A stretch of DNA of 64,000 nt, from assembly GCA_037447655.1 (NCBI GenBank), contig JBBHKE010000043.1, forward strand, positions 1 to 64,000, given 5' to 3'. The position numbers were made by a program, and so were the translations under genes. The DNA comes from Zygnema cylindricum. Taxonomy: Eukaryota; Streptophyta; Zygnematophyceae; Zygnematales; Zygnemataceae. Below the pieces are notes generated by a model. That model was not told where the DNA came from. It made no database searches and saw only the letters and a list, made by a program, of their open reading frames with translations. Below, one piece after another: positions 1-64,000 of this stretch. The stretch's first letter is position 1; each line of letters starts with the position of its first letter.

Positions 1-559
1 AAGTGAGAAAAAAAAATATATTTATCATGCCACGCTTATGGTTTTTTAAATTTTTCCATATGCATAAGCAAACTCTAAATTGCTTCGGGGTAGAGTGCAC
101 TTTTATTTTTGCTAATTCGTACAGATATTAATGTAAAAATATGGTTTACAATAATGTTTAAAAACAATGATGTTTGTACTCTTATGTTTGATAATTGTGA
201 CATTTAATGCGTATACCAAACAAAGGTGAGAGTAACCTCTACCAAAATAACCCATGAAGTGCCATTAGTTTACCATTCAACATCGAGGTATAATTTACCC
301 CCCCCCGAATTGAAGCCGCGCAAATTAGGTTGGTGAGGAACCGCAAGTCTCAATATTGAGATAGTGAGGCAGTGGTTAGTTCATTCACAGGTCAAGTGAA
401 TTATCCCAAGTTTAAGCATTGGCTAGCTTAATTTTCTCTTGTTTAAGACATGTTTAATTTTGGATTACATGGAATATTAACACATATGAAATAGGTTAAT
501 AAACTGTATAGAAAAAATTACATCCTTGATACAGAATCAGGGCGAATTATATAACTTAA
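1..559. other. AT-rich intergenic DNA, no gene seen
   Basis: No convincing reading frame, RNA gene or transposon end is visible. The stretch is AT-rich and contains a short C homopolymer near 299-307. Confidence 0.5.
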
Positions 560-1000
560 GTAAAAATATCGTGGCATAGGATCTAAAATGTTGTTGTTGT
601 TCAAATCGTGCATTTTTTTCAATTTTTCCGATTTCTACGTATAATTTGTGACTGTCAAAAAATCGGCAAAATTCGGGATGTACTTTTTATCCGGTAAACT
701 GTACGGAAAATTTACGAAAAAAATAGAGAATTTTTCGTAAAATGTATGGCATTTTACGTAAATGTATGGAATTTGACAAAAACATACGTCGAAACTATTT
801 GTACCCTTTATCCAGTAAATTGAACAAATTTTTTACGAAACATGTACGTAAATTTATCGAAAATGTACGGACATTTTTGAAAAGAGACGTTGAAATGTCA
901 AACTATTTGCGGGCGGGAAGCTTGAAATCTATACGAACGTCTTCTTCAAATGTTTTTGAAAAAAGTCGCCATAGAATGTTGAAAACGAAATGTAAGGAAG
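560..1000. repeat. Dispersed repeat family, copy 1
   Basis: This stretch has an inverted, diverged counterpart near 21,190-21,490. Shared landmarks are a TTCAAATCGTGC-type motif at about 598-612 (reverse complement near 21,463-21,480), a TTTCCGATTTCTA motif, and repeated TGTACGGA/TTTACG words resembling short degenerate direct repeats. The overlapping 107-codon frame is low-complexity and I do not treat it as a gene. Class is unknown, probably a non-autonomous DNA transposon or its relic. Confidence 0.45.
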
Positions 1001-1516
1001 CCGCCTCCCTCTATCCTACCCTCCTCCCTCCTAAGCTTTTTACTTTCCTTTCTTTCAGACTTTGATAGAAGCCACTATGCCCAAAAATCGAGGAGAGGAG
1101 TGGGAGCACGTCAAGGTTAAAGAATTCGCGGGATTCTTGTGGCTAACGCTGCATGTGTATTTATTGCAATTTCAAATATAATAATCTGGTAAACCAAGAT
1201 CAAAAAATCATCTTTAGAAATATCAAAGGAAGAGGATTAGGGTCTGCCACAATGTGTCCAACAATGCTGAAGGAGGAGTTTAATGCACAATGTCCAACAG
1301 ATGTGAAGGAGGAGTTTAATGCTACAGAAAAAACAAAAAAAGTGCAAATTCCTCTCAAAAACGTGTAATGTGCGACTTGGATGAACTCACCAACAGTTTT
1401 CCACTAATTTCGAGTACTTAAATAAGAGGTGTGCAAACGAGAATAAAAAAATACATTTAAGAAGTATAATAACAAAGAGGTAGATTTAGCGTGGGCCACG
1501 ACTTTCTGCCTTAATG

Positions 1517-1614
1517 GAAAACAATTGGCCAGTTATGTGGAAACTATTTATCTCACCGGTGCCATAAAAACAATTGGCCAGTTATGTGGAAACTATTCAT
1601 CTCACCGGTGCCAT
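1517..1614 (+). repeat. 49-bp tandem duplication in hAT relic
   Basis: The block containing CAATTGGCCAGTTATGTGG through CTCACCGGTGCCAT occurs twice back to back with a 49-bp period and one or two mismatches. Confidence 0.85.
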
Positions 1615-2272
1615 GATCACATCAGACAGGTGGACAGCAGATAATGATAAACCTCTCCTAAATATTATAGCTGTCACCCTGAAGGTGACACGTTATTGAC
1701 GGTAGAAGACACGAGTGGGCAAATTAAAGACGCCCACTACATTTGTAAGGTGTTGGAAAGCGGAGTAATTGCGGTAAGGGTGGAGAATGTGGTGCATATT
1801 ATTATCAATTTTGCCCATGTGAACAAGGTTGCAACCATGTTGCAGGTAGCAAAGCACCTTCTATCACGTGGATGCCATGTGTTGGACATATACAAGACTT
1901 GATGTTGGAAGAGTGGAGTAGGTTGACACTCCAAACCTTTCTAAGAGGCAAAAGATGTTCTGAAATTCATCACTAATCATAACATGAGGGTAGCCATATT
2001 TAATAAAATTTCTCAACTTTCGATTCTGAAACCTAGAGACACTAGGTTTGCTACAAATTTTATTATGCTCCAAAGGTTATTAGATGTGAAAGAGAATCTG
2101 CAACGCTTGATGTTTAATGACAAATTCAAATAATAGGTGGGCAAAGTTGTGTACAAGACAAAAGGGGCTAAGATTAAGTTCCATGTTTTTAGCATGGAGT
2201 TTTGGGTTAGATTGACAAAGGTCCAGTCAATTTCATAACCTGTGGTGCGGTTGATGAAGAACTGCGACAAAG

Positions 2273-2593
2273 GTGGCCCGAATGTGGGGAAGGTTTACCA
2301 CGGTTTTTACGTGATTAGATAGTTTTTGGTGAATTTAGCTTGTGCTAGAGGAGATAATATTCATGACGGTATGCAAATTTTGGAAGAGTTGAAGACATCT
2401 TGGGTGGCGAGGTGGACGATGGCATATAGCCTCAGTGGCCCGAATGTGGAGAAGGTTTACTACGGTTTTTACGTGATTGGATAGTTTTTTGAGAATTTAG
2501 TTTGTGAGAAGGTAGTATTCATGACGGCATACAGATTTTGGAAGAGTTGAAGACATCTTGGGTGGCAAGGTGGACGATGGCATATAGCCTCAT
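2273..2593 (+). repeat. ~161-bp tandem duplication in hAT relic
   Basis: The block from GTGGCCCGAATGTGG to GGCATATAGCCTCA is present at 2273-2433 and again at 2434-2593, with scattered substitutions and small indels. Confidence 0.85.
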
Positions 2594-2737
2594 TTATGCG
2601 ACCAGCTTTGTACTCGATCTGGAGTACCAAAGCCTTGCATATTGGCAAAATGCAAACTTGACAGTTATGGAAGATTTTCAGACAGTGTTGGAGAGGATGC
2701 TTCTTATTATGGAGGAGCAAGAAGATGCTTGCATTTA

Positions 2738-2992
2738 GTTGAAAAATATAGAGGTTTTGAGGGATTTTTTAGTAGAGAAGTAACAAAATCTTGCGCAAGG
2801 AAGATGCTGGCGTGGAAATGGTGGAAAGAGTTTGGGTTTGCCACCCCTTTTGAGGGATTTTTTAGTAGAGAAGTAACAAAAAGTTGAAAAATATAGAGGT
2901 TTTGAGGGATTTTTTAGTAGAGAAGTAACAAAATCTTGTGCAAGGAAGATGCTGGCGTGGAAATGGTGGAAAGAGTTTGGGTTTGCCACCCC
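2738..2992 (+). repeat. ~145-bp tandem duplication in hAT relic
   Basis: The block beginning GTTGAAAAATATAGAGG and running to GGGTTTGCCACCCC occurs at 2738 and again from 2883. A shorter third piece (GAGGGATTTTTTAGTAGAG) sits between them at about 2851. Confidence 0.85.
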
Positions 2993-3194
2993 TGTATTGC
3001 AGTATGTAGTAATACAAATGTGAATCTTGCAGAAGGTAGCAGTACTCACGTGCCAGCTCCTCATTATATGACCATAGTCCCTCTAAGAAGAGAAATAGAT
3101 TAACCTCTAAAAGGGCTACTGATCTGGTACAAGTCTTCACTAAAGAAGACCATAGATGTTAGCTATGAAGAGAGCATGATGGCATATGAAGAAG

Positions 3195-3480
3195 AGAAAA
3201 GGGAGGTAGGGGAAAAGGATTCAGATAAAGACATCATGGACTTTGATGTAGGGGAAGAGGATTTAGCGTAAAGATAAATGAAAGAGATATATGTATTTTA
3301 TTTTTAATTAATGTGGGTAATGATGTAAGTTATGAAGACACATAATAGCATAGGAAAAAGAGGAAGGGGAGGTAAGGGAAAAATATTTCGGATCAAGTTA
3401 TCATTGAATTCAATATAGGGGAAAAAGATTTAGAGTAAAGATAGATGAAAGTGATGTATTCCATTTTTGGATTAATGTGA
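3195..3480 (+). repeat. ~170-bp diverged tandem duplication
   Basis: Two diverged copies share the words GAAGAGAAAAGGGAGGTA / AAAGAGGAAGGGGAGGTA and GGATTTAGCGTAAAGATA / AGATTTAGAGTAAAGATA. The period is about 170 bp. The duplication lies just downstream of the hAT dimerisation relic. Confidence 0.6.
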
Positions 3481-4227
3481 TTATATCTTTTTTTATTATT
3501 ATTTTTTTATGTCGTGCAATGTTGAATGTGAAAAATCTCTTTTGTACTTAGTATGTACTATATTTTTTTCCACTAGTACGATGTTTGAAAGATAAAGAGA
3601 GAAAACAATCGTATGCTGTCTGAGAGATAAAGAAAGAAGGCGGCCATGTTTGCGACCGACATTTACTTTTTTCAAAGACCCAAATTAGAATTATTAAACA
3701 ATTAGAATGTATGTTTTTTTTCAAAATTTTCAAATTCTTAATTAGCGTAAACCACGGTAAATATTCATATACGCTAAAAAAACTTCTACGCTAATAGCAA
3801 TTTGCGGTGTACTTCCAAGTGTGAAAAATACATGGAAGGTTTTCTTAAAAACATGGATTTAAAATCTAACACCCGCAAAAGTGCTACTCAAAATAGACAA
3901 AGCGTTCACACATGGACCATTTTTCCGGAAAAAAATAGGTTCAGATTTTAGAAACTTAGTTGAATGCACGTTATTGTACGATTCAATTGAAATTTATTAT
4001 TGAACGGCTTCTTTGCTCGCAAGCGTGGCTTCGCGTCATTACTTCTGGCATCAGAAACAGCAACAGCAGAGTTTATAGGAGCACACGTGCTAACTGTTAT
4101 TTTGCAGCATAAGAGAATCATAAAGTAAATGTACATTATTACATAATGTGCGATGGAAAAACCATCAAAGTACAAAGGCGGTAAAAAAAAGAAATAGAAC
4201 ATTTAAAGACTACAAGAGCCAGTAGCT
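3301..4227. other. Non-coding AT-rich spacer with one MITE end
   Basis: No gene is recognised. Near 3779-3812 an ACGCTAATAGCAATTTGCGGTGTA sequence resembles the right end of the Stowaway-like MITE family seen further right; the matching left end was not found. Confidence 0.45.
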
Positions 4228-4262
4228 AGAAAAACAAAACAAAACAAAACAAAACAAACAAA
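4228..4262 (-). repeat. (TTTTG)n microsatellite tail of non-LTR element
   Basis: Six or so AAAAC units on the plus strand, read as TTTTG repeats on the element strand. It lies about 85 bp beyond the end of the LINE coding region. A short tandem-repeat tail in place of poly(A) is known for several non-LTR families; calling it the element's tail is inference from position. Confidence 0.5.
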
Positions 4263-4346
4263 TGAGGAAAAACAAAAGCAACTAGGCTAACTAGCAAAAC
4301 TAAACGAAAAACCAAAGATGACTAGACAAAAAAGGAAAAACCCACT

Positions 4347-7300
4347 CTATATGATACCCCACAACCCCAGCCAACTAAATTCCACACCCTCGAAGATCGT
4401 GGATGTGGACTGGATCTCGTGGAGGGAGGTCTGAAGGCTTCGCCTATCGTCCGCCACCATGCTTTGACGGAGAAGGGCCGCAGCTTGCGCTCGTTGAAGG
4501 GCGACCGATACACGTTGCCGATAAAAAGCAACCAGAAGGCTTGGGGGAGGGCTCCCTAGATCCCTAGAATCAGAAGCTCTCTTAGCACAGTTGCGAAGAA
4601 AATCATCGAAAGACTTGTCCAAAGAACCAAAAATCTCTTCGGCAAATGGGACAAACTGGTCCACCGGGTCTAGGTGAGCGTAATCCGTTTCCTTTAAAGC
4701 TGTTGCGTCCCGAGGCGCCACGTCTGAATGCACTAACGCGCGAGAAGAAATGTGGGTCCCAGTCAGATCAGTAAGGACCACATCACCCAAAGTCTGCCCT
4801 GTCCCTTGGAGGAAAACCAAGTCAACCCGAGGGCTTCGGAGGCCAATAGATTGGGGACGAGGAGGTAAGATATGAGAAACCTCTTGCTTCACAATGTAGC
4901 CTGTTTCAACACCAATCGCAACAACCGCATCACGAACCAAATCATGCTCGACGGTAAGTTCACCCCCCCGCGCACAACGAAGTATATGGATGTCGTCAAA
5001 TTCAATAGGTTGGTTGCAAACACAATTGGGGCGCCCAAGAAGTGGAGGGTGAGGCAAACCCAAACGAAGGTGGATAGCAGAGGTGAACTGGTCAGACGTC
5101 ATAAGAAGTGTCGAAAAATTGGGTGTTGCCTGTAACCACGCACCGACTCCCAGCCCAGAACACGAACGTAAACGAGGACGCAAGTGAGCAAAAGGTAGCG
5201 CGTTTAAAAGATCATGGAATTTAGCGACTGCGAACTGCTCGGATATGCGTTGTTGCACATGGTAGTTATTGTCAGCAATAAGAGACGGGAAAGGTGGCGC
5301 TTGATTTTGGGCATCAGACGGAAGGAGTGCACGGGCAGAGAGAAGAGTTTGATGAAACGGAAAAAGATTATCCTCCACTTGAGGTACGACTTGGGCTAGA
5401 ATTGGAACATCATTTGCTATAAAACGAGAAGCGATGGCAGGCGCCACTCAAGCCCAACTACCCAAAAAAGCCGTTAGAGCAACTCGCGCCACTGGAATCA
5501 AACCTTAACCCCCGTTGAAAATTGGAAGGCTAGCATGACGGCGTGCGAATGAACCCTTTGGGCGATCAAAAATCCCATGCTCAACAAGGTGATAGAGAAC
5601 ACTAAAAAGTTGATCGTCGAACCCTTTAAGAGAGGAAAAAAATGGACCTGTTGGTGGTATCGTTCGAGCGAGATATAGAGGACGTTGAGCAAAGCAACGA
5701 GTGAGGATTTGAAATGCCACTTGGGAGTCGGAGAGCTTAGGAAGTTCATGAGAGTGCGAGAGGTCTTCCAATAAAGCATCAGTGACAACTTGGTTCACAA
5801 AAGATGGGGCACCGATAGAAGAGCCTAAAGCTTTAATACCATCCGTTGGAGATGCAATACGAAAACCCACAGGAACAGGGAAGTTTGAAGGTAAGCCTTG
5901 CGGGCACTAAGCCACACATTTAGACGGCTTAACTGACAAACCAATCCGACGAAGTTGCTCCGCAAAATGAGAAAAGGTAGATAAAACTTGGTCACAAGGG
6001 CCCAAAATATGAGTATCATCTGCGATAGATGGGAATAAACAGCCAGGAAAAGTCGTAGCAGAGTCGCGTAAAGCTTGAAGGTGAGCTAAAGCAAAAAGCC
6101 CCCCCCCAAAGGATCACCTTGACGAGTGCCAATCGCATACTCCAATGTGGCAACCTCACCAAAGGGACCGCCAAGAGGAAAAATGAGGGAGCTCGGGCGA
6201 GAATAAAATGCACGAACAAAAGGGAAAATGTGGTTGATGGGAGATGGAGCATGCCTCAATTCTCGAAAGGTAGCATTACGGTTGATAGTGTTAAAGGCGT
6301 TAGCGACACTTACCTGGAGGACTACCCAATCCGGATGGAGATCGAAAAAAGCCCGAAGACCATGAACAACAACCTCACAACCCCCTTTTGTAGCAACTCC
6401 GAACTGGTGCGGTGAAAAATGGTCATGGAAAGCCCCTTGGAGTTGAATGCACATTGAGCGAGCAACCAAACGGTACAACACCTCACTGATAGCAATTGGG
6501 CGAATTCCCCCAGCAGGCTTAGGAACAGCAACAAGGCGAGCTGCAGAGAGAAGGGGTACAACATTGTGAGGAACGTGTCCTCCAGCCACCTCTGAAGCCA
6601 CCTTAAAAAGAAGATCAAAACCTTGAGAGGGGATGTCTAGAGGAAAGGTGTCCCTGAGGAGTTCATACACCATCCCAGATGCCCCCCCCGAAAAAAGATG
6701 AGGCGACCGAAGCAAAACTATAGTAAATACTTCCCGCTTCAAGTCGAACGATTGAAGAGGATCATTGACTTCCACGAACAAGAGGATCTCTTCAAGGGCC
6801 AGAGGATGTAATAAACGTAAGGCCTCACCTGTCGCCTTGGAAGACGGAGATGGTTGGAAAGGTCAGAGAGCACGAGCTGCCCGAGAATATTTGCCAAAAC
6901 GACAAAGGTGAACCGCCCGATGCAACCTAGCCGTGGAGCTTGGGAGCAGGGCACGAAGTTGAGTGGGGGACATAGAAAGACTGATGACACGATATGTATG
7001 CTCTTGTTGCAAGGACTCCTAATCCCCTCTCAAATATCGTTGACACCGCGCGTTAGTATCACGAGCCCCGCTCGCCCCTCCCCTTGGTGGCAAAACGAGA
7101 ACCCAAAGTGAGAATAAGAAAAGTAAATGCCAAGCCGCGTCGTTGGTGATGTCAGCGGCCAATAAAGTCAAAGGGAGTCGAAGAGCAGTTTGGACAGATT
7201 CACGAAGATGGTTTGGAATACGAGTGTAGAGCCTAGGTTGAGGATAACCTAGGTGGTAACACCCAAGGACGTCTAAGCGTCGAACATAGTTCCAATCAGT

Positions 7301-7895
7301 AGAAGAAGGTTGTTGGCGGACACTTGAGGGAGGAGGATGGCCTTTAGTGGGTGGTAGAATTCCTTTAGGAGTGAGAGGACAAGACTTCAAATGTCGGGAC
7401 AAACCCCCCCCCCGCAACATACAACTTCCCACACTGAGGGCGCGGCACCCTAAGAGGACTATGATTTGATGGGGGAGTCAAAGAAAGCTCGGTGAGTGAA
7501 GGAGCCGCAGGAGCAACAATAGGGGCGGTCGGGTGGACATGCAAGTGCGGATGCGAAGGTTGAGAATGCTCCTCAAAATGGGGGGGACGGTAAGGATGAA
7601 CAGGATTAGGGGGAGGCTCTAGGCATGAAGATGGGGATGGAATAGGGTTCGTAGGAGCTAGGAGGGGTACACAGTCAAAGGGGCGTGCTTCTTCACATAG
7701 GTTTGTGCAAAGGTTAGTTGTCATGGAGGAAAGGGTACATGAAGGTAGGGGTAAGGTGGGGAGGGGGGCAATGATGGTTTGGGAGGGATGTTGTGGAGGG
7801 GTAAGGATCTCATCTGAGATTTCCAATCGAGGGCGAGCACATTTCGAAGAAGATGGTGAGGGGGAGCGCGACGCCCGCCGCTTGTGAGGGGCCAT
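4347..7895 (-). pseudogene. Non-LTR retrotransposon, zinc finger-RT-endonuclease, broken
   Basis: Read on the minus strand from 7895 to 4347. The N-terminal 180 residues are Ser/Pro-rich and end in a C2H2 finger (PQCGKLY then, after a frameshift in a G run near 7407-7415, LSRHLKSCPL). The reverse transcriptase spans about 6781-5505. It shows a LVAVPKPAGGIRPIAISEVL segment, SPHQFGVATKGGCE, a VANAFN catalytic stretch, GTRQGDPLGG, and an IADD box near 6016-6030. The last 366-codon piece (5447-4347) has a C-x-C...H...C metal-binding cluster, then an RVDLVF...GDVVLTDLT pattern like a restriction-enzyme-like endonuclease in C-terminal position. That architecture is known from non-LTR families with REL endonucleases. 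Several frameshifts and stops separate the blocks, so it is inactive. Two more decayed relatives lie at 26,930-27,745 and 56,900-58,440. Confidence 0.8.
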
Positions 7896-8039
7896 AGGAG
7901 GAGAGAGAAAGGGGACGTCGAGATGGCGAAAGTTGCCCGAAAAGCCTTTGTTGCAAGTGTGAAGCAGTGACGGAAGTTGTGGAAGGTCGACAACTAAAAA
8001 GCAATTCTTTCAATCACGAGCTGATCGTGACGTAAAAAA

Positions 8040-8960
8040 GTATTAAGTGCATAAATGTCGATGCTCGACTAGTGGCACGCCAAATTGGGCGGCCAAGATG
8101 GTGGGAGGTGGCCACAAAAAGTAAGAAGGAAGTCAACTGAAAGAGGCAGATCCAACTACTGAAAAGGAAAAAACAGATGAGGCTGATTCCCCCGCTAATA
8201 GAAAGTTGTTGAAAAAATCGTTTTTTAGAGTATCCTTATGCCAAAGTCGACGCCGGATACACAAAAAGAAGGGCAAAAAACCCTAACAGGAAACGTTGGT
8301 CAAAGAAGGCCGCCAAGTAAAGTAGGAGTCAAAGCAACACAGGCTGAATTTTACGGAAGAGGCTGGGACGCCAAAGTAGGCGGCAAAGATGATAGGAGAT
8401 GGTCGTGAAAGGAAAAATGAAAATCGGCCGAAAGTGACAGTTCTGATTAAGAGAGAACGAAAAAAAGAACGACACTAATTTGCCCACTAGTAGAAAAGGT
8501 GTTGAAAATACTTTCTTTAGAGCCGTTGCACGCCAAATTTGACGCTGGATTGACGATGGGAAGAGAGAAAAACCCTAGCAAGAAGCTATGGCCGAGATGG
8601 CTTCTTGTTCTACCTTGGCACCTTAAAACATCACAAAAGAGACCGTGGTAAGGCAGCCGGACACCTGGAAAGATATGATGTATTGAAGCGTTCCTCTGCT
8701 GACTAAAGGGAAGTAAAATTATACGTGAAAAAAACAAAAAAAACGAAAGTAGAAAGGCGGCCGAATCTTACAGGCCGGATTTGGGTGAAAAAGGAGAGGA
8801 AAAAAGTGATTTGAGTATTAGTAGAAAGGTCTTTGAAAATCCTTTCTTTTGATTATCTGCACGCTGTAATCAGTGGCAGATAAGGAAAAAGAAAGCTGGA
8901 AAACGATATTAGGCAGCCATGGCCGAAGGTTATAGAAGTGAATGCCAAAGTTCCTTGGTC
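8040..8960 (-). repeat. Degenerate ~315-bp tandem repeats upstream of LINE
   Basis: Three diverged units recur at about 8195, 8505 and 8820. Each contains a TAGTAGAAAGGTxTTGAAAAT-like word followed by CTTTCTTT, then a CACGCCAAA/GACGC word and an AAAACCCTA-like word. They sit where the element's 5' leader would be. Repeated monomers in a LINE 5' leader often act as promoter units; that role here is inference. Confidence 0.55.
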
Positions 8961-9069
8961 AACAGAGGGAATCATAAAGATTTATAGTACACTATTCTTA
9001 GATAGTACGTTTGTCTGCATGCGCGGATTTTCAGGGCAACGGAAACGTATGTCATACATTTTTCAGTAA

Positions 9070-9853
9070 GGGTGCGTCTCCATGTATTTAAAACTTAGAG
9101 AATTTACTTTGTTTTTTAGCGCAGATCCGGCGGACCCGGATTTTTGGTGTCCCTATGAGTACTGTACCAAATGAAGTTGTCACTTAAGGGCATGACGATT
9201 ATATACGTCGATAATGCACGTGACGGCTGTCGATATGTACAATCTCTGATGACGCACGCTATTTTCGTAACGGCTTGTGATGTCGCATGAATTTTCGTGA
9301 CATTGTAGACGTACCGCCATCTAGTGTGTGCCGTTTCTCGGTTGAAGAAGATGCATTTTGCTTTTGCGTCTCTTGTCCGCTCGACGTGAAATGGCATCGG
9401 ATCTTGAGACCCTTGGCGAAATAAAATCCGTACCAACAAAAAAGGGACAAAACCTAACAAATTGTGTACTTTGCTTTGTCGTACCTGAACGCAAACGGAC
9501 AAAACATAGCGGATCGTGCACTTTTCGTTGTCGCTTGAATTCTTTTGAAATTTCCTAAAAAAAAAATTACTTGTGCGATTACGTGTTTCTATTTGTTTTT
9601 CGAAAATTATTTGTTTTAAAACACATCTTCTTTGTGTTTTAAAGAAAAGTTTGAAGATGACGTTTTTGGCGTGGCCGTGGGTCGAAGAACACAAAACGAC
9701 AACATGTAGTACATCTTAAATTCGATGATGACGCAAAATGTTCTTCTCATTTTCTCTATTTTTTTGTATAGTTGAAACTTACGCGGTACGGCTCTAAGTT
9801 TTACTAGAAAACGACAGAAAAAAACCCTTACTTAGGCACATGGAGACGCACCC
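9070..9853. mobile_element. MITE family 1, copy A (TAA target duplication)
   Basis: The element starts GGGTGCGTCTCCATGT and ends with its reverse complement ACATGGAGACGCACCC. TAA flanks both ends (9067-9069 and 9854-9856). A 3-bp TWA duplication with G-rich inverted ends fits the PIF/Harbinger superfamily, as established for such MITEs. At 784 bp it carries no transposase; the overlapping frames have no recognisable domain and are treated as chance. Confidence 0.8.
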
Positions 9854-11065
9854 TAAGTGTAACAGTAATAGCGGATCGAACTTGTTTATAAATGGGTATT
9901 TAGGTGTTATGATTATAGAGTACTAAAATTGGTAGACGTCCGCGAAAGAATCACGCTATTTGGAGTTATATTTTAAAAGTTATAGCGATGGGTGTATTTA
10001 GGTGACAGCGTGGGGTCTAAATAACAAGTGGGTATCATTGAAACGGGTTAAGGGTCAAATTAGTACCGAAATTACGCGCGTACGTTTCATAAAGTTCTAA
10101 TGAAACGTTTAGTATGCACGGTGCTTCGTTTCGTACAAATTTTAGTACGAAACGTCACTTTCACTTAAGGGAATTTCGTAGGAAGTTTCGCGTGCGAAAT
10201 TTGTTACGCACGCTCGTGCGAAGTCGCGTTTCGTTTGGCGCGCAATTTTGCACGTAAATGTTACGTAGTGAAACGTAACGTTTGATTGGTTAGTAAAGCG
10301 CTAAGTAGTTAGTAAGAGATTTCGCACGTTTTTGCATTGGTCAGTCTGAGTCTTTGCTGATCAATGATTGGCCCAGGTAAAAGCCTGTTAAAACGGAGCG
10401 TTGACTCTGGCCTGGCGAGTCCAGGGCGATGATGGATAAATAGTGAAGTGTAAGAGGAGAGTAGACATCTTTTCCTTTGGAGAAGTTTGTGGAAATTCCA
10501 GCTGATCTTGGTCCTGAGCGATTAATACCAAATTGGAGAAAAGGCATTTTTGCATTGAAATCTCTTACTAACTAAATAGTGTTTTAGTAGTTAAGAGATA
10601 GAATTATTAAGAGTGGAGAGTAGAGGAAACACTTTAAATTGAAGGGTTGAGCCACGAGGGCAAGAGACCAAGCTAATGTTATGTGGACAGAAGCTTCTTC
10701 TAATTTAAAGTTATCCTTATGTGAGTGTTTTCCAATGTGGATGTGTATTTTCCAATGTGTGTAATGTGTGGTTGGAATTGTTTGTAGTAATGGGATTTTA
10801 TGAGAGGTAGGAGATCCTGTTACACTAAGGTGGACCTTTTTGCAAAACTAATAAGGGAATTGCTAATCGCAGAGACGATTTTTTTTGCACGCAGGTAGTT
10901 GTCAGAAATTGTACATTTGAAGTACAGTTTTGTACAAGCTACGTACCTTTAAGTTCAGATTTGGCGGTCAATCTGTCGAACAACTTTGACTGGCGAAATA
11001 TTGTAACGGCAGTTAAAAAACTGACGCGCTTGAGAACGTCGACCCTTATGAAAAAAAAAAAATCA
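9854..11065. other. Intergenic DNA with ACG/CGT-rich block
   Basis: No gene is recognised. Between about 10,060 and 10,290 the sequence is unusually rich in TACG, CGTTTCG and GAAACG words on both strands, giving many short palindromes. The rest is AT-rich without clear structure. Confidence 0.4.
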
Positions 11066-11548
11066 CACGGCCGACGCAGGTTTACTATAACAAAACTGAG
11101 GCATCCACATATAAATAAAATGGCTGCGCGCAGGTAGTTACTCCCTTCACGTGAGCTCCACTGTGAAAGCACCCACCAACATTTGACTTAGCCGCAAAAA
11201 TGGAATCTAATCGCGAACCGTTACGCTGAACTTGGACAAAAAGTAAAGGACGACGTACGACATGTATAAAATCGAACGAAACGATATAAACTTCGTACAA
11301 AATATGAAAGCGTACCCGCGTATAAATATCAATGAAACTAAAATGACGCGTCGTCACGCGCAACCAAATGAAGCCACACTATTTACGAATAAACATTCTT
11401 ACATCGAATAAGTACTTCACATTGATTCACATTGTCGGTGTGTGCTTTAACAGTGGAGCTCACGTGAAGGGAGTAACGACCTGCGCGCAACCCTTTTATT
11501 TATATGTGGCTGCCTCAGTTTTGTTACAGTAAACCTGCGCCGGCCGTT
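11066..11548. repeat. Long inverted repeat (fold-back)
   Basis: The left arm (11,066-11,174) and right arm (11,441-11,548) are reverse complements of about 108 bp with roughly 7% mismatch, separated by about 266 bp. Shared landmarks are CTCCCTTCACGTGAGCTCC and its complement, and GGCCGACGCAGGTTTACT and its complement. It could be a fold-back or MITE-type element or a hairpin RNA source. No target duplication was identified. Confidence 0.8.
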
Positions 11549-12205
11549 TTCGTAGTCGTTTCCAACCGTCGCAAGTTGTACCCACATCTACACCCGTCAC
11601 ATTCCAAAGTTCCGATTTCATTTTCGCACATAGGGACGCTTTTCAAAGTAGTACGGAACACTTCACTACAGTCCCAAATAATTTTTCAAAGTATCGCCTA
11701 CATGGGGACGTGCCCTAACGATAATGATAATGTTAATACCAAAGCCCAACAAAAACATGATTAAAAAAAACACATCAAAATAACGATTAAAAAAAACAAT
11801 TCAAAATTACTGTACGAATTTCTACCCAAACGTACGAAATCCAATAAAATACCGCACTTTTATGGTTTACGGAGGTTCCTCCTAAAAGAAATATTTTGGT
11901 ACCGCGCCCAAGTTCACCAGGGAAGATCGGGTGACGGTTTAACAAGCCGTTTAAACGACCCCCTTTCATTAATCTAGTGTGGTTTAACCAGCTGAAACGT
12001 CCTAGTTGAACCGGAAGAATCCAGCGGCTAGGATTGATTCGCAAGTATCGATTTCGGTTTCCCTGGCCTCCCAATGAGCCCAACCGGACCAAGTAAGGAA
12101 GCACGGGAGCAGGGCTGGCGAGGATGTACCATTTTGTCCTTTCTGACCAACGGTCTTGAATTGGTTTTGAATATTGGTGTGTGGAACAAAACGACAAATT
12201 TGTAA
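11549..12205. other. Intergenic DNA, nothing recognised
   Basis: Short frames on both strands have no domain or motif that I recognise. The stretch ends at the TAA flank of the next MITE. Confidence 0.4.
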
Positions 12206-12928
12206 GGGTGCGTCTCCATGTACTTGTAACTTAGAGAAACTACTTTGTTTTTTAGCGCAGTTCCGGCGGACCCGGATTTCAAGTGTCCCTATGTGTAAAA
12301 ACGGAATTAAAACTTAAGGTTGTGACGATTGTATACGCTGACATGCGCGTGACGGTTGCCGACGTCTACAATCTGTGATTTTGTAGATTGTTCGTGAAGT
12401 CGCATAATTGTACGGTGAGAGGCGGCGAGTGCGAGTTGATGTGGCGCCCTCAGATATTTCTCACGTTTTCGTGAAATGGCATCGGAATCTTCAGATCCCC
12501 TGAAATGAAAAAATCCGTACTGAACGAAAACTGACAAAACGAAACAAATAATGTACTTTGATGGAGGCAAACCGACAAAACATACCGACATGTGTATTTT
12601 TTGACGTCGTTTGAATTCATTTGAATTTTTTTACAAATATTTTTACACATGTGAATATGTGTTGTTATTTTGTTACCGAAAATACTTTGTTTTAAAAAAC
12701 ATCGCGCATGTTTTTTAAAGAAAAGTTTGAAGATGACGTTTTTTGGCGTGGCCGTGGAGGGAAGAACAAAAGACGACAACATGTAGTACATTTTAAATTC
12801 GATGATGACGCAAAATGTACTTCTCCTTTTTTCTTTTTTTTGTACGGTTGACACTTACGCGGTACGGCTCTAAGTTTTAGAGGAAAACGACAGAAAAAAC
12901 CCTTACTTAGATACATGGAGACGCACCC
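12206..12928. mobile_element. MITE family 1, copy B
   Basis: It has the same inverted ends as copy A (GGGTGCGTCTCCATGT and complement) and matching internal landmarks, for example TTTAGCGCAG near the left end and TTTGAAGATGACGTTTTTxGGCGTGGCCGTGG near the right. The flanks are TAA on the left and TTA on the right, so the duplication is imperfect or mutated. It is 723 bp, non-autonomous, and clearly diverged from copy A. Confidence 0.75.
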
Positions 12929-13699
12929 TTAGTTCTGTCATTGTGTTTGAAAATTAGGGTTTAACCATGTTGGATCAGTTAGAGCTTTCATAACTTACAT
13001 TATACACTGGTTTGTACCCGTTCTATTGTGGAAAAATCGCTAAAACTGTCAATACCTTCCTCTTGCACCAGAATGAAACCACGCATTAAATGAAGGCTAA
13101 ACAGAAATGTGACCCCACTTTAAAAGTTATTAAGCGTGCAATCGAGCTGCCTCCTAACGTCCACGTGTTTGGTTGCCGTACGACGAGCTCAAGCCGCGAC
13201 CCTCCGACGAAACAAAAAGGTGCCAGATGAAAAGGCCCTTTCGCACTAAATCCTTCCGTCGCAGTCTCTGTTATTTTGTAATAATTATACTGTATCCGTT
13301 CATCTTTGGGAAAATAACGGTCTGAGACTCTGGGTGCATTGAATTGGAGTGTAAAATCAGAAGTTCACTCTTAAATTATAATTTTCCGCACCATTACTGT
13401 TTAGTATTATACAGTACAGTACTGTACTATTCTGCTCACTTTTTGTATTTACCCAACAATCCGAAGAAGATACTTCTTCACGTGCCCAGAATTTGTCTGA
13501 CAGCGTCATTCCAATCTGAATTCTTGTCTTATCTGAAAATACTTCACGCGCCGGTTGCCACTTGCAATAGCCTCCACAGATCTTCAAAAGCTCTCACATG
13601 GATCTCGTACGAAATCCATGTGAAGACTTGTGACGGTGCTTCACGTGTCGGAGAAAGATTCGAACGATTCGAACATATCTACAGTGCGGAATCTACGAA
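12929..13699. other. Intergenic DNA upstream of host gene
   Basis: No gene is recognised. A perfect TACAGTACTGTA palindrome lies at about 13,413-13,424. Confidence 0.4.
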
Positions 13700-14233
13700 A
13701 CATGGTCCCTAACTCCCAATTTAATTCAGCCGCGCCACGCCGCGTGGCATCCCCCCACCAATCAGAGCCGAGAACCAATAGTGACCGGAACCGATCTGGA
13801 GTTGACAACTTCTCGTTGGTCCCCTCCCATCCAAGATTGTTATCTGGCCCACGCTGACGACAGCCTAGCAACAGCGACATTCATTTAATTCGTCCGTACG
13901 GTTGACCCTCAGTCCAATTAATTTTGCTGCTTACCTTCCGACAAAAAAACAAAAAAACTTTCATCCCATTGGTCCCACCCGCGTCACCTTTTAATATTTA
14001 ATAAATTCACCAATCCGACGGACCAAAAAAACTTCACCCTGCCCGTACCATAAAACTCCGCGTGCTACAAAAAGACAACAAGCTATCAAGCCGTTCATAA
14101 ACGTTAAAACCCACGCGCCAAGCTCCATTCCCTTCCCTTCCCTTGACTTCCCTCCTAGTTACTACAACCCTCCCTCTCCTTCTCCCTCTCCCTCCTCCTT
14201 GTTACCTTAAATCCCTTCCCTCTCTCTCCCAGA
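13700..14233 (+). promoter_or_regulatory. Putative promoter and CT-rich 5' leader
   Basis: The stretch lacks transposon signatures and becomes strongly pyrimidine-rich (CCCTTCCCTTCCCTT, then CTCCCTCTCC repeats) between about 14,130 and 14,230, just before the ATG at 14,234. A CATAAAA word near 14,049 is the only TATA-like candidate, about 185 bp upstream of the start codon. CT-rich leaders are common in plant 5' UTRs; the assignment is inferred. Confidence 0.4.
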
Positions 14234-15325
14234 ATGGTTGCCGACATAGCCTTCTCTCACCCAATCGCCATGCGCCATTCTCCCAACACTAGTATCGCCG
14301 CGGGAGCCATGCGAGTACCAGAAATATGGTGGTCCCCTCCGGATTCCGTACGGCCGTGCAGCATGCCCACCCCGTGGCCCTGCTGCGGATACGCTTCGGG
14401 CAACAATTCGTCCGACCGTACCGTTCCCAATCCTCCCCCGTACCTCAGCGCCGGCCAAGTTGCCCTCACTCGCGCTCTTACCGAACTTAACCGCTCTCTC
14501 GACTTCCCCAAACCAAACAAAATTCCGAACCAAATTCCGAACCACTTTCCGAACCACGTTCCGAACCATATTCCGAACCTAATTTCTATGTACTCAGAAA
14601 TCACTGCGCGCCGCGTCCCGCACGCTTCGCGCGAAAATTCTTCCTGCGACTCGTTTCCAGAGGTCGCACGACGACGCCGCGCGCGACCTGCGTCGTCTGC
14701 GACAGTGGGCGACTCCCGAGTGATTCTCTGCGACAAAAGCAGCCAGCCGTGCGACGCGAAGTCGCGCGCAAAGAGGAGTCGCAAGAGCCAGCTGGAGTCG
14801 CAGCACCACCGACCAGCTAAGCGACAGGCCGTGTCGGTGGCCCGGGAGACTAACACGTGTGGGAGCCTCAACCGAGCTGCGCGAATGACACGTGTCAATA
14901 TATTGTCAGAGGCGTCTTCTCACAGAGTTCCCCCTAACGCATCGCCAGTAAGCTCCTCCACTAGAATAATGCTGAATGGGAGCCTATCAAGCTGCCACGT
15001 GTCACCATCTGCCAGCTCTCCCTCTCTCCCCCCAAGCAGCTGCTTCCCTACCAACTTTCCCCTTAAAAATAAAACTTTACCACCCAGTAATTTTACCCCA
15101 TTTGTACCCCAAAATTGTAAAATTCCCAATTTTAAGCAATGTAAGCCCATTCCGCCTTTTACGGAAAGCTTCGATCTTGATCCAAAATCGATCCGACGGT
15201 CGTCGATGGACGGGAGAGTCCACGTGCCTCTCTATGAGAGACTGACCTGTTCAGTTCAACGGAAGTTTACGGAAATGGAGGAACCCGCGGAGGGGAATAC
15301 TCTGGATCTTGACCTTCACCTTTAA
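14234..15325 (+). CDS. Predicted nuclear protein with C-terminal EAR-like motif
   Basis: A 363-codon open frame in a transposon-free, GC-richer island, not assigned to any family. The start ATG lies in AGAATGG, with A at -3 and G at +4. The protein is basic and Ser/Pro-rich. Residues about 95-116 hold a short IPNQIPNHFPNHVPN-type repeat from a 12-bp DNA repeat. Basic clusters RRRRAR (about 137-143) and KSRAKRSRKS plus RPAKRQ (about 170-200) look like nuclear localisation signals. The last residues, LDLDLHL, fit the LxLxL EAR repression motif that recruits TOPLESS-type corepressors in plants. A plausible reading is a transcriptional repressor or adaptor with no visible DNA-binding domain. It ends at TAA followed by a T-rich stretch. 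It may be a single exon or part of a longer gene. Confidence 0.55.
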   Translation: MVADIAFSHPIAMRHSPNTSIAAGAMRVPEIWWSPPDSVRPCSMPTPWPCCGYASGNNSSDRTVPNPPPYLSAGQVALTRALTELNRSLDFPKPNKIPNQIPNHFPNHVPNHIPNLISMYSEITARRVPHASRENSSCDSFPEVARRRRARPASSATVGDSRVILCDKSSQPCDAKSRAKRSRKSQLESQHHRPAKRQAVSVARETNTCGSLNRAARMTRVNILSEASSHRVPPNASPVSSSTRIMLNGSLSSCHVSPSASSPSLPPSSCFPTNFPLKNKTLPPSNFTPFVPQNCKIPNFKQCKPIPPFTESFDLDPKSIRRSSMDGRVHVPLYERLTCSVQRKFTEMEEPAEGNTLDLDLHL

Positions 15326-16565
15326 CTTTTTTTTTTTTTTTTTTTTTCTTTAATTGAAGATGGTTTACGGAAAATTTATGTTTTAAAAGGTTATGTGGAA
15401 AATTAGGGTTTTATGACTCTTTGGGGTTTTGGGATCCCAGGAAATTTTCCTTTTTGTAATATTTGTACAGAGAGAGAGGGAGAGAGAGAGAGAGAGAGGA
15501 TGGGAAGCGGGAGGGTGGAGAAGGGGGGGAAGGGTGGGAGGGAGGCGGTAAAGATAGAATAATGAGATGTGACAGCTGTACGGATGTTAGGTGGACTTCT
15601 TGAAAGGAGATTGTACAAGCTGTACGGATTCAAAGTGGCAAATTTTTGTTTAGTTATTTTTAGAACTAGTTGTCAATGAGTTGGTGGAAAATCAATGTTG
15701 AAGGCAATGTATTGTTCGCGTGTAGAAACGTAGTTTTCTTCACCTTTTTTTATGTAATTTTTTTTTTTTTACATTTAATTTGTGATTTTTTGTAAAAATT
15801 AGTGTGTTTCTCACTTCTCATAATCCTTTTCTTTTTCTTTCTTTTCTAGTCGTGAGTCGCTCTGGTTGAAATTCGATGCTCTTTTTATATATATTTTTTT
15901 AATTTATTTTTTATTTTTTCATCTATATGTGAAATGTCGTAAATTTTAAGGTAATAAGCTGACATTTGATGTTCGATGTTTTTTTTTTTTTTTTTAAATA
16001 GGGATCCTTTCTGTTCATTTGTCAGTTTTCCTTTTGTTTTTGTGTTTTTCTGGGATATTATCTGTTTTCCTTTGCTTTATTTTTCTTGCTTTTTTGCATT
16101 TCATATTGTCAAAATTGGTGGGAAATGCCCTTTCAGAGTCCCCGTTTATGGTATTTTCTTGGGCCTTAATTTGGTTTTTTTTTGGGGCTTTTTTAACTCT
16201 CTCTAATTCGATGTATTCCACATTATTAATTCTGGATTTGTAATCTAAGAGTAGTCCACACTAATTCTTGTTGATACCTGAAAAGTAAAAACCCTTAGAC
16301 ATTGGCATTGGAGCTCACCCGTTGAAATTTGTTCACAAATAGTGTGGATCACATGTAATGGTTAGAGCAGAGTAAACAGGGCTTGGCCGTCCGTACCACA
16401 TCATAGGTTTTTTTTTAGGGTTCCAGGGTGGTAATAGGACAGATTGAAGAAATACCATCATAAAAAAAAAAAAAAACCTTTTGCAAGCATAATCGCTGAA
16501 ATTGGCTGTAGAGGTGAGCCATGGAGGATATTTTTGTGGATTCCCTCGTGACGAGCGCTAAAGAT
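15326..16565. other. T-rich downstream region with GA microsatellite
   Basis: Long T runs follow the stop codon at 15,325. A (GA)n-type microsatellite lies at about 15,470-15,500. The remainder to 16,565 is T-rich on the plus strand and shows no domain; it may include the 3' UTR of the preceding gene. Confidence 0.45.
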
Positions 16566-16975
16566 ATGTATGGAATGTGTATGGAATGTGTATGGAATGT
16601 GTATGAAATGTGTATGGAATGTGTATGGAATGTGTATGGAATGTGTATGGAATGTGTATGAAATGTGTATGAAATGTGCATGAAATGTGTATGAAATGTG
16701 TATGAAATGTGTATGAAATGTGTATGGAATGTGTATGGAATGTGTATGGAATGTGTATGGAATGTGTATGAAATGTGTATGGAATGTGTATGGAATGTGT
16801 ATGGAATGTGTATGGAATGTGTATGAAATGTGTATGGAATGTGTATGAAATGTGTATGAAATGAGTATGAAATGTGTATGGAATGTGTATGAAATGTGTA
16901 TGAAATGTGTATGAAATGCGTATGGAATGTGTATGGAATGTGTATGGAATGTGTTAATGTGTATGAAATGTGTGA
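16566..16975. repeat. 11-bp minisatellite, about 36 copies
   Basis: Tandem units of TGTATGGAATG and the variant TGTATGAAATG run almost uninterrupted for about 400 bp. G and A variants at one position are interleaved in patches, suggesting local unit expansion. Because 11 is not a multiple of 3, every frame reads an 11-residue repeat, so the long minus-strand frame across it is a by-product. Confidence 0.95.
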
Positions 16976-17749
16976 GTGCGTTGTAGGTAGGGCATGGTGA
17001 AGAGAGTGAGAGGGAGAGAGAAGTGAAATGAGAAGTGTATGCGAAGCGTATATGTGAAGTGAATGGCGAATATGATGTATGTACTTAAATAGTGTAAACA
17101 AACGAAAGTGTATAAATGAAGTGTAACGTGAGTGTGACGTAACTTGTGTTTAGTGTGCGCAAAAGTGCGAATGAAATGTGAAGCGTATATGGGAAGCGTA
17201 TTGTGAGTCTGGCGTGTCGTATCCAGTGTACATAGTGTCAGTTGAGTTAGTAATTTAGTCTAAGAGTGTGCAGAATGTGAATATGAATTGTGTCGTAAAA
17301 ATCTAGAGGGTTTAGTGAGTACTGTAGTGTAAAAAAACATGAGTACGTTTAAACGTTTTTTCAAATTCGCGACTGTGTTTTTATTTCGTTTAAACTACAA
17401 GTGAAACTAATTGTAGAAAAGGCAACTTGTTGCAGCGTCGTGCGCTGTGTTTCAATCTCAGATGAATGTGAGGTGTTGAAACAAATGTGATGTTACGTCA
17501 ATTGAAATTGAAAAGGATTTGATTGGCCGGGATCATAACAATTCGAAACAAAATGGTAGAGAAGGATGTTACACATTGATTGTTGCTGTTACTGTTTTTG
17601 AGAGGATGAAGTATTTCTTAAGTTGATCTGGACGAGTTTTATGTTCATACAAAAAACTGAGGTGTTTTCATACACCTATGTGAGCTTCTCTTGTGTCTCT
17701 ATCATGTGTGTTTTCAAAAAAAATAAGTCAAAGCCATAGCAAAGTATAA
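16976..17749. other. Degenerate GTG/GTAT-rich DNA
   Basis: The first 250 bp continue with GAAGTGTAT, GAAGCGTAT and GAAATGTGA words that look like eroded minisatellite units. Beyond that I see no feature. Confidence 0.4.
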
Positions 17750-18479
17750 GGGTAGAATTCCATTAGACCAAAAGTGTGGTTTGTTACTCGACGCCGTACG
17801 TTTTCGTACATATCCATACCACGCCGTACCCTTTTTTTTTTTTTTTCAGACGAAATATCGTTACTGGAAAGATGTCGGGAAGCTCCAATGATGTAGGCGT
17901 AATTCTTGGCCGTTGGATATTCCACTTTTTCAGATCCGCGAAGCAATCGCGCACATCATCCAGTGTGACGATACTCTCCTCGCGAGGAGAGTTATACGAT
18001 ACTAGATATGTACCATTGGTACACGTGAAAAAGCAAAAAAAATATCCGCTTTGAACAAGCGATCACAAGTCTATACATCGTACACGATATGTGCCGCCTG
18101 CCACGCTGGATGCAGGTGAGCCGAAAATATTTCGCACGCTGGATGCAGGTGAGCCGAAAATATTTTCGCACGCTCCGTCTGACATCCACCGACATTCAAA
18201 GTTTGTCGCGACCTTCAAAGTTTGCCGCGTCTTTTTGCCATTCCGTTTCGAGATTTTGATTTCCATTTTCAAAATCAAAAATCTGGCCGCAAACTTTACG
18301 TACGAATCATTAACTACCTTTGGTTGTACAAATATTTCGTTCTAACTTTCCGTTTGAAGATCTTCTTTAAGGTTTTTCAATTCTGGACTCTAACCTACGT
18401 GGCGCCAATCATAATTGACGAAGGTTTGTTACTGGCCCGACAGAATGGAATAGTCTTCCAGCCTAATGGAATTCTACCC
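17750..18479. mobile_element. MITE family 2, copy A
   Basis: Inverted ends GGGTAGAATTCCATTAG and CTAATGGAATTCTACCC are flanked by TAA on both sides (17,747-17,749 and 18,480-18,482), as for PIF/Harbinger-like MITEs. Inside is a short tandem pair of CACGCTGGATGCAGGTGAGC (about 18,100-18,165). It is 730 bp with no transposase. Overlapping frames are identical in copy B only because the DNA is. Confidence 0.85.
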
Positions 18480-18574
18480 TAAGAAAATAATTGATCGCCG
18501 TATCAAAGATGTCATAAATCTGATATTTTAAATAACAAAATGCAATTACGCAAGTTAGTATTGTCAGCTATGAT

Positions 18575-18849
18575 CCGTGAAGTAAAAGGTACGCATGTCA
18601 GCCGCAGACCATGTGACGACAACTCAGCATTCAGATACACTTTAATTCACCTCCCGCGAAAGATCTGAAAAAATCCGTACATTCTCTCGAACGAACTACA
18701 GTACTCAAAATCAAATCTAGCGTCAAATGGACCTGAACTTGCACATCCGTACCCTATATCCGTTCAAATACGCCAAAAAAGCTAAAAAACAAACATAAAA
18801 AGCAATCGGACAAACCATGGATTTGTTTTGGAGGGTTCGAGCAATCAAC
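18575..18849. other. Unassigned spacer
   Basis: No gene or element end is recognised between the duplicated MITE flank and the next TA-flanked MITE. Confidence 0.4.
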
Positions 18850-18851
18850 TA

Positions 18852-19060
18852 CACCGTGAATCGCTATTAGGGTTTAATGTTTTTTTTGTCTCTTTAAACA
18901 TTTCTTATCCGTACACAATTGTAATCTGACGGTTGCGATTGAAAGGTAAGATTCTCAGCTTCCAATTGACGGTCTCGAATTGAAAATCGGACATATGTGT
19001 ACGGAGAAAAGATGTTTTAAGTGGCAAAAAAATTATTAACACTAATAGCGATACACGGTG
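18852..19060. mobile_element. Stowaway-like MITE, copy 1
   Basis: Ends CACCGTGAATCGCTATTAG and CTAATAGCGATACACGGTG are inverted and flanked by TA on each side. A TA duplication is the hallmark of Tc1/mariner-type MITEs. At 209 bp it closely resembles the element at 25,178. Confidence 0.8.
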
Positions 19061-19157
19061 TAAAAGTCGAAACCATCGACCCTAGTGTGAATTAAAGTGA
19101 CTCTTGTGTTTAAATTGACATCTACCTTTTTTGAGTCCTTAACTCCATGTCCTAAGT

Positions 19158-19387
19158 CTACTACACCGTGCATCACTATAATTGTAAATAAATTAGTGTA
19201 AAGAAACAAATAGTGTTATAACCTCTATTTTGGGTTACACCAGCAAAACATTAACACTAAGGGTGGGTTTCCATCGGGCGAAAAGTGAGGTTGTTTACAT
19301 AAATTCATACTTTGTCGTACCATAATGTACTTTTTCTTGTTTTTTCTAAAACGACAAAAAAAGTTCCTTTCCGCAAAATGCGACTAA
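19158..19387. mobile_element. Truncated MITE ends
   Basis: TACACCGTGCATCACTATAA near 19,163 resembles a left end of the TA family without a matching right end. At about 19,261 a TAAGGGTGGGTTTCCATCGGG sequence with GCGAAAAGTGAGGTTGTTTAC resembles the left end of the GGGT...TAA MITEs, cut short where the next element begins. Confidence 0.45.
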
Positions 19388-20115
19388 GGGTAGAATTCCA
19401 TTAGACGAAAAGTGTGGTTCGTTACTCGACGCCGTACGAGTTCGTACAGATTCGTACCACGCCGTACCTTATTTTTTTTTATCAGACGAAATATCGTTAC
19501 TGGAAAGCTGTTGGGATGCTCCAATGATGTAGGCGTAATTCTTGGCCGTTGGATATTCCACTTTTTCAGATCCGCGAAGCAATCGCGCACATCATCCAGT
19601 GTGACGATACTCTCCTCGCGAGGAGAGTTATACGATACTAGATATGTACCATTGGTACACGTGAAAAAGCAAAAAAAATATCCGCTTTGAACAAGCGATC
19701 ACAAGTCTATACATCGTACACGATATGTGCCGCCTGCCACGCTGGATGCAGGTGAGCCGAAAATATTTCGCACGCTGGATGCAGGTGAGCCGAAAATATT
19801 TTCGCACGCTCCGTCTGACATCCACCGACATTCAAAGTTTGTCGCGACCTTCAAAGTTTGCCGCGTCTTTTTGCCATTCCGTTTCGAGATTTTGATTTCC
19901 ATTTTCAAAATCAAAAATCTGGCCGCAAACTTTACGTACGAATCATTAACTACCTTTGGTTGTACAAATATTTCGTTCTAACTTTCCGTTTGAAGATCTT
20001 CTTTAAGGTTTTTCAATTCTGGACTCTAACCTACGTGGCGCCAATCATAATTGACGAAGGTTTGTTACTGGCCCGACAGAATGGAATAGTCTTCCAGCCT
20101 AATGGAATTCTACCC
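19388..20115. mobile_element. MITE family 2, copy B
   Basis: It has the same inverted ends and TAA flanks (19,385-19,387 and 20,116-20,118) as copy A. The first ~130 bp differ from copy A by roughly 10%. From about 19,521 to the right end I see no difference from copy A, and the identity continues past the TAA into flanking DNA to 20,210. Confidence 0.85.
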
Positions 20116-20210
20116 TAAGAAAATAATTGATCGCCGTATCAAAGATGTCATAAATCTGATATTTTAAATAACAAAATGCAATTACGCAAGTTAGTATTGT
20201 CACATGTTCA

Positions 20211-21189
20211 TGGATGCAAAAAAGTCACTAGCCAATGTATGTTAACGAGAATGCAAGCTTGACAAAAACGAGAGGTGATTTAAAGGATGATTAAATGTGA
20301 CAATCCTTTTAAACCCATTTGGAAGAGATTACCGTTCTCTCATACTTCCACTAATTGTTGAGAAAATACTATTTGAAGTTAATATACATTTCCAAAAAGA
20401 AAAAAAACAATACAAGTGGATAAAAAAACAAATATCCAAGTATTTTGCAATTATCTTGAGGTTTGCCGTCCCTTTAAGTGATTTCAAATAATAATTTGAT
20501 CATTGGGCCTATACTTTTAGCCCGTGTGACATGTAGCTGAACTAAAAAGGTACAATAATGAGTTGGTACCGCATTGTTTTCATTAGCAATGATGTTTAAA
20601 TAATGAACTACGCATTAAAAACATGTTTGGTTTAATGTAAACACTTCGAAACTGTGCATCTTTCTACGACCAGATTTTACAACATGATGGTTTATATTTT
20701 TGTTTTCTATAACTCAACATGGGTAAACAAATATGGTATAAGAAATGATTTATAGAAGTTTTAATAGACCATTAAAGTTTAAAGGTGAACATTGCTACGA
20801 AAATAACGTTAAAAAAACTTGTTAAGCAACAGACTACCAACAAAACTAACTCAATAAATTGATGAAGGCTACTATAAAAAAAGGGGCAAATGACATTTAT
20901 ATGACGGGTATGCAACAACAGTACGCCAATGACAACTTTGGAAATTTTCTATGCGTACGAATTAGCATGGAATTCCAATATCAACGAGCGCCATTCCCCA
21001 CCTTATTTTATAAGAGCAAAGACTTGGGCCATCGAAAGGAGACACATATACGTTTGTGGTGGAAATTCGAAAGCAAAGGTTACGACAAACTCCTTGATTC
21101 TTTAACTTCAAAAGTTCTTCGCACACAATCATTTATGAAAATAAAAGAGTACGTATGTAGTTCCTAAATATATTCAATGCAAAGAGTGG
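20211..21189. other. AT-rich spacer, no supported gene
   Basis: A 102-codon plus-strand frame at 20,859-21,167 has no recognisable domain and AT-driven composition; it is left as unannotated DNA. Confidence 0.4.
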
Positions 21190-21490
21190 TGCAACACTGC
21201 AACGTCTTTTTTCGTAGAAGTCCGTACATTTCCGGTAAAATTTCGAACATTCCCGTAATTTCCGAACATTTTCCTTAAAAATTCTCTTCAGTTTTTCGGA
21301 CAGAAAGTCTATCTTTTCGTCAAAGTCCGTACATTTCCCGTAAAATACCGTACGTTACCGTAAATTCTCCGTTCAGTTTACCGGACAGAAAGTACTTCGT
21401 GTTTTTTTGCGATTTTTTAAAAAGTCACGAACTATATGTAGAAATCGGAAAAAACAAAAAAAATCGCACGATTTGAACAACATCGTTTTT
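21190..21490. repeat. Dispersed repeat family, copy 2 (inverted)
   Basis: Related in reverse orientation to 560-1000. It carries two diverged internal units with GTCCGTACATTTCC...GTAAA...TTTTCGGACAGAAAGT about 100 bp apart, then GTAGAAATCGGAAAA and GCACGATTTGAACAAC. Confidence 0.5.
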
Positions 21491-21599
21491 AACTATATAC
21501 TGTCTATAATATGACAAACGTTACAATTACGCTTGGCCTACAAACGGTACAATTACGCTTGGCCTACAGTACTGTGCAGTACATCGTGACTCACTATTA

Positions 21600-22117
21600 C
21601 ACCGTGAATCGCTATTAGCGTGTTGGTCGCTAATTGAGGTACCCTGTTTTTTTGGGCAAATTCTCAAATAGAATTAGACATTCTAATTGTTCCTACACGT
21701 TATTTGAGGTGTTCCATAAAATAGGATTCATGACTCTAATATAGTGCCATCGTAAATAGTGTGATGTACGGTCTGTCAGAGACGTACTTTTATGTACTTT
21801 TTCAAGTAGAAAAGTACAGAAAAGATATTCAAGCTGTCAAGGAGTCGCGCTAACATGCAATTGCGTAAATATTTTCCGGCATTCGCGGATGTCAAAAAAA
21901 CGCGACGGCGTACGATTTGAACAATTTCGTACATGAACATATTTTAGTGTGGAGATATTCTGCACCGAAATTTTTTACAAAGCAGTTTAAAAATTAGAGT
22001 ATACGAAAAATTAGAATAATAATTATTTCCAAAAAATCGACATTCCCAATTAGCGTAAATAACGCTAATTGTTTCATTACGCTATCTATTTCATTACGCT
22101 AATAGCGATTCACGGTG
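21600..22117. mobile_element. Stowaway-like MITE, long form
   Basis: Ends CACCGTGAATCGCTATTAGCG and CGCTAATAGCGATTCACGGTG are a near-perfect inverted pair flanked by TA (21,598-21,599 and 22,118-22,119). It is 518 bp, more than twice the other copies, with a different interior, and no transposase. It lies about 170 bp upstream of the first recognised PAN-like exon, possibly inside an intron. Confidence 0.8.
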
Positions 22118-22285
22118 TAGTGTTAATGTTATGTCCATTTGTTGGTATTGAGCCGAAATTCTACATCTACGTGCTCAATTTGTCCACCAATTGTCGAAAT
22201 ATGAATGATAATTATCTTTATATATGATCATTACCGTCAATTTCTTGACTTTCACCACTGACACTTCCTTTTTATTCATCTGCAG

Positions 22286-23018
22286 ACGCCTGCGGTATGG
22301 ATGTCGCCGGATGGGAGAAGCACAACAACACCTTCCCTGTCGGAAAATGGGAGTCTTATTTTGCCGACAGCGCCGCCGCCTGCGCCGCCTCTTGCGCTGC
22401 CAATTCGTACCGCTGCGCCGCAGTCATCTGGGAGGACGCCAAAGTGCTGCCCTACTCCGATGATGCCAAGTGTCAGTTTGTTAGCGAGCTCCGCGGCTTC
22501 GTGCCAGGCATGCCAGCTGGCGTCGACCTCTACACGCCGTGCAACAGTGAGACCTTTCCCTAGCTCTCTAGTCCAACAGCTGCCATTTCTCGGCCTTGGT
22601 TTGCAGGCAATGTTGTCAAGAGAAAGTCAGATGTCCGATGCGTGTTCTCGCTCAACTCCAATCCTTCCCTTTTGTTTGAGTTCCTAACTGTCCTACTCTT
22701 GTTCTCACTCTCTCTGTTCCCTGAAAGTTAACGGTGGCGATTTTATCTGACATTGCAGCTGGCTGCGGCGCCGTAGTGGCGGGATATGAGCTCCACGAGA
22801 ACACCCTCCCAGTGGGCGTGTGGGAGGCGTTCTTTGCGGCCGACGCGGCGGGATGCGCGGAATCATGTACGGCCTTTTCTGAGCGCTGCATTGCCTCCAT
22901 TTGGGAGGACGCCAAAGTGCTGCCCCTCTCAGACGACGCCAAGTGTCAGTTCGTCAGCGTACTCACAGGGTACACACCCGACGTTTCCGACGGAGTGGAT
23001 CTCTATGTCAGATGCTAA
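22286..23018 (+). CDS. Two-module PAN/Apple-like secreted protein, 3' exons
   Basis: Two exons each encode one ~86-residue cysteine-rich module. Exon 1 is 22,286-22,546, after acceptor CATCTGCAG and before donor GTGAGA. Exon 2 is 22,759-23,018, after acceptor CATTGCAG, ending in TAA. Each module has six cysteines and the shared blocks HxNTxPVGxWExxFA, WEDAKVLPxSDDAKCQFVS and GVDLYxxC. Spacing and the aromatic/Cys pattern resemble PAN/Apple domains, which bind proteins or carbohydrates in extracellular proteins; this is a by-eye match. Both introns around exon 1 are phase 1, so it is a symmetric, duplicable unit. Upstream exons, including any signal peptide, are not identified, so the gene is partial at its 5' end. 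Exons are GC-rich relative to their surroundings. Confidence 0.65.
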
Positions 23019-24528
23019 AAAGTAGGATGGTTTATGACAGAACTTATCATTCCTGTACTTTGCTGAGTGTACACGAGAGCTTCAGCAATTTTTAGAAGCC
23101 TGGACTGTGACGCTTGAACTCTTTCTAGTGTAAAAGCTCAGAAACAGTTTTTCTGACAATGTACATTCATTGATGATCAGTGAGTAGTGTGTATATACAT
23201 GATTTCTGGAGTTCCATTTGAGAACGTTAGGATGGAAGCATTTTTGACTATAGATCTTTGAGTTTTTGTGTTAGTCTAAGTATAGCATAGGATTGTGTAG
23301 AAACTTTCAAGGAATTTAAGCAAGGCAAATTCTACTGAGGTATATTTCATCGCGGTTCTGCACAAGGCAATTAATGCAACTATAACTATGGGGAACACAA
23401 TGTTTATACACTGGGAGTGCCTCTGAATATTTTTGTGATGCATTGCCTGCCTGCCCAATTTTCAGTCCTTTGTTTCTTGGATAGAGGAGGGATTCTAAGT
23501 GAGACCGTATGGCATTCATACATAAAAACTGTATGAGATTCACATTCTTATGGTATGCTTCTTTGGTTTCAATTGAGCTGTCAAGTAGGATAACCAACTT
23601 TTGATGGTCATGCATAAAAAAGCCACATGAGAAACCAAACTTCTTAACTTCTTTGCTTTGAACAGGCATGATAAGATTTGAATAATCAGGTTCGAACCTT
23701 TTACAAAAATGGTGTGCTATAAATGTACTTGTCGTGCAATAGCACCAACTAGTATTTCCGGATCTATTGTGCATTGAAAGTGAGGGTACCTTTCAAAACC
23801 TTTAACTGTACATGTACGTACTAGGTCAAATTAAGTTTATCATTGTAAATAATACAGCAATTAATCAATCACAATGTCAATGCTCTGTGGGATAAGGGAT
23901 GATCAGAGGGAAGTTAAGAAACTGAGGCTAGTTTGGCAACCACTTAAGGGCATGGATCATGCCAAAAGCAGGGAGCCTGACGTTTGTGCCCCGTCATACA
24001 GTCTGAATGAAAGGGGTAGGGTTAGGAATTAGCACCACCACTAAAACCTCGGACATTACACCTAGCCTTGAGAACTTCAAACAACCTATGGGGGGCCACA
24101 AGAGCAGGTCAGGTGGACAGTTCTAGTTTAGGTCTCAGAACTGAGCCGCAACCACAAGAGGGGGAAGGCAAGAGAAAGGGGACCGAATCATCTTATTTGT
24201 AAGATCTGTCGTAACCATCGGAAACTATCGGAGGACTCTCGTTCCCAAGACCTCAGACTCAGCGCCCTCTCTTCTCAACCAGCTAGCTCTACAGCTATTG
24301 GAGCCAGCCATAATGTTGTTGTGAACCTTGGCTCGGTCACATGACCTTCCACACACAGACTTACTTTTGACCTTGTCCTTAACACTGTCCAGCGCCCCTT
24401 ATAGTTCGGCAAACCCTAATTGGAGCGCTCCCAGGGGAGATGGCAACTTGCCGGAGGAAACAATACGTAAGAGGAGCCAGTGATACCAGAGTTTCCTCCT
24501 CTCTGGAGTCCTAAATCACAGCAGAACT
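23019..24528. other. Intergenic DNA, possible 3' UTR at left
   Basis: The first few hundred bases may include the 3' UTR of the PAN-like gene. No further coding module is recognised. The interval about 24,000-24,500 is GC-richer and leads into the next gene candidate. Confidence 0.4.
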
Positions 24529-25167
24529 ATGGCAACGTTTCAGTTGCCACAATACAAAAATGTCACTCGGAACTTCCAGCTCAACGAATTAGCTGAATTC
24601 AGGCAGGCTATTTCTGATACGAGAGTTTTTGCCAAACCTAATTACCACCACAGCTCTGCATCAGATCCCCAGGGAGACTCAACCAAAGTTGTATCCCAGT
24701 ACGCTCCAGCTAAGTAAGGTAAGCAATGGAAATCAGTCTGTGTATGGTCTCATCAAAAGCATGGCAATCAGATTCTAGAATGACACAGGTCAAAGAATCA
24801 CCATTTAGCTCTTGTTTTCTGGTCATTCAAGGATATCAATTCGAGTTGCTATTAGGAACGCAGACATAGTCCCGCTTGGAGGCAACCATGGAATACTGGA
24901 AAGAACATTCATTTTTTTTGTTTTTTTTTTTGTTTAATTTGTTTTAGAACATTATGTGGTTAGCACTTAAGACGGCATGACTACCATTCTTCTGGCCTGT
25001 GCCATATCTTTGTGGAAGAGAGAGGTGTGGCTCAGGCTCTGGCAGCTGCTTGCTACCTGGTCGACTCTGCGGCAGACAATGCGGCAGACCTAATTCAGGA
25101 GGCTCTGTTCGAAGGAGCAGAGGATGTTGCCCTGCAGATCTACTGCAGCAATTCAAGGTCTATCTAA
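24529..25167 (+). CDS. Small two-exon gene candidate, unknown function
   Basis: Exon 1 (24,529-24,713) starts MATFQLPQYKNV and stays open to a GTAAGG donor. Exon 2 (24,972-25,167) is open to TAA with a non-repetitive, Ala/Leu/Glu-rich helical composition (ERGVAQALAAACYLVDSAAD..., ...EGAEDVALQIYCSNSR). Joined in phase 2 at an AG at 24,970-24,971, the model gives about 126 residues. A long T tract (24,911-24,947) precedes the acceptor, although nearer AGs at 24,947 and 24,963 exist. I recognise no domain. Codon-like composition of exon 2 is the best support. Exon 1 could end at its own TAA at 24,715, in which case exon 2 may belong to another transcript. The stop lies about 10 bp from a TA-flanked MITE. 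Confidence 0.35.
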
Positions 25168-25177
25168 TACTGTAGTA

Positions 25178-25610
25178 CACCGTGAATCGCTATTAGTGTC
25201 AATGTTTTTTTTGTTCTCTTAAATCATATTTTATCCTTACACACATGTCGGATTGTGGATCTGACGGCTGCGATTGAAATGTGAGACTCTCAGCTTTCGA
25301 TTGGCGGTCTCCGTTTGAAAATCAGACAAGTGTGTACGGAGAAAAGATGTTTTAAGTGGCAAAAACATTATTAACACTACACCGCCAATCGTTATTAGCG
25401 TGTAAGTTTTTTTAGCGTATACGAATAATTAGCGTGGTTTACGCTAATTGGGAATTTGAAAATTTTCAAAGAAATCGTCTATTCTAATTAGAAATTAGGG
25501 TTATTTTTAAATAGTGTGGATAATTCTATTTGAGAATTAAAAAAAAAAAAGCGGGACGGAATTACCGTACACAACGCTAATAACGATTGGCGGTGTAGCG
25601 ATACAAGGTG
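25178..25610. mobile_element. Stowaway-like MITE interrupted by a second MITE
   Basis: The outer element begins CACCGTGAATCGCTATTAG after TA (25,176-25,177) and ends GCGATACAAGGTG before TA (25,611-25,612). Its interior (TTGAAAATCxGACAxGTGTGTACGGAG and onward) matches the element at 18,852. Another element is inserted near its right end. Confidence 0.75.
25380..25595. mobile_element. Nested Stowaway-like MITE
   Basis: Ends CACCGCCAATCGTTATTAGCG and CGCTAATAACGATTGGCGGTG are perfectly inverted and flanked by TA on both sides. It is 216 bp and sits inside the element starting at 25,178, so it arrived later. The GCC variant of the terminal motif marks a subfamily. Confidence 0.8.
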
Positions 25611-25612
25611 TA

Positions 25613-26054
25613 GGTTAAGGTGCCGCACGTAAAAGTATTCCGAACTGAACAAACTAGCTGGATAGTCTACAGCAAGTGGTCCAAATCGTGCTAAACTGCT
25701 AACTAAATGTCTGGTTTTGAACAGCAATCGAAACTGGTTTAACTACAAAAATATGTAGCTGAACTTAAGAAACTGGATAGCTTAAACGGTGATCCTAACT
25801 GAAAGTACAGTACTATACAGTACAAGCCTAGTAGGTCTAAGTAGTCTATTGTAGTAGACTACTGTGCAGTACAACACACTACTGTAGTAGGTTACCAAAC
25901 TGTACGAACAAAGTACGGCATCGTCTCACAACCGCTCTAGTGATGTAGCCTGTAGGCCTGTAATGAGCCAAAAGTACATCACCGTACGGTACGGTAGATT
26001 TGAAAGCCGAAAAAAGAAATCCTCGTCTAGAGTTTGAAATTTGTCACTACAGTA
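25613..26054. other. Spacer with GTACAGTAC palindromic words
   Basis: No gene is seen. Between 25,800 and 25,910 the words GTACAGTAC, ACTACTGTAGTAG and TAGTAGACTAC form overlapping short palindromes. Confidence 0.4.
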
Positions 26055-26253
26055 CACCTTGAATCGTTATTAGCGTATAGAAATTATTAGTGTAAAGAAA
26101 AAATTAGCATCATTCATTTTAGTTTAGTGCTAGGTGACATGGCAGATTATCGTCCACAATATTAAATAGTATAATTTCTTATATTTAAGGTATTAATGTC
26201 AAAATTTTGGGGTGCCGATATAGAGTACATAAGGCTAATAACGATTCACGGTG
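26055..26253. mobile_element. Stowaway-like MITE, copy 4
   Basis: CACCTTGAATCGTTATTAGCG and GGCTAATAACGATTCACGGTG ends are flanked by TA (26,053-26,054 and 26,254-26,255); 199 bp. Confidence 0.75.
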
Positions 26254-26315
26254 TACCGTTAACAACTTCTTCCTTCTTCTTAGGGTTCCTTTTTTTTTCA
26301 CTTCTCATTTTTTGG

Positions 26316-26352
26316 ATGTTGGATATGAGCTCCACGAGAAAACCCTCACAGC
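26316..26352 (+). pseudogene. Fragment of a PAN-like exon
   Basis: GGATATGAGCTCCACGAGAA followed by AACCCTC matches the second PAN-like exon (about 22,787-22,813) with one mismatch over 27 bp. The similarity does not extend into the rest of the exon. It is either an eroded third module or a captured fragment. Confidence 0.55.
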
Positions 26353-26353
26353 A

Positions 26354-26929
26354 GAGGTCGTAAAAGTTGAAATTTTAGATAACCCTAACCGACCGTTTAT
26401 TTTTTTCAAAATCTGAGTAACCCGACGCCGGACCGGGTTATGTCACGCTCCAAAATTGTTAACCGTTACCCGAAACGCGTTTACGAAAAAAACTGTTATC
26501 CGAAACTCGATTTCTCGCGACTACCCGTACGCACCCGTACCCGAATAAGTACAAAATTAGTGGTACATCTCCCTTATACCTTCCACAATACGAAGAGTAC
26601 AAAGTTCAATAATGTTGGATAGTATTGACAGTACAAAACCTTCATTTTTTTTCGTTTTTTGCTTACCCAATTGTAACGGATTTTTTTTTTTTCGGGAATC
26701 ACCCGCCCAAATCCGCCCTACCCCCCAAATTTGGCAACCGAATCCGTTTCGAACCCGACGCAGGCGCTCGGTTAACGGTCGGTTACGGTTTCGGTTAACC
26801 GTTTGCAACCTCTGCCTCCCAGTAGTGTTGGGTATCAGGTAAATCGCGATTATTTCGATATTCGATATATGGAATATCGATCGAGCAAACTCCTCGATAT
26901 ATCGTACCGGGACCAACAAAAATTGTACA
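26354..26929. other. Spacer, nothing recognised
   Basis: It contains repeated CGTTACCCG/ACCCGTACGCACCCGTACCCG-like words and CGGTTAACGGTCGGTTACGG near 26,770-26,800, but no gene is supported. Confidence 0.35.
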
Positions 26930-27745
26930 TAATCCCACTCCTTTGTCTTAGTGCCATCCTAAGCGGCCACTCCAACATGTCGAGCCGCTTGACTAACAAC
27001 TGTAGCCGAAGTATGATTCCCCAAAATAATGTTACCAAAGATGAGACCTGCACCATCGAGCAAAACAATATCGATCTAGCTAAAAAGAATTATATAAAAA
27101 ACCTCCCTATGCACAGATAATCCCCTCTCAAAGGAGAAAGTCACTATATCGTCACGATTAGTGTTGTGAAGTTGGATCAATTCTCCCTCATAGAAACAAC
27201 GAAGTTAATAGACGCCATCAGGCTCTAGAACACGACCACACGAGCAAACAAGAGAGCCTAGTAAAGGAGGATGAGGCAGGCTAAGGCAAAATCAGAGGGC
27301 GCTGTTGAATTAAGATGGCGTGAACGGTAGAGTGGAAAAAATAGGTGTAGCGGAAAGCTAAGCCCTACAACCAGGTCCATCATAAGAGAAAAGACGTGTA
27401 TACAAAGAATTAGAGGGAAGCGCCTCAAAAAACTCAAACTTATTGGCGGCGACAACCCCATCAGAACTGATTCTCGGACACTGGGAACAAATTTTGTAAC
27501 AAGGGTGGAAAGAACCGACACATCTACTAACGCAAGAGGAGCAAGAGATAGTGACGCGTCTAATTAGAACCGTTCAAAGGCAAATACAAGGTCGAAAACA
27601 CGAGGGATCGTGGTGGCAAGAACAGGGGTATTTCTAGCCAAGAAGCGAGAAACAAAAGTGAAGGCAATAAAACACCAACTTCCCAAATAGGCAACGGGAA
27701 CAACAAGGTTGGTCGATAATAAACCCAATCCCCCAAACACACTGA
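26930..27745 (-). pseudogene. 3' fragment of the zinc finger-RT-endonuclease LINE
   Basis: The minus-strand piece SRFLARNTPVLATTIPRVFD (about 27,590-27,650) aligns with the segment SRFIANDVPILAQVVPQVED at the start of the 366-codon block of the 4.3-7.9 kb element. Downstream, the PHPP..GR.NCVC-type metal-binding segment is also recognisable in decayed form near 27,230-27,280. It abuts the truncated end of a copia element. All frames are broken. Confidence 0.6.
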
Positions 27746-30700
27746 GAGTGTTATCAACCACCATTTCTCTATCATGCCTACATACAAGTTTCACAATTTT
27801 GTTTTTAACTTTTTCCCTCACAAAAATCAATCTTATGTCCATATATTTAGCCTTGAAATGATGCTTTAGATTGGTTGCAATTGCAATGTCAGCCTAATTA
27901 TCACAAAAAACTTCATGCACTCCCTCCATGTACCCTAGTTCATGTAATGAAGACTTGACCTACATCAACTCTTTAACAGCAGAACAAAGACGTCATATAC
28001 TCAACCTCTAGTGTGGACTGAGCAACCACCTTTTGTTGCTTCCTACTTCAACAACAAGCACGTTCCCCCATTACAACACATACCCAAAAATGCATCTTCT
28101 TATAGGTGCACCCCATTAACTGACATCACTCCGAGTAGTGATGTCAATGTGCTTCCCTCCCAAATGTAACCATAAATCTCTGGTTCCCGCGATATATCTC
28201 ATGACTCTCTTGGCTACCTCCCAATCTCTCTTCCTAGGATCATTAAGACTTCTATTGAGGTCTCCAATTGCTGCCGCTATATTTGGCCTACTACAGTTCA
28301 TAAAGTAGATTTAGCTTCCTACAATCTGCTTGTAAAGAATATACTTCATAAACTGTCGCTCTTTTGGTCTCATCTGATCGTCTAAGATTATCACTTCTCC
28401 TTCTACACTCCCATCACTTACTCTCTTCAAGTCCATGGGAGTGGAAAAACTGTTTTCTTTTTCCATCTTGGACTTCTCAAGCATATTCCCTATAGCTTCT
28501 TTGTGAGAAAGTTTGATAATCTTTTTCCCCCTATCTCTTTCCATTTGAATTCCCAAAATGTATCTTGCCTCCCCTAAATCTTTCATGTCAAATCTGCTTC
28601 TAAGATCTTTGTTTAACTTATTGATCTTTTCCATTGACTTACTTAACACCAGCAAATCATCCACATAAATTGCAATGAAAACAAAAACCATTTTCATCGT
28701 CAAACATATAAATAGAATGGTCAAAACAGATCTGGATATATCCCAAACTGGTGAGAAACTCATGTGGTTTTTTATTCCACTGTCTGGGAGCCTGCTATAA
28801 TCCATATAAGGACTTTATGAGCCTGCAAGGAGCCTGCTTCAGTCCATACAAGTACTTTATGAGCCTGCAGACTTTGCTCTCCTCTCCTTTCTCCACAAAC
28901 CCATCTGGTTGTCATATGAAGATGTCTTCCTCTAGCTCACCATTGAGGAAGGCGGTCTTAATATCTATTTGGTGTATCTCCATGTCTTCCGCTGCAGCTA
29001 GACTGAGGACAATCCTTACAGATGGGAATCGAACAACTGGAGAAAAAGTCTCCTCATATTCTATCCCCTCTTTTTGGTTGAACCCCTTTGCTACCAATCG
29101 AGCCTTGTATCTTTCAACGGTATTATCTGGGTTCAGTTTTAGTTTAAACACCCATTTGCACCCAATCAGTTTTCAATCCGGAGGGTAGTCCACGAGTTCC
29201 CAAGTATTTGATTCCATGATGGAGGCCATCTCATCATTTATGGCTCTAACCCATCTGTCTTTCTCCGGGCTGTTCACTGCATCCGAGTATGACTGAGGCT
29301 CACCAGAGTGAGACAGCTTAGTTACCTTGTGAGCGTCCTATTTTTCTTGTAGCCTTTTGATGCTTTTTTGTCCTCCCTCAAAATCTAAAGTTGGAATGGA
29401 GGGAAGTCTCAGATTCCTCCTCACTTTCTCATCGGCTCCCCCATCCATGGGAGCCGGTTCTGGCTCCTCCTCCTCTGTCTCCTCATTGTGCAAAGGGATA
29501 TATGGAGCTTCCGGTATATCTCCCCTATCTTGGACCTCCCCTGAATCCGCAATCACTTTTTCACTCATGTCCCTTCCGAGAAGATCCGAGTCCTCCAGAC
29601 TTTCGGACTCAAAACTGATTCTTATCTTCCTAGTATATTTGAAGGGATCAAAGGACTTCCCTTCATCCATGACAACTAGGTGCTTTACCAGAATGATATC
29701 TTGTTTTGCTAAGTCATAGACTCTATATCTTTTGACATCCTCATCATATCCCACAAAATATCTAGGATTCCCCTTAGCATCTAGTTTCCAATTTTTCTAT
29801 CCGTATCAAGACTATAAACTTGACTAGCGAATACTTTCAGGTGAGAAAAATCTGGTTCCTTTCCAACCCATCTCTCATAAAGTGTCATTTTTTTGACGGT
29901 TGAGGTAAAGACTCTATTCTTAATGTAGTCAGCACAGTTCATGGCTTCTGCCCAAAACCTTTTTTTTGTCTTTTTGTCGCCCAATATACTAGATACACTA
30001 TCTCCTAGAGTCCAGTTCAACCTTTGAGACACCCCATTTAATTCTGGATTATTCGGTTCAATTTTCTAATTCTAAAATCTCTCATCCCTCAAGTATTCAT
30101 CAAACTGGTTGGAGGTGTATTCTCCCCCATTATCACTCTTTATTCACTTAATGGGGGTTCCGTACAACTTCTCATTCTAGGTTTTGTATTCTTTGAAGTA
30201 AGTTGGTGTTTCAGACTTTGTTTTCATAAAGTAGACTCTAGAGTATCTAGACCACTCATGAGTAATTGTCAACATAAATCTTGTACCTCCTACCGAAGGT
30301 ACTTTTGCTGGTCCTCAGATATATGTGTGAAACAGATCCAACACTTTGTCACCTCTATATGTGGCAGTTTTGGGAAAAGCGAGTTTGTGAACCTTACCTT
30401 TGGCACAGCCACTACAATCATCCATCATTTCATTATCCCCAAACTGAATGCCTTCTACTACACCAAGCTTCTTCAATTCCTCCAGCTTATCAAAATGCAC
30501 ATGCCCCAACCACTTATGCCAAATCATCAAGTTTGGGACACCAACATTGTAAGCACTTTTCTTTTTTTTACTCAAGTTAAACCTAAACATTCATTGGCTA
30601 CCTTTATCTGCTGTGAAGTAGACTTCCTCCCCATATTTAGCTGTAAAGACTCCCTTTTTAGTGATGGTATCGATTTCCTTATCATCTAATATAGAGGTAG

Positions 30701-32053
30701 AGACAAGATTTTTACTCAGCGGTGGAATGTAGAGTACATCTGAAAAGGTGGGTATAGAAGTCTTACCCTCCACTAAGACTTTCAGATCTACCAAACCCAC
30801 TAGATCTGTAATAACTACTCTCCCATCCCCATACTCTGTCTCTATAGTAGGGATCTTTTTTAGCTTGGTAAAAAGGTGCTTGTCACGACACATATGCATG
30901 GATGCACTTGAATCGATGATCCATCCTTCTTGTGGAGCTTCACGAATGGCTCTAAGAGCGCCCTTCTGTTTCCGAGGGATCTCCTTCTCCTCCAGATTCT
31001 CGTCAAAAAGGAGCTCCCTATCCTCCTCAATCAGAGAACGCGTCCTCCTCGGTCTCTCATTTTCACTTGTGTGACCACAAGTGCCTTCTAATTCCCTCCA
31101 GAAAAACCCCCTCCACGGTTCTCTTGCAGCCTCAGCTCCGACAGCTTTGTACACTCCGCCATGAAGTGTCCTGATTTTTTGCAAAAATGACAAAGACCCT
31201 TTTGGGGCCTTGATTCTCGAGACTGATCTCTTTCTCATTTAAAGTTGCTGTACGGTTTTTTCGAATCCTTCCTCCACTGGTCCTTTCCGACAGCTAGAGC
31301 TTGAATGCTCTTTCCTCCTCTCCGAAGCTCAATAGTGTTCTCCTACACAAGTATCATCCGGACCACTGTATTTCACTTCCAAGAGTTGTCATCCATTTCC
31401 TGTACTCGGTACAATATGGTTTTATACTCATCAGGCAACTTCACGATAAGGGTGCTCAATTTCATCTTCATTGTACTTGTCCACCGGACACTCTCCATCT
31501 CCATATACTAACAAGAGAGATCATTACAGTAGTCTAACATTTTTCCCCCTTTGTAAGTATAATCCCTTAACCTTTGCTCGGCCAACTAGAGTTCTTGAAT
31601 GGTACAAGCTCTATACATCTCAACTGAAGTCTCCCACAACTCTTCGGCCTTGAGTATGTGAAGATGGAAGGTTGTCACAACTTGAGTAAGTTGCCTCAAA
31701 ATGAAATGTCTGGCAACCATGTTTGTGTATACACACGTTTGAATATCGGTTTCTTCGGTCTTCACGACCGCCGCTCCGAGTGCCGTGGCGATAGGAGTAA
31801 GAGGTGTCTCTTTCCTTTTCCCTTTTTTGGACACACTGCTGTCCCCATCGTCTGCCTCTTCCGTTGGAACAGATGCTGCTGCAGAAAATCTCACTCCACC
31901 AAACCCTTGTGGGGTTCCCTAAGGTGGACGTTTCACTTGTCCACTGATAATACCCCAGTATTGTTTTCACACAAAGCACCTACCATCATGACATCCCAAT
32001 AAATGAACCCAAATCCACTGAAGATGGGCACCCTAGAGGGTGGGCACATAACT
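27746..32053 (-). pseudogene. Ty1/copia element 1, internal region, truncated
   Basis: Minus-strand fragments follow gag, protease, integrase, RT, RNase H order. The gag-like start abuts the LTR at 32,053. A DSSASMHMC protease-region segment lies at about 30,900. The integrase HHCC region (HKWLGHVH..., CSGCAKGK) is near 30,400-30,510. An RT block includes FLNGELEEDIF and AIYVDDLLVLSKSM (28,630-29,150). An RNase H end (MDIRLIFVREK) lies near 27,840. Frames are cut by many stops. At about 27,745 copia similarity stops and LINE sequence begins, so the 3' end and 3' LTR are missing. Closest relative in the window is element 3 at 59.5-63.7 kb. Confidence 0.85.
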
Positions 32054-33050
32054 TGTAACTCTGTTTCCCCCATTGGACTACAGAATTTAAGAAGCCTCTA
32101 GGTAATTTTTCACTGACCCATTTTCAACTAAGACCATTGCTACCCAAGCAAGCAAATAGACAATCTGACTGCACCTTTTGTGCAGTCTGGACTCCCCTAA
32201 GTCCATAGCAAAACAATCACAAAAAACGCTCAACCACGCGACAAAATATCAAGTGGCAAAGATGCAAAGATTTATACAAACTCTTTGGGAGAGAGGCGGC
32301 TACCGCCTAAATTCTCTAAATCCTAAACCCCACTCACAACCCCTATCTACTGAAGTACACTCCAATCAAAAATTGTACAGTACAGAAAGGTGCCATGGCC
32401 GATGTCCTTTTTGTACGCCTTGTGTATGACAAGGCCAAGGAGTGGACGCCCGTCTCCTTTAGACTCGTCCTCATGTTCCCCAGGATTCCCGCTTCCCAAT
32501 GATATTTTGCCACGTGGCACCAGGTCATGTCACGCCCAAAAATTGCCAAAGCGGCCATTCTGAGATCTCGGCGATGATACGTGCCGTTGGATCCAAAACG
32601 AACTTTTAATACTAGCTGTTGAAACAAATGTCCGGTACATTAGTTTTGGCGGGCTCATGTTCGCACACTAGTTTCCATGTTATTTGTCCGTAATTTTGTT
32701 GATCGGATTAAAGTTCATAAACACTGTTTAAATATGATTCAAACCCCTCGTAGTCTAACAAACTCCTACGATTGACCGATTAGAACTGACGGCTACGCCT
32801 CGTTCTGCCGATCGGCGTTTCGAGTCCTGCCGGACTCACATTTTGTTGAAAGTGACTTATGTCACATTTCAGTCCTTCTTTTGGAGCTGATGGCAGCTAT
32901 GGCTCCACCACCCTCTCTTTCCTTTCGTGACCACAACAAGTATAAGGGCTAGAGTGAGGAGGTGGAGGCAAGCTGCCTACATTTTTTTTTTTGCTTTTTT
33001 TTAACCTATTCAGACCTGGAAAATACCCCCTAAATCTAGCGATTTCAACA
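32054..33050 (-). repeat. 5' LTR of copia element 1
   Basis: TGTAACTC...GATTTCAACA has canonical TG/CA ends, 997 bp. Next to its inner end the minus strand reads AGTTATGTGCCCACC, the same position and nearly the same sequence as in elements 2 and 3 (primer-binding-site candidate). A tRNA-like segment lies at 32,771-32,839. It closely resembles the 58,464-59,466 LTR. Confidence 0.8.
32771..32839 (+). other. tRNA-like segment inside copia LTR 1
   Basis: The segment has a weak A-box-like GACCGATTAGAACTG, then GGCTACGCCTCG, then CGTTTCGAGTCCTGCC resembling a B box. It corresponds to a better-preserved copy at 59,185-59,255. It lies antisense to the retroelement. Confidence 0.5.
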
Positions 33051-33263
33051 GCTTGCCCCTTCCTATTTCCCACTGAATATGTGCCACCTTGGCACACAAA
33101 TATTTTGACCAACCCGGCTTTTATGAGGGCCTACCTCATTTGAGCAGAGCGGAAAATGAATCACTAAATTTGCTCCCTTGAACTGTAAGTTATCAACGGT
33201 CAAAGTTGACCTTTATAGATATAGCTCTCTCACAAAGAGATGGCTAGATTTTACTAAGTCCTA
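33051..33263 (-). repeat. Left part of a copia LTR split by the gypsy composite
   Basis: The sequence matches the outer half of the element 2 LTR (compare TGCCACCTTGGCA / TGCCACCCTGGCA, GTAAGTTAT, GGTCAAAGTTGACCTTT, CTCTC, CTAAGTCCTA). Similarity stops at CCTA (33,260-33,263), where TG of the gypsy composite begins, and resumes right of 55,167. Confidence 0.65.
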
Positions 33264-33453
33264 TGACGTGCATGAGAGAGAAGGAAGGAAATCATGCATC
33301 ATAACCAGCAAAGTCATGCTCTAGACATATATACAAACGAAAATGAATGAGAAGGGAAAAATATATATACACCATGCAAAAGAATGAAGGTGAAGATGAC
33401 TAAATGAATAAAAGGGAAGAATACTCCCCTAGCATGAAGTGACTCTTATAATT
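33264..33453 (-). repeat. Extra 184-bp repeat unit at outer left end
   Basis: 33,270-33,453 matches 34,601-34,784 with few differences (GCATGAGAGAGAAG... to ...GTGACyCyTATAATT). It has no counterpart at the right terminal repeat. Confidence 0.75.
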
Positions 33454-34592
33454 AATACTAAGCCGCAAAGTAGCCACTAGCCTCTTGGGTCTTCAACGTA
33501 TTATTTACAAGAGTTATCTCATAGAAAAGCAACGAAGCAAAATAAACACTTTCAACCAAACTAAGAAATTCGGATTCGGTAAAAAAAAGCACTTTTACAA
33601 GACAACCGCAATGCCACACAAACAAATACACTTAAACAAACCGTCTTGCTATCCGGAGAACGGCGTAGCCCAATAAAAGATGCCAAGCCTCAAGCATCCA
33701 CTCCAACAATCGCCAAAAAGACAAGTTTGGAGGGAAACCTTCCGGACTTGGCCGAAGCCGTGTGGATTAAAAACGAGGCAGAACATAAGGAGAGATAAGT
33801 CCGTATGCTAACTAGCATCTATCGCTAGCTAACAAGAAGAAAAGGAAATAGTGGGCAATCGATGGCAAGGAGGAAGCAAGAAAACAGCTACGCCGCCAAG
33901 AGAAAATTCTTGTCCAAAAGCTAGAAATTCTAAGTCTGAAAATAGACTAAGTAAGACTAAGCTAAGCCTAGCGCGAAACTAGCCTACGTCTAGTCTACTT
34001 TACATGAATGAAACTACTTAAGATGTTGGCCAATAGGCGGCCAACATCGTCTGCCGTACGTCTAACAAAATCCACAATCCAAGGGTAAAAACCCTCCCTA
34101 TCTACATGCATGCGTGAACCTACGTGGGTTCACGACTTTAAAGAATAAAAGTACATTGAAGCGCCACCAACGCTCCCGGAAATCGCGCTTCGTCGCGAAA
34201 CGATACTTGGCGTCTATACTCCAAAATCGCGTACGTACGCATGAAATGAAACATACCGCACGAAATATTCCAAGAAATCGCGACTCGTCGCCCAAACGAT
34301 ATTTGCGAAAGTACTATCGAGATTGTGTACCTACAAAATGAAACGAAACACACAGTACGCATGAAATTAGTATGTATTCAATTAGACGCTTACGCGAATC
34401 GCGTACACGTCACAAAATAGTGAACCGACATGACACCGCACGTGGAAACGAAACTTATATATGCGTGCCGAAATATCGCGCGTGCATGCATGATATCGTG
34501 CGCGCGCGTCGGAGAACTCCCGTGCGTGCACGATATCGTGCATGCGTGCAAAATATCGTGCACGAGTGCTACCGATACCATGCGACATGACA
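33454..34592 (-). repeat. Gypsy terminal repeat, 3' copy
   Basis: 1,139 bp, matching 54,028-55,166 at the same length and about 92% identity where I compared base by base. On the element strand it begins TGTCATGTCGCATGG. It contains clustered ATATCGTGC-type words (34,460-34,565) described separately. Confidence 0.8.
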
Positions 34593-34600
34593 ATTGTCTT

Positions 34601-34784
34601 GCATGAGAGAGAAGCAAGGAAATTATGCATCATAACCAGCAAAGTCATGCTCCAGACATATATACAAACGAAAATGAATGAGATAGGAAAAATATATATA
34701 CAAGATGCAAAAGAATAAAGGTGAAGATGACCAAATGAATAAAAGGGAAGAATACTCCCCTAACATGAAGTGACCCCTATAATT
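34601..34784 (-). repeat. Second copy of the 184-bp unit, next to purine tract
   Basis: A copy of 33,270-33,453. On the element strand it lies directly after a GAGGGGGGG tract (plus strand 34,785-34,793) that looks like a polypurine tract, so the true edge of the 3' LTR relative to this unit is unresolved. Confidence 0.7.
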
Positions 34785-34799
34785 CCCCCCCTCGGCTCC

Positions 34800-35027
34800 T
34801 TAGCCTGCGGAGGAGCTGGTCAAAACCGTCGGTAGCTCACGAGAGCCATGGCAAAACCAATGGCCGGCTGGCACAGCTGTCAATGGAGGAACTAAACACT
34901 CCATGTGGAACCCTTGGTTACAATGGTCGCACAAGAGCATGGAAGTCTCGCCGTGTGCTCGTTTGCAAATGGTACATTTCATCACCTCTGTGATTGGCAT
35001 CCTCATCGGATCTATATCTTGTGACAA
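34800..35027 (-). pseudogene. C-terminal PHD finger of gypsy integrase
   Basis: The translated segment reads CTICKRAHGETSMLLCDHC, then NQGFHMECLVPPL, then a WFC. This gives the Cys4-His-Cys pattern of a PHD finger (C-x2-C-x8-9-C-x2-C-x4-H-x2-C...W-x-C), with the LLCDxC...FHxxCL core. PHD fingers read histone tails. In this position, where chromoviruses carry a chromodomain, it could guide integration to particular chromatin. The frame ends at TAG/TAA-rich sequence just before the purine tract. The last zinc ligand pair is partly altered (WFCHGSRE), so folding is uncertain. Confidence 0.75.
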
Positions 35028-35066
35028 ATCCGATAAGTAACAAGGTGCACACTTCTTCGAATGCTC

Positions 35067-36437
35067 TCAAATTATCCTTGTATCCGCACCCTGCAAACCC
35101 AACATCCCATTAGCATCCATTTCCACCACACGAAGAATGTGTGGTGAAACATGCGTGTCCAAAGTGTCGAAAGATTGTTGTCGAAGGTACACGTAATCTC
35201 CGACTTGGTAAGATTTTTGTTGAGGCTTGTAACTACCACTTTGCGTGGTGGCAAAGCGCAAAGTATCCCGATGTTGGGAAATCTGCAAATTATCAAAAGC
35301 CATGGGCATCTCACGAGAAAAAAGCAAACCAGGGCGAGTTAGTTCTTCCAAAAATATGGTGTCAGACATTAGAGGCAAAGGTAAACTTGCTGATTTCTAA
35401 ATATTCCGACCGAGCAAGGGTGCTCGACCGAAGAGAATATAGTAGGGGCTGAAATTAGCCAAGCTAGCCTGTACGGACATCCGGTACCCCATGGTGATAT
35501 AGCCCAAGGATTTGTCCCAGACAGAGATGTGTTTCTCCAAACAATGCTTTTGGAGAGAGCGCTTGAAAGTTTGGACAGCTCGTTCCGCCAAGCCATCGGC
35601 TTGTGGGTGATCACGACTTGTCCGACGATGATCAATTAAATCTTCATCCAACATCTCTTGAAATTCACCGCGTAACTCCGTACCCTAGTCCGTGAGAACC
35701 TCCGCAGGAGCTCTATAACGCATAAGAACGTGCTCTTTAAAAGCAGCGGTGATCAATTTAGCACTCTTGTGGGGAAGAGCGACCACCTCTACCCACTTGC
35801 TAAAATTTTCAATCATTATCATGATGTATTGTTTCCCCTTTCGAGATAAAGGAAATGGTCCGGCAAGATCCACGGACCAGCGATAAAACAATCCTCTGAT
35901 AGGCAATGGCTGTAGAGACACCTGCCGATTAGAGAAAGAGGTACGTAGCCGGTCGCATGTGGCGCATTTATGGAGAATGGCTGCCACATCCGCTTGCATT
36001 TTGGACCACCAACAGCGTGCCTTTACAAGGCTCAAAGTACGCTTGGTCCCATAATGGCCAAGCTCGGTATGTATCTGCTCAATCAAAGACAAATGCTCGG
36101 TTGGCCAGGGAACATGCAGATGACTGCTGTCCGCCAGCAATCGAACTAAAGATCCGCCGAGCCATAGATAATTTTTGGCTCGTTTCTTTACTCTGTCTTC
36201 CTCCTCGACGGTAATACCGGGCTGAAAGGTTTGAGAGGAGAGGAAGAGGATTAATGGGTCGTCACGCCACGGATCTGTGGTCGGGCGAGGGTGAGGAATA
36301 GAAGAGAGACTGTAAGTGATATAGGAACCAACCGACATGGCCGGTACCTCGTCCTCGTCGAAATCTTGCCGGACACCGTTATCGGTGGTCCGGGATAGTG
36401 GATTCTGAGAAATCCCGTCGGCGTTTAAGCTTAACAA
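35067..36437 (-). pseudogene. Gypsy integrase
   Basis: An N-terminal HHCC zinc domain is seen (IHTELGHYGTKRTL..., CATCDRLR). It is followed by the catalytic core with VDLAGPFPLSRKGKQYIM (first Asp) and a VLTD segment near 35,690 (second Asp). After a frame break comes HPQADGLAERAVQTFKRSLQ (Glu). A GDYVYLRQQ...SPHILRVVEMDANG segment (35,067-35,378) corresponds to the GPY/F-type C-terminal region. Frame breaks fall near 35,650 and 35,400. The order places it between RNase H and the PHD finger, as in Ty3/gypsy elements. Confidence 0.85.
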
Positions 36438-36619
36438 ACCGGGCCAATAGATGATATCAACGTCCTACTCTTGTAAAATTAAAGCTCATCGGGCAAACTT
36501 CCCTGAAAGCTTATGGTTGGTCATCAACAAATGAAGGGGTTGATGGTCAGTTAGGACATGAATGGCTTGCCGTAAAGATAATGTCGAAAATGAACAATAC
36601 CCCATACCGCAGCAAGACA

Positions 36620-36865
36620 TTAACCCTCGTAACTACTGTAATTAGATTCAGCTGGGTTATTGCTCCGGCTGGCGTATGCCACTACGTATTCCTCTCCATT
36701 TAACTCTCTTTGCGTTAAAATAACCGCAATGCCTGGCTTCGCGAAATCGGTTTGTAGGCAAAAAGGAAACTTGTGGTTAGGAGGTCGAAGAATGGGAGCG
36801 CTAGAATGGGTGGTTTTCAGTTTTTGAAACGCTTCTACTTGGGCGCGTCCCCAAACAAAAGGCAC
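36620..36865 (-). pseudogene. Gypsy RNase H fragment
   Basis: The segment FCLQTDFAKPGIAVILTQRE...EEYVVAYASRSNNPAESNYSS is split in this entry only for description. It follows the RT connection region, with Asp of the LQTD motif and the ASR..N.AE.NYS block typical of Ty3/gypsy RNase H. The frame is closed by a stop near 36,617. Confidence 0.85.
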
Positions 36866-36871
36866 TTCTTT

Positions 36872-37601
36872 CTAGAGAAGGTCATTGAGGGGAGAAGCCA
36901 TCGTACTAAATTTCAATACAAAACGACAGTAATAATTGGCTAGTTCGAGAAAAGCCCTCAGACTAGTGAGATCTGTAGGGGCCGGCAGTTTAGTGATAGC
37001 CTCTACCTTAGCTTCCAAGGGAGTGATGCCCTCAGCTGAAATAAAATCGGCGAGAAAAGGCACTCCCTCTGCACCGAAAGTACACTTGGCTGGGCGACAC
37101 TTCAACCCGACTTTCTTTAACTCGGTGAGAACCCACTCAATATGGTGGGCGTGCTCCTCAACCGTGGCGGAATTGATTATCAAGTCATCGATGTAGCACC
37201 GAGCAAATTTACATCCACCCAGCACTGAATCCATGACTTTTTGAAGCACGGCGGGTACGTTCTTAAGACCGAAAGGCATGACTGCCCATTCCCACCGAAC
37301 ATCACTGCCCAAAAATGCAATTTTATGTCGATCTCTTTCCTCGATTTCAATCTGGTTAAACCTTTGACGCAAGTCAAGAATGCTAAAGAACTTTGCGATA
37401 CCTACATGGTCAAATATTTCCTCTGCTAGAGGCATAAGTTGGCGGTCTTGAACGGTCAGGGCATTGAGCTCTCTGTAGTCCCCACACATTCTTCGCTTAG
37501 TGAAATTTCCGTCAGAATATTTCTTCATAAGCATGACTGTGGGGGAGGCAAAGGTGGAATCTGACCGATAGATTAGACCGGCTTCTTCAAATTTTGCGCA
37601 T
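36872..37601 (-). pseudogene. Gypsy reverse transcriptase, 3' part
   Basis: Motifs in order: NFTKRRMCGDYRELNALTVQ (domain 1-2), FFSILDLRQRFNQIEIEE (catalytic region, here DLRQRF where DLRSGF is usual), VMPFGLKNVPAVLQKVM, CYIDDLIIN (the YxDD box) and the TSLRAFLELANYYCRF thumb region. Upstream at 37,601 it is cut by the copia element; the missing N-terminal part is at 44,069-44,348. Confidence 0.9.
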
Positions 37602-38659
37602 TGAAACTCTATAAGTCCTCAGAGTGGACAGATTCTAAGAAGCCTCTTGGATAACCCTGACCCCTTTGTGTTTCAACAAGAACAACTGCCACCCTGGCAG
37701 AAAATAACTCTGACCACCTTCACCCGTCTAAAGGCAAGACTCCCCTGAGTCGATAGCAAAAAGAATCTCTTAATTTTCTCCAATGAGCAGTAAGTTATAG
37801 AGGGTCAAAGTTGACCTTTTGTATAGAAGCTCTCTGGGAGAGAGGATCGTATCTCCTAATTTTTCTAAGTCCTATCTCTCTCACAGACCCTATCTACTGA
37901 TGTATGGAGCCAATCATATTCCACTTTCGTACACAAAAGTACAGTTGCCGGTGTACTTTTTGTATGGACATTGTACGACATGGCCTAAATATCGACACAT
38001 GTCATATCCGGATTTGGTGCCATAATCTCCGGAGATACCACGATCCAATGTAATTTCGCCACGTGTCATCCGATGTGGCGATGACCACAAACCGCCGAAA
38101 TTCTTTTCCGCGATCTCGGCGTTCATTTCGGCCGTCCGATTAAATTTACATTTAATCGTAGCTGTAATAAATACCTGCGCGGTATTCGTTTCGATAAAGA
38201 ATTAAATGCGCGGTATTCGTTTCTAATCCATACTGTAATCCGTACTTTTACATTAATGGATCTATGTCTCCCGCAAACAGTTTCAGTTAAATGAATAATC
38301 CTACGTGTTAGTGTTTAACTAAATATCAAACCCTATAATACGTAACACTAGGTCTACACTTAATGGATAAGGTTACCGGCTACTGGCAGCTTACCGTCCG
38401 GCAGGTACCAAAATCAAATCCTGGAGGCGTCACGTAATATTTTAGTAAATAAACCCCTAATGGTAAATAAACTGATATTTATATCCTGTAAACCTCTGGA
38501 TAGCCTAGGTAGCCATGGCTCTAGCTTCCTCTCCAATTTCTCAGTGACTGCGACAAGTTTGAGAGTTGGAGAGAGAAGTTAGAGGTAGATTGCCTCGGCT
38601 TCTTTCTATATTTCTATTTAGACCTAGAAAATACTTTAAAAGGACCATTAATTTCTACA
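37602..38659 (-). repeat. 3' LTR of copia element 2
   Basis: The plus strand begins TGAAACTCTATAAGTCC and ends GGACCATTAATTTCTACA. The 5' copy differs by a ~10-bp insertion near its inner edge. It contains a tRNA-like segment at 38,361-38,434. Confidence 0.9.
38361..38434 (+). other. tRNA-like segment inside copia LTR 2 (3' copy)
   Basis: TAATGGATAAGGTTACCGG resembles an A box and AAAATCAAATCCTGG a weak B box about 50 bp further on. Its homologue at 43,776-43,853 is better preserved. Confidence 0.45.
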
Positions 38660-38672
38660 CTCCCCTTATTTT

Positions 38673-39632
38673 CTAGTCAATCTTTAATTTCAGACCACAC
38701 TTCTCCCTACAGAAAATTAGCTTAGGGGAAGGCACAGGTTTAGTCATCATATCTGCTACCATCTCACTATCTGGTCGATACTCTAAAGTGATTATTTTGT
38801 TTTCTACTTTCTCTCTAACAAAACTGAGTCTAATGTCCATGTGTTTGAATTTAAAATGATGTTTAGGATTGGGAGAAATAGCGATTGCTGCCTGATTATC
38901 ACAAAAAAAATTCTGCACACCACTCTTAAGGTGACCAAGCTCACTAAGCAAAGACTTGACCCACATCAATTCTTTTACAGCAGAGCAAGAGGCTATATAC
39001 TCAGCCTCCATGGTGGACTGAGCAATAACTTTTTGTTGTTTGCTACTCCAACAGCAAGCCCCATCACCCACATATAATACATATCCAGAAGTGCATCTCC
39101 TCATCGGAGCATAACCATAACTGGCATCACTCCAAGTAGTGATGTCAGTATTCTCCCCACCCAAATGCAACCATAGATCCCTAGTTCCTATCAAGTATCT
39201 AAGGACTCTCTTAGCTGCCTCCCAATCCCTTTTAGTGGGAGCATTTAGACTTCTACTCAGCACTCCTACAGCTGCAGCTAAATCCGGCCGGGTACAATTC
39301 ATAAAATAGATTAGACTTCCCACTACTTGCTTGTAAAGAATAGTCTGCATGAACTTCTGTTCTTCAGGAGATAATTCCTCGTCCAAGACTATGACTCCTT
39401 CTTCCTCACTCCCCTCACTTCCCTTCTTCAACTCCATTGGAGTTGTAGAACTATTAGATTTATCCATTTGAAATTTTTCAAGCTTGTTCCCTATTGCTTC
39501 CTTTTGGGTCAATCTTATAATATTTGTTTTGCGGTCTCTCTCTACTTGAATTCCCAAAATATATTTTGCTTCCCCCATATCCTTCATTTCAAATCTCCCC
39601 TTAAGATCGGTTTTCAGTTTATTAATTTTTTA
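38673..39632 (-). pseudogene. Copia 2 RT C-terminus and RNase H
   Basis: A 304-codon block starting MKDMGEAKYILGIQVERD, the usual sequence after the copia RT YVDD motif. It runs through a PDLAAAVGVLSR region, then WSDASYGYAPMRRCTSGYV and STMEAEYIASCSAVKELMWV (RNase H catalytic region), and VRDKVENK/ADMMTKPVPSPKL-type ends. It is in the same frame as the upstream RT, separated by a single in-frame stop at about 39,630. Confidence 0.9.
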
Positions 39633-40331
39633 CATTGATTTACTTAAAACAAGCAAATCATCAACATAAATTGCAATAAATATAAAACCTTCCTCATCTT
39701 CGAAAACATAGATTGAGTGATCTGAGCTGATCCGGATATATCCCAGACCGGTAAGAAACTCATCAAGCTTCTTATTCCACTGTCGAGGCGCCTGTTTCAA
39801 ACCATAAAGAGATTTAATCAGCCGGCATACCTTACTCTCCTCTCCTTCCTCCACAAACCCTTCGGGCTGTCGCATGAAGATCTCCTCTTCCAATTCTCTA
39901 TGCAAAAAGGTTGTCTTGATGTCCCTCTGGTGCACTTCCATATCTTCCGCTGCTGCCAGGCTGAGAAGTATGCGGACGGAGGGAAATCTGACCACCGGGG
40001 CAAAGGTTTCCTCGTAGTCAATTCCCACCTTTAGTGTAAATCCCTTTGCCACTAATCTAGTTTTATAGCGCTCAATTGTGTTATTTGGGTTTTGTTTTAA
40101 TTTGAAAACCAACTTAGAACCGATTGGTTTTCGGTTAGGTGGACAATCCACCAGCACCCAAGTATCGGCTGCCATAATTGAGGCCATCTCCTCATTGATG
40201 GCTCTCTTCCACCGGTTTCTTTCTGGACAAGTCATCGACTCTCCATAAGTTTGAGGTTCATCTTGATGAGATAGTTTAGTTACCTTGTTATTAACCTTTT
40301 TTTCTTGCAGTCTTTTGCTACTTCTCCTTCA
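39630..40331 (-). pseudogene. Copia 2 reverse transcriptase
   Basis: The blocks ERYKTRLVAKGFTLKVGIDY, APVVRFPSVRILLSLAAAED, HQRDIKTTFLHRELEEEIFM, CRLIKSLYGLKQAPRQW and AIYVDDLLVLSKSM define a Ty1/copia RT. Aspartate in DIKTTF and the DD of YVDD are kept. One TAA ends the block. Confidence 0.9.
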
Positions 40332-41732
40332 CCCCTCAAAATCTGAGGCCGGAATAGATGGTTCTCGTGGATTCTCTCGAACAAACGCGGCTTCTCCCCT
40401 ATCCCTTGATTCCGAATCAATTTCTACCTCGTCTTTCGTTTCGGGAAGAGTTGTCACTGGAGTTTCCACAGCCGAGTCCTTTTTGGTCTGATTTGTACCT
40501 ACAAGAATGTCATCTTCTCTAAAACCTGGATAGTTAGGAAGCTCAAAGTCATCGGAATTTTCTGACTCAAATCTGAACTTTACTGACTTTGTATACTTGA
40601 AGGGATCCACAAACTTTCCTTCATCCATAACTACTAGATGCTTTACTAAGATTATATCTTTCCTTTTTAGATCGTAAACTCTATATCCTTTAACATCCTC
40701 ATCATATCCTAATAAGTATCCCGGTTTTCCTTTAGGATCTAGCTTCCAATTGGACCGATTAGTATCTAGACTGAAAACTTGACTGCCGAAAACCTTTATG
40801 TGAGATATGCATGGTTTCCGGCCTGTCCATCTCTCATAAGGTGTTTGATCTTTTATAGCTGAAGTAAGAACTCTATTTTTGAGGTAATTAGCACAGTTCA
40901 TTGCTTCTGCCTAAAACCTTTTTCCTATCTTTTTATCTGACAACATACTACTATCACTTAGTGTCTTATTTAACCTTTCAGCTACCCCATTCTGTTCCGG
41001 GTTTTCTGGGACTGTCTTTTGGTGTTGGACTCCATCTTCCCTCAAAAAATCCTCAAACTGGTTAGAAGTATACTTCCCACCATTGTCACTCCTTACTCTC
41101 TTGATTGGAGCTTCATGGAGTTTTTCACTCCATGCTTTATATTGTCTAAAGCAATCCTGAGCTTCTGACTTATTTTTCAAAAATTACACCCGGGAATACC
41201 GAGACCAATCATCAGTGATAGTCATTATAAATCTCTTCCCCCCCGGTGAGGGCACTTTAGCCGGTCCCCAAATATCTGTGTGTACTAGATCTAGAATTTT
41301 TTCTCCCTTATTGGTGGTTGTTTTAGGAAAGGGTAATCTGTGTGTTTTACCTTGAGCGCATCCACTACAATCACTTATGTTATCACTCTCACTGAACTTA
41401 ATCCCTTCCACCACTCCCGTTTTTTCCATCTCTCTTAACTTATCTAGATTCACATGCCCAAGCCTCTTATGCCACATCATAATATCATGAACAACAGCAT
41501 AAATAAGTTTCTTCATTTCATTACTTAAAACCAGCCTAAACATCCCATGGCTACCTTTCTCAGCAATGAAAAAGACATCCTCCTCAAAACTAGCAGTAAA
41601 GACTCCTTCGCTAGTGCTAGTAAAAAAACCCTTATCATCTAATACAGATGTAGAGATGAGGTTTTTGTTCAGCTCCAAAATAAATAATACATCGGAGAAT
41701 GTTATTATGGATGTCTTTCCTTCTACTAACAC
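40329..41732 (-). pseudogene. Copia 2 integrase
   Basis: The zinc domain reads HKRLGHVNLDKLREMEKTG...CSGCAQGK. The core reads VHTDIWGPAKVPSPGG (first Asp), RSDNGGKYTSNQFEDF (second Asp) and NPEQNGVAERLNKTL (Glu). A C-terminal region (40,329-40,901) leads into RT. Stops at about 41,184 and 40,908 interrupt an otherwise continuous frame. Confidence 0.9.
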
Positions 41733-41967
41733 TTTTAGATCTACCGATCCTACAAGAGTAGTGGTGACTATCCTCCCATCCCCGTACTCTACTCTACGGT
41801 GGGAATCTTTCTTATCTTAGTGAACAGGTGCCTATCCTTACACATGTGCATGGAGGCGACTGAATCTACAATCCAACCTGCTTCACCTTTCAATCCACCG
41901 TAAGCTCATTTCTGCCTTCGTGGAATTTCGACCTCATTTTTCGCCTCCAACTCCTCAAACTCCTCAT

Positions 41968-43008
41968 CTAAAAGGAGCGCATCGTCCTCGCCCTCGGATT
42001 CGCCTCATGTACCTGTGTCACAAGGGCCTTTTTCTTTCCTCTCTGGGTACCACCGGTCTGCCCCTCCTTTAACCGAAGCTTGGTTAGTTTAGTGCACTCT
42101 GCCATATAGTGCCCAGGTTTCTTACAAAAATGACATAAACCTTTGGGAGCCCTTGGTCCGAACTCGTCGGTCTGGTTTTTCTGCTCCCTCACCCCATAGT
42201 TTCCGACCGGTTTCCGGGAATCCTTGTTTCTCCCATTAGTCGCGGTTGCCAAGGCTTGTCCACTCTTTCCTCCCCTTTGGATCTCAATCGTATTCCCCCG
42301 AACGAGAATCATCCCTACCACTGAGTTCCATATCCATCTTGAGTCCGGCAAGTCCAGCACACGGTTGACTATGTTCTCGAACTCATCGGGTAACTTCATC
42401 AGTAAACAGTTAACCTTTTCTTTTTCAGTAAAATTTTTTCCCGCACTCTCTAGCTCCATGAAGAGTGTAGTAAGCTTATTGTAAAAATCCAACATTTTCC
42501 CCCCTTTGTATACATACTCCTTAACTTTCTGATCAGCCAACTGTTGTTGCTGAATCGTACCAATTCGGTACATCTCTATGAGAGCGATCCAAAGGTCGGA
42601 TGCCTTTTCTACCTGCAAATGAGGACATGCAAGTCCTTGAGTGAGATGGCGTAGGATGAAGTGTTTTGTCGCCATATTGTTGAAGTCCCAGGTTTCAGTA
42701 TCATTCTCCTCGTTCCTCGGAATAGGTGACATGAATGCGGAACCAGTTGCTATTGGTGTGGTCGTCTCCTTCTCCTTTCCTTTGTCCACCACCTCTCCTT
42801 CCTTTGTTTCCTCTGTTGAAGGTGGATCCTCTTTCCTGGTGAATCTGCTTCCTCCAAACCCTGGACGGATTCGAAGACTTGATAGACGCCCAAACCTTCC
42901 ACTCACTATCCCCCAAAACCTTTTTTCGCATAGAGCTCCAATCATCATACTTTCCCAGTATATGAAGCCAGTTCCATTAAAGATTGGTACCTTAGAGGGT
43001 GGGCCCAT
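41968..43008 (-). CDS. Copia 2 gag-like protein
   Basis: A 346-codon open frame starting MGPPSKVPIFNGTGFIYWE, the classical start of plant-type copia Gag, with the LTR edge only 4 bases upstream of the ATG. Residues about 130-240 form the UBN2-like Gag region (WIALIEMYRIGTIQQQQLAD, LLMKLPDEFENIVNRVLDLP). A CCHC zinc knuckle CHFCKKPGHYMAEC binds RNA near residue 300. It is the longest intact frame of the element. It ends at 41,968 in a frame different from pol, so a frameshift separates it from the protease region. The start codon overlaps the proposed primer-binding site. Confidence 0.8.
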   Translation of the reverse strand: MGPPSKVPIFNGTGFIYWESMMIGALCEKRFWGIVSGRFGRLSSLRIRPGFGGSRFTRKEDPPSTEETKEGEVVDKGKEKETTTPIATGSAFMSPIPRNEENDTETWDFNNMATKHFILRHLTQGLACPHLQVEKASDLWIALIEMYRIGTIQQQQLADQKVKEYVYKGGKMLDFYNKLTTLFMELESAGKNFTEKEKVNCLLMKLPDEFENIVNRVLDLPDSRWIWNSVVGMILVRGNTIEIQRGGKSGQALATATNGRNKDSRKPVGNYGVREQKNQTDEFGPRAPKGLCHFCKKPGHYMAECTKLTKLRLKEGQTGGTQRGKKKALVTQVHEANPRARTMRSF

Positions 43009-43012
43009 AACT
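42996..43012 (-). other. Primer-binding site candidate (half-tRNA-iMet type)
   Basis: Immediately inside the 5' LTR the minus strand reads AGTTATGGGCCCACCC. GTTATGGGCCCA is complementary to the anticodon arm of eukaryotic initiator tRNA-Met, as used by Drosophila copia and similar elements. The ATG within it starts gag. Equivalent positions in elements 1 and 3 read GTTATGTGCCCA and GTGATGCGCCCA. Confidence 0.65.
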
Positions 43013-44068
43013 TAAAACTCTGAGACCTCCATAAGTCCTCAGAGTGGACAACTTCCAAGAAGCCTGTAGGATAACCCTTACCCCTTTTTGTTTCAACAAG
43101 AACAACTGCCACCCTGGCAGAAAATAACTCTGACCACCTTCACCCCTGTAAAGGCAAGACTCCCCTGAGTCGATAGCAAAAAGAATCTCTGAATTTGCTC
43201 CCCTGAGCAGTAAGTTATGGAGGGTCAAAGTTGACCTTTTGTACAGAAGCTCTCTGGGAGAGAGGATCCTATCTCCTAATTTTTCTAAGTCCTATCTCTC
43301 TCACAGACCCTATCTACTGATGTATGGAGCCAATCATATTCCACTTTCGTACACAAAAGTACAGTTGCCGGTGTACTTTTTGTATGGACATTGTACGACA
43401 TGGCCTAAATATCGACACATGTCATATCCGGATTTGGTGCCATAATCTCCGGAGATACCACGATCCAATGTAATTTCGCCACGTGTCATCCGATGTGGCG
43501 ATGACCACAAACCACCGAAATTCTCTTCCGCGATCTCGGTGTTCATTCCGTCCGTCCGATAAAATTTACATTTAATCGTAGCCGTAATAAATACCTGCGC
43601 GGTATTTGTTTCGCTAAAGAAACAAATGCGCGGTATTCATTTCTTTATCCGTACCACAATTAGTACTTTACATTACTGATTCTATGTATCCTGTAAATAG
43701 TATCAGTTAAATGAATTATCCTACTTGTTAAAGTATAACTAATTATCAAACCATATAGTACGTAACACTAGCGAAAGACTTAACGGTTAAGGCTACCGGC
43801 TACCGGCAGCTTGCTGTCTTGCAGGTAACAGGATCAAATCCTTTTGCCGGCACATATCTTTTTAGGAAATAAACCCCTAATTAATAAATATTTCCCATAA
43901 ACCTCTGGATAGCCTAGGTAGCCATGGCTCTAGCTCCCTGTCCGAACTCTCAGTGACTACGACAAGTTTGAGAGTTGAAGAGAGAAGTTAGAAGTAGATT
44001 ACCTCGGCTTCTTTATATATTTCTATTTAGACCTAGAAAATACTTTAAACGGACCATTAAGTTCTACA
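43013..44068 (-). repeat. 5' LTR of copia element 2
   Basis: It runs from TAAAACTCT (mutated from TGAAACTCT) to GTTCTACA, followed by target duplication CGCAT. A tRNA-like segment lies at 43,776-43,853. Confidence 0.9.
43776..43853 (+). other. tRNA-like segment inside copia LTR 2 (5' copy)
   Basis: TAACGGTTAAGGCTACCGG (A-box-like) is followed about 45 bp later by AGGATCAAATCCT (B-box-like, T-loop-like stem and loop). Orientation is opposite to retroelement transcription. Confidence 0.55.
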
Positions 44069-44348
44069 CGCATTTTTTGTCCACCATCTCCCATTCCATT
44101 TCAGAGAGACGGTGTTTTAGCTTAAAGATAGGTCGATCATCTTCAAGGTCGATTGACATTTTGTTAGTAGAATGACGTCCAAGGTCATTCATGGAGAAAG
44201 CAAACGCATCTATATGACGGGTCACTGTGTCACTTGATAGTCCTGTTCCGCCTTTGTGAGACTGGAATCGAACTTCCACTGGGGTGTCTCGGGACTCTTG
44301 AATGGAAAGCTTCCATGGCCTGAGCAAATGCAATTTGCTCATCGGCAA
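44069..44348 (-). pseudogene. Gypsy reverse transcriptase, N-terminal part
   Basis: MSIDLEDDRPIFKLKHRLSE followed by MEWEMVDKKC is the region that precedes RT domain 1 in Ty3/gypsy elements. It is separated from the rest of RT only by the copia insertion, with CGCAT on both sides. Confidence 0.9.
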
Positions 44349-44396
44349 TGAGTGAGTGGCCTAACTCGTATTTTACCGGAGTGTGCTGCAAGCAGT

Positions 44397-45700
44397 TCAC
44401 CCAGTGGTGCCAGCTACGCGTCGGAAATGCAGCTGTCCAGTGCGGTGCCGGACCAGGAAACAATGAAAATATGGATTGAGCGGCTGTATAGGCCGAGATT
44501 TCCCAAAACATATGACTGGGGTTGAGGAAATCATAGATGGAGATGTCCTTAATCGCAGGTGTGAGAGAAGGGAAGAGAAAAAACTGAAATGGATTTCCTT
44601 TGAGACTAGGAGAGGTACGAGAAGAAACAAGACGTGAAGGAGCCGCCGTATTCTCCCCCTAGCTGGTTGCACGGGGTGATTCTGTACGCAGCGACCAACT
44701 GCAAGGCCAAGACCTAAGACAAATGATAAAGACTGAGGATCCATGACCCAACCCAACAAAGTGCAACGTTGTCTATCCGTAATACCGTGGGCTGCAGTAG
44801 TGCCTAGAATAAAATGCATGAGATGCTCTCGTTCTGTGGCCGTAGGCTCCTCTAATTCTCCAATGACATTATTATAGAGCATGCCTGGACCGTTATGAGA
44901 GTATGCATGGGAATTAGAGTAAGACACTAAAGTAGGAAGGACCTTGAGGGGCTGGCCAAGTACATTAATGCTGTAATTCGGAGGGTAGTCAGTTTGGACA
45001 CATCATTGGACTTGGTGAAAGGGGAGCAAAGCATCGTAATGTTTGTAGTGGGAGTTCTTACAAATAAATTAACCTCACAAAGACGACCAACATCGTTTAG
45101 GTTCGTCCATTTGGAGCGGACCCGATGTGCCAAGGACCCATGCCGAGCGGCATCAATAATTAGCGGGGGTCCGATAAGGTGTTATATGCGCTTATAGTCA
45201 GCAAAAACTGTAGGCCCAGGATCGTTATAAGCGGCGATGATCTCTAAAATGTATCCGACAGGCTTGGCCATGGTTTAAAGAAAATGAAAGACCCTCAAAA
45301 GCTCAAAAAACAATTTGGTACGGGGATCCGCCAAACCAAGACCTTTGCCCGCCCGAGACATGCCTTGACACTCCCACCCCCCGAAAACAAGGTCTATCGG
45401 TTTGACATCCCGTAGATGATGATTACTAAGGATGCGGATGTCTTAGGGAAGAGCAGTGTGCATTTGTAGAAAGGCTGACTTTGGAGACAACTGTGGATAC
45501 TGTGAATGCAGGAGATTAAAGTGGTGCAATTGTGTTATCCTAGCTAATGCATCAATTTCTACTGCATAGTAGTGACGGAGGAGGAGACCATTCCGTAAAC
45601 ATGACAGTAGTGAAGTTCTGATCCCAGCGAATAGATCTAAAATAACGACCCCGTCCGTTTGAGGACTCAGCTGTACGGGCTTCCAACTAGTGGGAAGGAA
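44397..45700 (-). pseudogene. Cytosine-5 DNA methyltransferase domain, copy 1
   Basis: DNMT motifs appear in order on the minus strand. Motif I is ILDLFAGIRTSLL (45,620-45,650; the usual GIG glycine is Arg). Motif II-like acidic end is YYAVEID. Motif IV is FGGWECQGMSRAGKGLGL (ECQ at 45,365-45,373, catalytic Cys kept, usual Pro replaced by Glu). Motif VI is EII at 45,236-45,244 instead of ENV. Motif VIII is HRVRSKWTNL near 45,110. The C-terminal EREHLMHF...TTAAHGI...RCTLLG region (44,720-44,860) resembles motifs IX-X. IDA..AHRVR..W.NL recalls DNMT3-type enzymes. The domain would methylate DNA cytosines. Stops at 45,440-45,442, 45,275-45,277 and 45,182-45,184 and a frameshift near 44,930 inactivate it. 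It lies between protease and RT inside the gypsy polyprotein. Confidence 0.85.
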
Positions 45701-46109
45701 ACACGAAAGATCGGTTGCAACTGTAGGTATAGGAGGGATAGTCGTTAATGGAATAGATAACGTGGACTTATAAATACTGTCAAATGTGTGAGAATTGATA
45801 AGAAAACCCGGTTCCGCAAAGAGCTCGGGTAAGGGAGAACTATCCGTTGTAATTTCTTCGGCCGAAAGAAAGTGGAAAATTTCCTCCCCAACGGAGTTCC
45901 CCAAAAATGCGGGAAGAGCTGTAGCCGAGTGAGCCAAAGTTGGCAAAGGTCGGCGGGCTGAAATGAGAGGGAGGCAGATTTTGCGCTCCGGAAAGTGTGT
46001 CGGTCGGTAAGAGAATGTCCAGTCGTGCATGTCCACACCACCAACGACTCGGAATATAACGTCTTGACCCACCAAACACTCATAGTCGTCACATTTAGTG
46101 ACCAATGCT

Positions 46110-46420
46110 CTAACGGCAATTTCAACGGACTCATTTTCGGTTCCTGTCTGAAACCGAAAGATGAGCGGGTCTTTTGTGATTCCGATGACCGGCTTCGTGG
46201 TCCCAACCGAAGTAAGAAGGCGGGTAGAGGTCGCCGAAGCTTGTCTACTGTCAGACCAAGCTTGAGCGCGAATCCGGATCCGAGGATCATGGGTTTGGCC
46301 CCGGTGTCCATGAGGGGAAGAGTGGGGTGAACACCGTTTACTGAGAATGATCCCCGAGAGTTATCAAGGAAACTAAAATGGGGATCGAGATTACGACGTT
46401 CTTCCATCGTAACTGGTGAG
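46110..46420 (-). pseudogene. Gypsy aspartic protease, copy 1
   Basis: FSVNGVHPTLPLMDTGAKPM holds the DTGA active-site motif (about 46,295-46,310), with the hydrophobic AKPMILGSGFALKLGL continuation. The C-terminal part, VRALVTKCDDYECLVGQDVIF, is in another frame, so a frameshift lies near 46,215. It processes the polyprotein in active elements. Confidence 0.8.
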
Positions 46421-47151
46421 AGAATGCGGTTCAACTGCAAAGCCCTCAAAGCGGGTGCCGTTGCGACCTCATCAACAAGGGGAAGGGCTTTTGGTACATC
46501 CTCCAACATTGTTGAAAGAATACTTAATCGCTCCTTCACCCGAAGAGCCTCATGAATGGTGTTATCTAATATGGTCTGTGCCTCTGAGGCAATGGTAGGA
46601 GAGGTTTCCGGTAGGGAAGCCAAATGCTCTTTTGCAAATGAGAGTGGGACACGAGAATTTTGTAATTTGCCCACTCGGTTATGGTCTGCTGAGCCCCTTT
46701 CAAATGTGGCCACCCGTTGTTGGACGGTGGAATCCCGAAGGGTTCGCCCGGTCAACGACGGCATGTGGACAACGGTCCTGTCCATCCCAGTAAACTGGGG
46801 TTTCATTTCCGCCATGAAAGCTGCAAATTGCTCTTTCATCATGGCGGCCATTGTGGCTTGAAGCTCGGCCTTCTCTCTCTCTCTATGAGAGATCTTAGGA
46901 GGAGCTTCCTCCTTCTTGGTCTCCTTAGGCGGAGTGACTGGTTTCGCGGAACGGGCCGGAATTCCGCCGTTCTTTATCTGATTTTGGTAAGTGAAATTAG
47001 GGTCCTTAATGTGGCACCGATGAACATAATGTCCTTTTTGGTGGCAATGAGAGCAAGTGGCTGCCTTGTCAGGACACATGCGGGCATCGTGCCCGATTTT
47101 TCCACATTGGAAACACATTTGGTTTCCAAGAATAGCGGGTGGAGTTCCCAT
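46421..47151 (-). pseudogene. Gypsy nucleocapsid with two zinc knuckles, copy 1
   Basis: CFQCGKIGHDARMC and CSHCHQKGHYVHRC are two CCHC knuckles (C-x2-C-x4-H-x4-C) for RNA binding. A basic, then helical linker (SHREREKAELQATMAAMMKE) and a proline-poor spacer lead to the protease. The frame is open for about 245 codons. A stop at 47,164-47,166 lies four codons upstream of its first Met, in the same frame as gag. Confidence 0.8.
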
Positions 47152-47163
47152 GGCTGGCGTCTT

Positions 47164-48319
47164 CTAGGGCCTATAAGGAGGCCATGGGTTTTTAGGTGAA
47201 GGAGGAGATAGATTGGCCGGTTCTTTATGAGGAGGTCTGAACTGCTCATGGGCGTCCCAACACAGTGTCTGCATCTCATACTCTACCGCGTATTGAGCTG
47301 CTTGCTCAAAGGTGAATTTCAGTCCATACATCTGGCTGAGGTGGTTTTGGATAAACCTCTTTGATGGTCCTAGAAACTGTCCCACAAATTTTTGGACAGC
47401 CTCCGCATCGGACATGAGGTTCAGTAATGCCTCTCGCAGAGTTTCCATCCGAGCGCGCAAGGCAAGAGCAATTTCACCTGGCCTACGCTCGAAGTTCATC
47501 AACTCTTTGATCTGATCCGGATTTTGCATCCGGTACTCCTCTTGAATGATGTCAAACATGACTGAGAGAGGGTCAGGTAAAGGAATGGTGCCCCCCGCTC
47601 TAGCTGGGACCGCCGCTCGCGCAGCCACTGCATAATGACGAGGAACCTCGAGAATAGTTGGATACAACTCGTCCCCATTGGCATCTAATACTGACGGTAT
47701 CGCGGCTTGATATGGGATATCCACCTAACCGAGGACTTTTGATTACCCCGAAAAGGGAGCCACGTACTCTGTCATCGCAAAAACATACGCATACTTGCGA
47801 GTGTAGAGAGTGAGGGTCGTACCACGGAGGTATTGACCCAAAAGGGAAAAGGCGACACGGAGGTCAAACCTATCCTGATATCTAAATGCTAGATCCCTCA
47901 TTTCTGTGTCGTATAATATCCAAAAATGCGATAAGGACATGGTGTCCTTCAATCCGGAAAAGCAGAATTGCATCCTACCCATGGATCCCCTCTGAAGAGG
48001 AAGCCATGTCTAAAAGAGGAGGATGAGCCGGTTGTGACAATGCTGGGCTGGCACGAAACCTACGAGTGTGAGGAGCTGGAAAGGTTTCCTCCGGAAAGTC
48101 TTCTTCGGTCCCCTCTAGGTATGACCTAGATGAAACCGAGGACAATGATGACGTAAATGTGAGACCAGACGACACAGACGACGATTTGCGATCTAGAATT
48201 AGATCGGATGTGGTCAACGATTCGGGAAAATCTGAAAGATTTAACTGCGAAAGACGATACAATGTACCACCTCGGGTGGACCCGGACAAATAAGGGAGGT
48301 TGTCATAATCTGTGGGCAT
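47164..48319 (-). pseudogene. Gypsy Gag, copy 1
   Basis: Three pieces: 48,319-47,975 (114 codons, Ser-rich), 47,982-47,743, and 47,727-47,164. The last has the Retrotrans_gag-like helices RPGEIALALRARMETLREAL and FVGQFLGPSKRFIQNHLSQM. The last two share a frame but are separated by stops at 47,743 and 47,725; the first is in another frame. Confidence 0.75.
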
Positions 48320-48985
48320 TAACCAAGGGGAAAACCCTGACTACAATACTGAACTGTTTCGCACGACCTAACCGAGATGCAACACGTGTCAGACCAATCC
48401 ACTCGTCCAGTCAACACACTCAGTCACTATCAAGACCTGATGGTCATATCCAGCAAGAAGTCGGTTTACCAAAACCTCTACCCTGCAAGCATTTGGCAAG
48501 GCCAAAGAATCAGATCTACAAAAACAAGAAAATTGCTATCCAAGCACCCTTGGGTGCAGATTTACAACAACACAGCTAGGAAAAAGTCTACACAGTGCCA
48601 CCCACGGCAAGATCTAGCAAGAAATCCCACTCCAAATAGTCACACGATAATCGAAGGCCACTTAGGGCCACATAGCATGCAGGGAAAGCAGGAAAATGCA
48701 AATGCTCAATAAAAAAGGTTCACGATGGAACCAATCAACACCGCCCCCCTAGACGCGTGTCCACACTAAATTGGAACGCTTCGCACCCGCCAAGGCATCG
48801 ACTACTTACAGACACCTTTAGTACTCTGGTGGGCACTAAGGGTGAACCGAACTTTTTCGAAGCAATTCGGGTTTTGCAAAGCTCCCTGGAATAAAATTCG
48901 CTCCACGAAATTCGCTCCGAGCAACGTCTCCCAAATAACCCTCCGTACCGTAAAGATGTACGCTGTGGAATGTTAGGTAACCAAT
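48320..48985 (-). other. Gypsy leader/LTR-like region, copy 1
   Basis: Homologous to 52,815-53,484. On the element strand an AGGGGGGCGGTGTTG tract is followed by TGGTTCCATCGTGAACC. Either a polypurine tract with an LTR start, or a primer-binding site, could explain it; the latter is also a perfect 5-bp inverted repeat (GGTTC/GAACC). No gene. Confidence 0.45.
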
Positions 48986-49562
48986 GGAGCTGAGCCATTA
49001 TCAGACATGTTAGCGGAAGCAAACCCAAAGAGAAATGCCTAAAAGACTAGATCTATAGTGTAAGATATGTAACTCCAAACGAAAGAGGTATTTTTACCAA
49101 ACAAACATGTACTACAAGCAAATTAGAGACAATATAAAACACCTTAAACTACACTCAGTGCTCTCATTTCTTTAATTCTTGTGTAGAATGTACATTCTGT
49201 ATTGAATTGATCAATCCTAATTGAACTAAATACTCAAGAGATCTAGAAAACATCTAAAATATCTAGAAAACATCTAAAACGTATGTACATGGTTCACCAG
49301 ACACCCTAATGACAAAAATCTAAGTGTTTGAACCAGATTTGTCCACTAACAATATCTATACCCTAAAAATCCGGGTGATTCTTATCACGTCTACATTCAT
49401 TGGCGGCCGTACACACTTATTAACTTAAGGATATCAATTTGTGTAGATACTACAAAAAATCCACACTAAATTTGGTCAATATTGAACAGTTGGTATTCCA
49501 AAAATATTCTCAGTTCTAGACTCAAATTTCTAAGGCTTACTAAAGCTTACTTTTCAATACAA
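48986..49562. other. Spacer between the two gypsy copies
   Basis: AT-rich, with a short direct repeat (ATCTAGAAAACATCTAAAA twice near 49,240-49,280). It has no counterpart right of 53,484. No gene is recognised. Confidence 0.5.
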
Positions 49563-50195
49563 ATTAGCCTCATGAAGACGACCAACATCGATTAGGTTCG
49601 TCCATTTTGAGCGAACCCGGTGTGCCAAGGACCCATGCCGAGGGGCATCAATAATTAGCGGGGGTCTGATAAGGTGTTGTATGCGCTTATAGTCAGCCAG
49701 AACTATTGGGCGAGGATCATTATAAGCGGCAACGTTCTCTAAAATGTATCCGACAGGCTTGGCCATGGTTTGAAGAAAATGAAAGACCCTCAAAAGCTCA
49801 AAAAACAATTTGGTACGGGGATCCGCCAAACCAAGACCTTTGCCGGCCCGAGACATGCCTTGACACTCCCACCCCCCGAAAACAAGGTCTATCGGTTTGA
49901 CATCCCGTAGATGATGATTACTAAGGATGCGGATGTCTTAGGGAAGAGCAGTGTGCATTTGTAGAAAGGCTGACTTTGGAGACAACTGTGGATACTGTGA
50001 ATGCAGGAGATTAAAGTGGTGCAATTGTGTTATCCTAGCTAATGCATCAATTTCTACTGCATAGTAGTGACGGAGGAGGAGACCATTCCGTAAACATGAC
50101 AGTAGTGAAGTTCTGATCCCAGCGAATAGATCTAAAATAACGACCCCGTCCGTTTGAGGACTCAGCTGTACGGGCTTCCAACTAGTGGGAAGGAA
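49563..50195 (-). pseudogene. Cytosine-5 DNA methyltransferase domain, copy 2, truncated
   Basis: The same motifs as copy 1: DLFAGI (50,115-50,132), ECQGMSRAGKGLGL (about 49,830-49,868), and here the intact motif VI GYILENVAAYNDP (ENV at 49,731-49,739), then IDAPRHGSLAHRVRSKWTNL near 49,600. It retains glutamines where copy 1 has two later stops, but shares the stop at 49,935-49,937. The domain is cut at 49,563, so the C-terminal motifs IX-X are missing, as are RT and everything after. It is the better reference for the ancestral DNMT sequence in this region. Confidence 0.85.
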
Positions 50196-50239
50196 ACACG
50201 AAAGATCGGTTGCAACTGTAGGTATAGGAGGGATAGTCG

Positions 50240-52814
50240 TTAATGGAATAGATAACGTGGACTTATAAATACTGTCAAATGTGTGAGAATTGATAAGAAA
50301 ACCCGGTTCCGCAAAGAGCTCGGGTAAGGGAGAACTATCCGTTGTAATTTCTTCGGCCGAAAGAAAGTGGAAAATTTCCTCCCCAACGGAGTTCCCCAAA
50401 AATGCGGGAAGAGCTGTAGCCGAGTGAGCCAAAGTTGGCAAAGGTCGGCGGGCTGAAATGAGAGGGAGGCAGATTTTGCGCTCCGGAAAGTGTGTCGGTC
50501 GGTAAGAGAATGTCTAGTCGTGCATGTCCACACCACCACCGACTCGGAATATAACGTCTTGACCCACCAAACACTCATAGTCGTCACATTTAGTGACCAA
50601 TGCTCTAACGGCAATTTCAACGGACTCATTTTCGGTTCCTGTCTGAAACCGAAAGATGAGCGGGTCTTTTGTGATTCCGATGACCGGCTTCGTGGTCCCA
50701 ACCGAAGTAAGAAGGCGGGTAGAGGTCGCCGAAGCTTGTCTACTGTCAGACCAAGCTTGAGCGCGAATCCGGATCCGAGGATCATGGGTTTGGCCCCGGT
50801 GTCCATGAGGGGAAGAGTGGGGTGAACACCGTTTACTGAGAATGATCCCCGAGAGTTATCAAGGAAACTAAAATGGGGATCGAGATTACGACGTTCTTCC
50901 ATCGTAACTGGTGAGAGAATGCGGTTCAACTGCAAAGCCCTCAAAGCGGGTGCCGTTGCGACCTCATCAACAAGGGGAAGGGCTTTTGGTACATCCTCCA
51001 ACATTGTTGAAAGAATACTTAATCGCTCCTTCACCCGAAGAGCCTCATGAATGGTGTTATCTAATATGGTCTGTGCCTCTGAGGCAATGGTAGGAGAGGT
51101 TTCCGGTAGGGAAGCCAAATGCTCTTTTGCAAATGAGAGTGGGACACGAGAATTTTGTAATTTGCCCACTCGGTTATGGTCTGCTGAGCCCCTTTCAAAT
51201 GTGGCCACCCGTTGTTGGACGGTGGAATCCCGAAGGGTTCGCCCGGTCAACGACGGCATGTGGACAACGGTCCTGTCCATCCCAGTAAACTGGGGTTTCA
51301 TTTCCGCCATGAAAGCTGCAAATTGCTCTTTCATCATGGCGGCCATTGTGGCTTGAAGCTCGGCCTTCTCTCTCTCTCTATGAGAGATCTTAGGAGGAGC
51401 TTCCTCCTTCTTGGTCTCCTTAGGCGGAGTGACTGGTTTCGCGGAACGGGCCGGAATTCCGCCGTTCTTTATCTGATTTTGGTAAGTGAAATTAGGGTCC
51501 TTAATGTGGCACCGATGAACATAATGTCCTTTTTGGTGGCAATGAGAGCAAGTGGCTGCCTTGTCAGGACACATGCGGGCATCGTGCCCGATTTTTCCAC
51601 ATTGGAAACACATTTGGTTTCCAAGAATAGCGGGTGGAGTTCCCATGGCTGGCGTCTTCTAGGGCCTATAAGGAGGCCATGGGTTTTTAGGTGAAGGAGG
51701 AGATAGATTGGCCGGTTCTTTATGAGGAGGTCTGAACTGCTCATGGGCGTCCCAACACAGTGTCTGCATCTCATACTCTACCGCGTATTGAGCTGCTTGC
51801 TCAAAGGTGAATTTCAGTCCATACATCTGGCTGAGGTGGTTTTGGATAAACCTCTTTGATGGTCCTAGAAACTGTCCCACAAATTTTTGGACAGCCTCCG
51901 CATCGGACATGAGGTTCAGTAATGCCTCTCGCAGAGTTTCCATCCGAGCGCGCAAGGCAAGAGCAATTTCACCTGGCCTACGCTCGAAGTTCATCAACTC
52001 TTTGATCTGATCCGGATTTTGCATCCGGTACTCCTCTTGAATGATGTCAAACATGACTGAGAGAGGGTCAGGTAAAGGAATGGTGCCCCCCGCTCTAGCT
52101 GGGACCGCCGCTCGCGCAGCCACTGCATAATGACGAGGAACCTCGAGAATAGTTGGATACAACTCGTCCCCATTGGCATCTAATACTGACGGTATCGCGG
52201 CTTGATATGGGATATCCACCTAACCGAGGACTTTTGATTACCCCGAAAAGGGAGCCACGTACTCTGTCATCGCAAAAACATACGCATACTTGCGAGTGTA
52301 GAGAGTGAGGGTCGTACCACGGAGGTATTGACCCAAAAGGGAAAAGGCGACACGGAGGTCAAACCTATCCTGATATCTAAATGCTAGATCCCTCATTTCT
52401 GTGTCGTATAATATCCAAAAATGCGATAAGGACATGGTGTCCTTCAATCCGGAAAAGCAGAATTGCATCCTACCCATGGATCCCCTCTGAAGAGGAAGCC
52501 ATGTCTAAAAGAGGAGGATGAGCCGGTTGTGACAATGCTGGGCTGGCACGAAACCTACGAGTGTGAGGAGCTGGAAAGGTTTCCTCCGGAAAGTCTTCTT
52601 CGGTCCCCTCTAGGTATGACCTAGATGAAACCGAGGACAATGATGACGTAAATGTGAGACCAGACGACACAGACGACGATTTGCGATCTAGAATTAGATC
52701 GGATGTGGTCAACGATTCGGGAAAATCTGAAAGATTTAACTGCGAAAGACGATACAATGTACCACCTCGGGTGGACCCGGACAAATAAGGGAGGTTGTCA
52801 TAATCTGTGGGCAT
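50240..52814 (-). pseudogene. Gypsy gag-zinc knuckle-protease block, copy 2
   Basis: Offset by exactly 4,495 bp from copy 1 and almost identical to it. It carries the same Gag pieces (52,814-51,659), the same two CCHC knuckles, the same DTGA protease, the same stops and the same protease frameshift. Only about two base differences were seen over roughly 2.9 kb of compared coding sequence. Confidence 0.85.
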
Positions 52815-53484
52815 TAACCAAGGGGAAAACCCTGACTACAATACTGAACTGTTTCGCACGACCTAACCGAGATGCAACACGTGTCAGACCAATCCACTCG
52901 TCCAGTCAACACACTCAGTCACTATCAAGACCTGATGGTCATATCCAGCAAGAAGTCGGTTTACCAAAACCTCTACCCTGCAAGCATTTGGCAAGGCCAA
53001 AGAATCAGATCTACAAAAACAAGAAAATTGCTATCCAAGCACCCTTGGGTGCAGATTTACAACAACACAGCTGGGAAAAAGTCTACACAGTGCCACCCAC
53101 GGCAAGATCTAGCAAGAAATCCCACTCCAAATAGTCACACGAAAATCCAAGGCCACTTAGGGCCAGATAGCATGCAGGGAAAGCAGGAAAATGCAAATGC
53201 TCAATAAAAAAGGTTCACGATGGAACCAATCCACACCGCCCCCCTACACGCGTGTCCACACTAAATCGGAACGCTTCGCACCCGCAAGGCATCGACTACT
53301 TACAAACACCTTTAGTACTCTGGTGAGCAATAAGGGTGAACCGAACTTGTTCGAAGCAAGTCGGGTTTTGCAAAGCTCCCTGGGATAAAATTCGCTCCAC
53401 GAAATTCGCTCCGAGCAACGTCTCCCAAATAACCCTCTGTACCGTGAAGATGTACGCCGTGGAATGTTAGGGAACCAATGGAAG
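52815..53484 (-). other. Gypsy leader/LTR-like region, copy 2
   Basis: The counterpart of 48,320-48,985, with about 4-5% differences including a 1-bp indel. Similarity ends at AACCAATGGA. Confidence 0.5.
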
Positions 53485-54027
53485 GGGAAAAAATAACGTT
53501 GGGTGGAAAAAAAATAACCAATAAGAAACACAAATGCGATAGATAGAAAAAGGGTGTTAGAATAAAGTCGGAGGCGGCTCAAACTCCAGATATACAGCCA
53601 AACTGGTGACCACAATAATCCAAAGCCAGCAGTCAACCCTAATTACAGTTGAAAAATCCTAATTCCAAATCCAAACCCTAATTTTAGATGGCCAAAACTC
53701 AAAATCTGCAGCAAAGGAATAGAAGGATACCGACCAAAGGACTAGAACAAAAAGGAATAAACCCTAAATCTGCTGCAACCCTAATTTTGCAGCCCAAAAC
53801 TCTAATTATGCCACCAAACCCTAATTTTGAAGATTAACCCTTAATTTGATACAAAATTTATGTTTAACCCTAAAGCCAAGAAATATAGTGGTAACAAAAT
53901 AAGAGACAAAGATTGAAAGAAAGAAACAGCAGAAACAAAAACAAAATGTTTTTTTTTTTTTTTTTGTAAAATAAAATTTATATTTTTAATAGATTTTTTT
54001 ATTTTATTTTAGAGACTTTTGGACAAG
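53485..54027. other. Leader with repeated telo-box-like words
   Basis: No gene. ACCCTAATT/ACCCTAAA words occur at about 53,636, 53,670, 53,758, 53,777, 53,816 and 53,868. A T tract lies at 53,949-53,966. It lies between the 5' terminal repeat and gag copy 2. Confidence 0.5.
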
Positions 54028-55166
54028 AATACTAAGCCGCAAAGTAGCCACAAGGCTCTTGGGTCTTCAACGTATTCTTTACAAGAGTCATCTCATAGGA
54101 AAGCAACGAAGCAGAGTAAACACTTTCAGCCAAACGAAGAAATTCGGATTCGGTAAAAAAAAGCACTTTTACAAGACAACCGAAATGCCACACAAAAAAA
54201 TACACTTAAACAAACGGCCCAGCTGTCCGGAGAACGGCGCTGCCGAATAAAAGATGCCACGCCTCAAGCATCCACTCCAATAACTGCCAAAAAGACAAAT
54301 TTGGAGGGAAACCTTCCGGACTTGGCCGAAGCCGTGTGGACTAAAAACGAGGCAGAACACAAGGAGAGAAAAATTTCTACACTATCTAGCATCTATCGCT
54401 AGCTAACAAGAAGAAAAGGAAATGGTGGGCAATCGGTGGCAAGAAGGAAGCAAGAAAACAGCTCCGCCGCCAAGAGAAAATTCTTGTCCAAAAGCTAGAA
54501 ATTCTAAGTCTGAAAATAGACTAAGTAAGACTAAGCTAAGCCTAGCGCGAAACTAGCCTACGTCTAGTCTACTTTACATGAATGAAACTACTTAAGATGT
54601 TGGCCAATAGGCGGCCAACATCGTCTGTCATACGTCTAAAAAAATCCACAATCTAAACGTAAAAACCCTCCCTATCTACATGCTTACGTGAACCTACGTG
54701 GGTTCACGACTTTAAAGAATAAAAGTACATTGAAGCCCCACCAACGCTCCTGGAAATCGCGCTTCGTCGCGAAACGATACTTGGCGTCTATACTCAAAAA
54801 TCGGGTACGTACGCACGAAACGAAACATATCGCACGAAATACTCTAGGAAATCGCGACGCGTCGCCCAAATGATATTTGCGAAAGTACCATCAAGATCGT
54901 GTACCTACAAAATGAAACAAAACAAACAGTACGCACGAAATTAGTATGTATTCAATTAGACGCGTACGCGAATCGCGTACACGTCACAAAAAAGTGAACC
55001 GACATGACACCGCACGTGCGAACGAAACTTATATATGCGTGCCGAAATATTGCGCGTGCATGCATAATATCGTGCGCGCACGCCGGATAACTCCCCTGCG
55101 TGCACGATATCGTGCATGCGTGCGAAATATCGTGCACTTGTGTTACCGATACCATGCGGCATAACA
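54028..55166 (-). repeat. Gypsy terminal repeat, 5' copy
   Basis: 1,139 bp, paired with 33,454-34,592. On the element strand it begins TGTTATGCCGCATGG. It lacks the extra 184-bp unit seen at the left. Confidence 0.8.
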
Positions 55167-55745
55167 CCTAGTCTGCCTACTCACAGCTACCTACTACTAA
55201 ACTGTAGACCAGGAACACTATACAGTACAAGAAGGTACAGTGGCCGATGTACTTCTGGTACAACCATGTTATGACATGGCCTTCCAGTTGACGCGTGTCA
55301 GATCGGAAGCCATTGTTCCTCCTTTCAACTTCTCTGGTGTCCAATTATACGATGCCACGTGGCATCTTGTGACACTATCTTTAGAATCCGCCAAAAGTTT
55401 ATTCCAGGTTGGCGGTTGCAACGACGATCGTCCTATCAAATGTATTTACATGGTTTCGATTGGCATCCGTGCATAATGTCACATGCTGTCATTTTACATG
55501 CATCTCTTTGTCAGTTTGTTCTGTTAAATGAATTCGTTGTCACATTACTGTTTATTACAATATCAGTCCCATTATTTGTATTGATTTTACAAAAACTTAG
55601 CAAATACGGCGGCACACTACTATGGACTATGCAGGACCCAAGATCAAAATCGTGTCAGTCCAACTTTTTGGAAAAAGTGTTATCTGTTCCTCTTTGCCAC
55701 CTTTTGACCAAAAGAGGCAGCCATGGTTTCTTGCTTATCTGACCC
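55167..55745 (-). repeat. Right part of the split copia LTR, diverged
   Basis: After CCTA the sequence CTGCCTACTCACAGCTACCTACT, then ACAGTACAAGAAGGTACAG, GGCCGATGTAC and TTGACGCGTGTCAGATC parallel the middle of the copia LTRs at 58,735-58,870 and 32,330-32,460. Similarity fades rightward. It is the continuation of 33,051-33,263. Confidence 0.55.
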
Positions 55746-56800
55746 TGTTGAAATTAAAGTATTTTCCAGGTTTGTATTAGGATAGAAAAGAGCAAAGGCA
55801 GTCTGCCTCGAACTCCCGTCTCTTAGCCCCCACACTTGTTGTAGTCACTAAAGGTTGGATAGGGAGCTAGAGCCATGGATGCCAAGGCCCTTTAGAGCGA
55901 GAGGGAGTAGCTTTGGTAGATTTACCAAAAAAAAGATTGACGGACCCACGATTTGATCTTGGTACGTGGCCTCGGTTAATATGCCTGTAGCCGTTAGCTT
56001 TGTCCTATAAGTCTAGGACAATTATATAGAGTTGATAGCTATTTAATCATTTACACGTAGGACATTTCATTAAAATAACGAAACGTATGGTAGAACATAG
56101 AACACGATGTGTACTATTGTACCACACGAAATAAATGGTGCGAACATCTACTTCAACGACTTATTTTAAAAGCCGATCTAATCGGACGACCATGGTAAAC
56201 GCCAATGTCGCGAGAAGAACGTTTTAATCATTTTCGGAAGCCGCCACTCCAAACGACATGTGGCAACATCTTACACGATTACGGAACCTCCAGAGCACAC
56301 GATAACAAGTCTGGATGTGACAGATATCACCGGTATGGCCATGTCGTACAAATGTCGTCCAAAAAGTACTCCGACACTTGTACTTTATGTACGGGAGTCT
56401 TGTGATTGGTGCGTACATCAATACTAAAGGGTTTAGAGAGGGCTTTTAGGACTTAGGAAAAATATTAGTTATTCGCCTCTCTAAAAGAGAGCTTCTGTAC
56501 AAAAGGTCAACTTTGACCAGCCATAACTAACTGCTCAAGGGAGCAAATATAGTGATTCTTTTTGTTGCCGACTCACGTGAGTCCAGGCTACACAAGGGAT
56601 TCAGTGATTCTTTTTGCTACGGAATCAGTTTAGTCTAGGCTACACAGGAGTGTAGTCAATCAGAGATTTTGCCTTCCAGGGTGGATGCATTTGTAAGCGA
56701 AAGTCAAAGTGGGGGAATGTGTCCAAATACTCATATTCTAACTTTACACTCAGTTGGGGAACCGAGCACACAGATTTTTTTCTTTCACAGGGGTGAAGTT
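55746..56800 (+). repeat. Solo copia LTR in opposite orientation
   Basis: The left end TGTTGAAAT...ATTTTCCAGG is the reverse complement of the inner end of the other copia LTRs. GAGCCATGGATGCC, the tRNA-like segment and GGTCAACTTTGACC follow in reverse order. Near 56,545-56,640 a GTGATTCTTTTTG...CTACACA unit is tandemly duplicated. The right boundary is approximate. No internal region adjoins it, so it appears to be a solo LTR. Confidence 0.65.
55939..56005 (-). other. tRNA-like segment in inverted solo LTR
   Basis: Read on the minus strand, AAAGCTAACGGCTACAGG then CAAGATCAAATCGTGGG matches the tRNA-like segments of the element 2 LTRs. Confidence 0.45.
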
Positions 56801-56899
56801 CTATTGGGGTTCTAATTTTCAAAGTGCCAATCATTTAGGTTTTTATCAGCTTAGAGTTGGCACTACCTAGATACGTTTCTTTTGATCTGCGATTTCTGT

Positions 56900-58440
56900 G
56901 GGAGAATAGAGCTCATAGAATTTCATCTCTCTCTCCTGGGTCTAAAAAAATTTGATAAGTGAACTATAAATTACCCGTCTTCAATACAGAGGAGACGCAC
57001 ATCGTGGTGGGAGGTGAGGTAAAAGTAAGGTGAGAGAGGCGGTGTGTAAAACACCCAGTTAACATATCAAAAGCCACTTAGGTATTGGAAAGGTGAGGAA
57101 GGGCGTCCATGTGAGACAAGTCTATCTAAAGTGCAGCATCAATTGTGATTGAGTCACAAAAGTACTTGAACCAAAGGGGCAACCAAACACACGAATGCCA
57201 ACGGAGGAAGAGGAGTTTGAAACCCAAAAGGGGGAGTATAGGAAATTGGAATATCCTAAGGGGACCAAATAACACACTTCGAGGGTTTGCCAAAAGGGTT
57301 GAGAAGTCGGCCAAACAATCTTTGAAAAAAATATATGTTGGCACGACCTGGTTTGTAGTGCCAAAAAATATGTGTTTCATCTGCAACCGAATAGAAAAGG
57401 CAAGAAGGTGAATTGGTAGAGGAAAAATAGAGGGCCGCGTATGGGCAAAGGCAAACAAAGGTCCTCCAAGCGGCTCACTTTAGAGAGTTCTGGCTGCAAA
57501 GGAGAGAACGACTCTTTGTTAGTCCAAGAATAAAAAGCTCTCACAAAGAGGAATAATTGGAAAACTGGAGAAGGGGCAGCCAAAAGCTCTAAAAAAATGG
57601 CATTTCGATCCACCGTATTAAAGGCGGTGGAAATATAAACATGAAGGAAGAACTAATCTGGATGTACAACCAATAAGGCCTAAATTCCGTGGACCACGAC
57701 CTCGCAAACTCCCCGAGAGTCCACCCGAAACTGACAAGGAGAAAAGTAATCATCAAATGATGGTTGGAGTTGGTGGAGATATACAAAACAAGCCACCAAT
57801 CGGTTTGAGAATTCTCCAAGGAAAATAAGGCGGATCCCTCCATCATGTTTAGCGATAGCAACAAGGCGAGACGTCGTGACAAGTTCACAAATCCAAGGGG
57901 GAACAACCCGATTAGCAATAAATGAACATTCTCAACAAAAAAAATCAAAACCCTAGGCACCCAATTCAGAGGCCAAATCATCGTGAAATAACTCATGCAC
58001 TATACTCGATAGACTCGTCGCTAAAAATTAATTAGAAGAGGAAAATGATTTTATGAAAGTGATCCAAAATAAAACCCTTAGAAGACTCAAAGGCGTGGAA
58101 AGACGGGGATAACGTGGTAGGTGTGTGGGGGTGAAAAGCTCAAAAGACCTCAATGGTGGACGAAAGTCGGGGAGCAACGGTGAATGGCTTGAGGGCTCAA
58201 ACCCCTCGAGAAAGCTCACCAACACGACCAAACGAACATCTTGACGATAAGAGGATGGGACATCTGATGGCCTAGGTGGACCCCGCGGTGTGAAAGAAGC
58301 ACTAGCCACCAAACCTCATGCTCGGCGTAGAGGGCTTCCACGCACCATGAAAGAAATGGCGACAACTTGCCATAGTCTATCTAGCCCCAGTGCCACCTCC
58401 ATCACCTGATAAGAGTAAGACTCAAAGAGGGAACAAAAGA
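56900..58440 (-). pseudogene. Decayed LINE copy (same family as 4.3-7.9 kb)
   Basis: Parallel landmarks on the plus strand include GATAGCAACAAGGCGAGACG (compare ACAGCAACAAGGCGAGCTG near 6530), AAAATCAAAACCCTAGG near 57,940 (compare AGATCAAAACCTTGAG), and GTGTTTCATCTGCAACCGAATAG (compare ATGAGTATCATCTGCGATAG near 6010). It covers the RT region in relic form. All frames are broken. Confidence 0.6.
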
Positions 58441-58463
58441 AGAAGGTGCTTAGGAGCAATGTC

Positions 58464-59466
58464 TGCAGTTATGTGTCCTCCATTGGACTATATAATTCAG
58501 GAAGCCTCTAGGTAGTTTTTAACTAACCCACTTTCAACCACAACCACTGCTGCCCAAGCAAACAAGTTGACAATCTGGTTGTACCTCTGTGCAGCCTAGA
58601 CCCCCCTAAGTCGGTAGCAAAATAAATCACTGAAAACAGCCAACCAGCCGATAGGTTATCAGGTGGAAAAGATGCCAATTTATACAAACTCAAATAGAGA
58701 GAGGCGGTTGTCTACCAAAATTTGCTAAGTCCTAATCCCCTCTCACAACCCCTATCTACTACAGTACGATCCAATCAAATAACTGTATAGTACAGAAAGG
58801 TACTATGGCCGATGTCCTTTCTGTACGGTCTGTGCACAACAAGGCCATTGAGTGGACGCGTGTCCACATTTTACTCGTCCTTATGTTCTATGGAATTCAC
58901 GCTACAAAATGTTATCTCTCCACGTGGCGCCATGTCATGTCATGTCCAAAAACCGCCAAAGTGACCATTCTAGGATCTCGGCGACGATGTGTGCCGTTGG
59001 ATCAAAACCAATATCTAATTTTAGCCTTCGAAACAAATGTCCGAGTCATTTGTTTCGTACGGGGTCATGTTTGCACTATACATTAACTAGTTCCATGTCC
59101 CCTCATTTGTAATTCTGTTAATCGGAGTAAGGATCATAATACGGTTTAAGTAATTATCACACCCTATGTATTTTAACAAACACTTAGTCAGACTGGTTAG
59201 AGTTGACGGCTACGCCTCGCTCTGCGGTCGGAGGTTCGAGTCTTGCCGGACTCAACCTTTTGTTGAAAGTGACTTATGTCACTCTTTAGTCGTGCATATG
59301 GAGTTGAGGCAGCCATGGCTTCACTACTCTCTCTCTCTTTCAGTGACTACAACAAGTATGGGGGATAGAGGAAAGAGGTGGAGGTAGATTGCTTGCGCTT
59401 TTTCTTTCTTTTTCTACTAAGCTATTCAGACGAAGAAAATACTCCATAAATTTAGTGATTTCAACA
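58464..59466 (-). repeat. 3' LTR of copia element 3
   Basis: TGCAGTTATG...GTGATTTCAACA, 1,003 bp, TG/CA ends. It closely resembles the LTR of element 1. Left flank is ATGTC; the right target copy lies beyond the window. Confidence 0.85.
59185..59255 (+). other. tRNA-like segment inside copia LTR 3
   Basis: TGGTTAGAGTTG (59,194-59,205) is a near-consensus A box and GGTTCGAGTC (59,233-59,242) a near-consensus B box, with tRNA-like spacing. TTGCCGGACTCAA follows. An acceptor-stem pairing (AGTC/GGACT) is possible. It is the best-preserved of five such segments and is antisense to the retroelement. Confidence 0.55.
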
Positions 59467-62400
59467 CTCCATTTTTTTTCATTGTCTAATTTAACTTCTC
59501 TTTCAATCCACATTTTTCCCTACAATATCTTAACTTGGGAGAGGGCACAGGTTTGGTCATCATGTAAGCCACCATTTCTTCATCAGATTTGTACACAAGA
59601 TTCACAATTTTATTTTCATTTTTTTCCCTCACGAAACTCATTCTTATGTCCATATGTTTAGCTTTGAAATGATTTTTTGGATTAGCTGCAATTGCAATGG
59701 CAACCTGATTATCACAAAAGACTTCATGCACTCCCTCTTTCATATACCCCAATTTTTTCAACTAGGACTTGACCCACATCAGCTCTTTCACAGCAAAACA
59801 CGAGGCCATATACTCAGCCTTCATAGTGGACTGAGCAACCATCTTTTGTTGCTTCCTGTTCCAACATCAAGCACCTTCCTCCACATACAACACAAACCCA
59901 GAAGTGCATCTTCTCATAGGTGCATCCCTATAACTGGCATCACTCCAAGTAGTGATATCAGTGTGCTCCTCTCCCAAATGCAACCATAACTCTCTCGTTC
60001 CCACCAGATATCTCATGACTCTCTTGGCTACCTCCCAGTCTCTCTTCCCAGGATCATTAAGACTCCTACTGAGTACTCCAACTGCTGCCCCTATGTCGAG
60101 CCTGGTACAGTTCATAAAGTAAATTAGACTTCCTGCAACCTGCCTGTAAGGGATAGACTTCATCATCTCTCTCTCTTCTAGACTAATTTTATCATCTAAG
60201 ATTATCACTGCTCTTTCTACACTTCCATCACTTACTTTCTTCAAGTCCATGGGAGTGGTACAACTGTTTGCCTTTTCTATGTGGAATATCTCAAGCATAT
60301 TACCTATTATTTATTTCTGAGTAAGTCTGATGATCCTTTTTCCCCTATCTCTCCCATTTGGATTCCCAAAATATATCTTGCCTCCCCTAGATCTTTCATG
60401 TCAAATCTGCTTCTAAGATATTTCTTTAACTTATTGATCTTTTCCAAAGACTTTCTTAACACCAACAAATTATCCACATAAATTGCAATAAAAATCACAC
60501 CATTCTCATTTTCAAACATATAGAGAGAATCGTCAAAGTTGATCCAGATATATCGTAGACTAGTGAGGAACTCATCTAGTTTGTTTTTCCAGTGTCAGGG
60601 AGCCTGCTTCAATCCATATAAAGACTTGATGAGCCTGCAGAATTTGCTCTCTTCTCCTTCTTCCACGAAACCTTTTGGTTGCCGTATGAAAATTTCTTCC
60701 TCTAACTCACCATTGAGAAATGTGGTCTTAACATCCATCTGGTGTATTTCCATGTTTTCCATTGCTGCTAGACTGAGGAGAATCCTTACTGATGGGAACT
60801 GAACAACTTGAGCAAAAGTCTCCTTAGAGTCAATCCCCTCCTATTGGGTAAACCCCTTTGGTACCAACCAAGCCTTATATCTTTCAATGGTATTATTTGG
60901 GTTTAGTTTTAAGTTTAAACACCCATTTACAACCAATTGGTTTTCTGTCCGGAGGACAGTCCGCTAATTCTCGAGTATTTGCTTCCATGATGGAGGCCAT
61001 CTCATCATTTATGGCTCTAATCCATCTGTCTTTCTCTGGACTGTTCACTGCCTCCGAGTATGACTGAGGCTCATCAGGGTGAGATAGCTTAGTTACCTTA
61101 TGAGCGGCCTATTTTTCTTGTATCCTTTTGTTGCTCCTTCTCCCTCCCTCAAACTCTAAAGCTGGAATGGAGGGAAGTCTTGGATTTCTCCTTATTGTCT
61201 CATCGGCTCCCCTATCCATAGAAGTTGGTTCCGATTCCTCCTCTTTGTCTTTTAAAAGTCCATAGGAATATGTGAGGTTTTTGGTGTGTCTCGTGTATCT
61301 TGGATCTCCCATGAATTTGTAATCAATGTTTCACTTATGTCCCTTTCGGGAAAATCTGAGTCCTCCAGACTTTCGGACTCAAAACTGATTCTTATCTTCT
61401 TGGTATATTTGAAGGGGTCAAATGACTTCCCTTCATCCATGACAACTAGGTGTTTCACCAGAATGATATCTTGGTTTGCTAAGTCATAAACTCTATATCC
61501 TTTGACATCCTCATCATATCCTACAAAGTATCCAGGTTTTCCCTTAGCATCTAGTTTCCAGTTTTTCCTATCCGTATTAAGACTGTAAACTTGGCTACCG
61601 AATGCTTTAAGGTGAGAGATATCTAGTTTCCTTCCAACCCATCTCTCATAAGGTATCATTCCTTTTAGGGTTGAGGTAAGGACTTTATTCTTAATGTAGT
61701 TGGCAAAATTCATGACCTCTGCCCAAAATATTTATCTTTTTTTCTTGTCTGCCAACATACTGCATACACTATCTTCTAGTGTTCGTTCAAACTCTCTCTG
61801 CCATTTTGTTCCATTATAGTGGTACAATTTTCTGGTGTTGAACTCCCTCATCTCTCAAGTATTCCTCAAACTGGTTAGAGGTATATTCCCCCCCATTATC
61901 ACTCCTTATTCTTTTAATGGGGGTTCCATGCAACTTTTCACTCAGGCTTTATATTATTTGAAGTAAGTTGATGTTTCAGACTTTGTTTTTAGGAAATACA
62001 CTCTAGATTATCTAGACTAGTCATTGGTTATTTTTAACATAAACCTCTTCCCTCCGACCGAGGGTACTTTTGCAGGTCCTCAGATATTTGTGTGGACCAG
62101 ATCTAGTACTTTCTCACCCCTATATGTGGCCGTTTTGGGAAAGGGAAGTTGTTGTCAACATAAGCCTTTTCCCTCCGACCGAAGGTACTTTTGCAAATCC
62201 CCAGATATTTGTGTGGACCAGATCTAGTACTTTTTCACCCCTATATGTGGCAGCTTTGGGAAAGGGAAGTCTGTGAGCCTTACCTTGAGCACAACCACTA
62301 CAATCACCCACCATTTCATTATCCCCAAACTGAATGCCTTCTACTACACCAAGCTTCTTCATTTCCCTCACCCTATCAAAATGCACATGTCCCAACCGCT

Positions 62401-63726
62401 TATGCCAAATCATCAACTTTAGAACACCAACATAGTAAGCATTCTTCTTTTCATTACTCAAGTTAAGCCTAAACATTCTTTGGCTACCCTTACCTGTCGT
62501 GAAGTAGACTTCATCCCCATACTTAGCTGTAAATACTCCCTTTCTAGTAAAGGTATCAAATTCCTTATCATCTAATATAGAGGTATAGACAAGATTTTTA
62601 CTCGTCTGAGGAATGTAGAGTACATCTGAGAAGGTGAGTATAAAAGTCTTACCCTCTAGCAAGACTTTCAGATCTACCAACCCCACTAGATCTGTAGTAA
62701 CCACTCTCCCATCCCCAAACTCTATCTCTACAGTAGGGATCTTTCTTAGTTTAGTAAAGAGGTGCATTTCACGACACATATGCATGGATGCAACTGAGTC
62801 GATGATCGAACCTTCCCGTGGAGCTTTCCGAATTGCTCCAAGAGCGCACTTTTGTTTGAGGGATCTCCTTTTCCTCCAAATTTTGGTCAAGAAGAATTTC
62901 TCCATCATCCTCTTCAAAGGACTCATCCTTGGTCTCTCCTTTCACTTTTGTGACCACAAGTGCCTTTTTTCTTCCCTACAAAAGAACCCCCACCACGGTT
63001 TTTGTGGAGCTTGAGCTCGAACACCTTGACATAATCCGCGATGAATTGTCCCGGCTTTTTGCAAAAATGACATAGACCCTTTAGGGGCCTCTGTCCTCCA
63101 AACTGATCTCTTTCTCTTTTTTACAGCTTTTTTGAGTCCTTTCTCCACCTGTTTGCTCCAGCAGCTAGAGCTTGAATGTTATTTCCTCCTTTGTAAGTAT
63201 AATTCCCTAACTTTTGCTCGGCCAACTAGAGATCCTGAATTATACCAGTTGAATAGATCTCCACCAAACATACCCACAACTCCTTGGCCTTGTAAATGTG
63301 AAGGTGGGGGGTTGGCAAAGCCTGAGTAAGGTGTCTTAGAATAAAGTTTTTTGGCAGCCATGTTGGTGTCTTCCCACGTTTGGGATCGTTCTCCGCGGTC
63401 TTCACGGCCGCCGCTGCGAGTGCAGTGGCAATAAGAGTAAGAGGTGTCTCCTTCTCTTTCCCATTTTCAGACACACTGCTGTCCCCATCATCTACCTCCT
63501 CTGCTGCAGTATCGTCCCCATCATCTGCCTCATCTGCTGTAGCAGATGCTGGTGCAAAAAAGCTAATTCCACCAAACCCTGGTGGAGTTCCCGAGGTGGG
63601 CGTTTCAGTTTCCCACTGATTATACCCCTGTATCGTTTTTCGCACTAAGCCCTTGTCATCATGGCTTCCCAATAGATGAAATCACATCCATTGAAGATAG
63701 GCACCTTAGAGGGTGGGCGCATCACT
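59467..63726 (-). pseudogene. Ty1/copia element 3, internal region
   Basis: Gag (63,672-63,226 and neighbours) starts near the LTR edge and includes a Glu/Asp-rich insert (DEADDGDDTAAEEVDDGD). The block 62,926-62,120 holds the protease-region DSVASMHMC and the integrase HHCC (HKRLGHVHFDRVREMKK, CSGCAQGK). RT pieces (60,960-60,307) include AIYVDNLLVL, where the second Asp of YVDD is Asn. RNase H pieces lie at 60,298-59,486, with WSDASYRDAPMRRCTSGF. Stops and frameshifts are frequent; the mutated YVDN box alone would abolish RT activity. Same subfamily as element 1. Confidence 0.85.
62033..62274 (-). repeat. 121-bp tandem duplication in copia 3 integrase
   Basis: The block around CCCTCCGACCGAxGGTACTTT through CCGTTTTGGGAAAGGGAAGT is present twice with a 121-bp period (starts near 62,033 and 62,154) and about 10 differences. 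Confidence 0.85.
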
Positions 63727-64000
63727 TGCAATTTTTTGTCTTCCATTGGACTACATAATTCAGGAAGACTTTAGGTTTTTTTTAACTAACCCACTTTCAA
63801 CCACAACCACTGCTGCCCAAGCAAAAATGTTGACAATCTGACTGTACCCTTGTGCAACCTGGACTCCTTTGAGTCCGTAGCAAAAGAAATCACTAAAATC
63901 GGCCAACCAGCCGATAGGTTATGAGGTGGCAAACATGCCAATTTATACAAACTCTCATAGAGAGAGGTTGTTATCTACCAAAATTTGCTAAGTCCTAATC
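63727..64000 (-). repeat. 5' LTR of copia element 3, cut by window edge
   Basis: It begins TGCAATTTTTTGTC and parallels 58,464 onward. On the element strand its inner edge is followed by AGTGATGCGCCCACC, the primer-binding-site position. Confidence 0.85.

What the first reader, a model, noticed from the sequence alone, without database searches (positions are those of the whole stretch)
33264..55166. Ty3/gypsy retrotransposon carrying a captured cytosine-5 DNA methyltransferase
The sequence shows DNMT motifs (DLFAGI, ECQGMSRAGKG, ENV in copy 2, AHRVRxxW, an EREHLMHF...LLG tail) lying in order between an aspartic protease (DTGA) and a reverse transcriptase on the same strand of one element. 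Established knowledge: retrotransposons that captured DNMTs have been described in charophytes and dinoflagellates. Inference: the element once could methylate its own DNA. The AHRVRxxW.NL segment points to a DNMT3-like origin rather than DNMT1 or CMT.
Basis: partly seen in the sequence, partly recalled or inferred. Interest (0 to 1): 0.93.

Follow-up and report, generated by a model that had tools for sequence, protein, structure and literature searches.

The report
Jumping gene carrying a DNA methylase
The window holds a decayed copy of a retrotransposon family whose polyprotein carries a DNA-methylating enzyme and a chromatin-reading finger, and whose odd repeat layout suggests that its DNA copy is first closed into a circle and then opened inside the repeat before it enters the genome.

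Summary
A Ty3/Gypsy-type element occupies exactly 33264-55166 (minus strand; TAGG duplicated on both sides), with a DNMT3-like methylase between protease and reverse transcriptase. The "two copies" are a 3.9-kb internal tandem duplication; a copia element splits the RT. The window's genome (353 Mb, unnamed) holds many relatives; one encodes gag-protease-DNMT-RT-RNaseH-integrase-PHD finger in a single open frame, and between subfamilies the methylase is under purifying selection. The known counterpart is KnitGypsy-Dnmt3 (de Mendoza 2018), including its DIRS-like repeats A-coding-B-A-B.

Not found described: (1) a PHD finger after the integrase; (2) glutamate for proline before the catalytic cysteine in all 14 family copies examined; (3) the logic of the repeats. 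In 8 of 10 copies seen at both ends the layout is A-coding-B-A-B, with exact 4-bp duplications in 6 of those 8. A primer site complementary to the element's own repeat, a polypurine tract before B, a constant palindrome GACA-GC-TGTC at B|A and a different A|B joint in each copy fit self-primed cDNA ligated into a circle that integrase reopens at the internal palindrome. That step is inference; the equally expected mirror product was not found.

The parts
33264..55166 (-). whole element, A1-coding-B1-A2-B2 (with nested copia and internal duplication)
   Evidence: ends TG..CA flanked by TAGG on both sides
33260..33263 (.). target-site duplication TAGG, 3' side
55167..55170 (.). target-site duplication TAGG, 5' side
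54028..55166 (-). repeat A1
   Evidence: 93% identical to A2
33454..34592 (-). repeat A2
34595..34784 (-). repeat B1
   Evidence: 93% identical to B2
33264..33453 (-). repeat B2
34589..34598 (.). palindrome GACA-AT-TGTC at B1|A2 (GACAGCTGTC in relatives)
34785..34801 (-). polypurine tract directly before B1 (two C inside)
54016..54030 (-). self-primer binding site (15 nt, overlaps the last bases of A1)
   Evidence: complementary to 54480-54494 inside A1
54480..54494 (-). self-primer segment inside A1
45066..48988 (-). internal tandem duplication, unit 1 (gag-protease-DNMT)
   Evidence: 98.9% identical to unit 2
49561..53482 (-). internal tandem duplication, unit 2
50240..51658 (-). gag with CCHC knuckles and protease DTGA (unit 2)
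   Evidence: protease core about 50729-50839 by analogy with the weak, below-cut-off PF13650 match in unit 1 (9.6e-4)
49557..50138 (-). DNMT N-terminal half, unit 2 (motifs I, IV, VI, VIII)
   Evidence: PF00145 7.1e-9; DNMT3A 1.3e-8
44700..45643 (-). DNMT, unit 1, with C-terminal motif X, in broken frames
   Evidence: same motifs in relatives
44069..44360 (-). start of RT region, before the copia insertion
37602..44068 (-). nested Ty1/copia element (not part of the Ty3 element)
   Evidence: RVT_2 3e-60, copia gag 2.1e-12; LTRs 90%; ATGCG duplication
36875..37596 (-). reverse transcriptase
   Evidence: RVT_1 6.3e-22
36623..36871 (-). RNase H
   Evidence: PF17919 6e-20
35400..36464 (-). integrase (H2C2 and rve core)
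   Evidence: PF17921 1.1e-13; PF00665 3.4e-6, below its curated cut-off here but above it in L009
34848..34976 (-). PHD finger
   Evidence: PF00628 5.6e-12; PDB PHF12, KDM5A, KAT6A, ATXR5 PHDs

Best explanation
A dead copy of a multi-copy Ty3/Gypsy-type retrotransposon family that long ago took a DNMT3-like cytosine methylase into its pol gene and a PHD finger behind its integrase. Shown by sequence: domain order, purifying selection between subfamilies, repeat layout A-coding-B-A-B with TG..CA ends and 4-bp target duplications, a primer-binding site complementary to the element's own repeat, a polypurine tract before B, a constant palindrome at B|A, and an A|B joint that differs from copy to copy. 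Inferred: the RNA primes its own reverse transcription (as in Tf1), so the linear cDNA is BA-coding-BA. Its two ends (end of A, start of B) are ligated, most simply into a two-repeat circle. The DDE integrase does not use those ends but cuts the palindrome GACA|GC|TGTC inside the upstream BA repeat, drops the two middle bases and inserts A-coding-B-A-B. Inferred, weaker: the methylase marks the cDNA circle or the insertion site, and the PHD finger steers the integrase to nucleosomes with a given histone H3 tail state.
For: Domains; one open frame of 2395 aa with all domains in L009. Probes from L009: RT found in 18 of 20 opened loci, PHD region in 15 of 20. Selection: between subfamilies dS is saturated while DNMT dN is 0.11-0.23; within subfamily S2 dN/dS 0.08-0.18 for pairs with dS over 0.1. 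Layout: A-coding-B-A-B in 8 of 10 copies seen at both ends (window, L009, L011, L014, L020, L022, L025, L028); exact 4-bp duplication in 6 of these 8 (TAGG, TTGG, AAGG, GTGG, CCCC, CCCT), 3 of 4 bases in the other two. Self-primer: 10 of 10 copies in which that part of A is held (exact, 15-21 nt, in 8; 21 of 24 in L021 and 19 of 21 in L028), with different sequences in different subfamilies; longest matches of 500 control pieces per locus 10-13 nt, control unusable in L019. Palindrome GACAGCTGTC exact in 8 of the 13 opened F1 loci, 1 of 5 F2 and 1 of 2 F3; 0.19 expected in the 198 kb under equal base frequencies. A2|B2 joints all different within subfamilies: S1 5 of 5, S3 3 of 3. Precedent: foamy-virus integrase cuts the palindromic LTR-LTR junction in vitro, leaving a 2-nt 5' overhang (PMC1180852, passages).
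Against: Two equal B|A palindromes in a two-repeat circle should give as many A-B-A-coding-B insertions as canonical ones; none was seen among 10 copies with both ends, so site choice must be biased or the intermediate is different. L021 and L023 are A-coding-B without A2-B2 and without target duplication; L045 also ends exactly at B. Later point mutations could account for part of the joint differences, since most copies are not young. No circle was observed and no RNA end was mapped. Glu for Pro in motif IV may mean altered or lost catalysis. Within S1, S3 and S4 DNMT dN/dS is 0.32-0.60, i.e. mostly decaying copies. CpG is barely depleted in the WECQ family. PHD target and DNMT activity rest on homology.
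Confidence: 0.62

Rival explanations
1. An ordinary LTR retrotransposon; B and the split layout are accidents of nested or tandem insertion.
For: The window is full of nested elements and a tandem duplication.
Against: The same A-coding-B-A-B recurs in 8 of 10 copies from three subfamilies, with exact target duplications outside A1 and B2 in 6 of the 8, and the palindrome lies about 190-240 bp behind the polypurine tract in F1 copies and in one F2 and one F3 copy.
Confidence: 0.03
2. A DIRS/PAT-like element that inserts by tyrosine recombinase from a circle.
For: Same repeat layout; the 2018 paper called it DIRS-like (PMC5890265 Fig. 4c legend).
Against: The integrase is a DDE rve/H2C2 enzyme, no tyrosine recombinase was matched in the pieces scanned (not searched for genome-wide), and there are 4-bp target duplications, whereas the tyrosine recombinase is said to act without forming a TSD (PMC4157794 passage).
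Confidence: 0.04
3. End-joined linear cDNA dimers, or template switching that adds B2, rather than a closed circle, feed the integrase.
For: Would equally give variable A|B joints and could explain why only one permutation is seen.
Against: Needs two molecules, or a template for B2 beyond the self-primer's strand transfer; no dimeric insertion was noticed in the opened loci, which were not screened for it systematically.
Confidence: 0.22
4. The methylase no longer methylates DNA: it is kept as a nucleic-acid-binding or structural part, or acts on another substrate.
For: Glu replaces Pro before the catalytic Cys in 14 of 14 F1 copies, Glu or Asp in 17 of 27 database relatives; no clear CpG depletion in F1; no yeast activity for the K. 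nitens relative, called inconclusive by its authors.
Against: Catalytic Cys kept in 27 of 27 database relatives and in all 20 opened loci and the window; motif I and ENV mostly kept; the residue before Cys changed 6 times on the tree, at least 4 forced by well-supported branches.
Confidence: 0.3
5. Chimeric assembly or a host DNMT gene interrupted by a retroelement.
For: Only the broken window copy was known at first.
Against: 123 scored PF00145 places in the genome; of 20 opened, 18 hold the RT of the element and the other two its zinc knuckles upstream; relatives in other sources with protease, RT or integrase in the same protein.
Confidence: 0.01

Closest known systems
KnitGypsy-Dnmt3 of Klebsormidium nitens (de Mendoza et al. 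2018, PMC5890265)
   Same: DNMT3-type methylase inside the Pol frame of a Gypsy element; repeats A-coding-B-A-B; purifying selection on the methylase (passages).
   Different: Main text: 'phd' 0 and 'target site' 0 occurrences; nothing on self-priming or a palindrome in the passages seen. No sequence of it was held and supplements could not be read, so motif IV and direct homology could not be compared.
SymbioDIRS-Dnmt3 of Symbiodinium (same paper)
   Same: Dnmt3 in Pol, split repeats, two domain orders.
   Different: Tyrosine recombinase instead of DDE integrase.
PAT/DIRS/Ngaro tyrosine-recombinase elements
   Same: Split direct repeats A1-B1-A2-B2 in PAT and Ngaro (PMC4157794 passages).
   Different: No tyrosine recombinase matched here; 4-bp target duplications; polypurine tract and self-primer.
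Tf1/sushi and plant Tcn1 chromoviruses
   Same: Self-priming (PMC6317226 passages).
   Different: PHD finger where chromoviruses carry a chromodomain; split repeats; DNMT; RT kinship not tested.
Prototype foamy virus 2-LTR circle cleavage (PMC1180852)
   Same: Integrase cuts a palindrome with a two-base centre that is lost on integration (passages).
   Different: There the palindrome is the joint of the cDNA ends; here it lies inside the repeat, away from those ends.

Membership tests
KnitGypsy-Dnmt3-type elements | DNMT3-like domain inside Gypsy pol | tested here: met
KnitGypsy-Dnmt3-type elements | repeats A-coding-B-A-B | tested here: met
   8 of 10 copies seen at both ends
KnitGypsy-Dnmt3-type elements | sequence homology to KnitGypsy-Dnmt3 | not testable with these tools
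   no K. nitens element sequence held or recognised by name among the hits
Ty3/Gypsy LTR retrotransposons | order protease-RT-RNase H-integrase | tested here: met
Ty3/Gypsy LTR retrotransposons | two complete LTRs whose outer ends are the integrated ends | tested here: not met
   the 5' end carries A only; integrated ends are start of A and end of B
Ty3/Gypsy LTR retrotransposons | RT falls inside the Ty3/Gypsy tree | not tested
   no reference RT set; only the RVT_1, H2C2 and rve Pfam matches
DIRS/PAT | tyrosine recombinase, no target duplication | tested here: not met
   rve integrase; exact 4-bp duplication in 6 of 8
Tf1/sushi-type self-priming | PBS complementary to the element's own repeat | tested here: met
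   10 of 10 copies where held, two of them with mismatches; the RNA 5' end itself was not mapped
Chromovirus | chromodomain after integrase | tested here: not met
   no chromodomain matched in the scanned C-terminal pieces; PHD finger instead
C5 cytosine methyltransferases | motifs I, IV Cys, VI ENV, VIII, X | tested here: met
C5 cytosine methyltransferases | Pro before the catalytic Cys | tested here: not met
   Glu in 14 of 14 F1 copies; Pro in 7 of 7 F2/F3
DNMT3 | closest to DNMT3 among C5 methylases | tested here: met
   PDB ranking; no tree against DNMT1/DRM/CMT
DNMT3 | ADD and PWWP domains | tested here: not met
   no such Pfam match in the scanned pieces, which do not cover every residue; the PHD lies behind the integrase

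The most novel reading that the evidence does not exclude
A retrotransposon with an ordinary DDE integrase has moved its attachment site from the ends of its cDNA into the middle of its repeat: self-primed cDNA is circularised by end joining and integrase reopens it at a pre-formed palindromic closed att site, so that a circular form is the obligate integration intermediate. The element also carries a methylase and a PHD finger, so it may write and read epigenetic marks around that step.
Probability: 0.45. Interest if true: 0.88.

Novelty: new variant of a known kind. Interest (0 to 1): 0.74.

Why it matters
Whether two-LTR circles can be true precursors of integration is an old question in retrovirology (raised in PMC1180852, passages). 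A family in which the integrated structure itself requires end-joined cDNA and an internal cut would make it directly testable by sequencing. It would also explain why a Gypsy element looks like a DIRS element without a tyrosine recombinase. The methylase plus PHD finger in one polyprotein, kept under selection, makes it testable why retroelements capture the enzyme hosts use against them; and the repeated P/E change before the catalytic cysteine questions a residue usually held near-universal (recalled).

Tried and rejected
Protein search with the window's decayed DNMT (P0001): 7607 candidates, none at E 1e-3. The better-preserved relative L009 gave 27 of 7036 candidates at E 0.01; an alignment gave 14 of the 8000 candidates scored (capped list), of which P0003 and P0008 were already known. 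Viral contigs: 8 pattern matches, no relative. CpG depletion as a sign of activity: observed/expected 0.83-1.01 in F1 loci, 0.57-0.69 in F2/F3, but at codon boundaries the ranges touch (0.78-1.06 against 0.59-0.78), and age and codon use differ. CAG/CTG depletion in A: strong in the window, not consistent in other copies. Mirror product A-B-A-coding-B: not found. In the 20 opened loci the A and B probes, taken from F1, matched 11 of 13 F1 loci (not L015, L027) and none of the 7 F2/F3 loci; L019 has A pieces in both orientations and no B; no A1 was found in L010. Of 16 further downstream pieces: 4 showed B|A, 1 the palindrome only (L056), 1 an A|B joint (L049), 1 B followed by other sequence (L045), 1 a degraded B without A (L052), 1 a B cut by the piece's end (L046), 7 nothing recognised. 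Upstream pieces L059 and L060 showed no A or B. The 20 opened loci were chosen from the 123 for long open frames, high scores and variety, so counts among them are not genome-wide rates; L004, L007 and L008 were fetched but not examined. Host identity, host DNMT3 gene and genome-wide arrangement counts: not obtained. A structure model was not made: a lone decayed sequence would fold poorly, and loci from the fetch from genomes are not on that tool's list.
Full report
OBSERVATION. PF00145 matches 49557-49937 at 7.1e-9. The element is exactly 33264-55166: it begins TG and ends CA, with TAGG directly outside both ends. Inside it, 45066-48988 and 49561-53482 are 98.9% identical, so there is one element with an internal tandem duplication of gag-protease-DNMT. 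A copia element with a 5-bp duplication ATGCG sits in the RT. Stops and frame changes interrupt protease and DNMT, so the copy cannot work; the duplication is younger (1.0% divergence) than the insertion (A1/A2 7.0%).

ANATOMY. Pfam finds, in order: zinc knuckle and protease (both below their curated cut-offs), DNA_methylase, RVT_1, RNase H, Integrase_H2C2, rve (below cut-off in the window, above it in L009), PHD. The PHD match is strong (PF00628 5.6e-12); solved relatives include PHF12, KDM5A, KAT6A and plant ATXR5.

THE FAMILY. The window's genome (G000, 353 Mb, 2689 contigs) has 123 scored PF00145 places out of 782 candidates, all above the curated cut-off; the tool says such counts are lower bounds. 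I opened 20 with 9.9 kb each, chosen for long open frames, high scores and variety. Thirteen belong to the window's family F1 and seven to two sister families, F2 (5) and F3 (2), 40-42% identical to F1 in the methylase. L009 holds one open frame of 2395 aa with all domains; intact-frame copies therefore exist. Between F1 subfamilies synonymous change in the DNMT is saturated while dN is 0.11-0.23: purifying selection, with more amino-acid change than in most RT or integrase pairs. Within subfamilies dN/dS is 0.08-0.18 in S2 (pairs with dS over 0.1) but 0.32-0.60 in S1, S3 and S4, as expected of decaying copies.

THE METHYLASE. Ranked matches put it with DNMT3: the AHRVRSKWTNL block aligns with AHRARYFWGNL of DNMT3A. 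Motif IV reads W-E-C-Q in F1 (Glu in 14 of 14 with the window; L015 has S for W) and W-P-C-Q in F2/F3 (7 of 7). Among 27 database relatives, including proteins whose source names read jgi/Mesvir1 (Mesostigma viride, name interpreted from memory) and Closterium sp. NIES-54, 15 have E-C, 2 D-C and 10 P-C; the Cys is kept in all 27. On the tree the label changes 6 times, at least 4 forced by starred branches (several long branches, so treat with care). Of 8 relatives scanned, P0002 and P0004 have protease-DNMT, like the window's protease-DNMT-RT, and P0011, P0016, P0019 and P0020 have RNase H before the DNMT, with the integrase behind the DNMT in P0009, P0016 and P0020; in P0015 an RT precedes it. 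That Pro before Cys is near-universal elsewhere, and that DNMT1, CMT and DRM structures are in the PDB, is recalled.

THE REPEATS. In the window and in L009, L011, L014, L025 and L020, L022, L028 the layout is A-coding-B-A-B. In L009 the two A copies are 100% identical over the compared parts and the B copies 99.6%, a recent insertion. Duplications outside A1 and B2 are exact in 6 of 8 (window TAGG, L009 TTGG, L014 AAGG, L025 GTGG, L020 CCCC, L022 CCCT) and match in 3 of 4 bases in L011 and L028. All six exact ones are NNGG or CCNN, a pattern noticed afterwards. L021 and L023, also seen at both ends, run A-coding-B with no A2-B2 and no duplication. So the integrated ends are the start of A and the end of B, which are the two sides of the internal B1|A2 junction GACA-GC-TGTC.

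HOW IT COULD WORK. A purine-rich tract with a G run precedes B1, so plus-strand synthesis should start at B. Directly behind A1 lies a segment complementary to a stretch inside A: 15 nt in the window, L011 and L025, 18 in L009, 21 in L014, L022 and L023, 20 in L019, and 21 of 24 and 19 of 21 in L021 and L028. Longest matches among 500 random pieces of the same locus were 10-13 nt; this control is not usable for L019, whose locus has inverted repeats, and the longest exact run in L028 (9) is within it. In L020 the relevant part of A was not held. The partner sequences differ between subfamilies and change together, the mark of a self-primer as in Tf1/sushi and Tcn1 (PMC6317226 passages). Minus-strand synthesis should therefore start at the end of A. 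The cDNA would be BA-coding-BA. Its ends, end of A and start of B, are joined in every canonical insertion at A2|B2. That joint is different each time: GTATTAATTATA, GTATTATA, GTAAATTATA, GTATAATTATA and GTATCGAATTATA in S1, and GTATTAAACC, GTAAATAAACC and GTATGATAAACC in S3, while B1|A2 is constant (GACAGCTGTC exact in 8 F1 loci, L017 and L024; also L048 and L056; with changes in the window, L043, L050 and L051). A joint that varies by a few bases between insertions of one subfamily looks like end joining of cDNA ends, as in two-LTR circles, though later point mutations may add to it. Cutting such a circle at the upstream B|A palindrome gives exactly A-coding-B-A-B, with the two middle bases lost. 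Foamy-virus integrase makes this kind of cut on its own LTR-LTR palindrome in vitro (PMC1180852 passages).

AGAINST IT. The other B|A site should serve as well and give A-B-A-coding-B; none was seen among 10 copies with both ends (8 canonical, 2 A-coding-B). Proximity of the upstream site to the joined ends (about 190-240 versus about 930-1390 bp) is a possible but untested reason. L021, L023 and L045 end precisely at B without A2, which I cannot explain. Joined linear dimers remain possible.

KNOWN AND NEW. DNMT3 in a charophyte Gypsy element with DIRS-like repeats is known (KnitGypsy-Dnmt3, PMC5890265; outline, passages and Discussion seen). In that main text 'phd' and 'target site' occur 0 times and 'primer' once, in the cloning methods. 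The listed parts of my literature searches (several lists were capped at 8-20 titles) held no title or abstract on PHD-bearing Gypsy integrases or on integration from an internal palindrome; supplements and most subscription journals were not searchable. A paper on an RNA-demethylase domain acquired by orchid Ty3/Gypsy elements (PMC9289625, listing only) is another case of capture. A 2019 survey of plant LTR elements has 'phd' and 'methyltransferase' 0 times in its main text (PMC6317226).

Noticed in passing
37602-44068 versus 33454-55166: The nested copia's LTRs (9.2% divergence) differ more than the A repeats of the older element it sits in (7.0%), so a simple LTR clock fails here.
   Followed up: partly
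27758-33050 and 58464-64000: Two further copia elements, 75-83% alike piece by piece and about 70-73% like the nested one, CpG observed/expected 0.39-0.48.
   Followed up: no
L021, L023, L045: Copies that end exactly at the end of B and then run into unrelated sequence (in L045 the next bases read like copia RT, judged by eye), without A2-B2; no target duplication in L021 and L023.
   Followed up: partly
window, L009, L014, L025, L020, L022: All six exact target duplications have GG at one edge on one strand (four NNGG, two CCNN): a possible insertion-site preference, noticed after the fact in six sites.
   Followed up: no
P0018 (Closterium sp. NIES-54): Relative with WECQ and with EHV in place of ENV in motif VI.
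   Followed up: no
P0021, P0024-P0027: A distinct group of relatives with SSPCQGLSRANR-type motif IV (SLPCQ in P0025) and EM or KM in place of EN in motif VI; two (P0021, P0026) are called site-specific DNA-cytosine methylase by their source.
   Followed up: no
17747-18566 and 19385-20202: An 820-bp direct repeat, 98.3% identical, about 1.6 kb apart start to start.
   Followed up: no
16564-16973: Tandem array with 55-bp steps.
   Followed up: no
window A repeats: CpG excess and CAG/CTG shortage in the window's A repeats (5-13 seen, 31 expected), less or absent in several other copies.
   Followed up: partly
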